DNA from: Actinomycetota bacterium
Lineage (GTDB): Bacteria > Actinomycetota > Actinomycetes > Streptosporangiales > Streptosporangiaceae
DNA: 52,971 nucleotides
Reading direction: 5' to 3'
Assembly (NCBI GenBank): GCA_003140115.1
Contig: PLIQ01000179.1
Coordinates: 11,335-64,305, forward strand
The first letter of the stretch is position 1, and each line of letters starts with the position of its first letter. The position numbers and the translations under genes are program-made. The notes under the pieces are model-generated. The model worked only from the letters and a program-made list of their open reading frames with translations. It made no database searches and was not told the DNA's origin. Shown here piece after piece: positions 1-52,971 of the stretch.

Positions 1-100
1 CTCGATGGCCATGACGGTCACTCTAGGTGACCTCGGTGACCGGCGCTTCTCGATTCCTGATCGGTCTGGTCAGAGGAAAACGCCGAGGATCCGGCATCGC

Positions 101-337
101 TCAGATGACTGGGAGGTCGAATTCCCCGTTGCGCACGCCCCCGAGAAAAGCATGCCACTCATCCGGCGTGAACTTCAGGACCGGCCCGGCCGAGTCCCTG
201 CTGTTGCGAACGCCGATCTCGGCGCCGGGCAGGCTCGCGACCTCGACGCAGTTGCCGGCGGCGTAACTCAGAGAGCTCTTGATCCAGTACGAGCCTGAAT
301 TCGGCCGTTCGTCTGGACTCTTGAGCGTCGTACCCAT
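101..337 (-). CDS. DUF397 domain protein
   Basis: A 78-residue protein that looks like an actinobacterial DUF397 protein: it has the pattern W.KSS.S...GNCVEVA near the N-terminus, then V.VRNSRD and a C-terminal F....W..F..G..NGEFD. These small proteins usually sit beside an XRE-type regulator and an anti-sigma-like ATPase and are thought to take part in their control. I chose ATG 337 because AGGGGA lies just upstream with good spacing; an in-frame GTG at 349 would add four residues but overlaps that ribosome site. The anti-sigma-like gene lies upstream on the same strand, so the two may be co-transcribed. No XRE partner is visible here; it could lie left of the window. Confidence 0.85.
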   Translation of the reverse strand: MGTTLKSPDERPNSGSYWIKSSLSYAAGNCVEVASLPGAEIGVRNSRDSAGPVLKFTPDEWHAFLGGVRNGEFDLPVI

Positions 338-447
338 GTTTCCCCTCACTGGTTTGGTGTCCTTCCGAAAGCTGTCTCATTAGTGGGGACGGCAAGTTAG
401 TGGGAACGGCGAGCCGGACGGGGTTTCACAGCTCGCCGCCCCCACGT

Positions 448-888
448 CTAATCGCCCGCAGTCGCGCGATCGCCATCCAGCGGCGGATCGCGCAGGAACG
501 CGAGCGTGAAGTACAGGGCCTTGCCCGCCGGGGTGCGAAACGAACCCCATTCGGTCGACAGAGCGGCGACCAGCACCAGCCCCGGTCCGGTGTCCGCGCC
601 GACTGATTCGTCCGCACCGGGCGACCGGTAACGCGACTTGTCGTAGACGTCGATCCGCAGATGAGCGCGGGAGCACCTGATGGCCAGCGTGACCGTGTCG
701 CCGTCCCCGTGCGTGACGGCATTGGTGACTAGGTCGCTGGTGAGCAGGATCGCGATGTCGGGATCGACCGGGATCTTCCAGGTCTGGAGGGCCGCGCGGA
801 CATGGCCGCGGGCTTCGGCCGGCGCGGATGGTTGCCGGGCCAGCCGGACGCGACGTTGGTACAGTTCGGTCGGACGAGTCGGTGCCAT
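448..888 (-). CDS. ATP-binding anti-sigma/regulatory protein (HATPase_c_2)
   Basis: A 146-residue protein made almost entirely of one GHKL ATPase domain of the RsbW/SpoIIAB type found in many actinobacterial regulators. The N-box is visible as SDLVTNAVTHG, the G1 region as RIDVYDKS and a G2-like loop as GPGLVLVAAL. Such proteins bind ATP and sequester a sigma factor or partner regulator; the target here is unknown. ATG 888 is preferred, with GTG 891 immediately before it. It lies upstream of the DUF397 gene on the same strand. A cluster of TGCAA repeats sits about 60 bases upstream of the start and may be the operator of a helix-turn-helix regulator. Confidence 0.85.
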   Translation of the reverse strand: MAPTRPTELYQRRVRLARQPSAPAEARGHVRAALQTWKIPVDPDIAILLTSDLVTNAVTHGDGDTVTLAIRCSRAHLRIDVYDKSRYRSPGADESVGADTGPGLVLVAALSTEWGSFRTPAGKALYFTLAFLRDPPLDGDRATAGD

Positions 889-1181
889 CACAATGATCCG
901 GTTCCTCGGCTGAGGTGCTCAGTGCCCTTGCGTTGAAAATGGTGCTGCAACTTGCAATGCAAGACATCGGTCAGCTGACGGATATTGAGTCGCGATGTCG
1001 TCCTCGGGCGGAACGAGACCAGCTTCTGGCGGCGCCGCCGCCACGAGTACGAGAGCCAGTGAGGTAGGTCCCGTGAGGCCCGAACGGAACCCGACCTTCT
1101 GTTTTGCTGCGGTCTCAAGGTATTTTGACCCATTATGCCGTTGACCTCGTCAGTCCCCAGTGCGACGTGTGGGGAGCGGCC
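889..1181. promoter_or_regulatory. divergent intergenic region with TGCAA palindrome
   Basis: This 293-base region separates the leftward anti-sigma-like gene from the rightward flippase-like gene. At 951-963 it holds CTTGCAATGCAAG, six-base arms around one base, and TGCAA occurs three times at 946, 953 and 958. The location upstream of an anti-sigma/DUF397 pair fits an operator, probably for an XRE-type protein. No convincing gene is seen in the region; an upstream TTG at 1104 is in frame with the flippase but has no good ribosome site. Confidence 0.45.
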
Positions 1182-2462
1182 TTGACCGACGGGGTAAATG
1201 CCCCGGCCGAGACCGGTGCGGGAGCCGACGCAACAGCACCGTCAGATCAGCACCTGCTATCAGCACGCACTCCCCGCCGGTACCGGATGCGGCGCGGCAC
1301 GCTGGCCGTCCTGGCCGTCGCGGTCCTGGTCAGCGTCATCGTCGTCGAGCGCCACACGCTGGCCGAGTCGCTGCACGTGCTGGCCCACCTGAACTGGGCC
1401 TGGTTCGTGCTCGCGCTGGCGTCAGAGGCGGTCTCCCTGTCCAGCTTCGGGCTCAGCCGCACGCTGCTGATGCGGGTTAATGGCCGGCCGACCAGCTTCA
1501 GCTCGGTGATGGTGATCACTTACGCGGCGAACGCGCTATCGATCTCGGTGCCGTTCGCGGGCGCCGAACTGGCTGTGGTCTTCTCCTACCGCCAGTTCCG
1601 CAGGCACGGCGTGGACGCCGCCACCACGGGCTGGACGCTCGCCGTATCGGCCATCTTCTCCACCTCCGCGCTGGCCTTCCTTTTGGTCATCGGAGCGCTG
1701 GCCGGTTCCGCGTCACTGGCCAGCGCGGCGGGCTTCCTCGGCGCTTTCGTGTTCATCGTCCCGGGCGTCGCGGTGCTGCTCGCGCTGCGTTTCGAGAACG
1801 TCCGCAGGCTCTTGCACCGGGTCATCGCCTGGCTGGTCGGCCTGTCCCGGAGCGTCCTGGGGGTGCCCGCCCACGGTGTCGACGGCTTGGATGAGTTCCT
1901 GGACCGGGTGGCGAGCCTGCGGCTGCCCTGGCCGCGGTACGCCGAGGTGTTCGGGCTGGCCGTGCTGAACTGGGCGGCCGACTGCGGGGCGCTGGCCTGC
2001 GCGATCAGGGCCACCGGCCAGCCCGTTCCCTGGCACAGCCTGCTGCTGGTCTACGGGGCCGGAGCCGCGGTCGGCAGCACCGGAATCACACCCGGGGGAT
2101 TCGCCCTGGTCGAGCTGGCTCTGACCGCGGCGCTGACCGCTGCCGGGCTGCACCGGTCGACGGCGCTCGCCGCCGTACTGACCTACCGCCTGGTCAACTT
2201 CTGGCTGATCCTCATCGCCGGGTGGATCTTGATGGCGGTGCTCGCCCGCTGGCGGATCGCGCCGGACGAAAGTGCGCCCGACCCCGCCCCTGGCCCGGGC
2301 GGCTTACGTGAACTCGCCGGACACGCAACCGGACACCCGGGCCGAGTGGGTCACGCTGGCCGACCTGGAGTCCGATCCCCACCCGGCACTGGCCCGGCTC
2401 CGGGCCACCGCCCCGGCGTGCTGGGTCCCGGTCCTGGGCGCCTGGCTGGTCACCGGGTATGA
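1182..2462 (+). CDS. flippase-like integral membrane protein (YbhN/UPF0104, LPG-synthase TM family)
   Basis: The product has about eight hydrophobic segments and the look of the lysylphosphatidylglycerol synthase transmembrane/UPF0104 family, including a polar AVGSTGITPGGFALVE segment near the end that matches the P-G-G-x-G region of that family. These proteins are thought to move lipid-linked substrates across the membrane; substrate unknown. I prefer the TTG at 1182 because GGGGAG precedes it at good spacing; GTG 1167 and TTG 1104 are longer options. After the last membrane helix (ending near 2255) the frame continues about 65 residues of Gly/Pro/His-rich sequence that overlaps the P450 N-terminus by 191 bases in another frame. 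This tail is probably not functional and suggests a lost stop codon or a frameshift. Confidence 0.75.
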   Translation: MTDGVNAPAETGAGADATAPSDQHLLSARTPRRYRMRRGTLAVLAVAVLVSVIVVERHTLAESLHVLAHLNWAWFVLALASEAVSLSSFGLSRTLLMRVNGRPTSFSSVMVITYAANALSISVPFAGAELAVVFSYRQFRRHGVDAATTGWTLAVSAIFSTSALAFLLVIGALAGSASLASAAGFLGAFVFIVPGVAVLLALRFENVRRLLHRVIAWLVGLSRSVLGVPAHGVDGLDEFLDRVASLRLPWPRYAEVFGLAVLNWAADCGALACAIRATGQPVPWHSLLLVYGAGAAVGSTGITPGGFALVELALTAALTAAGLHRSTALAAVLTYRLVNFWLILIAGWILMAVLARWRIAPDESAPDPAPGPGGLRELAGHATGHPGRVGHAGRPGVRSPPGTGPAPGHRPGVLGPGPGRLAGHRV

Positions 2463-3510
2463 CCTGAGCGTCGAGGTGCTCCGTGACGCCCGGACGTTCA
2501 CGGTCGACGACCCCCGGTTCTCCACGGCCAAAGTCGTCGGCCCGAGCATGCTCTCGCTGGACGGCACGCCGCACGCCCGCCACCGGGCCCCCTTCACCCG
2601 TCCGTTCCGGGCCGAGGAGATCCATGCCCGGCTGGACTCGTTCACCCGCGCCGAGGCCGTCCGGCTGGTCTCCGCCATTCAGCCGGACGGGCAAGCCGAA
2701 CTCCGCCGGGCGGTAGCGGGCCCGCTGGCCGTCGCGGTCATGGCCGAGGCGCTCGGCCTCGGGCAGACGGACCCCGCGCAGATCCTTACCTGGTACGGCG
2801 GAATCGTGGCCGCCGTACAGGCCGAGGCCGCAGCTCCTGGCGCGACAGCGGGCACCGCAGTGGCTGCGGCGGGCACGGCCGCGTTCGCCGAGCTCGCGGC
2901 CAGCCTTCGGCAGGTCATCGCGGCGCCCCCAGCCTCCTCGCTGTTGGCCGAGGCGGCCGGGCCGCTCACCGAGGCCGAGGCCATCTCCAACGCGGGCGTC
3001 CTGCTGTTCGGCGGGATCGAGACCACCGAGGGCATGATCGCGAACGCCGTCCTCCACCTCCTGTCCTGCCCCGCGGACCTGGAGCTCGTGCGAGCCGACC
3101 GCGGGCTGATCCCGGCCGTGATCGAGGAATCCCTGCGGCTGGAACCGGCCGCGGCCGTCGTGGACCGCTACGCGACCCACGATACCCAGCTCGGCGGCGC
3201 TCAGATAAGGGCCGGTGACCAGGTCACGGTGTCCATCGCCGGGGCGAACCGGGACCCGGCGGTGTTCGGTGACCCGGACCGGTTCGACGTCCGCCGCCCG
3301 AACGCCGGACGGCATCTGGCCTTCGCGCACGGACCGCACTTCTGCCTCGGCGCTCACCTGGCCCGCCTGGAGGCGCGGATCGCCCTGGAGACGCTCCTTG
3401 AGCTGCTCCCCCAGCTGCGGCTGGACGGCCGGTACCCGGCCACGCCACGCGGCCTGGTCTTCCGCAAACCCGCCGATCTGCGGGTCCGCTGGAGTACCGC
3501 TATAAGCTAG
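2272..3510 (+). CDS. cytochrome P450
   Basis: A soluble bacterial P450 of up to 412 residues. The I-helix motif reads GGIETTE (usual form A-G-x-E/D-T), the ExxR motif is EESLR, and the heme loop is FAHGPHFCLGAHLA with the cysteine ligand. These residues fix the family, but the substrate cannot be read. It needs a ferredoxin and reductase, neither of which is adjacent. The start is uncertain: GTG 2272 (weak GGA upstream) or GTG 2308; homology to P450s only becomes clear from about 2353. Either start overlaps the end of the membrane-protein frame. It is too far from the enediyne genes to assign to that pathway. Confidence 0.9.
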   Translation: MRPTPPLARAAYVNSPDTQPDTRAEWVTLADLESDPHPALARLRATAPACWVPVLGAWLVTGYDLSVEVLRDARTFTVDDPRFSTAKVVGPSMLSLDGTPHARHRAPFTRPFRAEEIHARLDSFTRAEAVRLVSAIQPDGQAELRRAVAGPLAVAVMAEALGLGQTDPAQILTWYGGIVAAVQAEAAAPGATAGTAVAAAGTAAFAELAASLRQVIAAPPASSLLAEAAGPLTEAEAISNAGVLLFGGIETTEGMIANAVLHLLSCPADLELVRADRGLIPAVIEESLRLEPAAAVVDRYATHDTQLGGAQIRAGDQVTVSIAGANRDPAVFGDPDRFDVRRPNAGRHLAFAHGPHFCLGAHLARLEARIALETLLELLPQLRLDGRYPATPRGLVFRKPADLRVRWSTAIS

Positions 3511-3574
3511 GCCGGTTAGCGAGGATGGCGTGGGCAGGCCTGCCGACGCCGGTTGCCGGACCCGAGGAGGCGCG

Positions 3575-3910
3575 ATGTCGGAGCAGGACATAGACCAGCC
3601 AGGTGAGTTCACCGATCAGTTCGCCGAGCGGTTCCACCGGGACCGGCGGGAGCATGGCGGCGAGATCGACCGCCTCGACCAGGATCAGCTAGAGCGGCTC
3701 ACCGAAGAGGAGCGCGTCGAGGCGGGCGTCGACGCCTATGACCCGGACGAGGTGCCGCCGGCCACGGACACGCCGCCGCTGACCGATGACGTCCGGCAGA
3801 CCGAGGTGTACCAGGAGGAGCGGGCCGAGGTCCGCCGCGAGGAGGACAAGGGCGAGCTGTACCGCATCGACGAAGAGCACCCGTTCCCGCCCACCCGGTA
3901 CGACGACTGA
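3575..3910 (+). CDS. small acidic hypothetical protein
   Basis: A 111-residue, very hydrophilic protein rich in Glu, Asp and Arg, with no membrane segment and no domain I recognise. ATG 3575 is chosen because GAGGAG lies just upstream; an in-frame ATG 45 bases earlier lacks a site. It is probably largely disordered or helical. The two ends carry short acidic stretches (EHPFPPTRYDD at the C-terminus). It runs convergently toward the encapsulin gene, from which it is separated by a strong hairpin. No function can be given. Confidence 0.7.
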   Translation: MSEQDIDQPGEFTDQFAERFHRDRREHGGEIDRLDQDQLERLTEEERVEAGVDAYDPDEVPPATDTPPLTDDVRQTEVYQEERAEVRREEDKGELYRIDEEHPFPPTRYDD

Positions 3911-3927
3911 GCGACCGCGATGAAAGC

Positions 3928-3948
3928 CCCGGGCCGCGAAGGCCCGGG
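3928..3948. terminator. bidirectional hairpin between convergent genes
   Basis: Arms CCCGGGCC and GGCCCGGG pair perfectly around a five-base GCGAA loop. It sits in the 51-base gap between the ends of the acidic-protein gene and the encapsulin gene, so it can serve both strands. There is no clear U-tract, which is common in high-GC actinomycetes. Confidence 0.7.
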
Positions 3949-3961
3949 CGGCCGGTAAGGC

Positions 3962-4771
3962 TCAGCCCGCGTTCAGGACCACGCTCGCTTCAGCGGTGTA
4001 GGCCAGGAAGGTCAGCGACTCCTGGAAGTACAGCTGCACGGACCCTGAGTCGTGGGACAGGTAGCCGATCGACAGGTCCTGGCCGAGGCGCAGCTCGTAG
4101 TCCCCGCCCCGCCCGGACAGCAGGAACGCCCCGTCGACGGCCGGGGCCCAGATGATGTCGCCGTCCACCACGCGGGCCAGGTGGTCCCGGATCGGGTAGC
4201 CGTGGTCGGAGGTCTCGCTCACCATCGTGTAGGCGGCGGCGGACAGCAGCAGCGAATAGGGACCGCTCACCCCGGCCAGCCGGAGGGCGCTGACCGCCTG
4301 GCTGACCACGGTCGGGTACTCGCGGGCCTCGGGCGGCAAGGTGAGGACCGAGTTGGACGTACTTTGCCTGACCCCGGTGATCCCCGCCGCCGGGTAGCCG
4401 TCGAAGATCGCCTTGTCCTCGGCGAAGGCGATCTGCCGCACCGCGTCCTTGACCGGCTGCCAATCCGAGTCCTGCGCGCCGCGCTCCACGTTGTCCACCT
4501 CCAGCCTGCTCAGCGTGAACGGCACCCGGAGCTGGACGAGCTGCTGCGCGGTGCGCTGCCAGGCCAGGATCCCGGCGGTGTCGCCACCCGGCGGCTCGAT
4601 CTCGGCCAGGTGACCGGTGCTCACGCTAGCCAGCGCCGGACCGTCGGGTCCGGTGACGTCCACCACCCGGCGGCCGGCCACGTTCTGCTCAAACGTCCGG
4701 CGCGCCTCGGCCTCGATGCTCGCCCAGGCGGCATCGGACACGGGAGCTAGCTCGCGGTGCAGGTTGTTCAT
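3962..4771 (-). CDS. enc: encapsulin nanocompartment shell protein (family 1, linocin-M18-like)
   Basis: A 269-residue protein of the length and pattern of family 1 encapsulins, which use the HK97 phage capsid fold and self-assemble into a hollow protein shell. Recognisable stretches are the N-terminal NNLHRELAP.SDAAW..IE.EA, the RRVVDV.GP.G segment, the central IFDGYP.AGI and the C-terminal QESLTFLA. It starts at ATG 4771, overlapping the stop of the DyP peroxidase gene by four bases (ATGA), so shell and cargo are translationally coupled. The upstream gene encodes a peroxidase with an encapsulation tag, which confirms the assignment. Role by family: oxidative-stress compartment in the cytoplasm. 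Confidence 0.95.
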   Translation of the reverse strand: MNNLHRELAPVSDAAWASIEAEARRTFEQNVAGRRVVDVTGPDGPALASVSTGHLAEIEPPGGDTAGILAWQRTAQQLVQLRVPFTLSRLEVDNVERGAQDSDWQPVKDAVRQIAFAEDKAIFDGYPAAGITGVRQSTSNSVLTLPPEAREYPTVVSQAVSALRLAGVSGPYSLLLSAAAYTMVSETSDHGYPIRDHLARVVDGDIIWAPAVDGAFLLSGRGGDYELRLGQDLSIGYLSHDSGSVQLYFQESLTFLAYTAEASVVLNAG

Positions 4772-5817
4772 GTGGTGCTCCTCTTCAAGCTGCCAATGCC
4801 GAGCGAACCGTCATCCACCGAAGGCTCCGGGGGGCTCAGGGGGGTCGTCTCCTCCGGCGCGCCGGGCGGATCGGGAGGGTCGTCGAGGAAGTCGGCCGTC
4901 GGCGCGAAGAACAGGCTGCCGGTGACGGCCGTGGAGAAATCGAGAATGCGGTCGGTGTTGCCCGGCGGGTCACCGATGAACATGTTGGCGAGCATCTCCT
5001 CGGTCACGCTCGGCGTGGCCGCGTAGGCGATGTAGTACGTGCCGAACTCTCCGCGGCCCACCTGGCCGAACGGCATGTTGGCCCGCAGGATCTGGCGCTG
5101 GGTCCCGTCCGGTTCTTCGATCGTGTTCAGGGCCACATGCGAGTTGGCCGGCTTGACCTCGTCCGGCATCTCGATGTCGGACAGCTTGTAGCGGCCGATC
5201 GCGTTCTCCTGGTCCTCGGTGGATAGGGCGTTCCACGCGTCCAGATCGTGCAGGTACTTCTGCACGATGACGTAGCTGCCGCCGGCGAAGGCGGGATCGG
5301 CCTCGCCGACCAGCGCCGACGTCGCGGCCGCCCGGCCTTCGGGGTTTTCGGTCCCGTCGACGAAACCGAGCAGGTCACGTTCGTCGAAGAAGCGGAACCC
5401 GTGCGTCTCGTCGACCACCGTGACCGCGCCGACCAGCCTGGTCAGGGCCTGGGAGACGAACTCGAAGCACAGGTCCATCCGTTCGTGCCGGATGTGGAAC
5501 AACAGGTCACCCGGGGTGGACACCGCGTGGTGCCGGGCGCCCATGAGTTCCTGGAACGGGTGCAGCTCGGCCGGGCGCGGCCCGGCGAACAGGCGGTCCC
5601 AGGCCCGTGACCCGATCGCGGCGACGGCGACCAGGTCGTCGCCCGGGGCACGGAAGCCGACCGACCGCCGCAGAGCCGACCAGTCGGCCAGCATGTCCCG
5701 GCAGGGGGCCTCGCCGCCGGGATTGATGGTCAGGACCAGGAAGATCGCACTCGCGGTGAGCGAGGCCAGCACCGCCTGCGGCTCAGGCGTAACAGGGGAC
5801 GGTTCTGTCACGGACAC
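4768..5817 (-). CDS. DyP-type heme peroxidase, encapsulin cargo
   Basis: A 349-residue dye-decolorizing peroxidase. The signature GFVDGTENP is at residues 151-159 with catalytic Asp154; His227 in ANSHVALN is the likely proximal heme ligand, and Arg245 and Asn247 in RANMPFG are the distal pair. All four sit one residue after the matching positions known in Rhodococcus DyPB. The last 30 residues are a Pro/Glu-rich linker followed by DGSLGIGSLKR, the classic cargo-loading peptide for encapsulins. The start is GTG 5817. The gene overlaps the encapsulin start by four bases, so the two form an operon. It uses hydrogen peroxide to oxidise dyes or phenolics; the physiological substrate is unknown. 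Confidence 0.95.
   Translation of the reverse strand: MSVTEPSPVTPEPQAVLASLTASAIFLVLTINPGGEAPCRDMLADWSALRRSVGFRAPGDDLVAVAAIGSRAWDRLFAGPRPAELHPFQELMGARHHAVSTPGDLLFHIRHERMDLCFEFVSQALTRLVGAVTVVDETHGFRFFDERDLLGFVDGTENPEGRAAATSALVGEADPAFAGGSYVIVQKYLHDLDAWNALSTEDQENAIGRYKLSDIEMPDEVKPANSHVALNTIEEPDGTQRQILRANMPFGQVGRGEFGTYYIAYAATPSVTEEMLANMFIGDPPGNTDRILDFSTAVTGSLFFAPTADFLDDPPDPPGAPEETTPLSPPEPSVDDGSLGIGSLKRSTT
4780..4812 (-). other. encapsulin cargo-loading peptide of the DyP peroxidase
   Basis: These codons give DGSLGIGSLKR, residues 336-346, at the end of a Pro-rich flexible linker. The SLGIGSLK core is the established targeting tag that binds the inner surface of family 1 encapsulin shells. Only three residues follow it. 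Confidence 0.9.
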
Positions 5818-5903
5818 AGATTAGCGGTACCGCTCCGGGCGGCCATGACCAGGATGGCCGGATCGCCGGGGCGTGCACCACGGACCGTTCGGCAAAAAGG
5901 GTC

Positions 5904-6854
5904 TTACATCCATCCGCGCCGGCGGAACAGGAACAGCAGGCCCAGGACGGCCAGTGCCTCGGTGCCGAAGCCGAAGATGAGGAACGCGGTCAGGGAGCCT
6001 TCGTGGTTCACCAGCCAGCCGAGGTTCTGGCCGAAGAACCCGGTCAGGAAGGACAGCGGCAGGAACACGGTGGCGATGATGGTCAGCTGCTTCATCTGGT
6101 CGTTGAGCCGGTTGGACACCACCGACATGTACGCCTCGAGCGATCCGGACAGCAGGTCGCGGTAGCTGTCCACCATGTCACTGATCCGGATCAGGTGATC
6201 GTAGAGGTCGCGTACGTACCGCTCGCTCTCCGGCGTCATGCCGGGGATCGGGACCACCTGGGTCAGCATCGAGGCCACCATGTCCCGCTGCGGGGTGACC
6301 AGCTTGCGCACATCAACCAGTTCGCGCTTGAGGGCGAACAGCGCGGCTAGCTTGTCCTCGGTGGGCTTGGCGAAGATCTGGTCCTGCAGCTCGTCGACGC
6401 GGTCGTCGAACGCGGCCAGGAACGGGAACATGCTGTCCACCAGGCTGTCCAGCAGGCGGTACAGCGCGACCAGCCGCCGGTCGGTGTGCAGCCGGCCGAG
6501 CGCGGTACACGCCTGGGGGATGGCCGGGATCTCGTCGCGGTGCACGGTGACGAGGAAGTGCTCGGCGTAGAAGCAGTGCACCTCGGCCATCGGCTGGCCC
6601 AGGCCGAGCGCGCCGTAGGCGACGATGTAGACGAAGTCCTCGTAGTCTTCCACCTTCGGGCGCTGGTCGAACTCCTTGGCGTCCTCGACGGCCAGCGGGT
6701 GGATGTTAAACACATCGCGCAGCAGCGCGAGCGTGTCCGGGCTGGTGTCGGCCAGGTCCAGCCAGAGCAGCGAGTCCTCTTTCAGGGCGCGTTCGATGGC
6801 CGGGCGGGTCGGCTTATCCTCGACGCAGTTCTTGAGCAGCAGATGTCCAGGCAC
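5904..6854 (-). CDS. corA: CorA-family divalent cation transporter
   Basis: A 316-residue protein with a long cytoplasmic N-terminal region and two C-terminal membrane helices (about 253-272 and 287-308), the CorA layout. The loop between the helices, which in classical CorA reads GMN, here reads GFFGQN, a variant found in some CorA-like proteins, so Mg2+ transport is likely but selectivity may differ. The LSFLTGFFGQN motif and the preceding SNRLNDQMKQLT segment are typical. It starts at GTG 6854 and is divergent from the oligopeptidase gene 51 bases away. No M-box or other riboswitch is evident. Confidence 0.9.
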   Translation of the reverse strand: MPGHLLLKNCVEDKPTRPAIERALKEDSLLWLDLADTSPDTLALLRDVFNIHPLAVEDAKEFDQRPKVEDYEDFVYIVAYGALGLGQPMAEVHCFYAEHFLVTVHRDEIPAIPQACTALGRLHTDRRLVALYRLLDSLVDSMFPFLAAFDDRVDELQDQIFAKPTEDKLAALFALKRELVDVRKLVTPQRDMVASMLTQVVPIPGMTPESERYVRDLYDHLIRISDMVDSYRDLLSGSLEAYMSVVSNRLNDQMKQLTIIATVFLPLSFLTGFFGQNLGWLVNHEGSLTAFLIFGFGTEALAVLGLLFLFRRRGWM

Positions 6855-6905
6855 GGCCCCATAGTGTCAAAGCCGGCTCGGCTGGCGTTATTAGACTGGG
6901 CCTCC

Positions 6906-9041
6906 ATGAGCATCGAGGTTCCGGCCGAACCGCCCGCCGAGGCGCCGTCGGCCAAGCAGGTCCCCCACGAGCGCACCTACCACGGCGATACCGTGACCGA
7001 CGAGTACGCCTGGCTGGCCGACAAGGACGACCCCGACACGATCGCCTACCTGAAGGCCGAGAACGCCTACACCGAGGCGATCACCGCCGGGCTCGCCCCG
7101 CTCCAGGATCAGATCTTCGCCGAGATCAAGGCCCGGACTCAGGAGAGCGACCTGTCCGTCCCGGTACGCAAGGGCGACTGGTGGCAGTACGCCCGGACGG
7201 TCGAGGGCCAGCAGTACGCGGTGCACTGCCGCCGCGCGGTCCGGCCGGGTGAGGTCATCCCGCCCCTGGCCGAGGACGGCCAGCCGCTGGACGGGGAGGA
7301 AGTGCTGCTGGACGAGAACGAGCTGGCTGCCGGGGCGGGCTTCTTCGCGCTGGGCGCGTACCAACCGAGCCCGGACTGGCGCTGGCTGGCTTACGCCACC
7401 GACGTGCGCGGCGACGAGCGGTTCACGATCCGGATCAAAGACCTGGCCACCGGGGCCCTGCTGCCCGACGAGATCCCCGGCGCCTACTACGGGTGCACGT
7501 GGTCGCTGGACGGTTCGGTCTTGTTCTACGTGACCGTCGATGACGCCTGGCGGCCCTACCGGGTTTGGCGGCACCGGATCGGCACCCCGGCCGAACAGGA
7601 CGTCATCTTGTTCGAGGAAGCCGACCGGCGCTTCAACATCAATGTCGGCCACACCCGCAGCGAACGCTACATCGTGGTCCACAGCGCGAGCGTGCTGACC
7701 AGCGAGGTGTGGCTGCTCGACGCGGCCACGCCGGAGAGCGAGTTCACCGTGGTGGCCCCGCGCCGGCAGGGCCTGGACTACAGCGTCGACGATGCCGGAG
7801 ACCGGCTGCTCATCTTGCACAACGACCACGCGGAGAACTTCGAGATCGCCACCGCGTCGCTGTCGGCTCCGGCGGACTGGACCCCGCTGGTGCCGCACCG
7901 GGCCGACACCCGGCTGCTGGGCATGGCCGCGTTCGCGGACTTCATCGTCGTCTACTTCCGACGCGACGGGCTCACCGGGCTCCGGATTCTCGATGGCAGC
8001 GCCGGCGAAGACGGCGAGGACGGCGAAGACGGCCAGCGCGAGATCGCCTTCGCCGAGCCGATCTACCGGGTCGGGCCGGGACCGAACCCCGAATACCACT
8101 CCACCCGGTTCCGCCTGTCCTACACCTCACTGGTCACTCCCGGCTCGGTCTACGACTGCGACATGGCCACCGGCGAACTGACCCTGCTCAAGCGCCAGCC
8201 GGTGCTGCCGTCCCCGTCGGGTGAGCCGTACCGAGCCGAGGACTACGAGCAGCACCGCGAGTGGGCCGTCGCGACCGACGGCACGCGGATCCCGATCTCG
8301 CTGGTGCGCCGCAAGGACACGCCGCGGGATGGCAGCGCGCCGTGCCTGCTCAATGGCTACGGCAGCTACGAGATCTCCCGGGATCCGGCCTTCTCCATCC
8401 CGGTCCTGTCGCTGCTCGACCGGGGGTTCGTCTATGCGATCGCGCACGTCAGGGGCGGCGGCGAGCTGGGCCGGGCCTGGTACACCGACGGCAAGCTGCT
8501 GCACAAGAAGAACACCTTCACCGACTTCATCGCGTGCGCGGAGCACCTGGAGAAGTCGGACTGGACCTCGGCGTCCCGGCTGGTGGCCCGGGGCGGCTCG
8601 GCCGGCGGCCTGCTCATGGGCGCGGTGGCCAACCTGGCGCCGCAGGACTTCGCCGGCATCGTGGCCCAGGTGCCGTTCGTCGACGCGCTCAACACGATCC
8701 TGGACCCGTCGCTGCCGCTGACCGTGACCGAGTGGGACGAATGGGGCGACCCGCTGCATGACCCGCAGGTCTACGCGTACATGAAGTCCTACACACCGTA
8801 CGAGAACGTGACCGGGCAGGCCTACCCGCCGATCTTCGCCCTCGGCGGCCTGAACGACACCCGGGTGACCTACCACGAGCCCGCCAAGTGGATCGCCCGG
8901 CTGCGCGCGGTGGCCAAGGGCGGCCCGTTCCTGCTCAAGATCGAGATGGAGGCGGGCCACGGCGGCCGCAGCGGCCGCTACGACGCCTGGCGGGAGGAGG
9001 CCCTGGTCCTGGCGTGGATCATCCAGACCGCCACGTCCTAG
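6906..9041 (+). CDS. ptrB: S9A prolyl oligopeptidase family protein (oligopeptidase B-like)
   Basis: A 711-residue serine peptidase of the prolyl oligopeptidase family, most like oligopeptidase B (protease II). An N-terminal seven-bladed propeller region precedes an alpha/beta hydrolase domain from about residue 450. The catalytic triad is visible: Ser565 in RGGSAGG, Asp651 in GGLNDTRV and His685 in MEAGHGGRSG. ATG 6906 is the start; the same frame stays open upstream across the divergent CorA start but that part is non-coding. An acidic low-complexity run of GEDGEDGEDG lies near residue 365. It is cytoplasmic (no signal peptide) and probably cleaves peptides after basic residues. Its end overlaps the convergent prs-like gene by four bases. 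Confidence 0.92.
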   Translation: MSIEVPAEPPAEAPSAKQVPHERTYHGDTVTDEYAWLADKDDPDTIAYLKAENAYTEAITAGLAPLQDQIFAEIKARTQESDLSVPVRKGDWWQYARTVEGQQYAVHCRRAVRPGEVIPPLAEDGQPLDGEEVLLDENELAAGAGFFALGAYQPSPDWRWLAYATDVRGDERFTIRIKDLATGALLPDEIPGAYYGCTWSLDGSVLFYVTVDDAWRPYRVWRHRIGTPAEQDVILFEEADRRFNINVGHTRSERYIVVHSASVLTSEVWLLDAATPESEFTVVAPRRQGLDYSVDDAGDRLLILHNDHAENFEIATASLSAPADWTPLVPHRADTRLLGMAAFADFIVVYFRRDGLTGLRILDGSAGEDGEDGEDGQREIAFAEPIYRVGPGPNPEYHSTRFRLSYTSLVTPGSVYDCDMATGELTLLKRQPVLPSPSGEPYRAEDYEQHREWAVATDGTRIPISLVRRKDTPRDGSAPCLLNGYGSYEISRDPAFSIPVLSLLDRGFVYAIAHVRGGGELGRAWYTDGKLLHKKNTFTDFIACAEHLEKSDWTSASRLVARGGSAGGLLMGAVANLAPQDFAGIVAQVPFVDALNTILDPSLPLTVTEWDEWGDPLHDPQVYAYMKSYTPYENVTGQAYPPIFALGGLNDTRVTYHEPAKWIARLRAVAKGGPFLLKIEMEAGHGGRSGRYDAWREEALVLAWIIQTATS

Positions 9042-9970
9042 TGGTCGAACAGGGAGCTGACCGACTCGCCGTTGTGGATGCGGCTGATGGCCTCGGCCAG
9101 CGCGGGGGCCACCGACAGCACGTGCAGCTTCGGGTGGTCCACGGGCACCGGCGCGGAGTTGGTGCACACCACCTCGGTCACGTCGCCCGAGGTCAGCTTG
9201 TCCAGCGCGTTGTCGACGAACAACCCGTGGGTGCAGGCCACGGCCACCGAACGGACGCCCTGCTCGCGTAGCCGGTCCAGGAGTTCGAACACGGTGGTGC
9301 CGCGCGAGATCTCATCGTCGATGACGATCACGTCCCGGCCGGCCACGTCGCCGATGATGGCGGTGATCCGGACCTCGGTGTCGCTGATCCGCTCCTTCGC
9401 ACCGGCGGCGACCGGCAGGCCGAGCCTGCGGGCGAACGCCGCGGCGCTCTTGGCGTAGCCGAGGTCGGGGGCGACCACCACGGTGTTGGACAGGTCCCGG
9501 CCGCGGAAATGGGCGGACAGCTCGCGCAGCGCGTGCAGGTGGTCCACCGGGACCGAGAAGAACCCGTGCACCTGCGGCGAGTGCAGGGTCAGCGTGAGCA
9601 CCCGGTTCACGCCCGCGGTGACCAGCAGGTCGGCCACGAGACGGGCGCCGATGGAAATCCTCGGCTTGTCCTTCTTATCCGACCGGGCGTACGCGTAGTG
9701 GGGCATGACCGCGGTCACCCGCCCGGCCGACGCGCCGCGGGCCGCGTCCGCCATCAGCAGCAGCTCGACCAGGTGCTCCTGCACCGGCCGGACCAGCGGC
9801 TGGATGAGGTACACGTCCCGTTCCCGGCAGTTGGCCTGGAGCTGGACCTCCAGGCAGTCGTTCGCGAACCGCTCGAGCAGCACCGGCTGCTGCGGCACGG
9901 CCAGGAACGCGCAGATCTCGGCGGTCAGCGCCGGATGGGCGCTGCCGCCGAAGACCGCGATCTCACGCAC
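9038..9970 (-). CDS. prs: ribose-phosphate pyrophosphokinase
   Basis: A 310-residue PRPP synthetase, which transfers pyrophosphate from ATP to ribose 5-phosphate. The PRPP-binding loop is DVIVIDDEISRGTT, the flexible-loop region reads YARSDKKDKPRIS and the HSPQVHGFFSVPVDHL segment matches the family HAxQIQGFF..PVDNL. The N-terminal nucleotide-binding region diverges from the main housekeeping Prs type, so it may be a second paralogue. It overlaps the upstream adenylate-kinase-like gene by eight bases, and the two likely form an operon. The two products share AMP/ATP chemistry, so coupling PRPP synthesis to AMP recycling is plausible but unproven. Confidence 0.9.
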   Translation of the reverse strand: MREIAVFGGSAHPALTAEICAFLAVPQQPVLLERFANDCLEVQLQANCRERDVYLIQPLVRPVQEHLVELLLMADAARGASAGRVTAVMPHYAYARSDKKDKPRISIGARLVADLLVTAGVNRVLTLTLHSPQVHGFFSVPVDHLHALRELSAHFRGRDLSNTVVVAPDLGYAKSAAAFARRLGLPVAAGAKERISDTEVRITAIIGDVAGRDVIVIDDEISRGTTVFELLDRLREQGVRSVAVACTHGLFVDNALDKLTSGDVTEVVCTNSAPVPVDHPKLHVLSVAPALAEAISRIHNGESVSSLFDH

Positions 9971-10637
9971 TTGCGTTCTCCTGGGACTCCTGCTGTTTTT
10001 GCGGCGGGAGGCTGAGCTTCCGCCTGATCTCGGCCTGGACCACCTCCGGTGCGGGCCGGGCGTCGGCGGTGACGACGTACTCCTTGCGCCCGAACAGCTC
10101 GAGCACCGGGTTGGTCTTCTCGTGGTAGGTCTTCAGCCGGACCGCCAGCGCCTCCTCGGTGTCATCCTCCCTGGTCGTCAGCTCTCCCTGGCACGCGTCG
10201 CACTGGCCGGGGACCGCGGGGCTGTCGTCGATCAGGCTGTAGTTGATACCGCAGTCCGCGCACAGCCGGCGGTTGAGCACCCGGCGGCGGACCTCGCTGT
10301 CCGGCAGGTCGAGCGTGATGATGGCGTCGATGTCGTAGCTCTCCAGGAAGAACTCGGCCTGGCGCCGGTTCCGCGGGAACCCGTCGATGATGAATCCGAA
10401 GTTCCAGTCGTGCCCGGTCAGCCTGCTCTGCACCACCGACTCGACCAGGTCGTCCCCGACCAGCTCCCCGGCCGCCATGACCCGGCGGACCTGGGCGCCG
10501 ATCTTGGTGTGATTCTGTACGTTCCAGCGGAAGATGTCCCCCACGCTGATGTGCACGATGTCCAGGTCAGCGGCCAGCAGCTCGCTCTGCGTGCCCTTGC
10601 CGCTGCCCTGCACGCCCATGATCACGTACTTGCGCAT
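9963..10637 (-). CDS. adk: adenylate kinase family protein
   Basis: A 224-residue nucleoside monophosphate kinase. The P-loop is GVQGSGKGTQ at residues 8-17, GFIIDGFPRNRRQAE is the family signature, and the LID carries four cysteines (CADC ... CDAC) that would bind zinc. It interconverts AMP, ADP and ATP. ATG 10637 gives the canonical MRKYVIMG start; earlier in-frame starts add non-homologous sequence. The C-terminus is Gln/Glu/Ser-rich. It is in a three-gene run with a hypothetical protein upstream and the prs-like gene downstream, away from the ribosomal-protein locus where housekeeping adk normally sits, so it is probably a paralogue. Confidence 0.9.
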   Translation of the reverse strand: MRKYVIMGVQGSGKGTQSELLAADLDIVHISVGDIFRWNVQNHTKIGAQVRRVMAAGELVGDDLVESVVQSRLTGHDWNFGFIIDGFPRNRRQAEFFLESYDIDAIITLDLPDSEVRRRVLNRRLCADCGINYSLIDDSPAVPGQCDACQGELTTREDDTEEALAVRLKTYHEKTNPVLELFGRKEYVVTADARPAPEVVQAEIRRKLSLPPQKQQESQENASA

Positions 10638-10674
10638 GTCAACAGCGTGGCATACGGCGCGCGGCGCTGCCCGG

Positions 10675-11004
10675 CTAGGGCTTGACGACGGTCGGCAGGC
10701 GCAGGCCCAGCTTGCGCTCACAGGCGCGCCGCATCGGCCGGCTGACCAGCGGGCGCAGCTGCGGCCAGTCGTCGCGCAGCCGCCGCGGGTTGACGAACCG
10801 GGCCAGGTCGTTCCGCCGGCCCTGGCTGAGCACGATGCTGTACAGCAGCAGCCTGGGCGTCTCCAGGGCGACGTCGAACTCGCGCAGTCCGTGCCAGGTC
10901 AGGTGGACCGGCAACACGACCACTCCCCGCCAGGGTCCGTGCAGGTCATCGAGCCGATCAGGCAGCCGTGCGGCCTCCGGTGACCACCCGGCGAACACGC
11001 TCAT
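10675..11004 (-). CDS. conserved-looking hypothetical protein
   Basis: A 109-residue basic protein starting MSVFAGWSPEAARLPDR, rich in Arg and Leu, with no membrane segment or domain I recognise. ATG 11004 is used; a GTG at 11049 would extend it. Its strong codon bias in this frame and the short distance (37 bases) to the adk-like start support a real gene at the head of the adk-prs run. The function is unknown. Confidence 0.6.
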   Translation of the reverse strand: MSVFAGWSPEAARLPDRLDDLHGPWRGVVVLPVHLTWHGLREFDVALETPRLLLYSIVLSQGRRNDLARFVNPRRLRDDWPQLRPLVSRPMRRACERKLGLRLPTVVKP

Positions 11005-11134
11005 GGGGAAATTATCGGTGACCAGCCGGCCAACGCGAGCTCCTTTCACCAGATCATGATGGCCTAGCCGGTCCTGCCGGCCGGTGACCGGCACGCCGCC
11101 GCACTACGTTCCGGGCAGCGCTACGCTCGTTGTC

Positions 11135-11611
11135 ATGGAGAACGCTGCCCCGGTCGGCCCGGCGGAGACCGCCGGGCCCGAGCGCTCCGGGCCGGTGTGG
11201 CGGTTCCTCATCAAGCCCCGCTGGCTGGGCTGGCACGTGCTCATGGTGGTGTCCTTTTGGGGCATGCTCTGGCTCGGTGACTGGCAGCTCCACCGCGCGC
11301 TGGGCGGCAACGGGCTGAGCTGGGCCTACACGTTCGAGTGGCCGCTGTTCGCCGGTTTCGCCGTCGTGTTCTGGGCCAAGACGATCAAGGACGAGTTCCG
11401 GCTCAAGCGAGGCGAGACGACGGAATCAGCCGAGTCGCAGGCCAGCCGGGACGATCTCCCGATCAGTGTCCGGCCCGTCCAGGTCAGCGCCGGTGCCGCG
11501 GGCGCGGCCGGGGACGACGAGGACCCCGAGCTCAGCGCCTACAACGCCTACCTGGCCCGGCTCAACAGTGAGGTCAAGCGCCACGGCAGGTGGCACGGAC
11601 TGCGAAGCTAG
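11135..11611 (+). CDS. small integral membrane protein
   Basis: A 158-residue protein with two hydrophobic segments (about 30-50 and 65-85, including a WGMLWLGDWQLHRA stretch between them) and a long acidic, Ala-rich cytoplasmic tail ending in a basic patch. The N-terminal layout (R-F-L-K-P-R-W-L-G-W-H) is typical of a small family found next to DUF3817 proteins in actinobacteria, as here. ATG 11135 is chosen because upstream in-frame sequence is not homologous-looking. The DUF3817 gene starts 14 bases after its stop, suggesting co-transcription. The function is unknown. Confidence 0.75.
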   Translation: MENAAPVGPAETAGPERSGPVWRFLIKPRWLGWHVLMVVSFWGMLWLGDWQLHRALGGNGLSWAYTFEWPLFAGFAVVFWAKTIKDEFRLKRGETTESAESQASRDDLPISVRPVQVSAGAAGAAGDDEDPELSAYNAYLARLNSEVKRHGRWHGLRS

Positions 11612-11625
11612 GGAGATAGAGCTCT

Positions 11626-11961
11626 GTGAACGCGGCGGTCCTCCGGTATCGGGTGATGGCTTACGTGACCGGTGTGGTGCTGGTCTTCTTGTGTTTCGTC
11701 GGCATCCCGCTGCAGGTGGCGGGTCACCCGGCTGTGGCCAACAACGTCGGCGTGGTGCACGGCATCTTGTACATCATCTACCTGGCGTTCGCCTGGATCT
11801 TGTCCAGGAAGCTGCGGCTGGCGAACAAGCCGACCGTGATCATGCTGCTGGCCGGCACCATCCCCATCATGACGTTCATCGTCGAGCGTTGGGTCACACG
11901 CCGGTTCATCAACCCCGCGCTGGCCAGCCAGGCCGAACAGGCCGAGCCCGTGCGCCGGTGA
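11626..11961 (+). CDS. DUF3817 family membrane protein
   Basis: A 111-residue protein with three predicted membrane helices and the DUF3817 pattern, including the conserved VGVVHGILYIIYLAFA segment and the TFIVERW..RR end. The start is GTG 11626, preceded by GGGAG. It overlaps the following methyltransferase by four bases, so the four genes from 11135 to 13171 probably form one operon. The biochemical role of DUF3817 is not known. Confidence 0.88.
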   Translation: MNAAVLRYRVMAYVTGVVLVFLCFVGIPLQVAGHPAVANNVGVVHGILYIIYLAFAWILSRKLRLANKPTVIMLLAGTIPIMTFIVERWVTRRFINPALASQAEQAEPVRR

Positions 11962-12581
11962 CCGAGCACTACTTCTCGCCGCAGCCGGGCGCCCGGCACC
12001 GGCCGGGCAAGGTCCGGGTCATGCTGCCCGGTGTCTACCTGGAGCTAGCCACCGACGCGGGGGTCTTCTCCCCCGGACGGCTCGACCCCGGCACCCGCCT
12101 GCTGCTGGACACCGCGCCCGCCCCGCCGCCAGCGGGCGACCTGCTCGACCTCGGATGCGGCTACGGCCCGATCGCCTGCGTGCTGGCCAAGCGGTCGCCC
12201 GGGGCCACGGTCTGGGCCGTCGACGTCAACGAGCGGGCGCTCGAGCTGTGCGCGCGGAACGCCGCCGCGGCCGGGCTGCCCAACGTGCGCTGCGTCACCC
12301 CCGACGACCCGGCCGTCCCCGCCCGGCTGGCCGGCATCTGGTCCAACCCGCCGGTCCGCATCGGCAAGGCGGCGCTGCAGGAGCTGCTGTCGGGCTGGCT
12401 CGGCCGCCTGGCGCCCGGCGGTCAGGCGTACCTGGTGGCCGGGCGCAACCTCGGCGCGGATTCGCTGCACCGTTGGCTGGCCGAGCAGGGCTGGCTGGTG
12501 AGGAGGCGGGTCGCACGGAGCGGTTACCGGCTGCTTCAGGTCGAATATTTGCCCGAACGAACGGTGGTGACTCCCCCGTGA
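11958..12581 (+). CDS. class I SAM methyltransferase, RsmC/RlmG-like
   Basis: A 207-residue SAM-dependent methyltransferase. Motif I is DLGCGYGPIA (about residues 56-65) and motif IV is SNPPVRIGK; the N-P-P signature with a preceding short N-terminal segment marks the MTS domain used by RsmC/RlmG to methylate the exocyclic amine of guanine in rRNA. GTG 11958 gives the expected VTEHYFSPQPG start and overlaps the DUF3817 stop. It lacks the N-terminal duplicated domain of E. coli RsmC, as is common in actinobacteria. It overlaps the next RNA methyltransferase by four bases, which supports an RNA-modification role. Confidence 0.88.
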   Translation: MTEHYFSPQPGARHRPGKVRVMLPGVYLELATDAGVFSPGRLDPGTRLLLDTAPAPPPAGDLLDLGCGYGPIACVLAKRSPGATVWAVDVNERALELCARNAAAAGLPNVRCVTPDDPAVPARLAGIWSNPPVRIGKAALQELLSGWLGRLAPGGQAYLVAGRNLGADSLHRWLAEQGWLVRRRVARSGYRLLQVEYLPERTVVTPP

Positions 12582-13171
12582 CCCCGCCCGTGCCGCCCGG
12601 CGACGGCGCCCGGGCCCCCCGCCAGCTGCGGCCGGTCGAGGTCAAGCGGCTGAACCGCGAGTGGCGCCGGGTCACCGAGGCCCGCCTGGCCGTGCTACTG
12701 GACTCGGTCGGCCAGCCGTTCAACGTCGGCTCCATCGTCCGCTCGGCCGCCGCCTTCGGCGTCGAACACCTGTGGCTGTGCGGCAGCACCGCGGTGCTGT
12801 CGCATCCGGGGGTGAGCAAGACGGCGCTCGGCACCCAGCGGCTGATCCAGGCGACCACCGAGGCCAGCCCGGTCGCCGCGGCCAAGGCGGCATCGGCCGC
12901 GGGCCTGCGAGTGGTGGCCATCGAACTGGCCTCGGGCGCCCTCCCGCTGCACGAGGCGCCGCTGGACGGCGATGTCTGCCTGGCGTTCGGCAACGAGGAC
13001 CACGGCTGTTCGGCGGCCCTGCTCGCGGTGGCCGACGCGGTCGCATATATCCCGCAGCCGGGCCGGGTCGGATCGCTGAACGTGGCCGCGACGGCCGCGG
13101 TGGCCATGGCCGAGGCGCGGCGCCGGGCCTGGACCGCTAAAGCCCCTGGATTCCCCTCATCCGATGTGTGA
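12578..13171 (+). CDS. SpoU/TrmH family RNA 2-O-ribose methyltransferase
   Basis: A 197-residue SPOUT methyltransferase with the three SpoU motifs: NVGSIVRSAAAFG, then AFGNEDHG, then IPQPGRVGSLNVAATAA. It would transfer a methyl group from SAM to a ribose 2-OH, most likely in tRNA (TrmH-like by length and lack of an N-terminal L30-like domain). GTG 12578 overlaps the upstream methyltransferase stop. The N-terminal 20 residues are Pro/Gly-rich and variable. Confidence 0.9.
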   Translation: MTPPVPPGDGARAPRQLRPVEVKRLNREWRRVTEARLAVLLDSVGQPFNVGSIVRSAAAFGVEHLWLCGSTAVLSHPGVSKTALGTQRLIQATTEASPVAAAKAASAAGLRVVAIELASGALPLHEAPLDGDVCLAFGNEDHGCSAALLAVADAVAYIPQPGRVGSLNVAATAAVAMAEARRRAWTAKAPGFPSSDV

Positions 13172-13223
13172 CGGACATCCGTAGTTCACCGGGTCGGTCC
13201 TGGCTGCAGGCATACTTGCCATC

Positions 13224-14018
13224 GTGCGAGTACCCTTTCTCGATCACCCGCGGCCGATCGCGTTCGCCCACCGAGGCGGCGCGGCCCACGCTCCGGAGAA
13301 CTCCTGGGCCGCGTTCGAGCACGCCATCAAGCTGGGGTACGCGTACCTCGAGACCGACGCCCGGGCGACCGCGGACGGAAGGCTGGTGGCCTTCCACGAC
13401 CGGACGCTGGACCGGGTCACCGACGCGTCCGGGCCGATCAACGCGCTGTCCTACCGTGAGGTCGCCGCGCTGCGGGTCGGCGGCACCGAACCGATACCGC
13501 TCATCGAGGACCTGATCGCCGCCTGGCCCGATGTGCGCTTCAACATCGACCTGAAGGACGCACAGGGGATCTCCCTGCTTCCCGAGGTGCTGCGCCGCAC
13601 CGAGGCCTGGGACCGGGTCTGCGTGACCTCGTTCTCCGGCAACCGGCTCCGGACTGCCCGCGGGCTGCTCGACCGGCCGGTGTGCATGGCGGCCTCGCCG
13701 GCCGCGATCGCCGGCGTCCGCTGCAACGTCGGCACCTCCGCGCGCTGGCCGCAGATCCGGATGCTGGCCAGCTTCCTGGCCCGGGCCTGGGTGCGCTGCG
13801 CCCAGGTGCCCGGGACGGTGGCGACCGGGACGTTCGTGCGCCGGGCGCACGCCCTGGGCCTCGACGTGCACGTCTGGACCATCAACGACCGGGTCGAGAT
13901 GATCCGCTACCTGGATCTGGGCGCGGACGGCATCATGACCGACGACATCAAGACCCTGCGCGACGTGCTGATCGAGCGCGGTCAGTGGCATCCCCGGGTG
14001 GGTTCTGCCACCGCCTAG
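13224..14018 (+). CDS. glycerophosphodiester phosphodiesterase
   Basis: A 264-residue GDPD-family enzyme. The catalytic signature is AHRGGAAHAPENS near residue 15, followed by ETDAR (metal ligands) and FHD.TLDR (catalytic His), and later NIDLK and HVWTIND, all canonical. There is no signal peptide, so it probably acts in the cytoplasm, hydrolysing glycerophosphodiesters to glycerol 3-phosphate and an alcohol. The start is GTG 13224. It lies 52 bases after the methyltransferase operon and may be separately expressed. Confidence 0.92.
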   Translation: MRVPFLDHPRPIAFAHRGGAAHAPENSWAAFEHAIKLGYAYLETDARATADGRLVAFHDRTLDRVTDASGPINALSYREVAALRVGGTEPIPLIEDLIAAWPDVRFNIDLKDAQGISLLPEVLRRTEAWDRVCVTSFSGNRLRTARGLLDRPVCMAASPAAIAGVRCNVGTSARWPQIRMLASFLARAWVRCAQVPGTVATGTFVRRAHALGLDVHVWTINDRVEMIRYLDLGADGIMTDDIKTLRDVLIERGQWHPRVGSATA

Positions 14019-14082
14019 CTAGCCGCGCTCAAGGCCGATAGCTGCATCTTTCGCAAAAACACGGTTGGGTAACGCCCGGAGC

Positions 14083-14109
14083 GGGAATCTTGTCCGGGTA
14101 ATCAGTGTT
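14083..14109 (+). promoter_or_regulatory. SigR-type (ECF) promoter for rbpA
   Basis: GGGAAT at 14083-14088 is followed after exactly 18 bases by GTT at 14107-14109, matching the GGGAAT-N18-GTT consensus of the thiol-stress sigma factor SigR in streptomycetes. It lies about 40 bases upstream of the rbpA start, and rbpA is a known SigR target in Streptomyces coelicolor. A start site about 7 to 10 bases after the GTT would give a leader of some 30 bases. Confidence 0.75.
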
Positions 14110-14147
14110 GCCAAGAAAGACCGTTGACCGCCTGGGAGGCAGCAAGC

Positions 14148-14534
14148 ATGGCCGAACGCGCACTTCGCGGCACCCGGCTCGGTGCGACGAGCTACGAAAA
14201 CGACAGGAACACCGACCTGGCGCCCCGTCAGGACGTCGCTTTCGATTGCCCGAACGGGCACCATTTTAGCGTGCCTTTCGCGGCGGAGGCGGAACTTCCT
14301 GGTACCTGGGAGTGTCGTGTCTGCGGTTCGATCGCTATCGCCGCCACCGGGGAGTCCCCGTCCCCGAAGAAGGCCAAGCCGCCGCGCAGCCACTGGGACA
14401 TGCTCATGGAGCGGCGCACGGTGGAAGACCTCGAGGCGGTGCTCGCCGAGCGGCTCGAAGTCATCCGGGAGCGCCGCAGCGCCGAGCGCGGCGATGACCT
14501 CGGCAGCAGCCGGACTCACCGCAGGAGCGCGTAA
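14148..14534 (+). CDS. rbpA: RNA polymerase-binding protein RbpA
   Basis: A 128-residue RbpA protein, which binds the principal sigma factor and RNA polymerase core and stabilises open complexes in actinobacteria. The N-terminal tail MAERALRGTRLGATSYEND is diagnostic, the core zinc/beta domain shows FDCPNGH and WECRVCG, and the C-terminal sigma-interacting domain reads RSHWDMLMERRTVEDLE. ATG 14148 is preceded by GGGAGGC. The long C-terminal tail (RRSAERGDD...) is variable. It has its own SigR-type promoter. It is convergent with the mannosyltransferase gene. Confidence 0.97.
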   Translation: MAERALRGTRLGATSYENDRNTDLAPRQDVAFDCPNGHHFSVPFAAEAELPGTWECRVCGSIAIAATGESPSPKKAKPPRSHWDMLMERRTVEDLEAVLAERLEVIRERRSAERGDDLGSSRTHRRSA

Positions 14535-14573
14535 GCCCGCCCCGGCGTCGCCGCGCCCCGCACTGAACTCCGG

Positions 14574-15353
14574 TTAGCTTGCCCGTTGGCTTGTCCGGCG
14601 GGACCTGAGCTGATGCAGTCGCTGCGCGACGCCCCATTGCGCGACCCGCCAGAACGCCTCCAAGATGATGCTGTTGCTCATCTTGCTGGCGCCGTGCTCC
14701 CGTTCCACGAACGTGATCGGCACCTCGACGATCTTCAGCCCGGCCTGCGCGACCCGCATGGTCAGGTCGATCTGGAAGCAGTACCCGGTTGACTGGACCT
14801 GGTCCAGGCTGATCGTGCGCAGGGTCGAGGCCCGGTAGGCGCGGAAGCCCGCGGTCGCGTCGCAGACCTTCAGGTTCAGCATGAGCCGGGTGTAGACGTT
14901 GGCTCCGCGGGACAGGACCTCACGCGATCTGGGCCAGTTGACCACCCGGCCGCCCGGCATCCACCGGGACCCGATGGCGAGGTCCGCGTGGGCCAGCGCG
15001 CCAACCAGGACGGGCAGGTGCTCGGGCAGGTGCGAGCCGTCCGCGTCCATCTCCACGATCACGCCGTAGCCGCGCTCCAGCGCCCAGCTGAACCCGGACA
15101 TGTACGCCTTGCCCAGGCCCGCCTTCTCTGTCCGGTGCATGACCTGGACGTGCGAGTCGGCCTCGGCCAGCTTGTCCGCGATGTCACCGGTGCCGTCGGG
15201 ACTGTTGTCGTCCACGATCAGCAGATCAGCCTCGGGAAGCGCCGCCCTGACCCGGCCCGTGATCGATTCCAGGTTCTGGCGCTCGTTGTACGTAGGCATG
15301 ATCACGACGGCCCGGCCGGCCGGCGGCTCAGCGGGTGGATGTGGATCTGTCAC
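14574..15353 (-). CDS. ppm1: polyprenol monophosphomannose synthase (GT2)
   Basis: A 259-residue family 2 glycosyltransferase of the dolichol/polyprenol-phosphate mannose synthase type. Visible motifs are VIMPTYNERQNL, IVDDNSPDGTGD, the metal-binding EMDADGSHLPE and IGSRWMPGG. It would transfer mannose from GDP-mannose to polyprenol phosphate at the membrane, feeding protein O-mannosylation and lipoglycan synthesis. It lacks the apolipoprotein N-acyltransferase fusion seen in mycobacterial Ppm1 and has no C-terminal membrane domain. The start is GTG 15353. Located beside rbpA, as often seen in streptomycetes. Confidence 0.93.
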   Translation of the reverse strand: MTDPHPPAEPPAGRAVVIMPTYNERQNLESITGRVRAALPEADLLIVDDNSPDGTGDIADKLAEADSHVQVMHRTEKAGLGKAYMSGFSWALERGYGVIVEMDADGSHLPEHLPVLVGALAHADLAIGSRWMPGGRVVNWPRSREVLSRGANVYTRLMLNLKVCDATAGFRAYRASTLRTISLDQVQSTGYCFQIDLTMRVAQAGLKIVEVPITFVEREHGASKMSNSIILEAFWRVAQWGVAQRLHQLRSRRTSQRAS

Positions 15354-16028
15354 TACCTCTGCCTATCCCTGCGTTGGTTAACAGGAGGTGTCGCGGACGG
15401 TGCACGCCATGATATCCCCGTACTCCCGTAGTCCCCGGCGCTGTCCCCTGCGTTCCCCTGCCGGGGACGTATCCCCCCAACGACAAACGAACCCGCCTGC
15501 TTAATCGTGCCTATCCGGGGTGAACCGGAAAAGGAAAAGGACCCGGGCATCACCTTCGGACCGGAGTCGGTCCCGCTGGCAACGGGCTCGATCTCCGTTG
15601 TCTACTGGGTGCCCGGGCCCTTTCCCAGGCCCAACCCCTGTCCAGCCGGATCTACGCCGCCGGCCCCTCGACCCCCGGTGCTGGACTGAGCAGCAACTTA
15701 CCTCGGATCGCGGCAATGTCAACCACGAGCCTTAGCCTCCGCACTACTCAGGGAAATGATTCAACTACATTACGTAGTAGCTGAGGGAAATGTTCGCCGC
15801 TCGGCCGGGCCGGCCACGGTGGCCCGGCTCCGCCTTCCCGGCCCACCTGCCGCTATCTGTCGCTTTTGTCCGTTCAGGGCAGCAATTTTTATCGGGCTCC
15901 CGCGAAAATTCGGGCCGTTGCCGAATTGCAGCACGCGGTTTCGGGGTATGGAACACCCCACTTGGCGTCACGTGATCTTCCGCCGCTTCCGCGGCCGACG
16001 CCGCACTCCCGCTCCGGAGGTGATGCGC
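15354..16028. other. long divergent intergenic region
   Basis: About 675 bases separate the leftward mannosyltransferase from the rightward CBS operon. I see no convincing gene: the open frames inside are Pro/Arg-rich and lack ribosome sites. Structures seen are GTCCCCGG (15431-15438) pairing with CCGGGGAC (15461-15468), which lies in the mannosyltransferase leader, and the self-complementary CTACATTACGTAG at 15766-15778. The part from 15750 to 15960 is noticeably AT-richer than its surroundings and may hold the promoter of the CBS operon. I could not match it to a known riboswitch. Confidence 0.5.
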
Positions 16029-16268
16029 ATGGATGATAGCGCCGACCGGTTCCTCGAACTGATCCACCAGCTCGAGGACTTCACCCACTCGATCAGCCCT
16101 GACCAGGCACATTCCGAGTTTGACGAGACCACGCTCCAGCTATTCTGGATGCGCTGGCCACAGCTGTCAGCCTGGGCCGGGTCGCTCTGGCGACTGCTCT
16201 CCGAGGAACTCGCCGGACCGTCCGCTCCACACGACTCCGAGCTGTTCGAGATCGGCGAAAGTGGCTGA
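16029..16268 (+). CDS. small hypothetical protein upstream of CBS protein
   Basis: A 79-residue acidic protein starting MDDSADRFLELIHQLEDF, probably helical, with a Trp-rich middle (FWMRWPQLSAWAGSLW). ATG 16029 is chosen because CGGAGG ends eight bases upstream; ATG 16023 is too close to that site. Its stop overlaps the start of the CBS-domain gene by eight bases, which supports co-translation and a real gene. No domain is recognised; a function with the CBS protein is only inferred. Confidence 0.65.
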   Translation: MDDSADRFLELIHQLEDFTHSISPDQAHSEFDETTLQLFWMRWPQLSAWAGSLWRLLSEELAGPSAPHDSELFEIGESG

Positions 16269-16683
16269 GGACGGCCGCCGGGCCCTCACGGTCGGCGAGA
16301 TGATGCACACCCGCGTCATCCTCACCACCCCCGACAGTCCGATGTCCGAGGCCGCGGCCGAGATGGTGCGCGAGCGGGTGGGCTCGGCCCTGGTTATGCA
16401 GGGCCCCTTCCTGGCCGGCATCCTCACCGAGCGCGACGTCCTGCGCGCCGCGGCGTCCGGGACCGACCTCACCGCGGTCCAGGTCTCGGCCTGGATGACC
16501 AAGGATCCGCAGTCAGCCGGGCCGGATACGACCGTCGAGGACGCGGCCCAGATGATGCTGCTGAACGGCTTCCGGCATCTGCCCATCATGGAAGGACGCA
16601 CCGTGAGCGGCGTGGTCAGCCTCCGTGACCTGTTCGCCGCCCGGATCAGCCGGCCGCCGCAGCAACGCGGCGTCGCCAGCTGA
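16261..16683 (+). CDS. CBS-pair domain protein
   Basis: A 140-residue stand-alone CBS pair (Bateman module). The first CBS motif ends GILTERDVLRA and the second ends GVVSLRDLFAA, with the intervening AWMTKDP segment typical of the second repeat start. Such proteins bind adenine nucleotides and regulate partner proteins by energy state. GTG 16261 overlaps the upstream small gene. There is no fused enzyme or membrane domain, so the partner is unknown. Confidence 0.9.
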   Translation: MAEDGRRALTVGEMMHTRVILTTPDSPMSEAAAEMVRERVGSALVMQGPFLAGILTERDVLRAAASGTDLTAVQVSAWMTKDPQSAGPDTTVEDAAQMMLLNGFRHLPIMEGRTVSGVVSLRDLFAARISRPPQQRGVAS

Positions 16684-16778
16684 CGCCCGGCCCCCGCTGC
16701 CTTACCGTCGCCTCCGCGCAGCCGCCGTGCCCACTAGGGTGGGTGGCTGCCGGACTCGACGCGTGAGGAGAAGCCGCT

Positions 16779-17525
16779 GTGTTGCTGGAGAACAAGAACG
16801 CGATCGTCTATGGAGCAGCGGGGGCGATCGGCGCTGCGGTGGCTCGCGCATTCGCCCGCGACGGCGCGCGCGTATTCCTGGCCGGGCGCACCCTGGCCAC
16901 GCTGGAAGAAGTGGCCGCCGATATCCGTGCGCACGGCGGGATCGCCGAGGCGGCACCGGTCGACGCGATGGACAAGGCCGCCGTCGACGCGCACGCCGAT
17001 CGCGTGGTGGCGGCGGCCGGCAGCATCGACGTGTCCTTCAACGCGGTGGCGGTCGACGTCGTGCAGGGCGTCGCGCTGACCGAGATCTCCGTCGAGGACT
17101 TCATGGCCCCGATCACCGGGCTGTGCCGGACCAACTTCCTGACCGCGACCGCCGCCGCCCGGCACATGGCCGCGCAGGGGGCCGGCGTGATCGTGACGCT
17201 GACCGCATCCTCAGCCAAGGAGACCCGGCACGAGATGGGCGGGTTCAGCCTGGCGAACGCGGCGATCGAGGCGCTCACCCGAACCCTGGCCGGGGAGTTC
17301 GGCCGCCGTGGTGTGCGCGTGGTGGGCCTGCGCTCGAACTTCACTCCCGAGACCTATCCCGGCGTCACGGACGAGCAACTGGCCCCGCTGCTGAAGGACA
17401 CGCTGCTCGGCCGACTGCCCCGGCTGGCCGATCTGGCCGGGACCGCGGTCTACCTGGCCTCGGACGGGGCAGGCGCGATCAGCGGCGCGATGGTGAATCT
17501 CACCTGCGGGGCCATCATCGACTGA
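16779..17525 (+). CDS. short-chain dehydrogenase/reductase-like protein with altered active site
   Basis: A 248-residue SDR-fold protein. The cofactor loop is YGAAGAIGAA (residues 11-20) and the tail SDGAGAISGAMVNLTCG matches the SDR C-terminus. At the catalytic motif the usual Tyr-x-x-x-Lys is Phe156-S-L-A-Asn160, so both the general acid and the lysine are replaced; Ser144/145 remain. It therefore may not work as a normal NAD(P)H reductase, or may belong to a divergent subgroup. GTG 16779 has GAGGAG upstream. It is followed 55 bases later by the MetE-like gene, possibly in one unit. Confidence 0.85.
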   Translation: MLLENKNAIVYGAAGAIGAAVARAFARDGARVFLAGRTLATLEEVAADIRAHGGIAEAAPVDAMDKAAVDAHADRVVAAAGSIDVSFNAVAVDVVQGVALTEISVEDFMAPITGLCRTNFLTATAAARHMAAQGAGVIVTLTASSAKETRHEMGGFSLANAAIEALTRTLAGEFGRRGVRVVGLRSNFTPETYPGVTDEQLAPLLKDTLLGRLPRLADLAGTAVYLASDGAGAISGAMVNLTCGAIID

Positions 17526-17557
17526 CCCGGTCGGGTGGTCCGGCGTTGAAGAACGGT

Positions 17558-17566
17558 GTTATGCAA
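17558..17566. promoter_or_regulatory. GTTATGCAA motif upstream of MetE-like gene
   Basis: GTTATGCAA is the reverse complement of TTGCATAAC, which recurs at 19459 and 26731. Here it ends 14 bases before the ATG of the MetE-like gene, a position that could block transcription or translation initiation. See the finding on the shared motif. Confidence 0.5.
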
Positions 17567-17580
17567 TCTACGCTTATCGC

Positions 17581-18645
17581 ATGACGATTCCGACTGAACC
17601 GATCGGCAGCATCCCGCGTCCGCCTGGCCTGCTAGCCGCGATGGCCGGTCACGGACGAGGCGAGGTCAGCGACACCGAGCTCGCCGCCGCGCAGGACGAG
17701 GCGATCCGCGACACTATCCGGCGCCTCGAACAAACCGGGTCGCCGGTGGTCACCGACGGCGAGCAGTCCAAGCCCAGCTTCGTTACCTATCCGATCGCCG
17801 GGCTCGCCGACCTGGCTCCCGACGGGATCGTCATCCCCTTCGCCGACGGCCACCAGCGCCAGTTGCCCGTACTGACCGGGGGCCCGTTCCGCTATCAGGT
17901 CCACGCCGATACCTATCTGCGGGCCGCCGTCGGCCACACGAAGGCAGCGGTGAAACAGGCGGTCATCGCTCCGTCCGCGCTGAGCCTGCTCTATCCGCCC
18001 GCGGACCTTGACCGCTACCCGCGCCAAGCGTTCCTGCGCGACCTCATCGACGAAGCAGAAACCGACATCCGGAACACCCTGGAGGCTGGCGCGCACGTCG
18101 TCCAGCTTGACTTCACCGAGGGACGGCTCTCCCTCAAGCTCGACCCCAGCGCAGGCGTCCTGGGCAACCTCATCGACCTCAACAACCAGGTTCTCGAGCG
18201 TTTCAGCGACAGCGAGCGAAGCCGCATCGGAGTGCACACCTGCCCGGGTGGCGATCAGGATTCGACGCATAGCCTGGACATCGACTACGCCGGGCTGCTG
18301 CCCAGGCTGTTCCAGCTCAAGGCGGGCAACTTCTACATCCAGCTGGCTAGCGAGGCCGAGCCGGAAAAGGTCCTGGCCGTCGTCGCGGAGTATCTTCCGC
18401 CCGGCGCCCGGGTCTTCATCGGCGTCACCGACCCGATCGACCCACGGGTAGAGACCCCGGAGCTGGTCCGCGACCGGGTCCTGGCGGCGGTCCGGCAGCT
18501 ACCACCAGACCGGATCGGTACCTGCGACGACTGCGGCTTCGCGCCGTTCGCCGACGACACCTCCACCTCTCGCGATATCGCGTTCGCCAAGATCGCAGCG
18601 CGGGTCGAGGGGACGGCTATGGCGGCGCAGCAGCTGGGCCTGTGA
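17581..18645 (+). CDS. cobalamin-independent methionine synthase C-terminal-like protein (UROD/MetE superfamily)
   Basis: A 354-residue protein resembling only the catalytic C-terminal barrel of MetE. The N-terminal IGSIPRPP and VVTDGEQSKPSFVTYP segments are family marks; putative zinc ligands are His and Cys in GVHTCPGGD and Cys in TCDDCGFAPF. The N-terminal half of full MetE is absent, as in many MetE-like proteins whose acceptor is not homocysteine with folate. It probably moves a methyl or other one-carbon group to a thiol, substrate unknown. ATG 17581 has no strong ribosome site and may be leaderless. The gene ends convergently against the AraC gene, seven bases apart. Confidence 0.85.
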   Translation: MTIPTEPIGSIPRPPGLLAAMAGHGRGEVSDTELAAAQDEAIRDTIRRLEQTGSPVVTDGEQSKPSFVTYPIAGLADLAPDGIVIPFADGHQRQLPVLTGGPFRYQVHADTYLRAAVGHTKAAVKQAVIAPSALSLLYPPADLDRYPRQAFLRDLIDEAETDIRNTLEAGAHVVQLDFTEGRLSLKLDPSAGVLGNLIDLNNQVLERFSDSERSRIGVHTCPGGDQDSTHSLDIDYAGLLPRLFQLKAGNFYIQLASEAEPEKVLAVVAEYLPPGARVFIGVTDPIDPRVETPELVRDRVLAAVRQLPPDRIGTCDDCGFAPFADDTSTSRDIAFAKIAARVEGTAMAAQQLGL

Positions 18646-18652
18646 GCGTTCG

Positions 18653-19420
18653 TTACCAGTCTTTCTTTGCGTGCGCGGCGGTAGTACGGGTAAGGCCTTC
18701 CAGGTCAGCCTCAAGATCGGGCAGGGCCAGCAGGGTCGGCAGATCGGTCAGGCTTCTGGGGCGCAAGGTGATCGCGCCAAGCGCGGACTTCACCTGACCC
18801 CCGCCGCCTACCAGCAGGTGCCGCCGGGTCCAGGGTTCGGGCTCATCGGTGTCGGCTACCGCCACCGCATGCAGGAACCATCTGCCATCCGGGACTCTCG
18901 GTAGCCAGTACGGGTGCGTTCGCTGTGACGTCACATCGAGCAAGGTGGCCGCTTGCGGTCGGCGCTGCAAGATCCGTGTATCGAAGATCCCGACGTACAC
19001 GCGGGCCACGGCGTACCCTTCCGGAAGCCGGATCGTACCCATCGCCGCGCCTTCTGGCACCGGCGAATCGGGCAGCATGGCCCACACGCTGACCCGGTCG
19101 TGGTGCGACGCATGGCGGAACCGGCTCGGGGAGATGCCCACGCTGTCGGTGAAATGGCTCGTGAATGAGCCGAGGCTGCTGTAGCCGACCGCGGACGAGA
19201 CTCCGGCCACGCTCATCGCACTCATGAGAAGCATGCGCTTGGCCCGGTAGATACGGACCGCGGCCAGGAACCGACCGGGCGATACACCGGTCTGCTCCTT
19301 GAAGACGCGGGAGAAGTGGAAGCGGCTGAGCATGGCGCTGTGAGCCATGTCAGCGAGCGACAGCGGATCACCGTACCGCTCCCAGATGCAGCTGACCGCC
19401 TCGTCTACGGCGCTCTTCAT
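18653..19420 (-). CDS. AraC-family regulator with N-terminal HTH (paralogue 1)
   Basis: A 255-residue protein with the AraC DNA-binding domain at residues 1-105 (SLADMAHSAMLSRFHFSRVF is the first helix-turn-helix, followed by GYSSLGSFTSHFTDSVGISP) and a C-terminal domain of about 140 residues. That C-terminal part contains VYVGIFDTRILQRRP and EPWTRRHLLVGGGG, closely shared with the regulator at 28162-28959. Having the HTH first is unusual because most AraC proteins have it last. ATG 19420 is strongly supported by GGAGGG. It is divergent from a TetR gene, with a TTGCATAAC inverted repeat between them. Confidence 0.9.
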   Translation of the reverse strand: MKSAVDEAVSCIWERYGDPLSLADMAHSAMLSRFHFSRVFKEQTGVSPGRFLAAVRIYRAKRMLLMSAMSVAGVSSAVGYSSLGSFTSHFTDSVGISPSRFRHASHHDRVSVWAMLPDSPVPEGAAMGTIRLPEGYAVARVYVGIFDTRILQRRPQAATLLDVTSQRTHPYWLPRVPDGRWFLHAVAVADTDEPEPWTRRHLLVGGGGQVKSALGAITLRPRSLTDLPTLLALPDLEADLEGLTRTTAAHAKKDW

Positions 19421-19456
19421 GCGGTCCCTCCGCACTGACTTCGCCAGCGAAAAAAC

Positions 19457-19482
19457 CGTTGCATAACAGTGTTGTGTTATGA
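19457..19482. promoter_or_regulatory. imperfect inverted repeat with TTGCATAAC
   Basis: TTGCATAAC at 19459-19467 faces an imperfect partner GTTATGAAC at 19476-19484, with eight bases between. It sits in the 93-base gap between divergent AraC and TetR genes, 36 bases upstream of the AraC start, so it is a candidate operator for either regulator. The longer stretch CGTTGCATAACAG is shared exactly with 26729-26741. Confidence 0.55.
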
Positions 19483-19513
19483 ACAGTAACGGCGCCATGC
19501 GATCCTGTCAAGC

Positions 19514-20176
19514 GTGAGCCCGCGCCGCCAAAACCCGGACAACCGCACCACATTGATCGATGCCGCCGCGAGGCTGGTCGCGGAGGGAGGTCCGCGCAGC
19601 TTGTCCGCTCGCCTGCTGGCCAGGGAGGCAGGCACATCGACCATGGCCGTGTACACGTACTTCGGCAGCATGAGCGCGATCGTGCGAGAGATCGTGCACG
19701 ACGGATTCGCGCGTCTCAAGCGCCTGTTCGATCTCGTGGAAGCCACCGACGATCCGGTCGCCGACCTGGCTCTGCTGGGGCGGGTCTACCGCCACAACGC
19801 CATTACCAACCGGCACGTGTTCGAGGTGATGTTCGGCGGTTCGTCTCTCGCGGGCTTCGCGCTCACCGAGGAAGACCGCCAGCATGGCCGGTATACGCTG
19901 ACCACCGTCGTTGACTACGCGTACCGATGCACAGCCGCCGGGCGCTTCCAGCCGGAGGATCCGGTGCTCACCGCCCATCACATGTGGCTCGGCGTACACG
20001 GGACGGTGCTGCTCGATGTCGGGGGCTACCTGGTCCCACCGTACGATGCGAGCCGGTGCTTCGAATCGCAGCTCGTCAGCCTGATGATCGGAGCCGGGGA
20101 TGATCCGGTGAGCGCCGCTCGGTCGGTAACGGTGTCTGGCGAGCGCTTCGAGGCCGGTTTCGGGCGGGCAACCTAA
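19514..20176 (+). CDS. TetR-family regulator with WHG C-terminal domain
   Basis: A 220-residue TetR repressor. The N-terminal HTH reads LIDAAARLVAEGGPRSLSAR then AREAGTSTMAVYTYFGS, and the C-terminal ligand domain carries MWLGVHG, the tryptophan-His-Gly signature of the TetR_C_33/WHG group. GTG 19514 is the likely start; there is no clear ribosome site, so the mRNA may be leaderless. It faces the AraC gene and is followed 75 bases later by the TIGR03084 gene, a possible target. The ligand is unknown. Confidence 0.9.
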   Translation: MSPRRQNPDNRTTLIDAAARLVAEGGPRSLSARLLAREAGTSTMAVYTYFGSMSAIVREIVHDGFARLKRLFDLVEATDDPVADLALLGRVYRHNAITNRHVFEVMFGGSSLAGFALTEEDRQHGRYTLTTVVDYAYRCTAAGRFQPEDPVLTAHHMWLGVHGTVLLDVGGYLVPPYDASRCFESQLVSLMIGAGDDPVSAARSVTVSGERFEAGFGRAT

Positions 20177-20251
20177 GAGGTGGTTCCTCACTTAGGCGCA
20201 GGTCATGATGCCGAGGAGACTCCCCGTCATCATCCAGCGAGAGGCAGCGCC

Positions 20252-21049
20252 GTGAGTGTTCCGACCGATGTGTATGCCGACCTGAAGACAGAGGGCGAAA
20301 TCCTGGACCAGTTGGTGGCGGGCCTTGATGCCGAGCAGTGGGACCTGCCGACTCCCGCGCCCGGATGGACGATCAAGCACCAGGTTGCTCACCTGTCCTC
20401 GACGGCCCGTATCGCTGGAATCTCGGCGTCGGATCCCGAGCTGTTCGCCAAGGTGACGGTCGGGGCCGACCAGGACTTCGACGCGGCGGTCACGGCCCTG
20501 CTGACGCCGTACCTCGATGCCTCGCCGGCAGACCTGCTGGCCCGCTGGCGCACCGAGCGCGGCGATGCCGTCAAGGCGCTCTCCGCCCTGCCACCCGCCC
20601 AGATGGTGCCCTGGGTGGCGCGGCAGATCCCGGCTAGCGCACTCGCCGCTGCGGGCCTCATGGAGCTGTTCGCGCACGGTCAGGACATCGCCGACACCAT
20701 CGGAGCGCCCCGTGAGTACACCGACAGGATCGGGCACCTGGCCTGGTTCGGCACGCGCAATCGTGATTTCGCCTACCTGGTGCGCGGCCTCACGCCTCCC
20801 GACGTCGAGTTCCGGTATGAGCTCACGGCACCTTCCGGGATCCAGTGGGAGTTCGGCCCAGCCGGCGCCGAGAATCAGATAACGGGTCCGGCGGTGGACT
20901 TCTGCATGCTCGTCACGCGGCGACGGCACCGCGCCGATCTGGCCATCCAGGCCACCGGTCCGGAAGCTGACAAATGGCTGGATATCGCGCAGGCGTACCG
21001 CGGCTCACCTGGACCTGGCCGGGAGCCCGGACAGTTCGCCAAGCAATAA
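20252..21049 (+). CDS. TIGR03084-type metal-binding protein (DinB/maleylpyruvate isomerase-like fold)
   Basis: A 265-residue protein of the actinobacterial family that shares the four-helix metal-binding domain of mycothiol-dependent maleylpyruvate isomerases. The characteristic histidines are in WTIKHQVAHLSS and in LFAHGQDIADTIG. GTG 20252 is chosen with AGAGG upstream and gives the family start VSVPTDVYADLKTEG. A role in mycothiol-dependent chemistry or detoxification is plausible for the fold, but this subfamily is uncharacterised. It runs toward the CMD-like gene and ends before a strong terminator. Confidence 0.85.
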   Translation: MSVPTDVYADLKTEGEILDQLVAGLDAEQWDLPTPAPGWTIKHQVAHLSSTARIAGISASDPELFAKVTVGADQDFDAAVTALLTPYLDASPADLLARWRTERGDAVKALSALPPAQMVPWVARQIPASALAAAGLMELFAHGQDIADTIGAPREYTDRIGHLAWFGTRNRDFAYLVRGLTPPDVEFRYELTAPSGIQWEFGPAGAENQITGPAVDFCMLVTRRRHRADLAIQATGPEADKWLDIAQAYRGSPGPGREPGQFAKQ

Positions 21050-21068
21050 CGCGCGTCGCAAGCACAGC

Positions 21069-21098
21069 GGCGGGGAGGTCCAGCCGGACCTCCCCGCC
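21069..21098. terminator. strong bidirectional terminator
   Basis: Perfect 13-base arms GGCGGGGAGGTCC and GGACCTCCCCGCC enclose a four-base AGCC loop. It lies between the convergent ends of the TIGR03084 and AhpD/CMD-like genes. An outer AGCAC/GTGCT pair extends the stem. Confidence 0.9.
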
Positions 21099-21117
21099 CT
21101 TAGTGCTGAACGAAGGA

Positions 21118-22179
21118 TTACGGCTGCCCGGCTGGGTCCGGGGCCTGCTCGCGCAGCCACGAGCCGGCCGTGCGGGCCACCGCCATGCTCGCCCAGGACG
21201 TGAGGCTGATCACCGCCTCGTCCCCGGACTTCGCCGTTGACCGGAAGCCGTCGACGTCGGCCTTGCCCACCTGGTACGGGGCGAACGCCGTGAGGATGGC
21301 CAGCCGGCCAGCAGGCCGGTCTGTCTCGTCCAGCCCGGCCACTGCCTCATCGGCCCAGGCCCGGCTCGGACCCAGCGGCAGCCCATCCCAGGTCCGCAGT
21401 CGGTCGGCCACCAGTTCGCGGACGGGCATCGTGACGACCTGAGCCGCCGCATCCTCGACGGCCGCGGCCGCGCCAGCCAGTGCCGCCGCGATGCGGGAAT
21501 CGGTGGCTGCCCAGGAGAACTCTTCGGGCAGCTGCGCGTCGGGCAGAGCCTCCAGTGAGGCACCGGGGATCGGACTGCCCGAGGTCATCGCCGAAGCGAG
21601 CATGCCCATGACCCAGCCGCCAATCGCCTTCGGTGTCATGGGCGGCAGTGGCGACGGGGGGAGGAAGATGGTGACCATCCGGTTCAGGTACTGGAATGTC
21701 ACCGCCACCCCAGCGAGTTCAGCGAAATTGCCCGGGGGCGGGGACTGAAGGGACCCGCGCAGGCCGCTCGACCTGGCCCACCTGGCGATGTCCTTCAGCA
21801 GCGGGCTCGCCAGGTCCCCGGAGGCAATCCCGGCCGCGTCGAGCCCCGGGACCAGCTCCTGGGCCGCGGCAGTATGGATCGCGACGCAGTACGGGCAGGT
21901 GTTCGCCACCGATACCTCGGCGGCCACCACCTCCTTCTCGGGCCGGTCCGCCTGACCGGTGACCAGGAGAGTTTCCCTGAGCATGGCCCACGCCGCGGCC
22001 AGCACCGGCGGGTTCGGTGAATGAAGGGCCAGCGGCGGCGCAACCATGCCGAAGTCTCGCTCGGCCTGAGCGTAGACACTGGCGACGAGGCCGTCAGCGG
22101 TATCGGGCAGGACCGGGGATACGTACCGGATCTGGGCTAGTGACCGGCGCAGCCCGTTCGCCATGATCGCGCTTTTCAT
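21118..22179 (-). CDS. AhpD/carboxymuconolactone decarboxylase-like protein
   Basis: A 353-residue protein whose middle carries NTCPYCVAIHTAAA, the CxxC-x-x-x-H thiol motif of the AhpD/CMD family, in a protein about twice the usual AhpD length. Family members are peroxidase-like or decarboxylase-like; here it may reduce a peroxide or disulfide. ATG 22179 overlaps the GMC oxidoreductase stop by four bases (ATGA), so it is coupled to it. It is the last gene of a leftward unit with the GMC and DUF5987-like genes, which suggests a role in enediyne core oxidation or in protection from the product. I cannot assign it to a named enediyne gene. Confidence 0.85.
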   Translation of the reverse strand: MKSAIMANGLRRSLAQIRYVSPVLPDTADGLVASVYAQAERDFGMVAPPLALHSPNPPVLAAAWAMLRETLLVTGQADRPEKEVVAAEVSVANTCPYCVAIHTAAAQELVPGLDAAGIASGDLASPLLKDIARWARSSGLRGSLQSPPPGNFAELAGVAVTFQYLNRMVTIFLPPSPLPPMTPKAIGGWVMGMLASAMTSGSPIPGASLEALPDAQLPEEFSWAATDSRIAAALAGAAAAVEDAAAQVVTMPVRELVADRLRTWDGLPLGPSRAWADEAVAGLDETDRPAGRLAILTAFAPYQVGKADVDGFRSTAKSGDEAVISLTSWASMAVARTAGSWLREQAPDPAGQP

Positions 22180-23849
22180 CGCGCGACCAGAGCGGGCAGC
22201 AGGGGCATGACCGCACGTGCGGCGCTCGTCGCGCCGTCCGGCGCGGGAGCACCGTATTTGACCGGTATGCCCCGTTCCTGCGCGGCCCGGACGATTCCCG
22301 GGACGGCGCGCTCCGCCAGTGCCGCGATGGTCAGCGCTGGGTTGACGGTGAGCGCACCGGGTACCGCGGAGCCGTCGGTGACGAAGATGCCCGGATGGCC
22401 GCGCAGCTCGTGCCGGTGATCCAGCGCGGAGGTGGCCGGGTCGTCGCCGATGCGGCATGAGGACAGCGGGTGCACCGTGTAGGCACCTACCAGGTCGTTC
22501 GTCCACGGCCGCACCCGGGCCAGGCCGTCCCGTTCCAAGATGTCCTTGATCTCCGCGTCGGCCAGTTCCCAGCCGTGCAGCGTCTCCTTGGTGGGCTCGT
22601 ACGCGAGAGCGCCGCGGCCCAGCATCTGCTGCGAGATACGGACGGAATTGCCAGTGGGCGGCGGCGGCCCGAACACGCCTTCATTGTTGTCCTCCGACAG
22701 GATGAAGATCGTCAGCCACGACTGCCAGTGCCGCAGCATCTCCTTCTTCTCCGGCCCGAACCAGCCCGGGCCCTCGACGCCCGGCGCCTGCGCCAAGATG
22801 GTGCCCAGACCCGGCGGGAAGTACAGCTGCTCGAGGGCGAACCGGGAGAACTCGGGCAGCGAGCCATCGAGGTGATCCCAGGACACCACGGTCGGGCCAC
22901 GGCCGATCTGGTTCGCCGCGTAGGCCCTGCCGTCGGGACGGGACAGGCCCAGCACCTCGCGGGCCTTCTCCTCGTCGATGATGGCCGTATTGAGCCGCTC
23001 GCCGTTACCGGAGAAGTACCGGCCGACGCCGTGCGGCATCTTGCCGAGGTCGGCCTCCGAGCGTTGCAGGATCACCGGCGTGGCCGCCGTGCCAGCCGCC
23101 ACGATCACGATCTTGGCGTCGATTGCGCCGCCGCCGGTGGTTTCCCGGTAGTCCTCGTCATCGATGACGTTGTAGTGCACCCGGTACAGACCATCGGCTT
23201 TGGATATCTTCTGCACCTCGTGCAACGGCCTGATCTCCGCGCCGTGCGAGACCGCCGCGGGCAGGTAGTTCAGCAGCAACGACCGTTTCGCGTCGAAGCG
23301 GCAGCCGGCCATCATCCAGTTGCAGTTGGTGCACTTCGAGACGTCGATCGCGACGTTGGGCAGGTTGGCGGTCCGCCCGGCATGGTTGCAGGCGGCGGCC
23401 CACAGGCCACCGGGGTAAGGGACCTGCTCCCAGGTCTGATGACTGATCGGCAGAGCCTCGGTCACCCGGTCGTACCAGGGGTCCAGGGTGTCACGGTTGA
23501 TGACCGACGGCCACATCCGCCTGCCTATGCTGCCCTGGCGCTCGAACACGAACCCCGGCGCTCGCGGCATCGTGGCGAAGTACACCACGCTGCCACCGCC
23601 GACGCAGTTGCCGCCGAGCACGCTCATGCCGTCGCCTGCGACGAAGTCGAAGATCCGCGTGCTGGACGTGCCAAGCTCGAAGCCGTGGTCAAACTCGTCA
23701 CTCGGAACCCACGGCCCGCGCTCCAGAACCACCACCTTGGCCCCGCCCGCCGCTAGGTGATAAGCCGTGATCGCGCCGCCGAAGCCGCTGCCGATCACCA
23801 CGATGTCGGTTTGCTCAGCGCTGGTGTGGGTTGGCCTGGCGTTCGTCAT
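22176..23849 (-). CDS. GMC-family FAD oxidoreductase (cholesterol-oxidase-like)
   Basis: A 557-residue GMC oxidoreductase. The FAD-binding loop is VVIGSGFGGAITAYHLA near the N-terminus, a cysteine cluster C-T-N-C ... GC.FDAKRS lies near residue 175, and the C-terminal active site shows VHPLSSCRIG and VTVNPALTIAALAE-like sequence with the catalytic His and Asn. It would oxidise an alcohol or related group using FAD and oxygen. Nine-membered enediyne clusters encode an oxidoreductase of this kind (E9 in C-1027 terms, from memory), so a core-tailoring role is likely. ATG 23849 overlaps the upstream gene stop by four bases, and GGAG precedes it. Confidence 0.9.
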   Translation of the reverse strand: MTNARPTHTSAEQTDIVVIGSGFGGAITAYHLAAGGAKVVVLERGPWVPSDEFDHGFELGTSSTRIFDFVAGDGMSVLGGNCVGGGSVVYFATMPRAPGFVFERQGSIGRRMWPSVINRDTLDPWYDRVTEALPISHQTWEQVPYPGGLWAAACNHAGRTANLPNVAIDVSKCTNCNWMMAGCRFDAKRSLLLNYLPAAVSHGAEIRPLHEVQKISKADGLYRVHYNVIDDEDYRETTGGGAIDAKIVIVAAGTAATPVILQRSEADLGKMPHGVGRYFSGNGERLNTAIIDEEKAREVLGLSRPDGRAYAANQIGRGPTVVSWDHLDGSLPEFSRFALEQLYFPPGLGTILAQAPGVEGPGWFGPEKKEMLRHWQSWLTIFILSEDNNEGVFGPPPPTGNSVRISQQMLGRGALAYEPTKETLHGWELADAEIKDILERDGLARVRPWTNDLVGAYTVHPLSSCRIGDDPATSALDHRHELRGHPGIFVTDGSAVPGALTVNPALTIAALAERAVPGIVRAAQERGIPVKYGAPAPDGATSAARAVMPLLPALVAR

Positions 23850-24409
23850 GCCGGGTCTCCGTTCGGTGTCGTGGCCGGGTGCGCGCGGGCGAGCTGACGG
23901 CCGTAGCTGAAATCGGGAAACCGCCATAGGCCGTCGGGATCGGGTTTCGCGAATCCCATCGTCGTCAGGCCGGGGTGGCCGTTTTCCATTGCGCGCACGG
24001 TGTTCATATGGGCCGCCGTGTCGAAAGCCATGAAGCAGAACAGCGCGGTGAGGACCCAGAATTCTTTCTCTGGGTGATCGGGCGCGGTCAGGATCCGCAT
24101 CAGTGCCGAGCGATGCTCGTAATCCAGCGCGACGAACGGCGGTACGGCGGCATCGAGCGTTATGTCGTGCTCGGCCGCGTAATCGCTCGCGTGGTCGTTC
24201 AGGGTGCTGACGATGTCGTCCAGACCGGAGGCAACACCGGTCGCGGGCATCTCAAGAAGTTCGATGGCGCCGGCCATGACCGCTCCCGGGCCCGGTGCGG
24301 CGCCGGCGATCGCGACATCGTCAGGCGAGCGCTTCTCCCCCGGGACAAACGTGTCAGCGAATGCCTCCAGGGTCAGTGTCCTGCTGGCTGTTTCTGCCGA
24401 GGTATCCAA
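23846..24409 (-). CDS. DUF5987-like protein, partner of GMC oxidoreductase
   Basis: A 187-residue protein starting LDTSAETASRTLTLEAFADTFVPGEKRSPDD. It resembles the short proteins (DUF5987-type) encoded just before GMC oxidoreductases, somewhat like the small subunit of gluconate/sugar dehydrogenases that carries a Tat or chaperone function; here no signal peptide is seen. The TTG at 24409 is the only start with a good site (GGGAGG). It overlaps the GMC gene by four bases, so the two probably form a complex. A match to enediyne gene E8 is possible but from memory and unverified. Confidence 0.7.
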   Translation of the reverse strand: MDTSAETASRTLTLEAFADTFVPGEKRSPDDVAIAGAAPGPGAVMAGAIELLEMPATGVASGLDDIVSTLNDHASDYAAEHDITLDAAVPPFVALDYEHRSALMRILTAPDHPEKEFWVLTALFCFMAFDTAAHMNTVRAMENGHPGLTTMGFAKPDPDGLWRFPDFSYGRQLARAHPATTPNGDPA

Positions 24410-24464
24410 CTTTCCTCCCGTCGGCCGGGACCACCTGTCCTTAAGAATTGTGCTGCGCCCGGCG

Positions 24465-24496
24465 CGGGATAACTTCTCTTGTTCTGTCTTATCCCG
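24465..24496. promoter_or_regulatory. inverted repeat upstream of the DUF5987-GMC-CMD operon
   Basis: CGGGATAA (24465-24472) pairs perfectly with TTATCCCG (24489-24496) across a 16-base loop rich in T and C. It lies in the 221-base gap between the DUF1702 gene stop and the DUF5987-like start. It could be an operator or a hairpin that separates the two transcripts. Nothing else is seen in this gap. Confidence 0.4.
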
Positions 24497-24630
24497 GACC
24501 CTGTGGACGAAAAGCAAGCAGCGAGAAGAACGCCGGATAGGCGGCGAGGTTCGCCATCGGACGGGGCTTTTCGGCATCGGTGAATTCGCCCGGTGATGCG
24601 AGAGCAGGAGAAGGAAGCGGTCAGCCGGGA

Positions 24631-25599
24631 TCAGGCGTCGAAGTGCGCGCGTATCCGCTGCCGCCACAGCTCATAGGCGGGCTCAGGTCCTGCATCGGCC
24701 GCCGTCGGGGCGGTGCCGTCGGCGAGCGAGACGGCCTTGTCCACGGAGATACCCGCCAGTGCTGAGCAGGCGGCCTGCGTGTGGTCCGGCACCAGACCGG
24801 AGTAAGCGCGTGCCTTCGCGGCGAACACCGAGCCGAGAGCGAGCTGCGACCAGTCATCGCCTGCCGCCCGCCGCAGCGTGGCCAGGCCTTCCTCGTCACA
24901 TCCGCCGGCGAACGTCGCGGCCAGTCCGATGCCGCTCCACAGGTCCGGCTGCCGTCCACTGGCGAAGCGTCCCGCCGCCGCCGCGACATCCGGTGCGACA
25001 GCACCGCAGATGAACCACAAAGCGCGCCCGATACCCTGATCAACCGCGCGCAGAAAGTAGGCTGGCGCACCCTCCCAGGGGTAAGGCGCGGGAACTTTCT
25101 GGGCGTCCACCCAGCGCCGGGTGTCGAAGTAGGCACGGTCGAAGCCAAAGCCATCGACCGCGAGCCAGCTCATCGTCGGGTAGTAGGGATCGGGGGTCAG
25201 GTCCGGGACGACCTTCTTCCACAACGGCCTGGGCAGCCTGGCCATCGCAAAACCCATCCCGATGTACGCGAGGAAGATATGTCGGCTTCCCGGGCCGGCC
25301 AGCAGGTCACGAGTGCGGTGCCCGCGTCCCATCGCGTCCAGGACGGTGAACGCCATCGTCACGCCTTCGTAGGCAAAGCCGCGCTGTTCGGCGTCCACCA
25401 GGTCCAGCCGCCGTTCCACCTCCCATTGGTCACGCGCGTCAATCCCCCACTCGAAGCCGCAGATCACGGCCTCCGGGATAGCCTCGAGCCGCTGGGTAGC
25501 GGCCGACGGGGTGGCCGGAAAGCCACGCTTGGCGAACGTAACTTCCCTGAGCTGGGGCGTGAGCACCCGTCTGCGTACCGATCCGAGGCTAGTAGGCAT
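24631..25599 (-). CDS. unbL: enediyne biosynthesis protein, DUF1702 family (UnbL-like)
   Basis: A 322-residue soluble protein with the DUF1702 pattern: FAYEGVTMAFTVLDAM, a GPGSRHIFLAYIGMGFAMAR stretch, and VDGFGFDRAYFDTRRW. DUF1702 proteins are a conserved member of enediyne cassettes (UnbL, E3 in C-1027 terms), needed for the warhead but with no agreed reaction. ATG 25599 is preceded by GGGAGA. Unlike in many clusters, it is not beside PksE but about 8 kb away, with two-component and AraC genes between. Same strand as the GMC unit and as the PksE operon. Confidence 0.8.
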   Translation of the reverse strand: MPTSLGSVRRRVLTPQLREVTFAKRGFPATPSAATQRLEAIPEAVICGFEWGIDARDQWEVERRLDLVDAEQRGFAYEGVTMAFTVLDAMGRGHRTRDLLAGPGSRHIFLAYIGMGFAMARLPRPLWKKVVPDLTPDPYYPTMSWLAVDGFGFDRAYFDTRRWVDAQKVPAPYPWEGAPAYFLRAVDQGIGRALWFICGAVAPDVAAAAGRFASGRQPDLWSGIGLAATFAGGCDEEGLATLRRAAGDDWSQLALGSVFAAKARAYSGLVPDHTQAACSALAGISVDKAVSLADGTAPTAADAGPEPAYELWRQRIRAHFDA

Positions 25600-25730
25600 G
25601 TACTCTCCCGTCGTTGGCCCTCGATGGCGACGCGGCGGACCGCGTATTCATCATCGGGCGGCGACCGGGAAGCCGCACCACCTCACGGTTGCGGTGTTCT
25701 GCGGTCAGGTTCTACGGCCATCGTGGCCCG

Positions 25731-26345
25731 CTACGGCAGCCAGCCCGCCTCACGCGCGGCTCGGATGGCGTCCACCCGATTCCGCGCGTTCATCTTGGTC
25801 ACGATGTTGGTGAGGTAGTTTCGCACCGTTCCCACCGAGAGGTGCAGGACGGTCGCGATCTCGGCCGGATCGGCGCCTTGTGCGGCGCCCCGGAGCACCT
25901 CAAGCTCCCGCGCGGACAGCGGATTCTCGCCGTCCTCCCAGGTGGATACCGCCAGATGGGGGTCGATGACCCGCCGGCCCGCGACGACATTGCGGATCGC
26001 CCAGGCGAGTTGCTCGGGCGGGGCATCCTTGAGCAAGAAGCCGGACACGTGGGCGGCCAGCGCGCGTCGCAGATTGCCCGCCCGGCCGAGGTTGGTCAAG
26101 ATGAGGGTCGGGCAGGACGGAAGCACATCGTGCAGCCGAGTGGCGGCGGTCAGCCCATCGAGGCCAGGCAGATCGATGTCGATGATCGCGACATCGGGGT
26201 GATGAGCTAGCGTCTGCGAAACGATATAGTCGCCGCGCTCGATCGCGGCAACTACCTTCATATCGGGTTCCAGTTCGATAAGTGCCACGAGCGCACCGCG
26301 TACCATGGCGACATCTTCGGCGAGCAGTATCCTCAGCAAGCGCAT
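25731..26345 (-). CDS. NarL/LuxR-type response regulator
   Basis: A 204-residue response regulator. The receiver has the acidic pair near the N-terminus (AED) and the phosphoacceptor Asp56 in IIDIDLPGLDG; the output domain from about residue 140 carries the LuxR helix-turn-helix, LSARELEVLRGAAQG then EIATVLHLSVGTVRNYL. ATG 26345 is used; a GTG three codons upstream is possible. The matching histidine kinase is divergent, 528 bases away. The pair is embedded between the two enediyne operons and probably controls them. Confidence 0.92.
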   Translation of the reverse strand: MRLLRILLAEDVAMVRGALVALIELEPDMKVVAAIERGDYIVSQTLAHHPDVAIIDIDLPGLDGLTAATRLHDVLPSCPTLILTNLGRAGNLRRALAAHVSGFLLKDAPPEQLAWAIRNVVAGRRVIDPHLAVSTWEDGENPLSARELEVLRGAAQGADPAEIATVLHLSVGTVRNYLTNIVTKMNARNRVDAIRAAREAGWLP

Positions 26346-26514
26346 GCAAGCCACCGAAACCGCGTCAACCTGCTGGTATTGTCACGCACTGGCAATCTCC
26401 TCTCGGCACATGTCCGCTTTCGCGCTACGCAGGTCGTGCGGGCCCGCCATGAGATGTCAGCACATGAGGCCAGACGGCGTTATGCGCCAGAGGTTTCGAG
26501 GCGAGGCAAGCGCA

Positions 26515-26736
26515 TTAGCGGACACAAGTCCTATATCGGACACACGCCGCACTTGACCATAGGCGTCCCGCTACGATCAACACGACACGCCGGGCACCGG
26601 CAAAGATCCGCAAGGCGGCTTCTACCGGGAGTTCGGCGCCTCCGGAGATGGTCTCCGCCAGCGTCCGCGGGCCCGCCTCGACGTCCCGCTGCGCACCGTC
26701 AGGCAAGGCCACCTTTGACGAGAAACCTCGTTGCAT
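26515..26736 (-). CDS. possible small protein, unknown
   Basis: A 73-codon frame starting MQRGFSSKVALPDGAQRDVE, with a hydrophobic stretch GARRVVLIVAGRLW. Its ATG lies inside the GTTATGCAA motif on this strand, so if real it would be leaderless or nearly so. No ribosome site and no recognised domain are seen. Composition is protein-like for the first 60 residues, but this could be chance. Low confidence. Confidence 0.25.
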   Translation of the reverse strand: MQRGFSSKVALPDGAQRDVEAGPRTLAETISGGAELPVEAALRIFAGARRVVLIVAGRLWSSAACVRYRTCVR

Positions 26737-26741
26737 AACAG
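26729..26741. promoter_or_regulatory. CGTTGCATAACAG motif
   Basis: This 13-base stretch is identical to 19457-19469 and contains the TTGCATAAC core shared with 17558-17566 (reverse orientation). It is 133 bases upstream of the histidine kinase start and just before an AT-rich promoter-like zone. Confidence 0.5.
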
Positions 26742-26873
26742 CGAAATTCGAAAAGTCACACCCGGCTTTATGGGGACATTATTAGTCTATGAAAAATAAA
26801 GTGGCCGTCGGCTCCCAGGAGCCCGGACCTGGGTCGCTACGAGCACCGACGCAGAGAACTTGGAGGTAGCGGT

Positions 26874-28160
26874 ATGCCTCGCCGCCAGCACCGGCCTGGC
26901 TGGCTGTGGAGCAGGCTCACGTCAGGGTCAAAAGGTCAAATCGCCGGCGAAGTCGCGGCCGGCGCGGATCCTGGTACACCCGTATCGTCGGCCGGCCGGC
27001 CGCCGGGCGGTATATGGAGACCACGTGCGAGCTCGCATCTAGTCCTGTCCGGCCTGTTCGCGACGCAGCTCGCAGGCATCTTCGCGGTACGGATCCCGCG
27101 ACACGGATTCGGCATCGGACTGGCCCTGGTGACCGCGGGTCTGCTGTTCGGCTTGCAGCTGTGGGTTGGCTGGCGGGGCGCCGCACGCTGGCCACGACGG
27201 CGGCGGCTGGGGACGCTCGTGGCCATGGGAGCCCTCACCTACCTGCCGCTGGCGGCGCTAGGCGTGGTGTGGCCGGGTATGGCAGGGTTCTTCGCCGGCT
27301 CGATCCTGATCCTGCGGCCAGCCAGGACTTCCTGGGTTCCGTTCGCGTTGGTCGTGGCTAGCATGCTGGTGGCACCGCTCGAGCTAGGGATGGACGCCCG
27401 CGTCGCCACCTACCTGATGACCGCCAGCCTGAGCAGCGGGCTGGTGGTCTTCGCCGTCTACCAGCTACGTCTGGTCGCCAAGCGCGCGCAGGGGGAAACC
27501 GCGCAGCTCGCGCAGCTCACCTCGGTGCGGGAACGCGAGCGCTTCTCCATGGACCTGCACGACATCCTCGGGTACAGCCTGTCAGCCATCACGCTGAAGG
27601 CCGAGCTCACCAAGAAGCTGGTCCTCAGCGATCCCGCTCTAGCTCAGGACGAGCTGGCCGAGGTCGTCGAACTCGCACGGCAGGCGGCGGTGGACGTGCG
27701 ACTGATGGCTAGCGGCTACAGCAGCATCTCGCTGGCGCGGGAGGCCGGATCGGTCGCCTCCTTGCTTTCCGCGGCGTGCATCACACCCCAGGTCGCGATC
27801 GACTGTGGCGTGCTTGACGATGAGGTCGACGCCGTGCTGGCGATAGTGCTCCGCGAGGCGGTCACCAACGTCTTGCGGCACAGCGCGGCACGGAACTGCG
27901 CCATCGTGGCGAACCAGGAAGACAAGATGATCACGCTGAAGGTGATCAACGACGGCGTATCGCAGCCGGTGAAGCCCGGTACGGGTGGTCACGGCCTGCA
28001 TAACCTGGCCCGCCGGCTGGAGGTCATCGGTGGCGAGCTGAACACCGGGACCAGCCACGATGATCAGTTCAGCCTGTTGGCCAAGGTGCCCGCGCAGGGT
28101 AGACCGGTTCCCGCCGTCGGCCCCGATAAGTCGCGCCCGCGCGGACCACATCCGCCATGA
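26874..28160 (+). CDS. sensor histidine kinase (NarX/DesK type)
   Basis: A 428-residue kinase. Residues 55-200 hold about five hydrophobic segments, followed by a coiled-coil-like stretch and the HisKA_3 dimerisation box RERFSMDLHDILGYSLSA with phospho-acceptor His229. The ATPase domain follows with EAVTNVLRHSAA (N-box) and GGHGLHNLARRLE (G2). The architecture is that of a membrane-bound DesK-like sensor. ATG 26874 has GGAGG seven bases upstream. The first 50 residues are basic and Pro/Gly-rich. It ends one base from the convergent AraC gene. Its partner is the divergent regulator at 25731-26345. Confidence 0.92.
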   Translation: MPRRQHRPGWLWSRLTSGSKGQIAGEVAAGADPGTPVSSAGRPPGGIWRPRASSHLVLSGLFATQLAGIFAVRIPRHGFGIGLALVTAGLLFGLQLWVGWRGAARWPRRRRLGTLVAMGALTYLPLAALGVVWPGMAGFFAGSILILRPARTSWVPFALVVASMLVAPLELGMDARVATYLMTASLSSGLVVFAVYQLRLVAKRAQGETAQLAQLTSVRERERFSMDLHDILGYSLSAITLKAELTKKLVLSDPALAQDELAEVVELARQAAVDVRLMASGYSSISLAREAGSVASLLSAACITPQVAIDCGVLDDEVDAVLAIVLREAVTNVLRHSAARNCAIVANQEDKMITLKVINDGVSQPVKPGTGGHGLHNLARRLEVIGGELNTGTSHDDQFSLLAKVPAQGRPVPAVGPDKSRPRGPHPP

Positions 28161-28161
28161 C

Positions 28162-28959
28162 CTAGGCGGATCTCAGTAGCTGTGCGGCGGCAGATCCAGG
28201 CTGAGCTGGCCTGACATCGGCTGACTCAGGCTCAAGATCGGGCAGGGCGAGGAGAATCGGCAGGTCCGTCGGTCGTCTGGTGCGCAGTTCGATCCCGGCG
28301 GGCAGGACCATGTCGCCGGCGATCGTCAGCGGACCGGCCCCGCCGACGAGCATCGTCCTGCGGGTCCACGGCTCGGGGTCCGGGCCGTCCGCTACTGCCA
28401 CCGCACGGAGGAACCATGTCCCGTGGGGCACATCCGTCAGCTCAAATGAGCAGGGCGAGGGCGTGGCCGGTGGCTCGATGATGACGGCCGCGGCAGGCCG
28501 TCGCTGCACGATGGGCGTATCGAAAGTACCCAGGAACACCCGCCCGACGGAATGACCCTGGGGAAATACGATGGTGCCGGTTACCGTCGCATCCGGAACC
28601 GACGATGGTCGCCGGGGGCGGGTCAGCCCGATTCCTCCGCGCTGCGATATGCGACGGAATCGACCCGGCGCGAGGCCGACGCTGTCGGTAAAGTGATTAC
28701 TGAATGAGCCGAGGCTGTTGTATCCGACGGCGAACGCGATGTCGGTTACGTTCATACGTGTATTCAGGAGCATGCGCTTGGCTTGGTAGATGCGGATCGC
28801 GGAAAGATATCGGCCGGGGGTGACGCCGATAGCATCCTTGAAGGTACGGCAGAAGTGGAACCGGCTTACTATCGCACTGTTAGCGATATCGGCAAGAGAC
28901 AACGGCTCGCTGTACTTCTCATATATGAACCTGATCGCGCGTTCGTGGGCGCTGTTCAT
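28162..28959 (-). CDS. AraC-family regulator with N-terminal HTH (paralogue 2)
   Basis: A 265-residue paralogue of the regulator at 18653-19420. The N-terminal domain reads SLADIANSAIVSRFHFCRTF and GYNSLGSFSNHFTDSVGLAP, almost matching the first paralogue, and the C-terminal domain shares FDTPIVQRRP, HGTWFLRAVAVAD and PEPWTRRTMLVGG. The long C-terminal domain is not a standard AraC cupin and may sense a pathway compound. ATG 28959 is the start. The gene is upstream of nothing on its strand except the response regulator further left; its 5-prime side faces the end of the carboxylase gene. Confidence 0.9.
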   Translation of the reverse strand: MNSAHERAIRFIYEKYSEPLSLADIANSAIVSRFHFCRTFKDAIGVTPGRYLSAIRIYQAKRMLLNTRMNVTDIAFAVGYNSLGSFSNHFTDSVGLAPGRFRRISQRGGIGLTRPRRPSSVPDATVTGTIVFPQGHSVGRVFLGTFDTPIVQRRPAAAVIIEPPATPSPCSFELTDVPHGTWFLRAVAVADGPDPEPWTRRTMLVGGAGPLTIAGDMVLPAGIELRTRRPTDLPILLALPDLEPESADVRPAQPGSAAAQLLRSA

Positions 28960-29246
28960 TTACCTGCTCTCTCGGGTTGCACAGGTTATCTGTGGGTTCG
29001 GCTGCCGTGCGAGCGAGTTACCTGTAGAGTTTTTTGTACCAAACTATTGATTACGATGCATCATGCCCCTCGCATGCCGGTCGCGGCCGTCTTGCTCGCC
29101 GCTTGATTCTGCCTTGACCGTGCCTTTAGGGGCTCAGTAAAGCAATGAGTAATATGTTTGGGCCCCCCGCGATAGGGTAGGCGCGGGCAGAGATATGCCG
29201 GGTACCGCAGCGCGCCTCCTGGTTTCGGCCGCTGCGACCCGTCGCG
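28960..29246. other. intergenic region between carboxylase end and AraC paralogue 2 start
   Basis: This 287-base gap follows the end of the long PksE operon and precedes the AraC start on the same strand, so it should hold the operon end and the AraC promoter. The part nearest the AraC gene is AT-rich (around 29010-29060). I found no TTGCATAAC copy and no perfect terminator hairpin. The small open frames here look like chance. Confidence 0.4.
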
Positions 29247-30803
29247 TTACGCAGGCGGATTCCCGTGCTTGCGTGATGGCAGCTCTGGACGCTTGTGACT
29301 CAGCACCTCCAGCGCCCACGAGATCACGGCGCGCGTGTCCGCCGGATCGATCACGTCGTCGACGAGGCCGCGCTCAGCCGCGTAGAGAGGGTGCATGAGC
29401 TGCTCTTTGTACTCCGCCGCAAGCTGCTCCCTGAGCTGACCGGGGTCGTCGGCGGCGATGAGTTCCTTACGATGCAAGATGCCCACCGCTGCCTCGGCCC
29501 CCATGACCGCGATCTCATTCGTGGGCCACGCGAAGGACAGGTCCGCGCCGACGGACCGGGAATCCATCACGATGTAGGCCCCGCCGTAAGCCTTGCGCAG
29601 GATGACCTGGACCCGTGGAACGGTCGCGTCACAGTACGCGTAGAGCAGCCTGGCGCCGTGCCGGATGATGCCGTGGTGCTCCTGCCCCACGCCAGGGAGG
29701 AATCCCGGCACGTCGACCAGCGTGACGAGCGGGATGTTGAACGCGTCACAGAACTGCACGAACCTAGCGGCCTTCTGTGACGCGTCGATGTCAAGCACGC
29801 CCGCGCGGACCAGCGGCTGGCTCGCCACGATGCCCGCGGTCCGGCCGCCGAAGCGGCCGAGCGCGCACACGATGCTGCGCGCCCATTCGGCGTGCAGTTC
29901 CAGGACCTCATGGTGGTCGGTGATCTCAGTGATCACGGCCCGCATGTCGTAGGGCTTTCGCGGCGACGCGGGGACGATGTCAAGCAAGCGCGGGCACTTG
30001 CGATCGGGGGCATCATCGGCCGCGACCGCGGCCGGAACGTCGTGGCTGCTGGCGGGCAGCAGTGAGACGAGATACCGGACGCCTTGCAGGCACGACGCCT
30101 CGTCATCATAGGTGAACGTGGCCACACCCGACTGCTTCGCGTGCACCCTGGCCCCGCCCAGATCCTCGTGCGTAATCGACTCGCCGGTCACGGCCTTGAC
30201 CACATCGGGACCGGTGATGAACATGTACGAGGTACCGCGGACCATAAAGGTGAAGTCGGTCAAGGCCGGCGAATAGGCAGCACCGCCGGCGCACGGACCC
30301 AGGATGACGCTGATCTGCGGTATTACCCCGGATGCGCGCACGTTGCGGCGGAAGATGCCGCCATACCCGGCGAGCGCCGTGACCCCTTCCTGGATCCGCG
30401 CACCACCGCTGTCATTGAGCGCGATCAGCGGCGCGCCAGCCGCGAGCGCAAGGTCCATGACCTTGTGGATCTTCTCGGCATGGGCCTTACCCAGGGAGCC
30501 GCCGAGGATACCGAAATCCTGAGCGTAGACGAATACCCGGCGTCCGCACACGGTGCCGCTCCCCGTCACGACCCCGTCCGTTCGCGCCGTGCCTTCGCCG
30601 CGCCGGAACAGATCAAGCTCGACGAAGGAACCCTCGTCGAGCAGCCTCTCCAGCCGTTCCCTCGCAGTCGCCTTCCCCTTGGCGTGTTGTCGCGCGGTCG
30701 CGAGTTCGTCGCCGCGCATCACCGCCTCGCGCTCCTGCTTGATGCCGCGCAGAAGCTCGTCCGCGACGTCCTCGGCGGGTCGCGGAGTCACCTCGGCGGT
30801 CAC
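29247..30803 (-). CDS. acyl-CoA carboxylase beta subunit (carboxyltransferase)
   Basis: A biotin-dependent carboxyltransferase of about 518 residues, of the PccB/AccB type. Typical segments are GGSLGKAHAEKIHKVMDLA, NDSGGARIQEG, ILGPCAGGAAYSPALTDF, VDVPGFLPGVGQEHHGIIRHGA and SVGADLSFAWPTNEIAVMGAEA. It would make malonyl-CoA or methylmalonyl-CoA with a biotinylated alpha subunit encoded elsewhere. GTG 30803 forms a GTGA overlap with the P450 stop, like its neighbours; GTG 30812 is the alternative. It is the last gene of the PksE operon, so supply of malonyl-CoA for the iterative PKS is the natural role. Confidence 0.92.
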   Translation of the reverse strand: MTAEVTPRPAEDVADELLRGIKQEREAVMRGDELATARQHAKGKATARERLERLLDEGSFVELDLFRRGEGTARTDGVVTGSGTVCGRRVFVYAQDFGILGGSLGKAHAEKIHKVMDLALAAGAPLIALNDSGGARIQEGVTALAGYGGIFRRNVRASGVIPQISVILGPCAGGAAYSPALTDFTFMVRGTSYMFITGPDVVKAVTGESITHEDLGGARVHAKQSGVATFTYDDEASCLQGVRYLVSLLPASSHDVPAAVAADDAPDRKCPRLLDIVPASPRKPYDMRAVITEITDHHEVLELHAEWARSIVCALGRFGGRTAGIVASQPLVRAGVLDIDASQKAARFVQFCDAFNIPLVTLVDVPGFLPGVGQEHHGIIRHGARLLYAYCDATVPRVQVILRKAYGGAYIVMDSRSVGADLSFAWPTNEIAVMGAEAAVGILHRKELIAADDPGQLREQLAAEYKEQLMHPLYAAERGLVDDVIDPADTRAVISWALEVLSHKRPELPSRKHGNPPA

Positions 30804-32182
30804 GCGCGGCACACTCGAAGCGGGAGTCCGCCGCGGACCCGGAGCGACAACATGGCTTCGGGCTCCGGGCGGGCGTCGGCGGCGAGCTCGAACCGGAAGT
30901 CACGCGCCACCATGGCCGCGATCAGCGTCGCCTCCATCATGCCGAGATGGCTCCCGACGCAGACCCGCGGACCGGCACCGAAGGGGATGTAGGCATACCT
31001 GTGCGTGACCACCGCGGCCGAGGTCGCGAATCGCTCCGGCCGGAACTCGTTGGGATCAGACCAGAAACCCGGGTGCCGGTGCAAGGTATACGGGCTGATC
31101 ATGAGGTCGGCGCCCGCCGGGACCCGGTAGCCGCCGACCACGTCGGCGGCGAGCGACTTGCGCGTCAGCCCCCAGACCGGCGGGTACAGCCGCATGGCCT
31201 CCTGGATCACCGTCGTTGTATACGGCAGGCGGGCCAGGTCTTCGTGGCCGGGCGTCCGGTCGCCGAGCACCTCGACCGCCTCGGCGTGCAGGGCCGCCGC
31301 TGCCTCCGGATGGCGGCTGGTCAGATACCAGGTCCACGACAGCGTGCTCGCCGTCGTCTCGTGCCCGGCCAGCAGGATCGTGATGAGCTCGTCCCGCATC
31401 ACACGCCACCGCTTGCGCGCATCCCGCTCGCCGGAGTAGGCGTCGGCCAGCATCGTGAGCAGGTCGGTCCCGTCTCCTCCGCGGGCGTGCGCACGGCCCG
31501 ACACCAGCACCTCGACCGCGTCCTCGAGCTGGGCCTTGGCTCGCCGGAACCGGTGATTGCGGGGCAGCGGCAGCCACAGCGGAACCGCTCCGAGCGACAC
31601 CATCTCGAACATGGCCCGGTCCTGCGCGACCTCGAACGCCGGGCCCAGCATGCGCAGCGGTGACAGATCGGTGTCGAGCAGTGACTTGCCCAGGACACTC
31701 ATCGTCAGCCGAGTCATCTCCTCGGACAGGTCGACGGTCTCGCCCACCCGCGCGCTGAGCCTGGCGGTCAGCGCATGGCCCGCGTCGGTGACCACGCTGG
31801 CGAACCCGGCGAGGCGCTCGCGACGGAACGCCGGCTGGATAATCCGGCGTTGGTGCTTCCACACCTCATCCTCGCTGGTGAGCAGGCCATCACCGAGGAT
31901 CAGACGGCGGGCTTCGGCCAGGCCTATACCCTTGTGATAGTTGGCCGCGTTGTCCGCCAGGACGTGCTTGGCGTGATCGGGGTGGTTGAAGAAGTAGAGC
32001 GTCTTCGGGCCCATGGCGAACTTGACCACATCGCCGAACTCGCTGGCCGCGTCGGTGAGCATGGCCAGCCGGTCAAACCAGAGCTTGCGCAACAAGCCCG
32101 GCACCGCGAGCGGCGACGGCCCGGGGTAGTCGCGTCGGCCGGGGTCTGACGACTTCGTCGACGCAGGCTCGGTGACCGTCAC
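30800..32182 (-). CDS. cytochrome P450 of the enediyne operon
   Basis: A 460-residue P450. The I-helix motif is LLAGHETTAS, ExxR is EAMR in VIQEAMRLYPP, and the heme loop is PFGAGPRVCVGSHLG. The layout resembles the P450BM3-like class of longer bacterial P450s, without a reductase fusion. Nine-membered enediyne clusters carry a P450 (E7 in C-1027 terms) thought to oxidise the core, and the operon position supports that role. GTG 32182 overlaps the flavin reductase stop as GTGA; its own stop overlaps the carboxylase start the same way. Confidence 0.92.
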   Translation of the reverse strand: MTVTEPASTKSSDPGRRDYPGPSPLAVPGLLRKLWFDRLAMLTDAASEFGDVVKFAMGPKTLYFFNHPDHAKHVLADNAANYHKGIGLAEARRLILGDGLLTSEDEVWKHQRRIIQPAFRRERLAGFASVVTDAGHALTARLSARVGETVDLSEEMTRLTMSVLGKSLLDTDLSPLRMLGPAFEVAQDRAMFEMVSLGAVPLWLPLPRNHRFRRAKAQLEDAVEVLVSGRAHARGGDGTDLLTMLADAYSGERDARKRWRVMRDELITILLAGHETTASTLSWTWYLTSRHPEAAAALHAEAVEVLGDRTPGHEDLARLPYTTTVIQEAMRLYPPVWGLTRKSLAADVVGGYRVPAGADLMISPYTLHRHPGFWSDPNEFRPERFATSAAVVTHRYAYIPFGAGPRVCVGSHLGMMEATLIAAMVARDFRFELAADARPEPEAMLSLRVRGGLPLRVCRA

Positions 32183-32721
32183 GCGGACTCCTCGATGGTC
32201 TGGGACTTACTGAGCCGCGGCTGATGGAAGTCACCGCGGAAGAAGACCAGTGCGTCATCCGCCGACCCGAAACCACTGGCCTGTACGGAGCCGATGAAGA
32301 TCTCGTGGTCTCCGCCGTCATAGGAGTTCACCAGGGTGCAGTCGAGCCAGGCCACTGCTCCGTGCAGGATCGGCGCTCCGGTGCTCGGCCCGGGCGACCA
32401 CTCAATCGCGGCGAACTCGTCGGCACCCCGCGGTCTGGAGTGATCGGCGAAGTACCGGGCCACGTGCTCCTGGCCCGCGGAGAGCATCGAAACGCTGAAG
32501 CTGCCGGCGGCGAGCACGGTCTGGTAGACGGCGGCACTACGGTCCACGCACACCAAGATGAGCGGCGGGTCGAGTGATACCGAAGTGAACGCGTTCGCGG
32601 TCATGCCGCACGGGGTCCCCCGGCCGGCGGCGACGACCGTCACGCCGGTCGGGAACCGTCCCAGGACCGATCGCAGCGCGGTCCTGGCCGAGGCTGGTCT
32701 GCTCATGGTCGGCACGCTCAC
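32179..32721 (-). CDS. flavin reductase
   Basis: A 180-residue flavin reductase of the HpaC/FMN-binding split-barrel family. It shows FPTGVTVVAA, GMTANAFTSVSLDPPLILVCVD and the C-terminal HEIFIGSV...G..PLVFFRG-like pattern (here DDALVFFRGDFHQP). It reduces FAD or FMN with NAD(P)H and passes it to a flavin monooxygenase. In C-1027 the related SgcE6 serves the flavin hydroxylase of the beta-tyrosine branch; here the acyl-CoA-dehydrogenase-type hydroxylase at 43665-44849 and perhaps others could use it. GTG 32721 overlaps the thioesterase stop (GTGA). Confidence 0.9.
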   Translation of the reverse strand: MSVPTMSRPASARTALRSVLGRFPTGVTVVAAGRGTPCGMTANAFTSVSLDPPLILVCVDRSAAVYQTVLAAGSFSVSMLSAGQEHVARYFADHSRPRGADEFAAIEWSPGPSTGAPILHGAVAWLDCTLVNSYDGGDHEIFIGSVQASGFGSADDALVFFRGDFHQPRLSKSQTIEESA

Positions 32722-33188
32722 GCCCTGCCCCCGGTACCGGCGGTGGACGCGCGTCGCGGCGCCCTGATCGCGTAGCCCTCCAGTGCGCGCCGCAGCTGCT
32801 CAGGCACCCGGGCCGGGCCGTTGGCTCCGTTGGCATCGCGCATGCACGCGACCCGCTGCCGGCCTCTGGCGACGAGTTCCTCCCGGCCGTCGCGGATGCG
32901 TACGTAGTCGAAGGCGAAAACGATCTGAGTCTGGGTCAGTTCCTCCAGGCGCATCCTGATCGCCACCTCGTCGAAGGCCGTGGCCTCGGCCAGGTACTCG
33001 CACTCCGCGCTGATGGTGAAGAGCTTCAGGCCATCGCGGAGCTCGTCGAGCACGCTAGGCGCGTGCTCGAGCAGGAACATCTCGCGACATCGTCCCTGCC
33101 AGCGCACGTAGTTGACGTAATACACATTGCCGACGAGGTTCGTCTCTTCGAAGCTAACCACGTGCCGGTGCTCGTAATACTGTTCCAT
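32718..33188 (-). CDS. tebC: enediyne-type hot-dog thioesterase
   Basis: A 156-residue single-domain hot-dog thioesterase. The segment SFEETNLVGNVYYVNYVRWQ is the signature of enediyne thioesterases (TEBC; E10/CalE7/DynE7), which release the polyene made by PksE. ATG 33188 lies inside the last 35 bases of pksE in another frame and has AGAGGA upstream. The length and position directly after pksE match known clusters. The product released is expected to be the heptaene or a related polyene acid by analogy. Confidence 0.93.
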   Translation of the reverse strand: MEQYYEHRHVVSFEETNLVGNVYYVNYVRWQGRCREMFLLEHAPSVLDELRDGLKLFTISAECEYLAEATAFDEVAIRMRLEELTQTQIVFAFDYVRIRDGREELVARGRQRVACMRDANGANGPARVPEQLRRALEGYAIRAPRRASTAGTGGRA

Positions 33189-36100
33189 TTCCGTCCTCTT
33201 CTGTCAGAATCGTGAAGACCACGGGGTCCGGCTGATCCAGCACAGACGTGACGAATGTGGCGATCTTTGCTGCCCCGGATTCGAGCAGCACCCAGCCGGG
33301 TTGGCCGCCAGCAGCGAGCGTGATAGGTCCGCTGAGCGGCCGGCCCGCCTTGCGGAGGCATTCCACGGCGCTCCACACCCTGGTCGCGGCGGCGGCCGGC
33401 GTCTCCCCCCGCTCGCGGCGGACCAGCTCGGCCAGCGCGAACTGCTCGGCGGTCAGCAGCGCCTGCCAGTCCTGCGCCGTCCGTTCCTCGATTCGCTCGA
33501 CGTCACAGCCCACGCGCTCGCTGCCCGCCACGGCCAGCGTCACGCCGGCCCCATGCGAGGCCGAGATGGCGATGCCTTCGTCAGCGATCTGGGGCTTCCC
33601 GTCACCGCGGTAGGTGACCACCGTCGGCCGGTCCAGCATCCGGCCCACGGCGACCTTCGTCTGCCTGCGCCTGGCGTCACGGCCGTCCGCGCCCGCCGGG
33701 GGGTCCGGTTCTACGACGCACCGCACTGCGCTCGCAGTGAGCTCCGCCGCCTGCCGTTCCAGGAACGGCCCGAGTAGCGCGGGAATCCACGGCCCGCGGC
33801 CATCGGTCTTGCGCACGGCCTGCAGGCGCAGCCCCTCCCAGCGCTCCAGGATCCGCCCGTCTTCGGCGCAGACGTCCAGGTCGTAGGTGTACGTGTCACC
33901 GTCCCTGTTCCGTTCCGCCGCGTGCAAGATGACCTGCCCGGTGAGCTCCTCCGGGTGCGCCGGGTAGATCCGCTCGACGCCCGCCGGAAGCAGTGTCGCG
34001 TTTGGAACGCAGCATTGGATGCCGTGCATGAACGCGTCGCGAGCACCCGGATCGCCGAGGATCATGGCCCGGGAGAAGTAGGAACCGAACCACTCGTCAC
34101 CGGATCCGGCCGAGATATCGACGACGCACGACGTGGCGGCCAGCCGCCGGTAACCGAGGACACGCTGGAAGCGCTTGCCCTGGAAGAAGACGCCGCCGTA
34201 CAGGTCGGCCGCCGCGTCGAGCGGAACCCGTGAGGTACCCGCCGTCGGCACCGGCCGATGAGCGTCGAAGGGACGGGTGCCGGTGTGCCGGAGCGTGGCA
34301 CGGAAATGATCGGACTGGAAACCGGTATCGCTGCTGCGGATGGCCACGTCGACTCCGTCGCCGCGGTTGAGCGCCGCTATCCGGATCGTCACCGTGCCGT
34401 CCGGCGGTACCACGATCGGGCGCAGGAACTCCACGTTCTCCAGCACGACCGGACCGGCAGGGCCGGCCAGCACCGCCGCTGCCTGGGCCATGGCCTCCAT
34501 ACCGAGCACCGCGGGAAACAGCAGGTCGCCGTCGAGCAGGTGATCGACGAGGTACGGGTCGCGGTCCGCGGACAGCTCAGCGTCCGCGATCAGCTCGATG
34601 CTGGGGTAGTGGACCCGCGGCCGGTCGATGAACCGGGTGAGCGGCAGCTCGCTCGGTTCGAGCGTGATGGTCGGCAGGTCGCCCGAACGGCTCATCACCA
34701 CCAGGCTGGACGGCGCCGCCGGGGTGGCGAGCACCCTGCGCAGCATCTCGATGCCGACATCGAGGGAGATGGGGCTGATGCCCTCCCGGATCAGCGACTC
34801 CAAAACGCCGAGTTTCTCGCCCATCCCGGCGCCGGACCACACTGACCACTCCAGTGCCACGTACCGGCACTGCGGGCTGCCCTGCTCAATCGACTGGGCC
34901 TGCAGCTGCTTGGTCATATCGGTAAGCCAGTCGTTGGCGGTGGCATAGTCCGCCTGGCCGCGCAGCCCGGCTCGCCCGATGATGCTGCCGAACGTGATCA
35001 CCAGCTTGAGCGAGGCCGGGTCCACCGCGGCCAGCAGTGCCTCCAGCCCGCCGATCTTGGGTGCCAGCGTCGCGTGGAAGGAGGTCTCGTCCAGGAGGGC
35101 GAGCGGGACTGGCGCGTTGCGCCCAGCACCGTGCAGGATCGCCGTGACGGGCCCCAGGTCGGCGCTGACCTGCGCCACTGCCGCCGCGACCTCACCAGCA
35201 TCGGTTACGTCGGCTCTGACGTAGGCATACCTCGCGCCGGCCGCGTCCATCCGGCCCAGGTTGGCGGCGAGTTCCGCGTCCGCCGCCGGATCGGATCGCC
35301 CGAGCAGGGCGATAGCCGCGCCGGTATCGCGAGCCAGCGTCAGCGCGCATTCGGCGGTAATGCCCTTCCCCCCGCCGCTGACCAGCAGCACGTCACCGGG
35401 CCCGAGCGGGAGTTCGGCGGTGTGGTCGGCCAGGTCCGTGACGGGCCTCAGCAGGGGCACCCGGCGGCTGCCCGCCGCGTCATAATGCACCTCGCTGAAG
35501 CTCTCGGTCGCGGCGACGTCGGCCACGATCGCGTCCGCGAGTTCCGCGGCCCGCGTCGCGGGAATCGGAGCGGCCAGCGGGAGGGTGATGACGGTCACTG
35601 GCACGGCGGGCGCTTCCAGGTGCAGCGTCTTGGCCAGTCCGGCCGCACCGCGCCGGTCCTGAACGGCCACGAAACGGCACGGTCCGGTGTGCGACAGCGC
35701 GGCCCGGGCCGCGGCGAGCATGAGGCCGGCGTGTTCGGCACCGCACTCCCGCGGCAGCAGGAGCGCGACGCCGTCGCCGAGTTTGGCCGCACCAAGCGCG
35801 TGGCTCAGTGCCCTGCTCAGCGGGTGGCGGGGCGGGGAGAAAATCTCCCAGGTCCCGTCGGCCTGGGCGGCCACGCGGGCCGGCCGGTCGTGCTCGATGA
35901 GCTCCACCGAGAACGACCGGACCCAGGGCCCGATGCCTTCGGGCGGCAGGTCCGCATCGGCGTCACCTGGCAGTGCGGTGTCCGCGAGCTCGTCCAGAGC
36001 CTGCGCCAGGTCGACCAGCGTCGCGGTGGCGAAGGCGGACGTCACCATCGGCGCGGATACGCCGAGCTCGCGCGCCGCCTGGTTCATGATCTGCCCCACG

Positions 36101-39100
36101 GTTATCGAGGACATGTGCAGCTCATCTAGCGGATGGCTGTCGGGCTGCACCGAATCGATCGGCAGTTCAGCCCGCTCGGCGGCCAGGCGGCGCAGGATCT
36201 GCAGGCTGTCGCGTGGTTGTTCGCCGTCATTCTCGCCGAACGGGCCGTGGTTCGGAGTTCCGGAATCTGCGTGCGGTTCCGTGGGCAGCGCCCCGACCAC
36301 CGAGCCTGCGACTACCGAGCCCGCGGTCACCGAGCCGACGGTCACCGAGGCCGCGGTCGCCGAGTCCACGGGCGCGGATTCGCATGGGCTGGCGAAGAAC
36401 CGGAACTGCTTGTCCAGTGGCAGCGGCCTGGTAAAGCGGTCGGCGAACAGGACATCGGTCCTGACCGGGGCGCCGAGCACGTAAGCAGCCGCCGCTGCGG
36501 ACAGCACACCGGCCAGCGACGCGCCGTCGGTATCCAGCGGGATCACCGGAACGTCCGGCGCGATCCCAGCGGCCAGGCCGGAGAGCACCCGGCCGGGCCC
36601 GACCTCGATAAGCAGGTCCGCGGTCGCGGCCATCTGGCCGGCCGCCGCGCTGAAGCGGACCGGTTCGCGCACCTGCCGCACCAGCAGTTCCGCCAAGTCC
36701 GCGTCGATGGCCAGCGCGCCACCGGTAACGGTGGACAGGACTTGCCGGGTCATCGGCTTGAACTCGCGGCCGGTCAGGTAGCGCGCAAGCCCCTCCGCGG
36801 CGGGCGCCACCATCGGTGAGTGGAAGGCATGCGAGACCGGGATCCGGCTCGTGACCAGGTCGGCCGCCGCGGCCACGCGGCACACCCGCTCGACCGCCTC
36901 GGCCGGTCCGGAGATGACGGTCTGAGCGGGACCGTTGTAGCCGGCGATGACGACCTCCGCGCCATCTTTAGCGCCCGAACCGCCCTTACCGCCCGCACCG
37001 CCTTTACCGCCTGTGCCGTTAGCGCCGGGCAGCAGCGGCTCGACCTGGTCCGGGCTGGCCGCGATGCTGGCCATGGCGCCGCCGCCTTCGCTGGCCTGCG
37101 CCATGACCCGGCCCCGTTCGGTGGCCAGGGCCATCAGCTCCGCTTCGTCCATCGCGCCCGCCCAGTGCAGCGCGGTCAGCTCCCCGAGGCTGTGCCCGAC
37201 GGCGGCCTCGGCCTCGATGCCGAGCAGGGCGAGCACCCGCAGGCCCTCGATGGAGGAGCTCACGATGCGGGGCTGCGCGACCGCGGTGGCGACCAGGTCG
37301 CCGTCCTCGGGAACGCTGAACGTCTGGCCGAGGTCACGGACCACCGCGAACCGCCGCCGCAGCGCGCCCTCGGTTCCCTTACCGGAGCCCTGGCCGGGGA
37401 AGAGGTACCGGATCCGGGGGGCGTCGACCGCACGGCTGAGGAACAGCCCGCCCGCAACGTCGATCGCTTCGCTGGCGCCGCTATCGAGCAGTTGGACCAG
37501 CATGGCGAGGCGGTCCGCGGCCTGGTCCGGTGTCGCGGCGACGACGGCCGCGCGCACGGGGCCGCCGCCGAGTTCCCGAGCGAGCGTCGCGGCCAGATCA
37601 CCTAGCTCGGCGAAGGCCAGACGGCTGCACAGGGACGCCAGGCTGGCCACGCGACCGCTCAGGTCGGCGGTACTCGCGGCGTCCAGCAGCAGCAGCTCGC
37701 TGTCCTGGCGGGAGGCGACCAGCCGGATCGTGCGTGAGTCGAGGTTGGTACGACGCATCGCCTGTGCGTCGCTGTGCGCGGCGAGGACCACATGCGCGTT
37801 GATCCCGCCGAAGCCCATGGATGATATGCCCGCGCGGATGGGCTGCTCCTGCGGCCACAACTCTGCGGTCAGCGGCACCCGCAGGGCTGGCGAGTCCCCG
37901 GTCAGGATTGGATGAGGATCGGCATGACCGGTAGCCGGCGGGATGATCTGGTGATGCACGGCCATGGTGGCCTTGATCAGCCCGGCGACGCCCGCGGCCG
38001 CCTTGGTGTGCCCGATGTTGCCCTTGATGGTGCTGATGGCAGCGGTCGGCGCGGCGGGACTGGCGGCGCGGCGGGCCTCGCTGAACGCCTGCAGCTCGGT
38101 GGCGTCACCGACGGCGGTCCCGGTGCCGTGCCCCTCCAGGTAGCCGACGGTGCCGATGTCGAATCCCGCCAGCCCGTAGGCTCGGTTGAGCGCCAGCTTG
38201 TGCCCGGCCGCCTCCGGCCGCGTGATGCCGCCCTTGCCGTCGGAGGAGTACCCCCACCCGGCGATCGTCGCGTAGATCCGCAGTCCGCGCGCTTCCGCGT
38301 CGCCCTGCCGCATCAGCACGAGCATGCCGCAGCCCTCCCCCGGCCAGAAGCCGTTGGAGTGCCGGTCGTAGACCCGCATCTCGCCGGTGGCGAGCGCGCC
38401 CGTCTTGGCGAACCCGATGATCTCAAACGGGTCGATGCTCAGGTCGACGCCGCCGGCCACCGCCGCGTCTGCTGCCTCGTCGTTGAGCGCGGCGCACGCG
38501 GTCACCACCGACAGCAGCGACGACGAGCAGGCACCGTCCACGGTAAACCCGCCGCCGCCGAGGTCGAAGTGATTGCAGATCCGGCCCGCGATCGTGTTAG
38601 ACAGGCCGCCCGCCAGCGTATCCTCGTCGATCGGCGGGAACGCGCTCTTGTAGCGCTGCTCGAGGCCGGGCAGGAAGCCGGCCAGCTGGTCGTCATCCCA
38701 GCCGATCTCGGTGAGCGCCGAGCTCAGCGTGCGCCGGACGTAGGGCCAGCGCAGCCGCATCAGGTTGGCCCGGGTGAACTCCCCGGCCAGGCTGTTCCCG
38801 ACGATCACGATCGTGCTGGCCCTGGGCAGCCCGTCGCCGTCGGCGAAGCCCGCGTCGTCCAGCGCCCGGGCCGCGGTGTCCAGCGCCAGCCAGTGCGTCA
38901 TGTCGGTAGTGCGGAACGTGCTGCCGGCGACCTTGTACTTCACCCGGTCGAACTCGAAGCCCTCGATGACCGCGGCCTTGCGGGTGTAGAACCTGTCCGG
39001 CGCGGCCGGATCCGGTGACCAGTAGTCCTCGAGCCTGAGCCGCTCGTCCGGGATCTGGCGGAACGCCCGGCGCCCGGCGAGCACGTTCTCCCACAGGTCC

Positions 39101-39162
39101 CCGGGAGAACTGGCGTCGGGATACCGGCAGGCGATGCCGACGATGGCGATGGGCGTGTTCAT
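33154..39162 (-). CDS. pksE: iterative enediyne polyketide synthase PksE
   Basis: A 2002-residue type I PKS with the PksE domain order. KS: Cys212 in VDGACSSS, His345 in EGHGTGT, His385 in GNIGHTK. AT: FPGQGSG near 588 and Ser658 in GHSLGE. ACP: DELHMSSITVGQ, Ser1018/1019, the enediyne-type ACP motif. KR: GGGKGITA near 1263 with Tyr1406. DH: His1541 in VDHLLDGDLLFP and Asp1709. C-terminal PPTase: GCDVE (1885-1889) and VWSAVECLRKA, which self-phosphopantetheinylates the ACP. Two low-complexity insertions occur, a Gly/Lys run at 713-734 and a Val/Ser repeat at 936-957. ATG 39162 overlaps the unbU stop by four bases. It would make the linear polyene precursor of the enediyne core from malonyl-CoA. 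Confidence 0.97.
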   Translation of the reverse strand: MNTPIAIVGIACRYPDASSPGDLWENVLAGRRAFRQIPDERLRLEDYWSPDPAAPDRFYTRKAAVIEGFEFDRVKYKVAGSTFRTTDMTHWLALDTAARALDDAGFADGDGLPRASTIVIVGNSLAGEFTRANLMRLRWPYVRRTLSSALTEIGWDDDQLAGFLPGLEQRYKSAFPPIDEDTLAGGLSNTIAGRICNHFDLGGGGFTVDGACSSSLLSVVTACAALNDEAADAAVAGGVDLSIDPFEIIGFAKTGALATGEMRVYDRHSNGFWPGEGCGMLVLMRQGDAEARGLRIYATIAGWGYSSDGKGGITRPEAAGHKLALNRAYGLAGFDIGTVGYLEGHGTGTAVGDATELQAFSEARRAASPAAPTAAISTIKGNIGHTKAAAGVAGLIKATMAVHHQIIPPATGHADPHPILTGDSPALRVPLTAELWPQEQPIRAGISSMGFGGINAHVVLAAHSDAQAMRRTNLDSRTIRLVASRQDSELLLLDAASTADLSGRVASLASLCSRLAFAELGDLAATLARELGGGPVRAAVVAATPDQAADRLAMLVQLLDSGASEAIDVAGGLFLSRAVDAPRIRYLFPGQGSGKGTEGALRRRFAVVRDLGQTFSVPEDGDLVATAVAQPRIVSSSIEGLRVLALLGIEAEAAVGHSLGELTALHWAGAMDEAELMALATERGRVMAQASEGGGAMASIAASPDQVEPLLPGANGTGGKGGAGGKGGSGAKDGAEVVIAGYNGPAQTVISGPAEAVERVCRVAAAADLVTSRIPVSHAFHSPMVAPAAEGLARYLTGREFKPMTRQVLSTVTGGALAIDADLAELLVRQVREPVRFSAAAGQMAATADLLIEVGPGRVLSGLAAGIAPDVPVIPLDTDGASLAGVLSAAAAAYVLGAPVRTDVLFADRFTRPLPLDKQFRFFASPCESAPVDSATAASVTVGSVTAGSVVAGSVVGALPTEPHADSGTPNHGPFGENDGEQPRDSLQILRRLAAERAELPIDSVQPDSHPLDELHMSSITVGQIMNQAARELGVSAPMVTSAFATATLVDLAQALDELADTALPGDADADLPPEGIGPWVRSFSVELIEHDRPARVAAQADGTWEIFSPPRHPLSRALSHALGAAKLGDGVALLLPRECGAEHAGLMLAAARAALSHTGPCRFVAVQDRRGAAGLAKTLHLEAPAVPVTVITLPLAAPIPATRAAELADAIVADVAATESFSEVHYDAAGSRRVPLLRPVTDLADHTAELPLGPGDVLLVSGGGKGITAECALTLARDTGAAIALLGRSDPAADAELAANLGRMDAAGARYAYVRADVTDAGEVAAAVAQVSADLGPVTAILHGAGRNAPVPLALLDETSFHATLAPKIGGLEALLAAVDPASLKLVITFGSIIGRAGLRGQADYATANDWLTDMTKQLQAQSIEQGSPQCRYVALEWSVWSGAGMGEKLGVLESLIREGISPISLDVGIEMLRRVLATPAAPSSLVVMSRSGDLPTITLEPSELPLTRFIDRPRVHYPSIELIADAELSADRDPYLVDHLLDGDLLFPAVLGMEAMAQAAAVLAGPAGPVVLENVEFLRPIVVPPDGTVTIRIAALNRGDGVDVAIRSSDTGFQSDHFRATLRHTGTRPFDAHRPVPTAGTSRVPLDAAADLYGGVFFQGKRFQRVLGYRRLAATSCVVDISAGSGDEWFGSYFSRAMILGDPGARDAFMHGIQCCVPNATLLPAGVERIYPAHPEELTGQVILHAAERNRDGDTYTYDLDVCAEDGRILERWEGLRLQAVRKTDGRGPWIPALLGPFLERQAAELTASAVRCVVEPDPPAGADGRDARRRQTKVAVGRMLDRPTVVTYRGDGKPQIADEGIAISASHGAGVTLAVAGSERVGCDVERIEERTAQDWQALLTAEQFALAELVRRERGETPAAAATRVWSAVECLRKAGRPLSGPITLAAGGQPGWVLLESGAAKIATFVTSVLDQPDPVVFTILTEEDGNGTVLRAPARG

Positions 39163-40205
39163 GCGGTAACCGTTTCTCCCGCCGCTACCTTCCCGCCAGC
39201 GCCGTTGCTGGCGGGAACCTCCTTCACTGCGCCTGGGTCGACCATGGTCGCGCCCGTGGGTCCGGCGTCCGCGGACCGGCGCCTCTTGAGCCAGTACGCG
39301 CCCCACCAGCCCAGACCACGGAAGGCGCAGACGATCGAGGTCGCGAAGAACAGCGTGTAGACGATGTTGAACTGCATCAGCACCGCGTAGACGAAGGCCA
39401 CGCTGCTGCCGAACATGAACTGAGCACGCGGCCGCGTCGGGGAGGTGCCGGGGTCGGTGATCATGTAGTTGGTGAACAGGATGAACGCGATACCGGTCAT
39501 GACGCTGAGCGCGGTGTTCAGCTGGACGCCCCACAGCCAGTGCCGGACGAACGCCTGGATGAAGAAGCCGCCCATCCAGCCCACGATCAGCGCGACCCGC
39601 TTGGTCAGCATGGTGTTGAGCACGGTCCCGGAGACCAGGATGACGATCGGGATGAACAGGCGGAAGTAGGAGCTCGCCCACTCGGAGAACATGTACGGCG
39701 GCGAGATACTGAGCCAGCGGGCGAACAGCAGCAGGCAGACACTGATGCCGAAGTTGGACGGATTCATGAAGTGGCGCATCCTGCCGTTGATCGGCGCCCG
39801 CAGCACGTACTTCGCGCTGACCGCCAGGATCACGCCGAACATGATCGGCCAGAACTGGTTGTTGGCGTACAGCAGCATGTTGACGGCGAGCGCCGTGATG
39901 TGCGCGGGTAGCAGGAACTCGTACACGCCGCGTGGCCCCTTGCCGCGGTATTCCGGCCGGCGCTTGTAGGCCCAGGCGCTGATCGTCTCGAAGGTGATCT
40001 CCGTGGTGTATGCGGTGATGACCGCGAACAGGGCAAACAGCCAGGGCTGCTCGAAACCCAGCAGGGTGTAGCCGAAGACGTTGAACGCGCTGATCGAGAT
40101 CGCGAAGTTGCGGAGCGCGAGATAGCGGGGGTCAGCCGGCTTTTTCGCCTTCGCGGGCGGCGGCGTGGCAAGCGCGCCGTCCTGGGCTTGGATCGTGGCG
40201 GTCAT
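39159..40205 (-). CDS. unbU: enediyne biosynthesis membrane protein UnbU (NqrB/RnfD-like)
   Basis: A 348-residue integral membrane protein with about eight to nine helices. The MNPSNFG and TDPGTSPTRPRAQFMFG segments recall the NqrB/RnfD family of flavin-carrying ion-pump subunits and are typical of UnbU, a conserved enediyne cassette member with unproven chemistry. The N-terminus (about 25 residues) is Ala/Pro/Lys-rich and cytoplasmic. ATG 40205 overlaps the unbV stop by four bases, and its own stop overlaps pksE. A role in membrane electron transfer or export during warhead maturation is inferred only. Confidence 0.92.
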   Translation of the reverse strand: MTATIQAQDGALATPPPAKAKKPADPRYLALRNFAISISAFNVFGYTLLGFEQPWLFALFAVITAYTTEITFETISAWAYKRRPEYRGKGPRGVYEFLLPAHITALAVNMLLYANNQFWPIMFGVILAVSAKYVLRAPINGRMRHFMNPSNFGISVCLLLFARWLSISPPYMFSEWASSYFRLFIPIVILVSGTVLNTMLTKRVALIVGWMGGFFIQAFVRHWLWGVQLNTALSVMTGIAFILFTNYMITDPGTSPTRPRAQFMFGSSVAFVYAVLMQFNIVYTLFFATSIVCAFRGLGWWGAYWLKRRRSADAGPTGATMVDPGAVKEVPASNGAGGKVAAGETVTA

Positions 40206-42190
40206 GAGCTAGCAACCTCCGCAGCAGTGCTGGTGAGCATCAGGTTGTGGGTTCCGGGGGTGAGCGCGATGGTCTGCTGGTGCTGCTGGCCGCTGTTGTC
40301 GACCCATTGCAGGTGCACCGTGACCGGACCGTCGTAGGAGCCGAGCCCGAAGGAGACCTCGAAGCTGCGCTTGCCCGCGCTGCCGCTGCCACCGTCGAGC
40401 TGAGAGATCTGGGTGTGTCCAGGGGTGTCGATCGTGACCGTCGTCCCATACGCGGGGGCGCCGAGGCCTTCAAGGCCCTGGCCCGGCGTACCGCCGTCCA
40501 CAGCTGGCCGGTAAAGGTTCAGGCCGAGGTAGTGCCCGAGGTTCGGCGACTCGTTCGCGTAGAAGACGGGCGGTCCCCACTGACGAGCTAGCGCGAAGTC
40601 CAGCACGCCGTTGCCTTGAACATCGGCCGTCGCGACGCCCCTGGTCGGAGTCTGGTCGGCGGTAGTGCACATGCCGAGCTGCTTGCTGATGTTCACGTAC
40701 TTGTCGTTGCCGCCGTCGGCGTAGAACGCGGGGCACTGGTGGCCCGCGATGTCGTCGCCCGGCTCGACCAGCGGCCAGTTCGCCGGATTGCTGAGCAGAT
40801 CGTCGTTGGTCATGGCCATTTCCTGCAGCCAGTTCCAGCGGTCGATCGTCCCCTTGATGAAACCGTCCGTCTGGACGACATCAAGGTTCCCGTTGTTCAG
40901 GAAGTCGCCGAATTTGACATCCCAGGTCCAGCCGGTCCAGGCCATGCCCATCTGTTCGGCTTCCTGGTTAAAGGGCGCGACGCTCCGCGCCAGGTCCTGC
41001 TGCATCTGCTGGCCGCTGGTGGCCTGGTTCATGAAGACGAGGTTGCTTTCCTGCAGGCCCCAGGGGGTGGTGATGTCGCTGATCATCAGGTCGTACCGGC
41101 CGTTGTCGGCCAGGTCGCCGAAGTCGGCGCCCATGCCCTTGAACGATCCCCGGCCGAGCACGAACGACTTGGGCGTGAGCGCCCCGCGCTGTCCCCACGC
41201 GAGGCCAAACTTCAGATGCCCGGGGGTGGACTCGTTGTACAGCAGGTGGCCGGGCCCGAAGTCGTTCGCGATGTACAGGTCGGGCAGCCCGTCACCGGTC
41301 AGGTCCGCGGTGGCCGCGCCCAGCGTCCACCCGGTCGAGTCGGCATACGGGATCGCGTTGTCGACTATCTGGTAGCGCACGGTCGGATTCGGTCCCGAGG
41401 TGCCGCCGAGCCACTGGAACATGTAGTCACCGCCGCCGTTCTGCGCGTCGGACAGCGACGAGGGCATCTGCACGTTGTCGATGCCGTTGGGGTCGAGCAC
41501 CGCGGAGTCCGGGAAGTAGTTCCCCAGGAACAGATCGGGATGACCGTTGCCCTCGAAGTCGGCGACGGCGACCGCGTTGGTGTTCCAGTCCGGCCCGTTG
41601 TACTGCCCGTTCACGTCCTCGGGCAGCAGCTCCACCGGCTTGTAGGCCTTGGCCGAAGGAGTGGTCGCGTTCGACCGCGCCAGGTAGATGATCGGAGTGC
41701 GGCCCCAGTAGTAGACGAGGAAGTCCATCCGGCCGTCGCCGTTGTAGTCGCCGGGCACGCAGCCCATCGGAGCCATGGTCGAGTTGTAGGGCAGTGGCGC
41801 CGGGTTGAGCACGAACGGCGTGAACCGGTCTGCGGCCGGCGCCGTCGGCGCGTACGTGATGATCACGTCGTTGGTCCGCGTGTCGACGATGCACATGCCG
41901 TCGGCCAGGCCATGACCGGTTACGTCGGTCATCGCGATGCTGGCGCCCACCGACGAGATCCACGACACCAGGTGCTGATAGGCGCCGTTCACCTGGCGGA
42001 TCGTCTGAGTCGGGTGGTAACCGGGCGGCATCGCGATCGGCATGCCCTGGAACTTGTACGCCGTCGCGACCTGGTTCGCATTTACGGGTGACGCAACTGC
42101 CATGTTCGCGCCGACCAAAAGGCCCAACAGTAGCGGGATAGCCACGAATGCGGGCACGAGGCGGCGGAGCCTGGTGCGCGTAGTTGACAT
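40202..42190 (-). CDS. unbV: enediyne biosynthesis protein UnbV (FG-GAP/ASPIC)
   Basis: A 662-residue protein. Residues 1-36 form a signal-like segment (basic RTRLRRL, then a hydrophobic core, then VASPVNA), so it is probably exported or membrane-anchored. Seven FG-GAP/VCBS-type motifs follow, such as DYNGDGRMDF, DFEGNGHPDL, DLTGDGLPDL and DVQGNGVLDF, which usually bind calcium and form a beta-propeller. The C-terminal ASPIC/UnbV domain includes YGTTVTIDTPG and SFEVSFGLG. UnbV is part of the conserved enediyne cassette with unproven function. ATG 42190 has GAGG upstream. It heads the seven-gene operon down to the carboxylase. Confidence 0.95.
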   Translation of the reverse strand: MSTTRTRLRRLVPAFVAIPLLLGLLVGANMAVASPVNANQVATAYKFQGMPIAMPPGYHPTQTIRQVNGAYQHLVSWISSVGASIAMTDVTGHGLADGMCIVDTRTNDVIITYAPTAPAADRFTPFVLNPAPLPYNSTMAPMGCVPGDYNGDGRMDFLVYYWGRTPIIYLARSNATTPSAKAYKPVELLPEDVNGQYNGPDWNTNAVAVADFEGNGHPDLFLGNYFPDSAVLDPNGIDNVQMPSSLSDAQNGGGDYMFQWLGGTSGPNPTVRYQIVDNAIPYADSTGWTLGAATADLTGDGLPDLYIANDFGPGHLLYNESTPGHLKFGLAWGQRGALTPKSFVLGRGSFKGMGADFGDLADNGRYDLMISDITTPWGLQESNLVFMNQATSGQQMQQDLARSVAPFNQEAEQMGMAWTGWTWDVKFGDFLNNGNLDVVQTDGFIKGTIDRWNWLQEMAMTNDDLLSNPANWPLVEPGDDIAGHQCPAFYADGGNDKYVNISKQLGMCTTADQTPTRGVATADVQGNGVLDFALARQWGPPVFYANESPNLGHYLGLNLYRPAVDGGTPGQGLEGLGAPAYGTTVTIDTPGHTQISQLDGGSGSAGKRSFEVSFGLGSYDGPVTVHLQWVDNSGQQHQQTIALTPGTHNLMLTSTAAEVASS

Positions 42191-42394
42191 GTTTCTACCT
42201 CACAGCTGACAAGTAGCGTTGCCTGGGACATGGCGGCATGTCGATGTGCATACGCCTCAAATCTGCGGCAGCCGCCGTCCCGCTCCCATCTCGGACCTTG
42301 CTCATTGCATGAGAATCCCTGGCCATGAGAGCAATTCACGAGAAGCCCGGAACCGTATCGCGTCGTATAACGTCGGTGAAGGAGAGTGCATGGC
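42191..42394. promoter_or_regulatory. divergent promoter region, UnbV operon versus TetR
   Basis: These 204 bases must hold the promoter of the main enediyne operon and that of the TetR gene. Seen here are a direct repeat of CATGAGA (42308-42314 and 42324-42330, spaced 16) inside an inverted repeat TTGCTC (42298-42303)/GAGCAA (42329-42334). These are candidate TetR operator elements. GGAGAG at 42381-42386 is the TetR ribosome site. No TTGCATAAC copy is present. Confidence 0.55.
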
Positions 42395-42949
42395 ATGGCC
42401 GAACAGCTCCGCCGTGAACGACTTCGCAGAGAAATGACCGATGAGATCATCGGCACCGCGCGGCTGCTGCTGGAAAAGGACGGCCCCAGCGCAATCTCGT
42501 TGCGGGCTATCGCGCGTCAGGTGGGTGTGACCGCTCCCGCGATCTACCGTTATTACCCGAGCCTGGATGCGCTTATGAGCGCCTTGAGCGAGTCCGTGAT
42601 CAGCGAATTGTGCGCCGCGGTTGAATCCGCTCGCGATCAGTCCGGCATGGCCCGGGAGTTCCGCGGCTGGGCCCTGGATCACCCGGCCAGCTTCAGGTTG
42701 GCACTGGGACTGGGTGGCCACCGCACCGCAGGCCAGAGCTTGATAACGCGGCTACCGCGCCTGTCCGTTCCTCCGGCATCCATACTCGGCTGGGCCACGC
42801 TCTGCGGCCTCGTGCTACTAGAGCTGGGCCGTGACCAGGAGGATCTGCCCGAAGATATCGGCTGGCTCTACGAGGCCGCGGCCGCGAGCTTCGGTGAGTT
42901 ATCCGGCAGGGTTGACAGGTCTGCGCGGGTATCCGATGCTGCACGGTGA
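42395..42949 (+). CDS. TetR-family regulator divergent from the enediyne operon
   Basis: A 184-residue TetR protein. The HTH reads GPSAISLRAIARQVGVTAPAI and YRYYPSLDALMS, and the C-terminal domain is WHG-like in length but without a clear WHG (GWATLCGLVLLELG). ATG 42395 is chosen with GGAGAG eight bases upstream; GTG 42386 is in frame but overlaps that site. Facing the UnbV operon, it is the most likely local repressor of the warhead genes, and may also control itself. The AhpD-like gene follows 33 bases later on the same strand. Confidence 0.9.
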   Translation: MAEQLRRERLRREMTDEIIGTARLLLEKDGPSAISLRAIARQVGVTAPAIYRYYPSLDALMSALSESVISELCAAVESARDQSGMAREFRGWALDHPASFRLALGLGGHRTAGQSLITRLPRLSVPPASILGWATLCGLVLLELGRDQEDLPEDIGWLYEAAAASFGELSGRVDRSARVSDAAR

Positions 42950-42982
42950 GCATCCGTACCGGCCGACTCAAAGGAACCCGTC

Positions 42983-43543
42983 ATGGCGCACATCACTCTT
43001 AACTCAGATGAACCAGGCATCCGCGGCCTGTTCCGGTTCAGGCCGGAGACCGCGCAGCCGCTGAATGAGCTGGTGGAAGTCCTGCTGCGGGAGCCGAACA
43101 CCTTGACCAGGGGTGAGCGGGAGCTGATCGCGTCCTATGTGTCGTCGCTGAACGAGTGCAAGTACTGCTGCTCGTCGCATTCGGCCTACGCGGCGGCGCA
43201 GCTGCCCGAAGGGATGCCGCTCGTGCGGCAGGTCTGTACCGATGTTTCGAACGCGCCGGTGTCACCGAAGCTCAGGGCGCTGCTGGACATCGCGGCCGCG
43301 GTGCAGAAAGGCGGGCTGTCGGTGACCCAGGACCTGGTGGACGCTGCACGTGCCGAGGGAGCTACCGATGCCGAGATCCATGACTGCGTGCTGATCGCCG
43401 CCGCGTTCTGCATGTTCAACCGCTACGTCGACGGGCTGGGCACGTTCGCCCCGGACGATCAGGAGGTCTACGCCTCCCGCGCTCAGCGGATCGTGGACAT
43501 CGGCTACGTAGGCCTCCTCGCCGAGTCGCAGCAGACCGTCTAA
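42983..43543 (+). CDS. AhpD-like carboxymuconolactone decarboxylase family protein
   Basis: A 186-residue protein of the peroxidase-related AhpD/CMD family. The motif region ELIASYVSSLNECKYCCSSH has the Cys-x-x-Cys pair followed by His, as in AhpD active sites. ATG 42983 has AAGGA upstream. It lies just after the TetR gene and is probably co-transcribed with it, which would put it under the same signal as the enediyne operon. A thiol peroxidase or disulfide-handling role, possibly protective, is inferred. Confidence 0.88.
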   Translation: MAHITLNSDEPGIRGLFRFRPETAQPLNELVEVLLREPNTLTRGERELIASYVSSLNECKYCCSSHSAYAAAQLPEGMPLVRQVCTDVSNAPVSPKLRALLDIAAAVQKGGLSVTQDLVDAARAEGATDAEIHDCVLIAAAFCMFNRYVDGLGTFAPDDQEVYASRAQRIVDIGYVGLLAESQQTV

Positions 43544-43664
43544 CCAGCACCGGATCCGCCACGACGCCGCATTGGGCCGCTTAGGACCGGCTCAATGTTC
43601 CATCGTGCCGGTTGGCTCGCTGGCCCGGCGGTTATTGCAGAGGCAAAAGGAACTTGATGGGGCG

Positions 43665-44849
43665 CTAGATAAAGAACGTGTTCGGCTCTAGGCCGCATAG
43701 GACCCTGCCGTAGAGCTCATAGTTCTTGACCGGCATGTTGACGGCGTGCAGGCTGATCGCCTGGAGGTCGCGCTGAATGCGCTGGATGGGCATCGAGGTG
43801 TAAATGCCGCCCGCACCGGCGGCCATGTTGTAGATATTGGCCGCGTCGCAGCAGAGCTGTGACACCCGGCCGACCGCGACCCGGCAGTACGCCCGCTCGC
43901 GCAACGTGTACGGCTCGTTGCTGAAGTTCTTGAGGTCCACCAGGGCCGCGAGCCTGCGGGCGTGGTACTCGGCCTCGTCGATCTTCAGGTCGGCCTCGGC
44001 CACCTGAAGGTGGGTGACCGGCCACTCGGCCTGCGTCGCGTAGTTGGTGTGCTGGATGGTACGGCGGTGGATCCGCTCGAGGAACGCATCCCTGGCGGCC
44101 TGCGCCAGTCCGACCTGCTTGCCGGTGTTGATGTTCGAGAGCACCCCGATGATCGGGCCGCGGTAACAGGGCGAGTCGGCGTTCCGCTCGGAGTCGTATT
44201 CCTGCCGGGCGACCTGGCTCATCCACTGGTAGCGCTCCCGCGGGACGAACACGTCCCTGGCGACCAGCGTGATGCTGCCGGTGCCGCGCAGGCCCGCGAC
44301 ATCCCAGTCGTCAACGATCTCCAGGTCGCTCATCGGCACGACGCACGCGATCGGCTCGATCTCGCCGGCCGGGTTGAGCGCCAGCGTGGAGAAAAACTTC
44401 CACTGGCTGTGCCAGGCGCCGCTGTTGAACCCCCACTCGCCGGACACCAGGACGCCGTCCTTGGTGATCTCACCCTTGCCGTTCGGCACCAGGGTGCCGC
44501 AGATCCGCACGTCCGGGCTGTCTCCGAAGATCTCATCCTGGACCGGGTCGGGAAAGTGCGCGACCGCCCAGCACTGCGCCCACCAGGCGGTCGCGCAGAA
44601 GGCCGGCGACCCGTCTCCCCGGCCGAGCTGGATGCCCACGTCGACGACCGTCTGCATGTCGCTTTCGTAGCCGCCGTATTGCTTGGGAACCAGCATGCGC
44701 AACACCCCGGCGCCGATCATCGCGTCAACCACCTCGTCGGCCAGGCGCCGGTTCTGCTCACCCCACAGCGCATTCGCTCGTAGCACGGGCGCGATGTCCG
44801 CGACACGCTGAACAAGCTCGGCTCGCGACGGGCTCTTCACTGCTTCCAC
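43665..44849 (-). CDS. flavin-dependent monooxygenase/hydroxylase of acyl-CoA dehydrogenase fold
   Basis: A 394-residue protein with the acyl-CoA dehydrogenase fold and the C-terminal Acyl-CoA_dh_2 domain of two-component monooxygenases (HsaA/HpaH-like). Marks are LRMLVPKQYGGYE, the VSGEWGFNSGAWHSQW strand, and a C-terminal AGAGGIYTSMPIQRIQRDLQA. Such enzymes use reduced flavin from a separate reductase to hydroxylate aromatic or other substrates; the flavin reductase at 32179-32721 is the obvious candidate partner. GTG 44849 has GGGAG upstream. It is divergent from the serine hydrolase gene. It likely tailors the acyl group loaded on the PCP, or the core. Confidence 0.88.
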   Translation of the reverse strand: MEAVKSPSRAELVQRVADIAPVLRANALWGEQNRRLADEVVDAMIGAGVLRMLVPKQYGGYESDMQTVVDVGIQLGRGDGSPAFCATAWWAQCWAVAHFPDPVQDEIFGDSPDVRICGTLVPNGKGEITKDGVLVSGEWGFNSGAWHSQWKFFSTLALNPAGEIEPIACVVPMSDLEIVDDWDVAGLRGTGSITLVARDVFVPRERYQWMSQVARQEYDSERNADSPCYRGPIIGVLSNINTGKQVGLAQAARDAFLERIHRRTIQHTNYATQAEWPVTHLQVAEADLKIDEAEYHARRLAALVDLKNFSNEPYTLRERAYCRVAVGRVSQLCCDAANIYNMAAGAGGIYTSMPIQRIQRDLQAISLHAVNMPVKNYELYGRVLCGLEPNTFFI

Positions 44850-45146
44850 AGACTTCTCCCTGGTAACCCGATCACCGGTGTAATCCGGCGAAATCTGCTA
44901 CTGCACGGCAACGCCGGTCAGAGGGGCAGCTCGCTTTTGCGCGAGAAGTCTGCGGCACCCTAACTCCCTCACCTTGCGGCGATGCCGCATAGCCGCACAT
45001 CTTCGAGATTGCCCCCGCCCACGGCCGCCATTGAGCCCCGCGGCACCGACCGGCCGCCGGATCGTCGCGACGCAAGGAAGGAGATGCGCGGCCAGGGGCC
45101 GGATGCCAACGTCGGGAATTAACTACGTTAATGGAGGAAACAGGAC
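44850..45146. promoter_or_regulatory. divergent promoter region with ATTAAC-TAC-GTTAAT palindrome
   Basis: This 297-base gap separates the flavin hydroxylase and serine hydrolase genes. At 45118-45132 lies ATTAAC-TAC-GTTAAT, six-base perfect arms around three bases, directly next to the GGAGG ribosome site of the serine hydrolase gene (45133-45137). The position is that of a repressor operator. No convincing gene is seen in the region. Confidence 0.5.
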
Positions 45147-46343
45147 ATGAGCGGCGGCGGATTGTCGAAATCGCGGCTGGCCCGCATGCGCGACGTCATG
45201 GCGGGCTACGTCGAGCGCGGCGAGGTACCCGGGCTCGTGCTGGCGGTGAGCCGGCGAGGCGACGCGTTGATCGAGCCGATCGGCGCGGCCGACCTGGCTG
45301 GCACGCCCATCCACAATGACACGATCTTCCGTATCTCCTCGATGACCAAGCCGATCACGGCCGCCGCAACGATGATCTGCGTGGAGGAGTGCAAGCTGCG
45401 GCTCGAGGATCCGGTGGACGGACTGCTGCCCGAACTGGCCGACCGCGTGGTCATGCGGCACCCGGATGGCCCGCTCGACGACACCGTTCCGGCCAGCCGG
45501 CCGGTAACCGTGCGTGACCTGCTGACGTTCGTCTGGGGCCTCGGCATGGTTATCGCACCGCCTGGCACCTATCCCATCCAGCAGGCGATGGACGACCTGC
45601 AACTGGGCCAGGGTCCGCCAGACCCGGCGGTGTCGCCTGCGCCCGATGAGTGGATCCGCCGCCTCGGCACGCTGCCGCTGATGCATCAACCCGGTGCCGG
45701 CTGGATGTACAACACCGGCTCGGACGTGCTTGGCGTACTAGTCGCGCGCGCCGCAGGCCAGCCGTTCGACGAATTCCTCCGCGAGCGGATATTCGAGCCG
45801 CTGAAGATGGCTGACACCGGCTTCAGCGTGCCGGCGGCGAGCCTGACTCGGCTCGCCACCGGCTACCACGACAACGGGGTCGATGTTTACGACGCCGCCG
45901 CTGACAGCAAGTGGCGCCAGCCGCCGGCGTTCCCCTCCGGCGCGGGCGGCCTAGTCTCGACGGTGCAGGACTACCTGGCCTTCGGGGAGATGATGCTGCG
46001 CCAGGGCACGTATGACGGCGGTCGACTGTTGTCCAGGACGTCGATCGAGATGATGACCACCGACCAGCTCACGCCCGAACAGAAGCAGGAAGCCGGGCTG
46101 TTCGCCCCGTATTTCGCTAACCACGGCTGGGGGCTGGGCATGTCGGTTGTCACCAAGCGGGACGGCTTCGGCGAGCCGGCCGGGCGGTTCGGCTGGAATG
46201 GCGGGCTCGGCTCGGTCTGGTACGCCGACCCCAGCGAGGACTTGGACATGATCCTGATGACCGGCTGCGCGAAGTTCGTCTTCACTCCGCCGAATATCTA
46301 CCGAGACTTCTGGACCCTGGCCTATCAGGCCATTGATGACTGA
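45147..46343 (+). CDS. serine hydrolase of the class C beta-lactamase/EstB fold
   Basis: A 398-residue cytoplasmic (no signal peptide) serine hydrolase. The S-x-x-K motif is Ser65-M-T-Lys68 in ISSMTKP, the conserved tyrosine is Tyr188 in WMYNTGSDVLG, and a late HxG-like region reads GWNGGLGSVW with Trp in place of the His. True beta-lactamases of this class are exported, so this is more likely an esterase, transesterase or acyltransferase (compare LovD-like enzymes). ATG 45147 has GGAGG at good spacing. It is alone on the plus strand between leftward biosynthetic genes and ends at a strong shared terminator. Confidence 0.9.
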   Translation: MSGGGLSKSRLARMRDVMAGYVERGEVPGLVLAVSRRGDALIEPIGAADLAGTPIHNDTIFRISSMTKPITAAATMICVEECKLRLEDPVDGLLPELADRVVMRHPDGPLDDTVPASRPVTVRDLLTFVWGLGMVIAPPGTYPIQQAMDDLQLGQGPPDPAVSPAPDEWIRRLGTLPLMHQPGAGWMYNTGSDVLGVLVARAAGQPFDEFLRERIFEPLKMADTGFSVPAASLTRLATGYHDNGVDVYDAAADSKWRQPPAFPSGAGGLVSTVQDYLAFGEMMLRQGTYDGGRLLSRTSIEMMTTDQLTPEQKQEAGLFAPYFANHGWGLGMSVVTKRDGFGEPAGRFGWNGGLGSVWYADPSEDLDMILMTGCAKFVFTPPNIYRDFWTLAYQAIDD

Positions 46344-46364
46344 ACCTGGCCGGGCCCACGCGCC

Positions 46365-46400
46365 GGGCCCGGGCTGGCTCGCCAACGCCAGCCCGGGCCC
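46365..46400. terminator. strong bidirectional terminator
   Basis: Perfect 14-base arms GGGCCCGGGCTGGC and GCCAGCCCGGGCCC enclose the eight-base loop TCGCCAAC, followed by TTCT on the plus strand. It lies between the convergent ends of the serine hydrolase and condensation-enzyme genes. Confidence 0.9.
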
Positions 46401-46407
46401 TTCTCGC

Positions 46408-47784
46408 TCAGCCGAGCCGGAGCGGCGCGTCGGGCGACGCCAGGACCTGGCGTAGCACCTGCGAGAACTCCTCCGCCATCGCGGCGATGGTCGCCTCGCC
46501 GAAGATGTTGCGCTTGAACGTGATCGCCGCGATCATGTCGCCCGACGGGGCGGCGCTCAGCGTCCACAGGACCCCGTCCGGCATGGCCGAGGTCCGCTCC
46601 TGGCCCCGCGGCTCCCGCGATATCTCGACGAACTTCAGGTCGCCAGGGGTGTTATCGGCGAGCATGACCGGGTCGGGGAACACCTGGAACACAGCGGCGG
46701 CCGCGTTATCGGACATGGCGGGCCCCATCAGTTCTGGCGCCAGGCCGAAGATGTGGATGCTCGGGATGTCACGAGAGTAGGCGTCCAGGCAGGTCCGGCG
46801 GGTCCGCTCCAGTACTTCGCGGAACGTCGCGCATCCGGTGAGTTCGGTGCGCAGCGGGATGAAGTTAAAGAACGACCCGACGGTGTCCTCGAACCGCCGA
46901 CCGCCGCGGCCCGGGGTAAAGGTCGCCACGATGACGTCCTTGGACTCGAGCTTTCGCTGGACGACGATCTGATACGCGGCGAGCAGCACGATGGCGGTCG
47001 TGCTGCGGCTCGCGGCGGCCAGCTTCGTAGCGGCGGAGGCCAGGTCGGCGGGGATCGAGAAGCGGTACGCGCCGGTTGTATGCGGCACGCCGGCCGACCG
47101 GGCGAAGTCGGTGGGCAGCGCGCTGATCAGGGCGCCCGACAATGCTTTGCGCCAGTAATCGATGGCGCCGGCCGGCTGAGCGTCGGACGCCTCGCGGCTC
47201 CAGGCGGCAAATTCCCGGTACTGCGGCGCCTTCGGCAACTCGGGCACGTCGAAGCCCTGATGGGCCGCGTAGCGGTTGACCAGATCGCGGATGATCAGCC
47301 GTACCGACCAGCCGTCGGTGGCGATGTGGTGCGTGATCAGGGCGAGCACCGAGTCCTGGTCGTCGAACCTGGCGAGCACTGCCTTGATCAGCGGCGGCTG
47401 ATTCGCGTCGATCTCGCCGTTCTCGAGCTCCCTGATCAGTTCCTCTGCCTGCTGATCACGTGACTTCCCCGGCTCGGCGGGTAGGTCACGCACCGAGAGC
47501 TCAGGCGTCGAAGCAGGAAATATTTCCTGGTACTTGTCGTCGCCGTCGCGCACGATCACGGTGCGCAGCGCCTCGTGCCGTTCCACTACATTGCGCAGCG
47601 CGCGCCGCATCGCGACGGCATCGACGTGCCCGGTGACGCGCCAGGCCTCGACGATGTGGTAATGCGGACCGAACGGCCCGTCCTGACCGCCGGAGTCGAA
47701 GAGGCAGACGAATTCCTGGTTCAGCGACAACGGGGCTCGCTCGGTCTCCGTCACCGCTGGCTGTCCGGCACTGGTGGTGCTCAT
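46408..47784 (-). CDS. free-standing NRPS condensation enzyme
   Basis: A 458-residue single condensation domain. The active-site motif HHxxxDG is H152-H-I-A-T-D157-G in THHIATDGWS, and the later VGSFFNFIPLRTEL segment matches the family. Stand-alone C enzymes in nine-membered enediyne clusters (SgcC5 in C-1027) join a PCP-bound acyl group to an enediyne-core alcohol, forming an ester or amide; the same role is likely here. ATG 47784 overlaps the ThDP-enzyme stop by four bases and has GAAGGAG upstream. It is the last gene of the leftward A-PCP/ThDP/C unit. Confidence 0.92.
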   Translation of the reverse strand: MSTTSAGQPAVTETERAPLSLNQEFVCLFDSGGQDGPFGPHYHIVEAWRVTGHVDAVAMRRALRNVVERHEALRTVIVRDGDDKYQEIFPASTPELSVRDLPAEPGKSRDQQAEELIRELENGEIDANQPPLIKAVLARFDDQDSVLALITHHIATDGWSVRLIIRDLVNRYAAHQGFDVPELPKAPQYREFAAWSREASDAQPAGAIDYWRKALSGALISALPTDFARSAGVPHTTGAYRFSIPADLASAATKLAAASRSTTAIVLLAAYQIVVQRKLESKDVIVATFTPGRGGRRFEDTVGSFFNFIPLRTELTGCATFREVLERTRRTCLDAYSRDIPSIHIFGLAPELMGPAMSDNAAAAVFQVFPDPVMLADNTPGDLKFVEISREPRGQERTSAMPDGVLWTLSAAPSGDMIAAITFKRNIFGEATIAAMAEEFSQVLRQVLASPDAPLRLG

Positions 47785-49481
47785 GGTTCACGCTCCTTCT
47801 CGCGGATATCCGTGTTGTGGGCCAGCTGATGCCTGCCGGGGTATTCGGCAACTACGTCGGGCACGACCTTGCAGTCGAGCAGGTAGGTGCCGTGGCCGCC
47901 CGTCTCGTTCCAGGCGCGCAGCCCAGCCAGGTCGGCGAGGGTGCGCACCGTGGCCGACTTGGCGCCGAATGAGCGAGCCACGGCGGCGAAGTCGGCATCG
48001 CCGAAGGTTGCGGGGCTGGTGTCGGCGACCAGCGGGCGGTACATGTGGACCTCCGCGCCGTAGCCGGAGTCGTTGAATATCACCACGAGCGCGGAGTGCG
48101 CGACGCGGATGAGGGTCTCGAGCTCAGGCAGCCCCATCAGCGCGCCGCCGTCGCCAAGGGCCACGACCGTCGTCCGGTCCGTTCTGCCGACCGCAGCACC
48201 GACCGCGCCCGCGAAGCCGAGACCGATGGTCTGCAGCGCCGCGCCGGTGAATACGAGCGCGGACGGGTCGGCGGACGGCCAGTACATAGCCGGCCACCCG
48301 ACGAAGTGGCCGCCGTCCATGACCAGCGTCCTTTCCGCCGGCAGCAGGCCGGCCAGGGCCAGCGACAAGGTCCTCGGGTCGATCCGGCTGACCGTGCTCG
48401 CGTCGTCGTACGCCTCGTGCTCCCAGTCGGCCGGCCCGATGTCAGCTGCCACCTCGTCTCGCCAGCTAGCTGCCACCAGGCCGCGGGCGCGCACGCCGTC
48501 CAGCAGAGCGCTGGCGACCCGCGCCGCGTCGCCCGTGACGCACAGGTCAACCCGGCTCACAGTCGGGGCGGCGCCCAGATCGACCTGCACGAGCGTGGCG
48601 CCTGGATTGAGCACTATGCCGCCGTGCAGCGTGAACTCGTTCAGGCTCGCCCCGAACGCGACGACCACATCGGCCTCGCCCATGAGCCGGGCGGCCCGCG
48701 GCGAGGCGAAGCCACCGCAGATCCCGAGCGACCACGGGCTGTTGCGGAACAGGCCGCCGGCCATCACCGTGGTCGTAAGCAGCGCGCCGATCCGGTCAGC
48801 GAGCACGGCGATTGGCAGCGCGGCGCCGGAACGGTACGCTGCGAGCCCGGCGAGCAGCAGCGGGCGCCGCGCGCTGGCCAGGACGTCAAGCGCCGCGTCG
48901 AGCTGGCGGGCAGCCGACACCGGGCGAAGGTCAGACCCAGAGCATGTGCGGGGCAGCTCATGACAGGCGGGCTGGTCAGGCACACCGACGCCGAGCAGGT
49001 CGGCGGGCAGGCTGAGCACAACCGGGCGCGGGCCACCGCGCGCTAGCTCGAGCGCGCGGGCGACAGCCCCACGGGCCGTCGCCGGGTCGGTGACACGAAC
49101 GGTCCTAGCCCCCAGTACCGCGGCGAACGCGCCCTGGTCGATGTCGATCGGCCGCGGCCTGCCCGCCGGTTGGTCGCCGCTGAGCAGCAGTACGCCACTG
49201 CGGTGCTTGACCGCCTCGACCAGCCCGGTCGCGGTGTTGGTCAGGCCCGGCCCGTACGTGGTCGCGGCGACCGCGACCTCCCCCGTCGCCCGGTAATATG
49301 CGTCCGCCATCGCGACGGCCCCGCCCTCATGCCGGGCGGCGACGTACCTGGCGCCACCCGCCATGAGCCCGGCCACGGCGAGGAAGTTCGCGTTGCCGAC
49401 GACGCCAAACGCAACCCTGACCCCTTCGGCGGCAAGAGCCTGTCCCACCGTCGTCGCGAGCTTCGCCATGGCCGGCGTCAT
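47781..49481 (-). CDS. ThDP-dependent acetolactate-synthase-like enzyme
   Basis: A 566-residue thiamine-diphosphate enzyme of the acetolactate synthase/benzoylformate decarboxylase superfamily. The N-terminal catalytic glutamate is Glu52 in AARHEGGAVAMADAYYR, and the ThDP/Mg motif runs from GDG at about 443-445 to Asn at about 470 (FNDSGYG). The middle domain is present. It would decarboxylate a 2-keto acid and perhaps transfer the acyl unit. Its place between the C and A-PCP genes points to making or modifying the unusual acyl group rather than branched-chain amino acid synthesis. The start is ATG 49481; ATG 49469 is possible. Confidence 0.88.
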   Translation of the reverse strand: MTPAMAKLATTVGQALAAEGVRVAFGVVGNANFLAVAGLMAGGARYVAARHEGGAVAMADAYYRATGEVAVAATTYGPGLTNTATGLVEAVKHRSGVLLLSGDQPAGRPRPIDIDQGAFAAVLGARTVRVTDPATARGAVARALELARGGPRPVVLSLPADLLGVGVPDQPACHELPRTCSGSDLRPVSAARQLDAALDVLASARRPLLLAGLAAYRSGAALPIAVLADRIGALLTTTVMAGGLFRNSPWSLGICGGFASPRAARLMGEADVVVAFGASLNEFTLHGGIVLNPGATLVQVDLGAAPTVSRVDLCVTGDAARVASALLDGVRARGLVAASWRDEVAADIGPADWEHEAYDDASTVSRIDPRTLSLALAGLLPAERTLVMDGGHFVGWPAMYWPSADPSALVFTGAALQTIGLGFAGAVGAAVGRTDRTTVVALGDGGALMGLPELETLIRVAHSALVVIFNDSGYGAEVHMYRPLVADTSPATFGDADFAAVARSFGAKSATVRTLADLAGLRAWNETGGHGTYLLDCKVVPDVVAEYPGRHQLAHNTDIREKEREP

Positions 49482-49498
49482 TCCAGCTCGAACTGGAC

Positions 49499-51277
49499 TC
49501 AGGCCCGCGACTGCTGCAGGGCCTTCTCAACCTGCTGGTCAAGCTCGGCAACCGTGGGCGCGTCGAAGATGTCAGAGACCAGCAGCTCGATACTCAAACG
49601 GTCCTGGATCGAGCTGATCAGCCGCATGGCCATGAGCGACTCTCCGTGCAGCTCGAAGAAGCTGTCGTCGAGTCCGACCCTGGGCACCCCGAGGACCTCG
49701 GCGAACAGCGAGCAAAGGACCTCCTGCCGCGCGGTCTGGGGGGCGCGGTAGATCGACGAGACTTCCACGACAGGCTCGGGTAGTGCCTTGCGATCCACCT
49801 TGCCGTTCGGGGTCAGCGGCAGCGAATCAAGCGTGACGAACGCCGACGGCACCATGTACTCGGGCAGCAGCTCCGTCGCGTGCGCCCGCAGCCCGCCAAT
49901 GTCGAACGGCACAGTGTCGACCGGGCCCGCCTCGGCGACAGCGTAAGCGATCAGGCGCTTCTCGCCGTCCTCGACCTCGCGTGCGACCACCACCGTGTGC
50001 GCCAGCCCGTGGTATCTCGCGAGCACGCTCTCGACCTCGGCCAGTTCGACCCGGTAGCCACGGATCTTGACCTGGTCGCCAGAGCGTCCGACGAATTCGA
50101 TCAGCCCGTCCTGCCGCATCCGCACTTGGTCCCCCGTGCGGTACATGCGCTGACCAGCCCCGTCGAACGGATCGGCGACGAAACGCTCGGCCGTGACGTC
50201 GGGCCGCCGGTAGTAGCCGCGGGCGAGGCGGTCACCGGCGACGTAGAGGTCACCGACCTCACCCGTCGGCAGCGCCCTGAGGTCCTCGTCGAGCACGTGC
50301 AGCCGGGTGTTGTCCATGCCGCGTCCGACCGGCACGGTCAGGCCCATGGAGTAGGGGGCCCGCATCGGCGAATTGGTGATAAACGCCGCCAGCTCGCTCG
50401 CGCCGTAGGTCGCGCGGACCACGGTGTCAGGGCACGCCTGGAGCACCTGCTGCACCGCCTTGGCCGAGATCACGTCGCCGCCGGTCAGCACCTCACGCAC
50501 GCCAGCGAAGCACTCCGGCGCCTCGTCGGCGACGACCCGGAACAGGCCAGCCGTCACGTGCACGGCGGAGATCTGGTGCTCGGTGATCAGCCTCCGCAAG
50601 GTGCCGACGTCGAGGTGGCCTGGCGGTGCGAGGACTAGGCGGCCACCGCGCAGCAGCGGCACCCACAGCTCGTAGGTGGACACGGCGAACGCATACGGCG
50701 CCAGCATCAAGATCCGCTCCTGGCCCCCGCCGTCCCAGCAGGAATCGAGGGCCAGCCCGAGAACGCCGCGGTGGGTGACGGCGACTCCCATCGGGTCGCC
50801 GGTCGAGCCCGAGGTGTAGATCACGTGCACCAGATGATCAAGCCCGGTCCGCACGTCGGGGTCGGTGCCGGGCAGCGAGCGCTGTTCTGCGTCCGAGTCC
50901 ACGAAAACAACCGTGGGAACCTCGGGCAAGCCGCGCTCGCGCATGATCGCGTCCGCTAGCAGCACGGGCCGGTCCACGCTGTCGGCGATCCACTGCAGGC
51001 GCGGCAACGGATATGCACTGTGTAGGGGCAGGTACAGGGCGCCGGCTTTCACGATGCCCAAGATCGAGGCAACCATCTCGACGGACCGCTCCTGAAGCAC
51101 CATGACCGGGTCTTCTGGCCTGACGCCCAGGCCGAGCAGCCGGTGCGCAATGCGATTGGCCCGCTCGTCGAGCTCGGCGTAGGTAAGCGCCTGCGCGGGC
51201 GACGACACCGCGATCGCGTCCGGCGTCCGCGCCATTACCCAGGCAAAGCGCTCCTGAACGGAATTGGAATCCACCAT
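49499..51277 (-). CDS. NRPS adenylation-PCP didomain
   Basis: A 592-residue A-PCP protein. Core motifs are YTSGSTGDPMG (A3), YGASE (A5), RMYRTGDQVR (A7), GRSGDQVKIRGYRVE (A8) and the C-terminal LTPNGKVDRKALP (A10) lysine. The PCP carries Ser547 in FFELHGESL. At the A4 pocket the usual FDAS start is FAVS, so the Asp that holds the alpha-amino group is Ala; this fits a beta-amino, hydroxy, keto or other non-alpha-amino acid (SgcC1-type logic). ATG 51277 is the start. It is first of a leftward unit with the ThDP and C enzymes, 17 bases from the ThDP gene. No condensation domain is fused. Confidence 0.93.
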   Translation of the reverse strand: MVDSNSVQERFAWVMARTPDAIAVSSPAQALTYAELDERANRIAHRLLGLGVRPEDPVMVLQERSVEMVASILGIVKAGALYLPLHSAYPLPRLQWIADSVDRPVLLADAIMRERGLPEVPTVVFVDSDAEQRSLPGTDPDVRTGLDHLVHVIYTSGSTGDPMGVAVTHRGVLGLALDSCWDGGGQERILMLAPYAFAVSTYELWVPLLRGGRLVLAPPGHLDVGTLRRLITEHQISAVHVTAGLFRVVADEAPECFAGVREVLTGGDVISAKAVQQVLQACPDTVVRATYGASELAAFITNSPMRAPYSMGLTVPVGRGMDNTRLHVLDEDLRALPTGEVGDLYVAGDRLARGYYRRPDVTAERFVADPFDGAGQRMYRTGDQVRMRQDGLIEFVGRSGDQVKIRGYRVELAEVESVLARYHGLAHTVVVAREVEDGEKRLIAYAVAEAGPVDTVPFDIGGLRAHATELLPEYMVPSAFVTLDSLPLTPNGKVDRKALPEPVVEVSSIYRAPQTARQEVLCSLFAEVLGVPRVGLDDSFFELHGESLMAMRLISSIQDRLSIELLVSDIFDAPTVAELDQQVEKALQQSRA

Positions 51278-51625
51278 GTTGCCCCGATCCGACTATTCGT
51301 GACAGCCGCCGCGCAGCCCAAGCTGCGCGGATCCGATCCAACTCGCACCGCGCACGTCTAAGGCGACGATGACAGCGGCCCGCTGTCACCTGCATCTCCC
51401 GGATTGCGCTCGGCATTTGTGCAGCGCAATCCGAGAGATGCGCCACCTAAGGTCAGATGTCACCGTCGGGAATGCAGGACGGCGATAGCCGGCAGGAAAG
51501 GCCGTGCCCACCGGGCGCCGCCGGATTGGCTGCACGACAGCTAGCAGCTGGCCCTGGCGTGAACCGGTGATCCAGGACGCCAGCGCCGCTTGTAGTGCAG
51601 CGGGCCAGGCAAGGAGGCAACCGTG
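51278..51625. promoter_or_regulatory. divergent region with a long inverted repeat
   Basis: This 348-base gap lies between the A-PCP and FAD-monooxygenase genes, which point away from each other. It holds TGACAGCG-GCC-CGCTGTCA (51370-51388) and, at 51392-51441, a 19-base inverted repeat (arms GCATCTCCCGGATTGCGCT and AGCGCAATCCGAGAGATGC) with one mismatch and a 12-base loop. No gene is convincing here. Because no gene ends in this gap, these are more likely operators or a structured leader than terminators. AGGAGG at 51612-51617 is the ribosome site of the monooxygenase. Confidence 0.6.
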
Positions 51626-52971
51626 ATGCAGGACCAGCATGGAGAACGCGCAGTGGTGCTCGGCGGTGGCATGGCTGGCCTGTTGGCCGCCCGTGTCCTC
51701 GCCGATAAGTACGCCGACGTCGTCGTCGTGGATCGCGACGAGCTGACCGGCGTGACCGGCTTCCGCAACGGCGTACCGCATGGTCGCCACGCGCACTGCC
51801 TGGTCGCCAGGGGCCAGGAGATCTTTGAGGAGCTGCTCCCTGGGCTCACTGCGGGAATGAAAGAGGCCGGGGTCACGCTCGGCGACTTCAACGGCCAGAT
51901 CCAGTGGAACTTCAACGGCCACCGGCTAGCGGCGTCGGACTCGGACCTGGTGTGCGTGTCGTCCGGCCGGCCGATACTCGAGGAGCACGTCCGAAGGCAC
52001 GTCCAGGCCATTCCCAACGTGCGCTTCCTCGAGCAGTACGACATCGTGGGCCTGGAGACAACGCCGGACAAGATGCGGGTCACCGGGGCGCGGATCCAGC
52101 GTCGCGAGCAGGGTAGCGAACCCGAGGTGCTGTCCGCCGACCTGGTGGTCGACGTCACCGGCCGCGGCTCGCGGATGCCGGCCTGGCTGCGTGAGCTCGG
52201 CTACGAGGCGCCGCCGGAGGACAGGATCAAGGTCAACCTGGCCTACACCACGCGGCATTACCGCTTCAAGCGCAACCCGTTCACCACCGACATCGCGATC
52301 AACCAGGCCGGGACGCCCGCGTTTCCGCGCGGCGTGTTCTGCTACCTCTTGCCTGACGGCGAGACCGTCGAGCTGTCCCTCACCGGGGTCCTCGGCGACC
52401 ACGCGCCAACGGACCCCGAGGGCTTCCTCGCCTACATCAAGTCGCTGCCGCTCCCCGACCATTACGAGTACGTCCACGACGCGGAACCGGTCGACGAGCC
52501 GGTGCAGTTCAAGTTCCCCGCCAGTGTCTGGCGCCACTACGAGCAGCTGACCCGCTTCCCCGGCGGCCTGCTGGTGATGGGCGACGCCGTGTGCAGCTTC
52601 AACCCGGTCTACGCCCAGGGCATGACCGTCGCCGGGATGGAGGCGCTGACGCTGCGCAAGCACCTGCAGATCCCCGGACCGCTGAACGCGGCCGCGTTCT
52701 TCGGCGAGATGGCAGGCCAGATCGCCGGGCCGTGGCAGTTCTCCGCCATCGCCGACCTCGGCTACCCGGGCGTCGAGGGCGAGCGGACTGACGAGATCCG
52801 CCTGATCAACCAGTACATCCCGGCGGTCCTAGGCGCCGCGGCGTACGACCCGGTCGTCACCGACGCCTTCTTGCGAGTGGCCGGGCTGGTCGCGGACCCC
52901 ATGTCGCTGATGAGCCCGGACATCGCAATCCGGGTGGGGCGGGTGCTGCAACGTGCCGGGCGCCCGTCGGC
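51626..52971 (+). CDS. FAD-dependent monooxygenase (partial, runs off window)
   Basis: At least 448 residues with no stop before the window edge. The N-terminal dinucleotide fold is VVLGGGMAGLLAARVLA (residues 10-26) and the second FAD motif is MGDAVCSFNPVYAQGM with GDA at 319-321, as in PHBH-type and epoxidase-like flavoproteins (2-polyprenyl-6-methoxyphenol hydroxylase family). The tryptophan-rich W-x-W-x-I-P motif of flavin halogenases is absent, so a halogenase call is not supported. ATG 51626 has AGGAGG upstream. It probably hydroxylates or epoxidises a pathway intermediate; the substrate is unknown. It is divergent from the A-PCP gene. Confidence 0.9.
   Translation, partial: MQDQHGERAVVLGGGMAGLLAARVLADKYADVVVVDRDELTGVTGFRNGVPHGRHAHCLVARGQEIFEELLPGLTAGMKEAGVTLGDFNGQIQWNFNGHRLAASDSDLVCVSSGRPILEEHVRRHVQAIPNVRFLEQYDIVGLETTPDKMRVTGARIQRREQGSEPEVLSADLVVDVTGRGSRMPAWLRELGYEAPPEDRIKVNLAYTTRHYRFKRNPFTTDIAINQAGTPAFPRGVFCYLLPDGETVELSLTGVLGDHAPTDPEGFLAYIKSLPLPDHYEYVHDAEPVDEPVQFKFPASVWRHYEQLTRFPGGLLVMGDAVCSFNPVYAQGMTVAGMEALTLRKHLQIPGPLNAAAFFGEMAGQIAGPWQFSAIADLGYPGVEGERTDEIRLINQYIPAVLGAAAYDPVVTDAFLRVAGLVADPMSLMSPDIAIRVGRVLQRAGRPS

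What the first reader, a model, noticed from the sequence alone, without database searches (positions are those of the whole stretch)
18653..52971. Enediyne gene cluster with all five cassette families but a split layout
The sequence shows PksE, hot-dog thioesterase, UnbU, UnbV and a DUF1702/UnbL-like protein. Established knowledge is that these five together mark enediyne warhead pathways. Here UnbL is about 8 kb from PksE, with a two-component system and an AraC regulator between. The flavin reductase, P450 and GMC oxidoreductase suggest a nine-membered core, and the acyl-group genes do not obviously match the C-1027, neocarzinostatin, kedarcidin or maduropeptin sets as I recall them, so the product may be new.
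Basis: partly seen in the sequence, partly recalled or inferred. Interest (0 to 1): 0.85.

Follow-up and report, generated by a model that had tools for sequence, protein, structure and literature searches.

The report
Predicted nine-membered enediyne biosynthesis gene cluster
This is a genuine but ordinary-in-kind enediyne antibiotic gene cluster from an uncultured actinobacterium; its marker genes predict a nine-membered warhead, one supposed cassette gene turns out to be a different paralogue, and the decorating acyl group looks unlike the best-known ones.

Summary
The cluster is real. PksE, E10 thioesterase, UnbU/E5 and UnbV/E4 lie together (30.8-42.2 kb with E6/E7) and pass Pfam cut-offs. 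The fifth call needs correcting: the only DUF1702 gene (24631-25599) is the E2 paralogue, not E3/UnbL (E2 clade 100/100; 59% to the SgcE2-position gene, 39% to the SgcE3-position gene). No E3 is in the window, which ends inside the cluster, so it holds four of five cassette genes. E2 is the published marker for nine-membered cores; E2, DUF5987 and GMC occur in the same 7 of 20 PksE genomes, so a nine-membered core is well supported. Flavin reductase and P450 are not diagnostic; split layouts have precedents. PksE belongs to a metagenomic/Streptosporangiaceae clade (relatives to 94%), 53% identical to SgcE. The acyl-transfer genes (A-PCP, TPP enzyme, SgcC5-like condensation enzyme) and a LasC/MonCI-type epoxidase are not unique: one Streptosporangiaceae MAG has them at 75-89%, four Streptomyces plasmids at 38-60%. 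The adenylation pocket lacks the Asp that binds an alpha-amino group, suggesting an aryl keto or hydroxy acid. Verdict: new member of a known kind; product unknown.

The parts
17581..18645 (+). Meth_synt_2 family protein; possible outermost cluster-associated gene
   Evidence: Pfam; 70% homologue upstream of the C-1027 genes and 75-76% in G001/G002, beside a CMD gene in each; but in only 9 of 20 PksE genomes: 6 of 7 E2-plus and 3 of 13 others
18653..19498 (-). AraC-type regulator
   Evidence: HTH_18/HTH_AraC
19514..20176 (+). TetR-type regulator
   Evidence: TetR_N, TetR_C_33; 68% in G002
20180..21049 (+). MDMPI_N/DinB protein (TIGR03084-type)
   Evidence: Pfam; homologues annotated TIGR03084 in C-1027 and five other enediyne plasmids, 48-54%
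21118..22179 (-). E11-like CMD/alkylhydroperoxidase protein (ORF trimmed to 353 aa)
   Evidence: CMD; 47% to the C-1027 alkylhydroperoxidase gene
22176..23927 (-). GMC oxidoreductase (E9 type); longest ORF, true start uncertain
   Evidence: GMC_oxred_N/C; 73-84% homologues; same 7 of 20 genomes as E2
23846..24667 (-). DUF5987 protein (E8 type); start uncertain
   Evidence: DUF5987 293 bits, residues 95-273; same 7 of 20 genomes
24631..25599 (-).
   Evidence: DUF1702 464 bits; E2 clade 100/100
25731..26354 (-). response regulator (LuxR type)
   Evidence: Response_reg + GerE
26874..28160 (+). sensor histidine kinase
   Evidence: HisKA_3
28162..28959 (-). AraC-type regulator
   Evidence: HTH_18/HTH_AraC; 66-67% in G001/G002
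29247..30812 (-). acyl-CoA carboxyltransferase beta-type subunit
   Evidence: Carboxyl_trans; 66% homologue beside AraC in G003 contig C341; none in the 18 loci
30800..32182 (-). cytochrome P450 (E7)
   Evidence: p450; 18 of 18 loci
32179..32721 (-). flavin reductase (E6)
   Evidence: Flavin_Reduct; 18 of 18 loci
32718..33188 (-). hot-dog thioesterase (E10)
   Evidence: 4HBT_2; CalE7/DynE7 hits
33154..39162 (-). enediyne polyketide synthase PksE, 2002 aa
   Evidence: KS-AT-ACP-KR-DH; motifs; many homologues named enediyne polyketide synthase by JGI
39159..40205 (-). UnbU / E5 membrane protein
   Evidence: NQR2_RnfD_RnfE; 50-71% in 16 of 18 loci
40202..42190 (-). UnbV / E4
   Evidence: UnbV_ASPIC, FG-GAP
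42386..42949 (+). TetR-type regulator
   Evidence: TetR_N
42983..43543 (+). CMD/peroxidase-related protein
   Evidence: CMD; TIGR01926 above cut-off
43665..44849 (-). group-D flavin monooxygenase (acyl-CoA dehydrogenase fold; HsaA/XiaF type)
   Evidence: PDB hits 3-HSA hydroxylase, XiaF, C2 hydroxylase; 49% in C-1027, 83% in G003
45147..46343 (+). beta-lactamase-fold serine hydrolase
   Evidence: Beta-lactamase; SMTK motif; 86% in G003
46408..47784 (-). stand-alone condensation enzyme (SgcC5-like)
   Evidence: Condensation; best PDB hit 4znm, 413 bits against 141 for the next; HHIATDG motif; 89% in G003, 46% in C-1027
47781..49481 (-). ThDP (TPP) enzyme of the acetolactate-synthase superfamily
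   Evidence: TPP_enzyme N/M/C; RHEGGA and GDG...N motifs; 81% in G003
49499..51277 (-). adenylation-PCP didomain, pocket AVYHLGTAFK (Ala at the 235 position)
   Evidence: AMP-binding + PP-binding; code by alignment; PCP serine in GESL; 88% in G003
51623..52969 (+). FAD monooxygenase of the LasC/MonCI epoxidase type; runs off the window end
   Evidence: PDB hits LasC/Lsd18 and MonCI; E <= 1e-100 in the same 7 of 20 genomes as E2; aligned homologue stretches 435-445 aa, so nearly complete

Best explanation
A nine-membered enediyne biosynthetic gene cluster in an uncultured relative of Streptosporangiaceae MAGs, apparently chromosomal and cut by the window's right end. PksE (self-primed iterative PKS) with E10 makes the linear polyene; E4, E5, the E2-type DUF1702, E6/E7, E8/DUF5987, E9/GMC and E11 turn it into a nine-membered core (inferred from conservation; chemistry not shown). 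A LasC/MonCI-type epoxidase probably epoxidises the core; an epoxide hydrolase, seen in relative G003 but not in the window, would open it. The A-PCP didomain loads an aryl acid without an alpha-amino group (for example a 4-hydroxyphenyl keto or hydroxy acid), the ThDP enzyme makes or alters that acid, and the SgcC5-like enzyme transfers it to the core as an ester. E3 most likely lies beyond the right edge. Shown: gene families, E2 identity, co-occurrence, pocket residues. Inferred: the core size, every reaction and the product.
For: Family calls. Window DUF1702 in the E2 clade, 100/100. The E2 rule for nine-membered cores in PMC5181780. E2, DUF5987 and GMC in the same 7 of 20 PksE genomes, E3-type in 20 of 20. 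LasC/MonCI-type gene at E <= 1e-100 in the same 7 of 20. SgcC5-like condensation enzyme (46% to the C-1027 gene). A-PCP, TPP and C genes contiguous (4-bp overlap, 17-bp gap) and 81-89% conserved in G003, with O-methyltransferase, HpaB-type hydroxylase and epoxide hydrolase on the same contig. PksE and TPP-enzyme hits share 5 contig lengths in the protein database, shifted-length control mean 0.2, maximum 2. Kinship: the flanking prolyl oligopeptidase gene is 67-74% in G001-G003 and has no match at E <= 1e-60 in 8 of 8 other genomes.
Against: No E3 in the window although 20 of 20 genomes have one. PksE is sister to a Streptomyces/Kitasatospora clade that is mostly E2-minus (11 of 12 rows) and includes CB01950, predicted ten-membered in PMC5181780. 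No epoxide hydrolase, HpaB, methyltransferase or apoprotein in the window. The best epoxidase match in G002 is 43% identical and in G001 56%, each on a contig other than the PksE contig, so the link may be paralogy there. The TPP gene is absent from C-1027 and found in 4 of the 18 loci (plus G003 on another contig), and its homologues also sit on very long contigs with no PksE length match, so it is not enediyne-only. A-domain positions rest on recalled GrsA numbering.
Confidence: 0.72

Rival explanations
1. The peripheral genes make a known kind of unit: a sporolide-like cyclohexenone/catechol acid (tyrosine-derived, as I recall) attached by a SpoT10-like condensation enzyme, so the product is a sporolide-type nine-membered enediyne rather than a new type.
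For: Sporolide's cyclohexenone epoxide unit is made by a 45-kbp set of NRPS genes (PMC8609351 passage). [quoted passage not shown] Group-D hydroxylases act in C-1027 and sporolide biosynthesis (PMC6165268 passage). Relatives carry HpaB, methyltransferase and prephenate dehydrogenase genes with the A-PCP, TPP and C genes (4 of 4 plasmids); G003 has HpaB and O-methyltransferase.
Against: No spo sequence was in any collection searched, so nothing was compared directly. The window itself lacks HpaB and the methyltransferase.
Confidence: 0.25
2. The cluster is decaying or non-functional: E3 was lost and part of the acyl module (hydroxylase, methyltransferase, second C domain) is gone.
For: E3 is absent beside E2, where it sits in 12 of 14 E2-plus loci; HpaB and methyltransferase, which flank the TPP gene in G003, are not in the window, and only one condensation gene was found. 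8 of the 26 chosen ORFs did not pass my third-position GC filter.
Against: The 26 ORFs are full length against homologues in most cases and 18 of 26 pass the GC filter; KS, AT, ACP, KR, DH, TPP, C, A and PCP motifs are conserved. In G006 E3 lies about 86 kb from E2, though there it is in two pieces.
Confidence: 0.1
3. The core is ten-membered, as PMC5181780 predicts for CB01950, whose PksE is 61-62% identical.
For: PksE tree: the window's clade is sister to the mostly E2-minus clade, 100/100.
Against: CB01950 and 12 other genomes lack E2, DUF5987, GMC and the epoxidase at the thresholds used, while the window has all four. NBC_00887 shows an E2-plus cluster nested in the same PksE clade.
Confidence: 0.05

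Closest known systems
C-1027 cluster (sgc), Streptomyces globisporus plasmid SGLP1, NZ_CP013739.1
   Same: PksE 53%, E4 45%, E5 53%, E10 64%, E6 51%, E7 54%, E2 59%, DUF5987 64%, GMC 75%, E11 47%, TIGR03084 49%, condensation enzyme 46%, epoxidase-type FAD gene 54%, group-D monooxygenase 49%
   Different: C-1027 has E3, apoprotein, halogenase, epoxide hydrolase, aminomutase, free PCP, HpaB, benzoxazolinate and sugar genes. Of these, queries for E3, apoprotein, halogenase, epoxide hydrolase, aminomutase, PCP and HpaB found no counterpart in the window (the halogenase query touched only the FAD gene, 25%, E 2e-4); benzoxazolinate and sugar genes were not queried. The window has an A-PCP didomain and a TPP enzyme that C-1027 lacks
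Streptosporangiaceae MAG JOPF032 (G003; contigs C530, C128, C148, C341), uncharacterised
   Same: A-PCP 88%, condensation 89%, TPP enzyme 81%, epoxidase 75%, hydrolase 86%, monooxygenase 83%, carboxyltransferase 66%, E2 69%, PksE 62%; that these contigs form one cluster is inferred
   Different: E3 is beside E2; extra condensation gene, O-methyltransferase, HpaB, epoxide hydrolase and larger NRPS genes
Streptosporangiaceae MAGs G001 and G002, uncharacterised
   Same: PksE 70% and E2 80% in both; G002 has GMC 83%, E4 78% and the same E4-E5-PksE-E10-E6-E7 order
   Different: E3 beside E2; best TPP match 46%, best condensation matches 36% (G002) and 41% (G001), all on other contigs, so probably a different periphery
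Streptomyces enediyne plasmids NBC_01237, NBC_00239, S. goshikiensis B-1662, NBC_00637
   Same: A-PCP 55-58%, TPP enzyme 57-60%, condensation 38-40%, epoxidase 52%, monooxygenase 49-51% in one stretch
   Different: PksE only 52-53%; also carry HpaB, methyltransferase, SgcJ-type and prephenate dehydrogenase genes

Membership tests
Enediyne PKS cassette (E3/E4/E5/E/E10) | iterative PksE with KS-AT-ACP-KR-DH and PPTase-like C-terminus | tested here: met
   the C-terminus has no Pfam PPTase match but aligns with SgcE's
Enediyne PKS cassette (E3/E4/E5/E/E10) | E10 hot-dog thioesterase | tested here: met
Enediyne PKS cassette (E3/E4/E5/E/E10) | E4 (UnbV) and E5 (UnbU) | tested here: met
Enediyne PKS cassette (E3/E4/E5/E/E10) | E3 (UnbL, DUF1702) | tested here: not met
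   within the window only: the sole DUF1702 is E2; the contig is cut at 52971, so absence from the genome is untested
Nine-membered enediyne cluster (E2 rule of PMC5181780) | presence of E2 | tested here: met
   rule read
Nine-membered enediyne cluster (E2 rule of PMC5181780) | absence of R3 | not tested
   R3 sequence not available; nothing run
Nine-membered enediyne cluster (E2 rule of PMC5181780) | companions of E2: DUF5987 and GMC (my addition, not part of the published rule) | tested here: met
   same 7 of 20 genomes
Chromoprotein-type enediyne | apoprotein gene | tested here: not met
   within the window, C-1027 apoprotein query: best E 0.35 over 17 residues; may lie outside
C-1027-type beta-amino acyl unit | MIO aminomutase plus SgcC1-type A domain and free PCP | tested here: not met
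   no aminomutase or free-PCP hit at E <= 1 in the window; A pocket differs from the C-1027 AMP-binding gene I take for SgcC1
Sporolide-type periphery | orthology to the SpoT genes | not testable with these tools
   no spo sequence in the collections reached
SgcC5-type condensation enzyme | closest solved relative 4znm, HHxxxDG motif | tested here: met
   that 4znm is SgcC5 is recalled; ester/amide activity not testable

The most novel reading that the evidence does not exclude
A nine-membered enediyne whose core is epoxidised by a polyether-type (LasC/MonCI) flavin epoxidase and then esterified by an SgcC5-like enzyme with a carrier-bound aryl keto or hydroxy acid shaped by a ThDP enzyme. In this A-domain family the alpha-amino-binding Asp has been replaced (D in NBC_00887, N in Nonomuraea, G in G003 and four plasmids, A in the window) inside an otherwise nearly constant pocket. 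The LasC/MonCI-type gene would be a so far unassigned nine-membered core enzyme.
Probability: 0.3. Interest if true: 0.62.

Novelty: new member of a known kind. Interest (0 to 1): 0.42.

Why it matters
Few enediynes are structurally known (11 in PMC5181780 of 2016, two of them developed into marketed drugs). This window places a metagenomic PksE clade, in which I saw no characterised member among the 120 hits listed, in the nine-membered group by its E2/DUF5987/GMC set. It shows that PksE similarity alone would have pointed to E2-minus clusters, and gives two testable assignments: an epoxidase that tracks E2-plus clusters, and an A-PCP/ThDP/condensation set for a non-amino aryl acyl group. It also warns that a DUF1702 hit by itself is not evidence of UnbL/E3.

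Tried and rejected
UnbL reading of the DUF1702 gene: rejected by tree and identity. Flavin reductase/P450 as nine-membered markers: rejected, in 18 of 18 loci. The Meth_synt_2 gene as a strict nine-membered marker: not supported (9 of 20 genomes: 6 of 7 E2-plus, 3 of 13 others). NCBIfam gave no match for E4, E5, DUF1702 and DUF5987, and none of the 25 shown of 100 PksE matches reached its cut-off. PDB search for DUF1702: no hit. A check of the recalled 4-hydroxyphenylglycine pocket code found no paper, so that likeness stays recall. Paper searches listed no paper that I recognised as describing this cluster; the library is open-access only and I saw listings, passages and, for PMC5181780, three of seven text parts. 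Whether the A domain takes hydroxyphenylglyoxylate, hydroxymandelate or hydroxyphenylpyruvate could not be decided. The length-matching control also gave two E3/TPP matches (2211 and 3106 bp), too short to mean anything.
Full report
What is there. Bases 1-17.5 kb look like ordinary chromosome: encapsulin, DyP peroxidase, CorA, prolyl oligopeptidase, PRPP synthase, adenylate kinase, SpoU methylase, GDPD. From about 17.6 or 18.7 kb to the window's end is an enediyne cluster. Its core block on the minus strand is E4-E5-PksE-E10-E6-E7 (42190 down to 30800), with overlapping gene ends, followed by a carboxyltransferase gene and an AraC gene; a second minus-strand block holds a response regulator, DUF1702, DUF5987, GMC and a CMD/alkylhydroperoxidase gene. 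To the right of E4 lie a TetR gene, a CMD gene, a group-D flavin monooxygenase, a serine hydrolase, a stand-alone condensation enzyme, a TPP enzyme, an A-PCP didomain and an FAD monooxygenase that runs off the edge. Of 26 chosen ORFs, 18 pass a third-position GC filter; the other 8 (both AraC, one TetR, the TIGR03084-type gene, E11-type, DUF5987, DUF1702 and the response regulator) rest on their family matches and homologues.

The fifth cassette gene is E2, not E3. The paper PMC5181780 (text parts 1-3 of 7 read) defines the cassette as E3/E4/E5/E/E10, shows E2 and E3 as separable subfamilies, and predicts nine-membered cores from E2 and ten-membered ones from R3. In the C-1027 plasmid the two DUF1702 genes are 59% and 39% identical to the window's. 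The 39% one is next to E4; that this is SgcE3 and the other SgcE2 is my recall of the sgc gene order, and it agrees with the name 'enediyne biosynthesis protein E3' that JGI gives many homologues of G002's paralogue of that type. In the tree of 41 DUF1702 proteins the window's falls in a 14-row clade with the SgcE2-position gene (100/100); the E3-type rows are not one clean clade, two of them (G001, G002) joining the E2 stem weakly (81/57). Ten E3-type queries found nothing else above noise in the window (five, five). So the window carries four of five cassette genes.

Nine-membered core. In 20 genomes with a related PksE, E2-type DUF1702 (66-81%), DUF5987 and GMC occur in the same 7 of 20 (G001-G006 and G019), while E3-type DUF1702 (41-46%; in pieces in G006 and G015) occurs in 20 of 20. 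The other 13 are Streptomyces and Kitasatospora strains, among them CB01950, which PMC5181780 predicts to be ten-membered. The window has E2, DUF5987 and GMC. The P450 and flavin reductase are in 18 of 18 loci compared, five of them E2-minus, so they do not discriminate. E-value limits were 1e-8, 1e-8 and 1e-100 respectively.

Layout. E3 sits directly beside E2 in 12 of 14 E2-plus loci (seven genomes, seven plasmid-collection records); the exceptions are G005 (4.5 kb between the starts, with E4 and E5 between) and G006 (about 86 kb apart, E3 in two pieces). In G002 the E3-E2 pair is about 20 kb from PksE. Separation of E2/E3 from PksE is thus not rare. What is unusual in the window is that E3 is missing from beside E2. 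If they are the same contig, the closest clade keeps E3 near PksE, and the window's E3 has probably moved beyond the right edge. The contigs themselves could not be read.

PksE phylogeny. In a 36-row tree the window lies in a 14-row clade of Streptosporangiaceae MAGs and database proteins (100/100) that is sister to a 12-row Streptomyces/Kitasatospora clade, 11 of whose rows are E2-minus; SgcE is in a separate 9-row clade, all E2-plus. Identity is 53% to SgcE, 70% to G001/G002, and 91-94% to seven listed database entries other than its own copy, over full length. The flanking prolyl oligopeptidase matches only G001-G003 of 11 genomes (67-74%). No named ten-membered PksE was available for the tree, and the data do not include NcsE, KedE, MdpE or the sporolide PksE.

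Peripheral genes. The condensation enzyme's best solved match is 4znm (413 bits, next 141), which I recall as SgcC5; it is 46% identical to the C-1027 condensation gene. The A-PCP, TPP and condensation genes are contiguous. In the MAG G003 they are 88, 81 and 89% identical, with an extra condensation gene, an O-methyltransferase, an HpaB-type hydroxylase and an epoxide hydrolase on the same contig. Four Streptomyces enediyne plasmids carry the same set at 55-58, 57-60 and 38-40%; Nonomuraea has the A-PCP (59%) and condensation gene (42%) without the TPP gene in the 50 kb looked at. Five contig lengths are shared between PksE and TPP-enzyme hits (control mean 0.2, maximum 2); other TPP homologues sit on long contigs without such a match. 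The set is therefore a recurring module, not unique to this window.

Adenylation pocket. Reading the ten pocket positions by alignment gives AVYHLGTAFK in the window, G at the first position in G003 and four plasmids, N in Nonomuraea and D in NBC_00887, the rest nearly constant; the C-1027 AMP-binding gene that I take for SgcC1 is quite different. The first position normally holds the Asp that binds the alpha-amino group (recalled from GrsA), so the window's enzyme probably takes an acid without one. The pocket resembles the 4-hydroxyphenylglycine code as I recall it; one search for that string found no paper. The acid could be a 4-hydroxyphenyl keto or hydroxy acid; this is inference.

Epoxidase. 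The FAD gene at the right edge matches LasC/Lsd18 and MonCI, the polyether epoxidases (E 3e-55 to 1e-47), is 54% identical to a C-1027 cluster gene annotated only 'NAD(P)-binding protein', and at E <= 1e-100 is found in the same 7 of 20 genomes as E2. In G002 the best match is 43% and in G001 56%, both on contigs other than those with PksE, so the association may be weaker than it looks. I propose that it makes the epoxide later opened by the epoxide hydrolase; no experiment that I saw supports this yet.

Verdict. A real enediyne cluster, most likely nine-membered, a new member of a known kind from an uncultured actinobacterial clade.

Noticed in passing
window 51623-52969; G003, G004, G005, G006, G019; C-1027 plasmid record 39812-41167: A LasC/MonCI-type FAD epoxidase gene tracks the E2/DUF5987/GMC set in 7 of 20 PksE genomes, weakly in G002.
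   Followed up: partly
window 49499-51277 and relatives: Natural series D/N/G/A at the alpha-amino-binding position of one A-PCP family with an otherwise nearly constant pocket.
   Followed up: partly
window 17581-18645 and 42983-43543; C-1027 plasmid record 14920-16703; G001 C140; G002 C72: A Meth_synt_2 gene and a CMD gene are neighbours in C-1027, G001 and G002 but about 24 kb apart in the window; possible overlooked enediyne-associated pair.
   Followed up: partly
G004 contig C4 610645-615741; G019 contig C80: A second, divergent PksE-like gene (44%) with a third type of DUF1702 in Actinomadura oligospora, and the same DUF1702 type in G019.
   Followed up: no
window 3962-5817: Encapsulin gene next to a DyP-type peroxidase gene, which I recall as a usual cargo pair.
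   Followed up: no
Streptomyces plasmid NBC_00887 (L022): An E2-plus cluster whose PksE nests inside the otherwise E2-minus Streptomyces/Kitasatospora clade, implying exchange or loss of the nine-membered set.
   Followed up: partly
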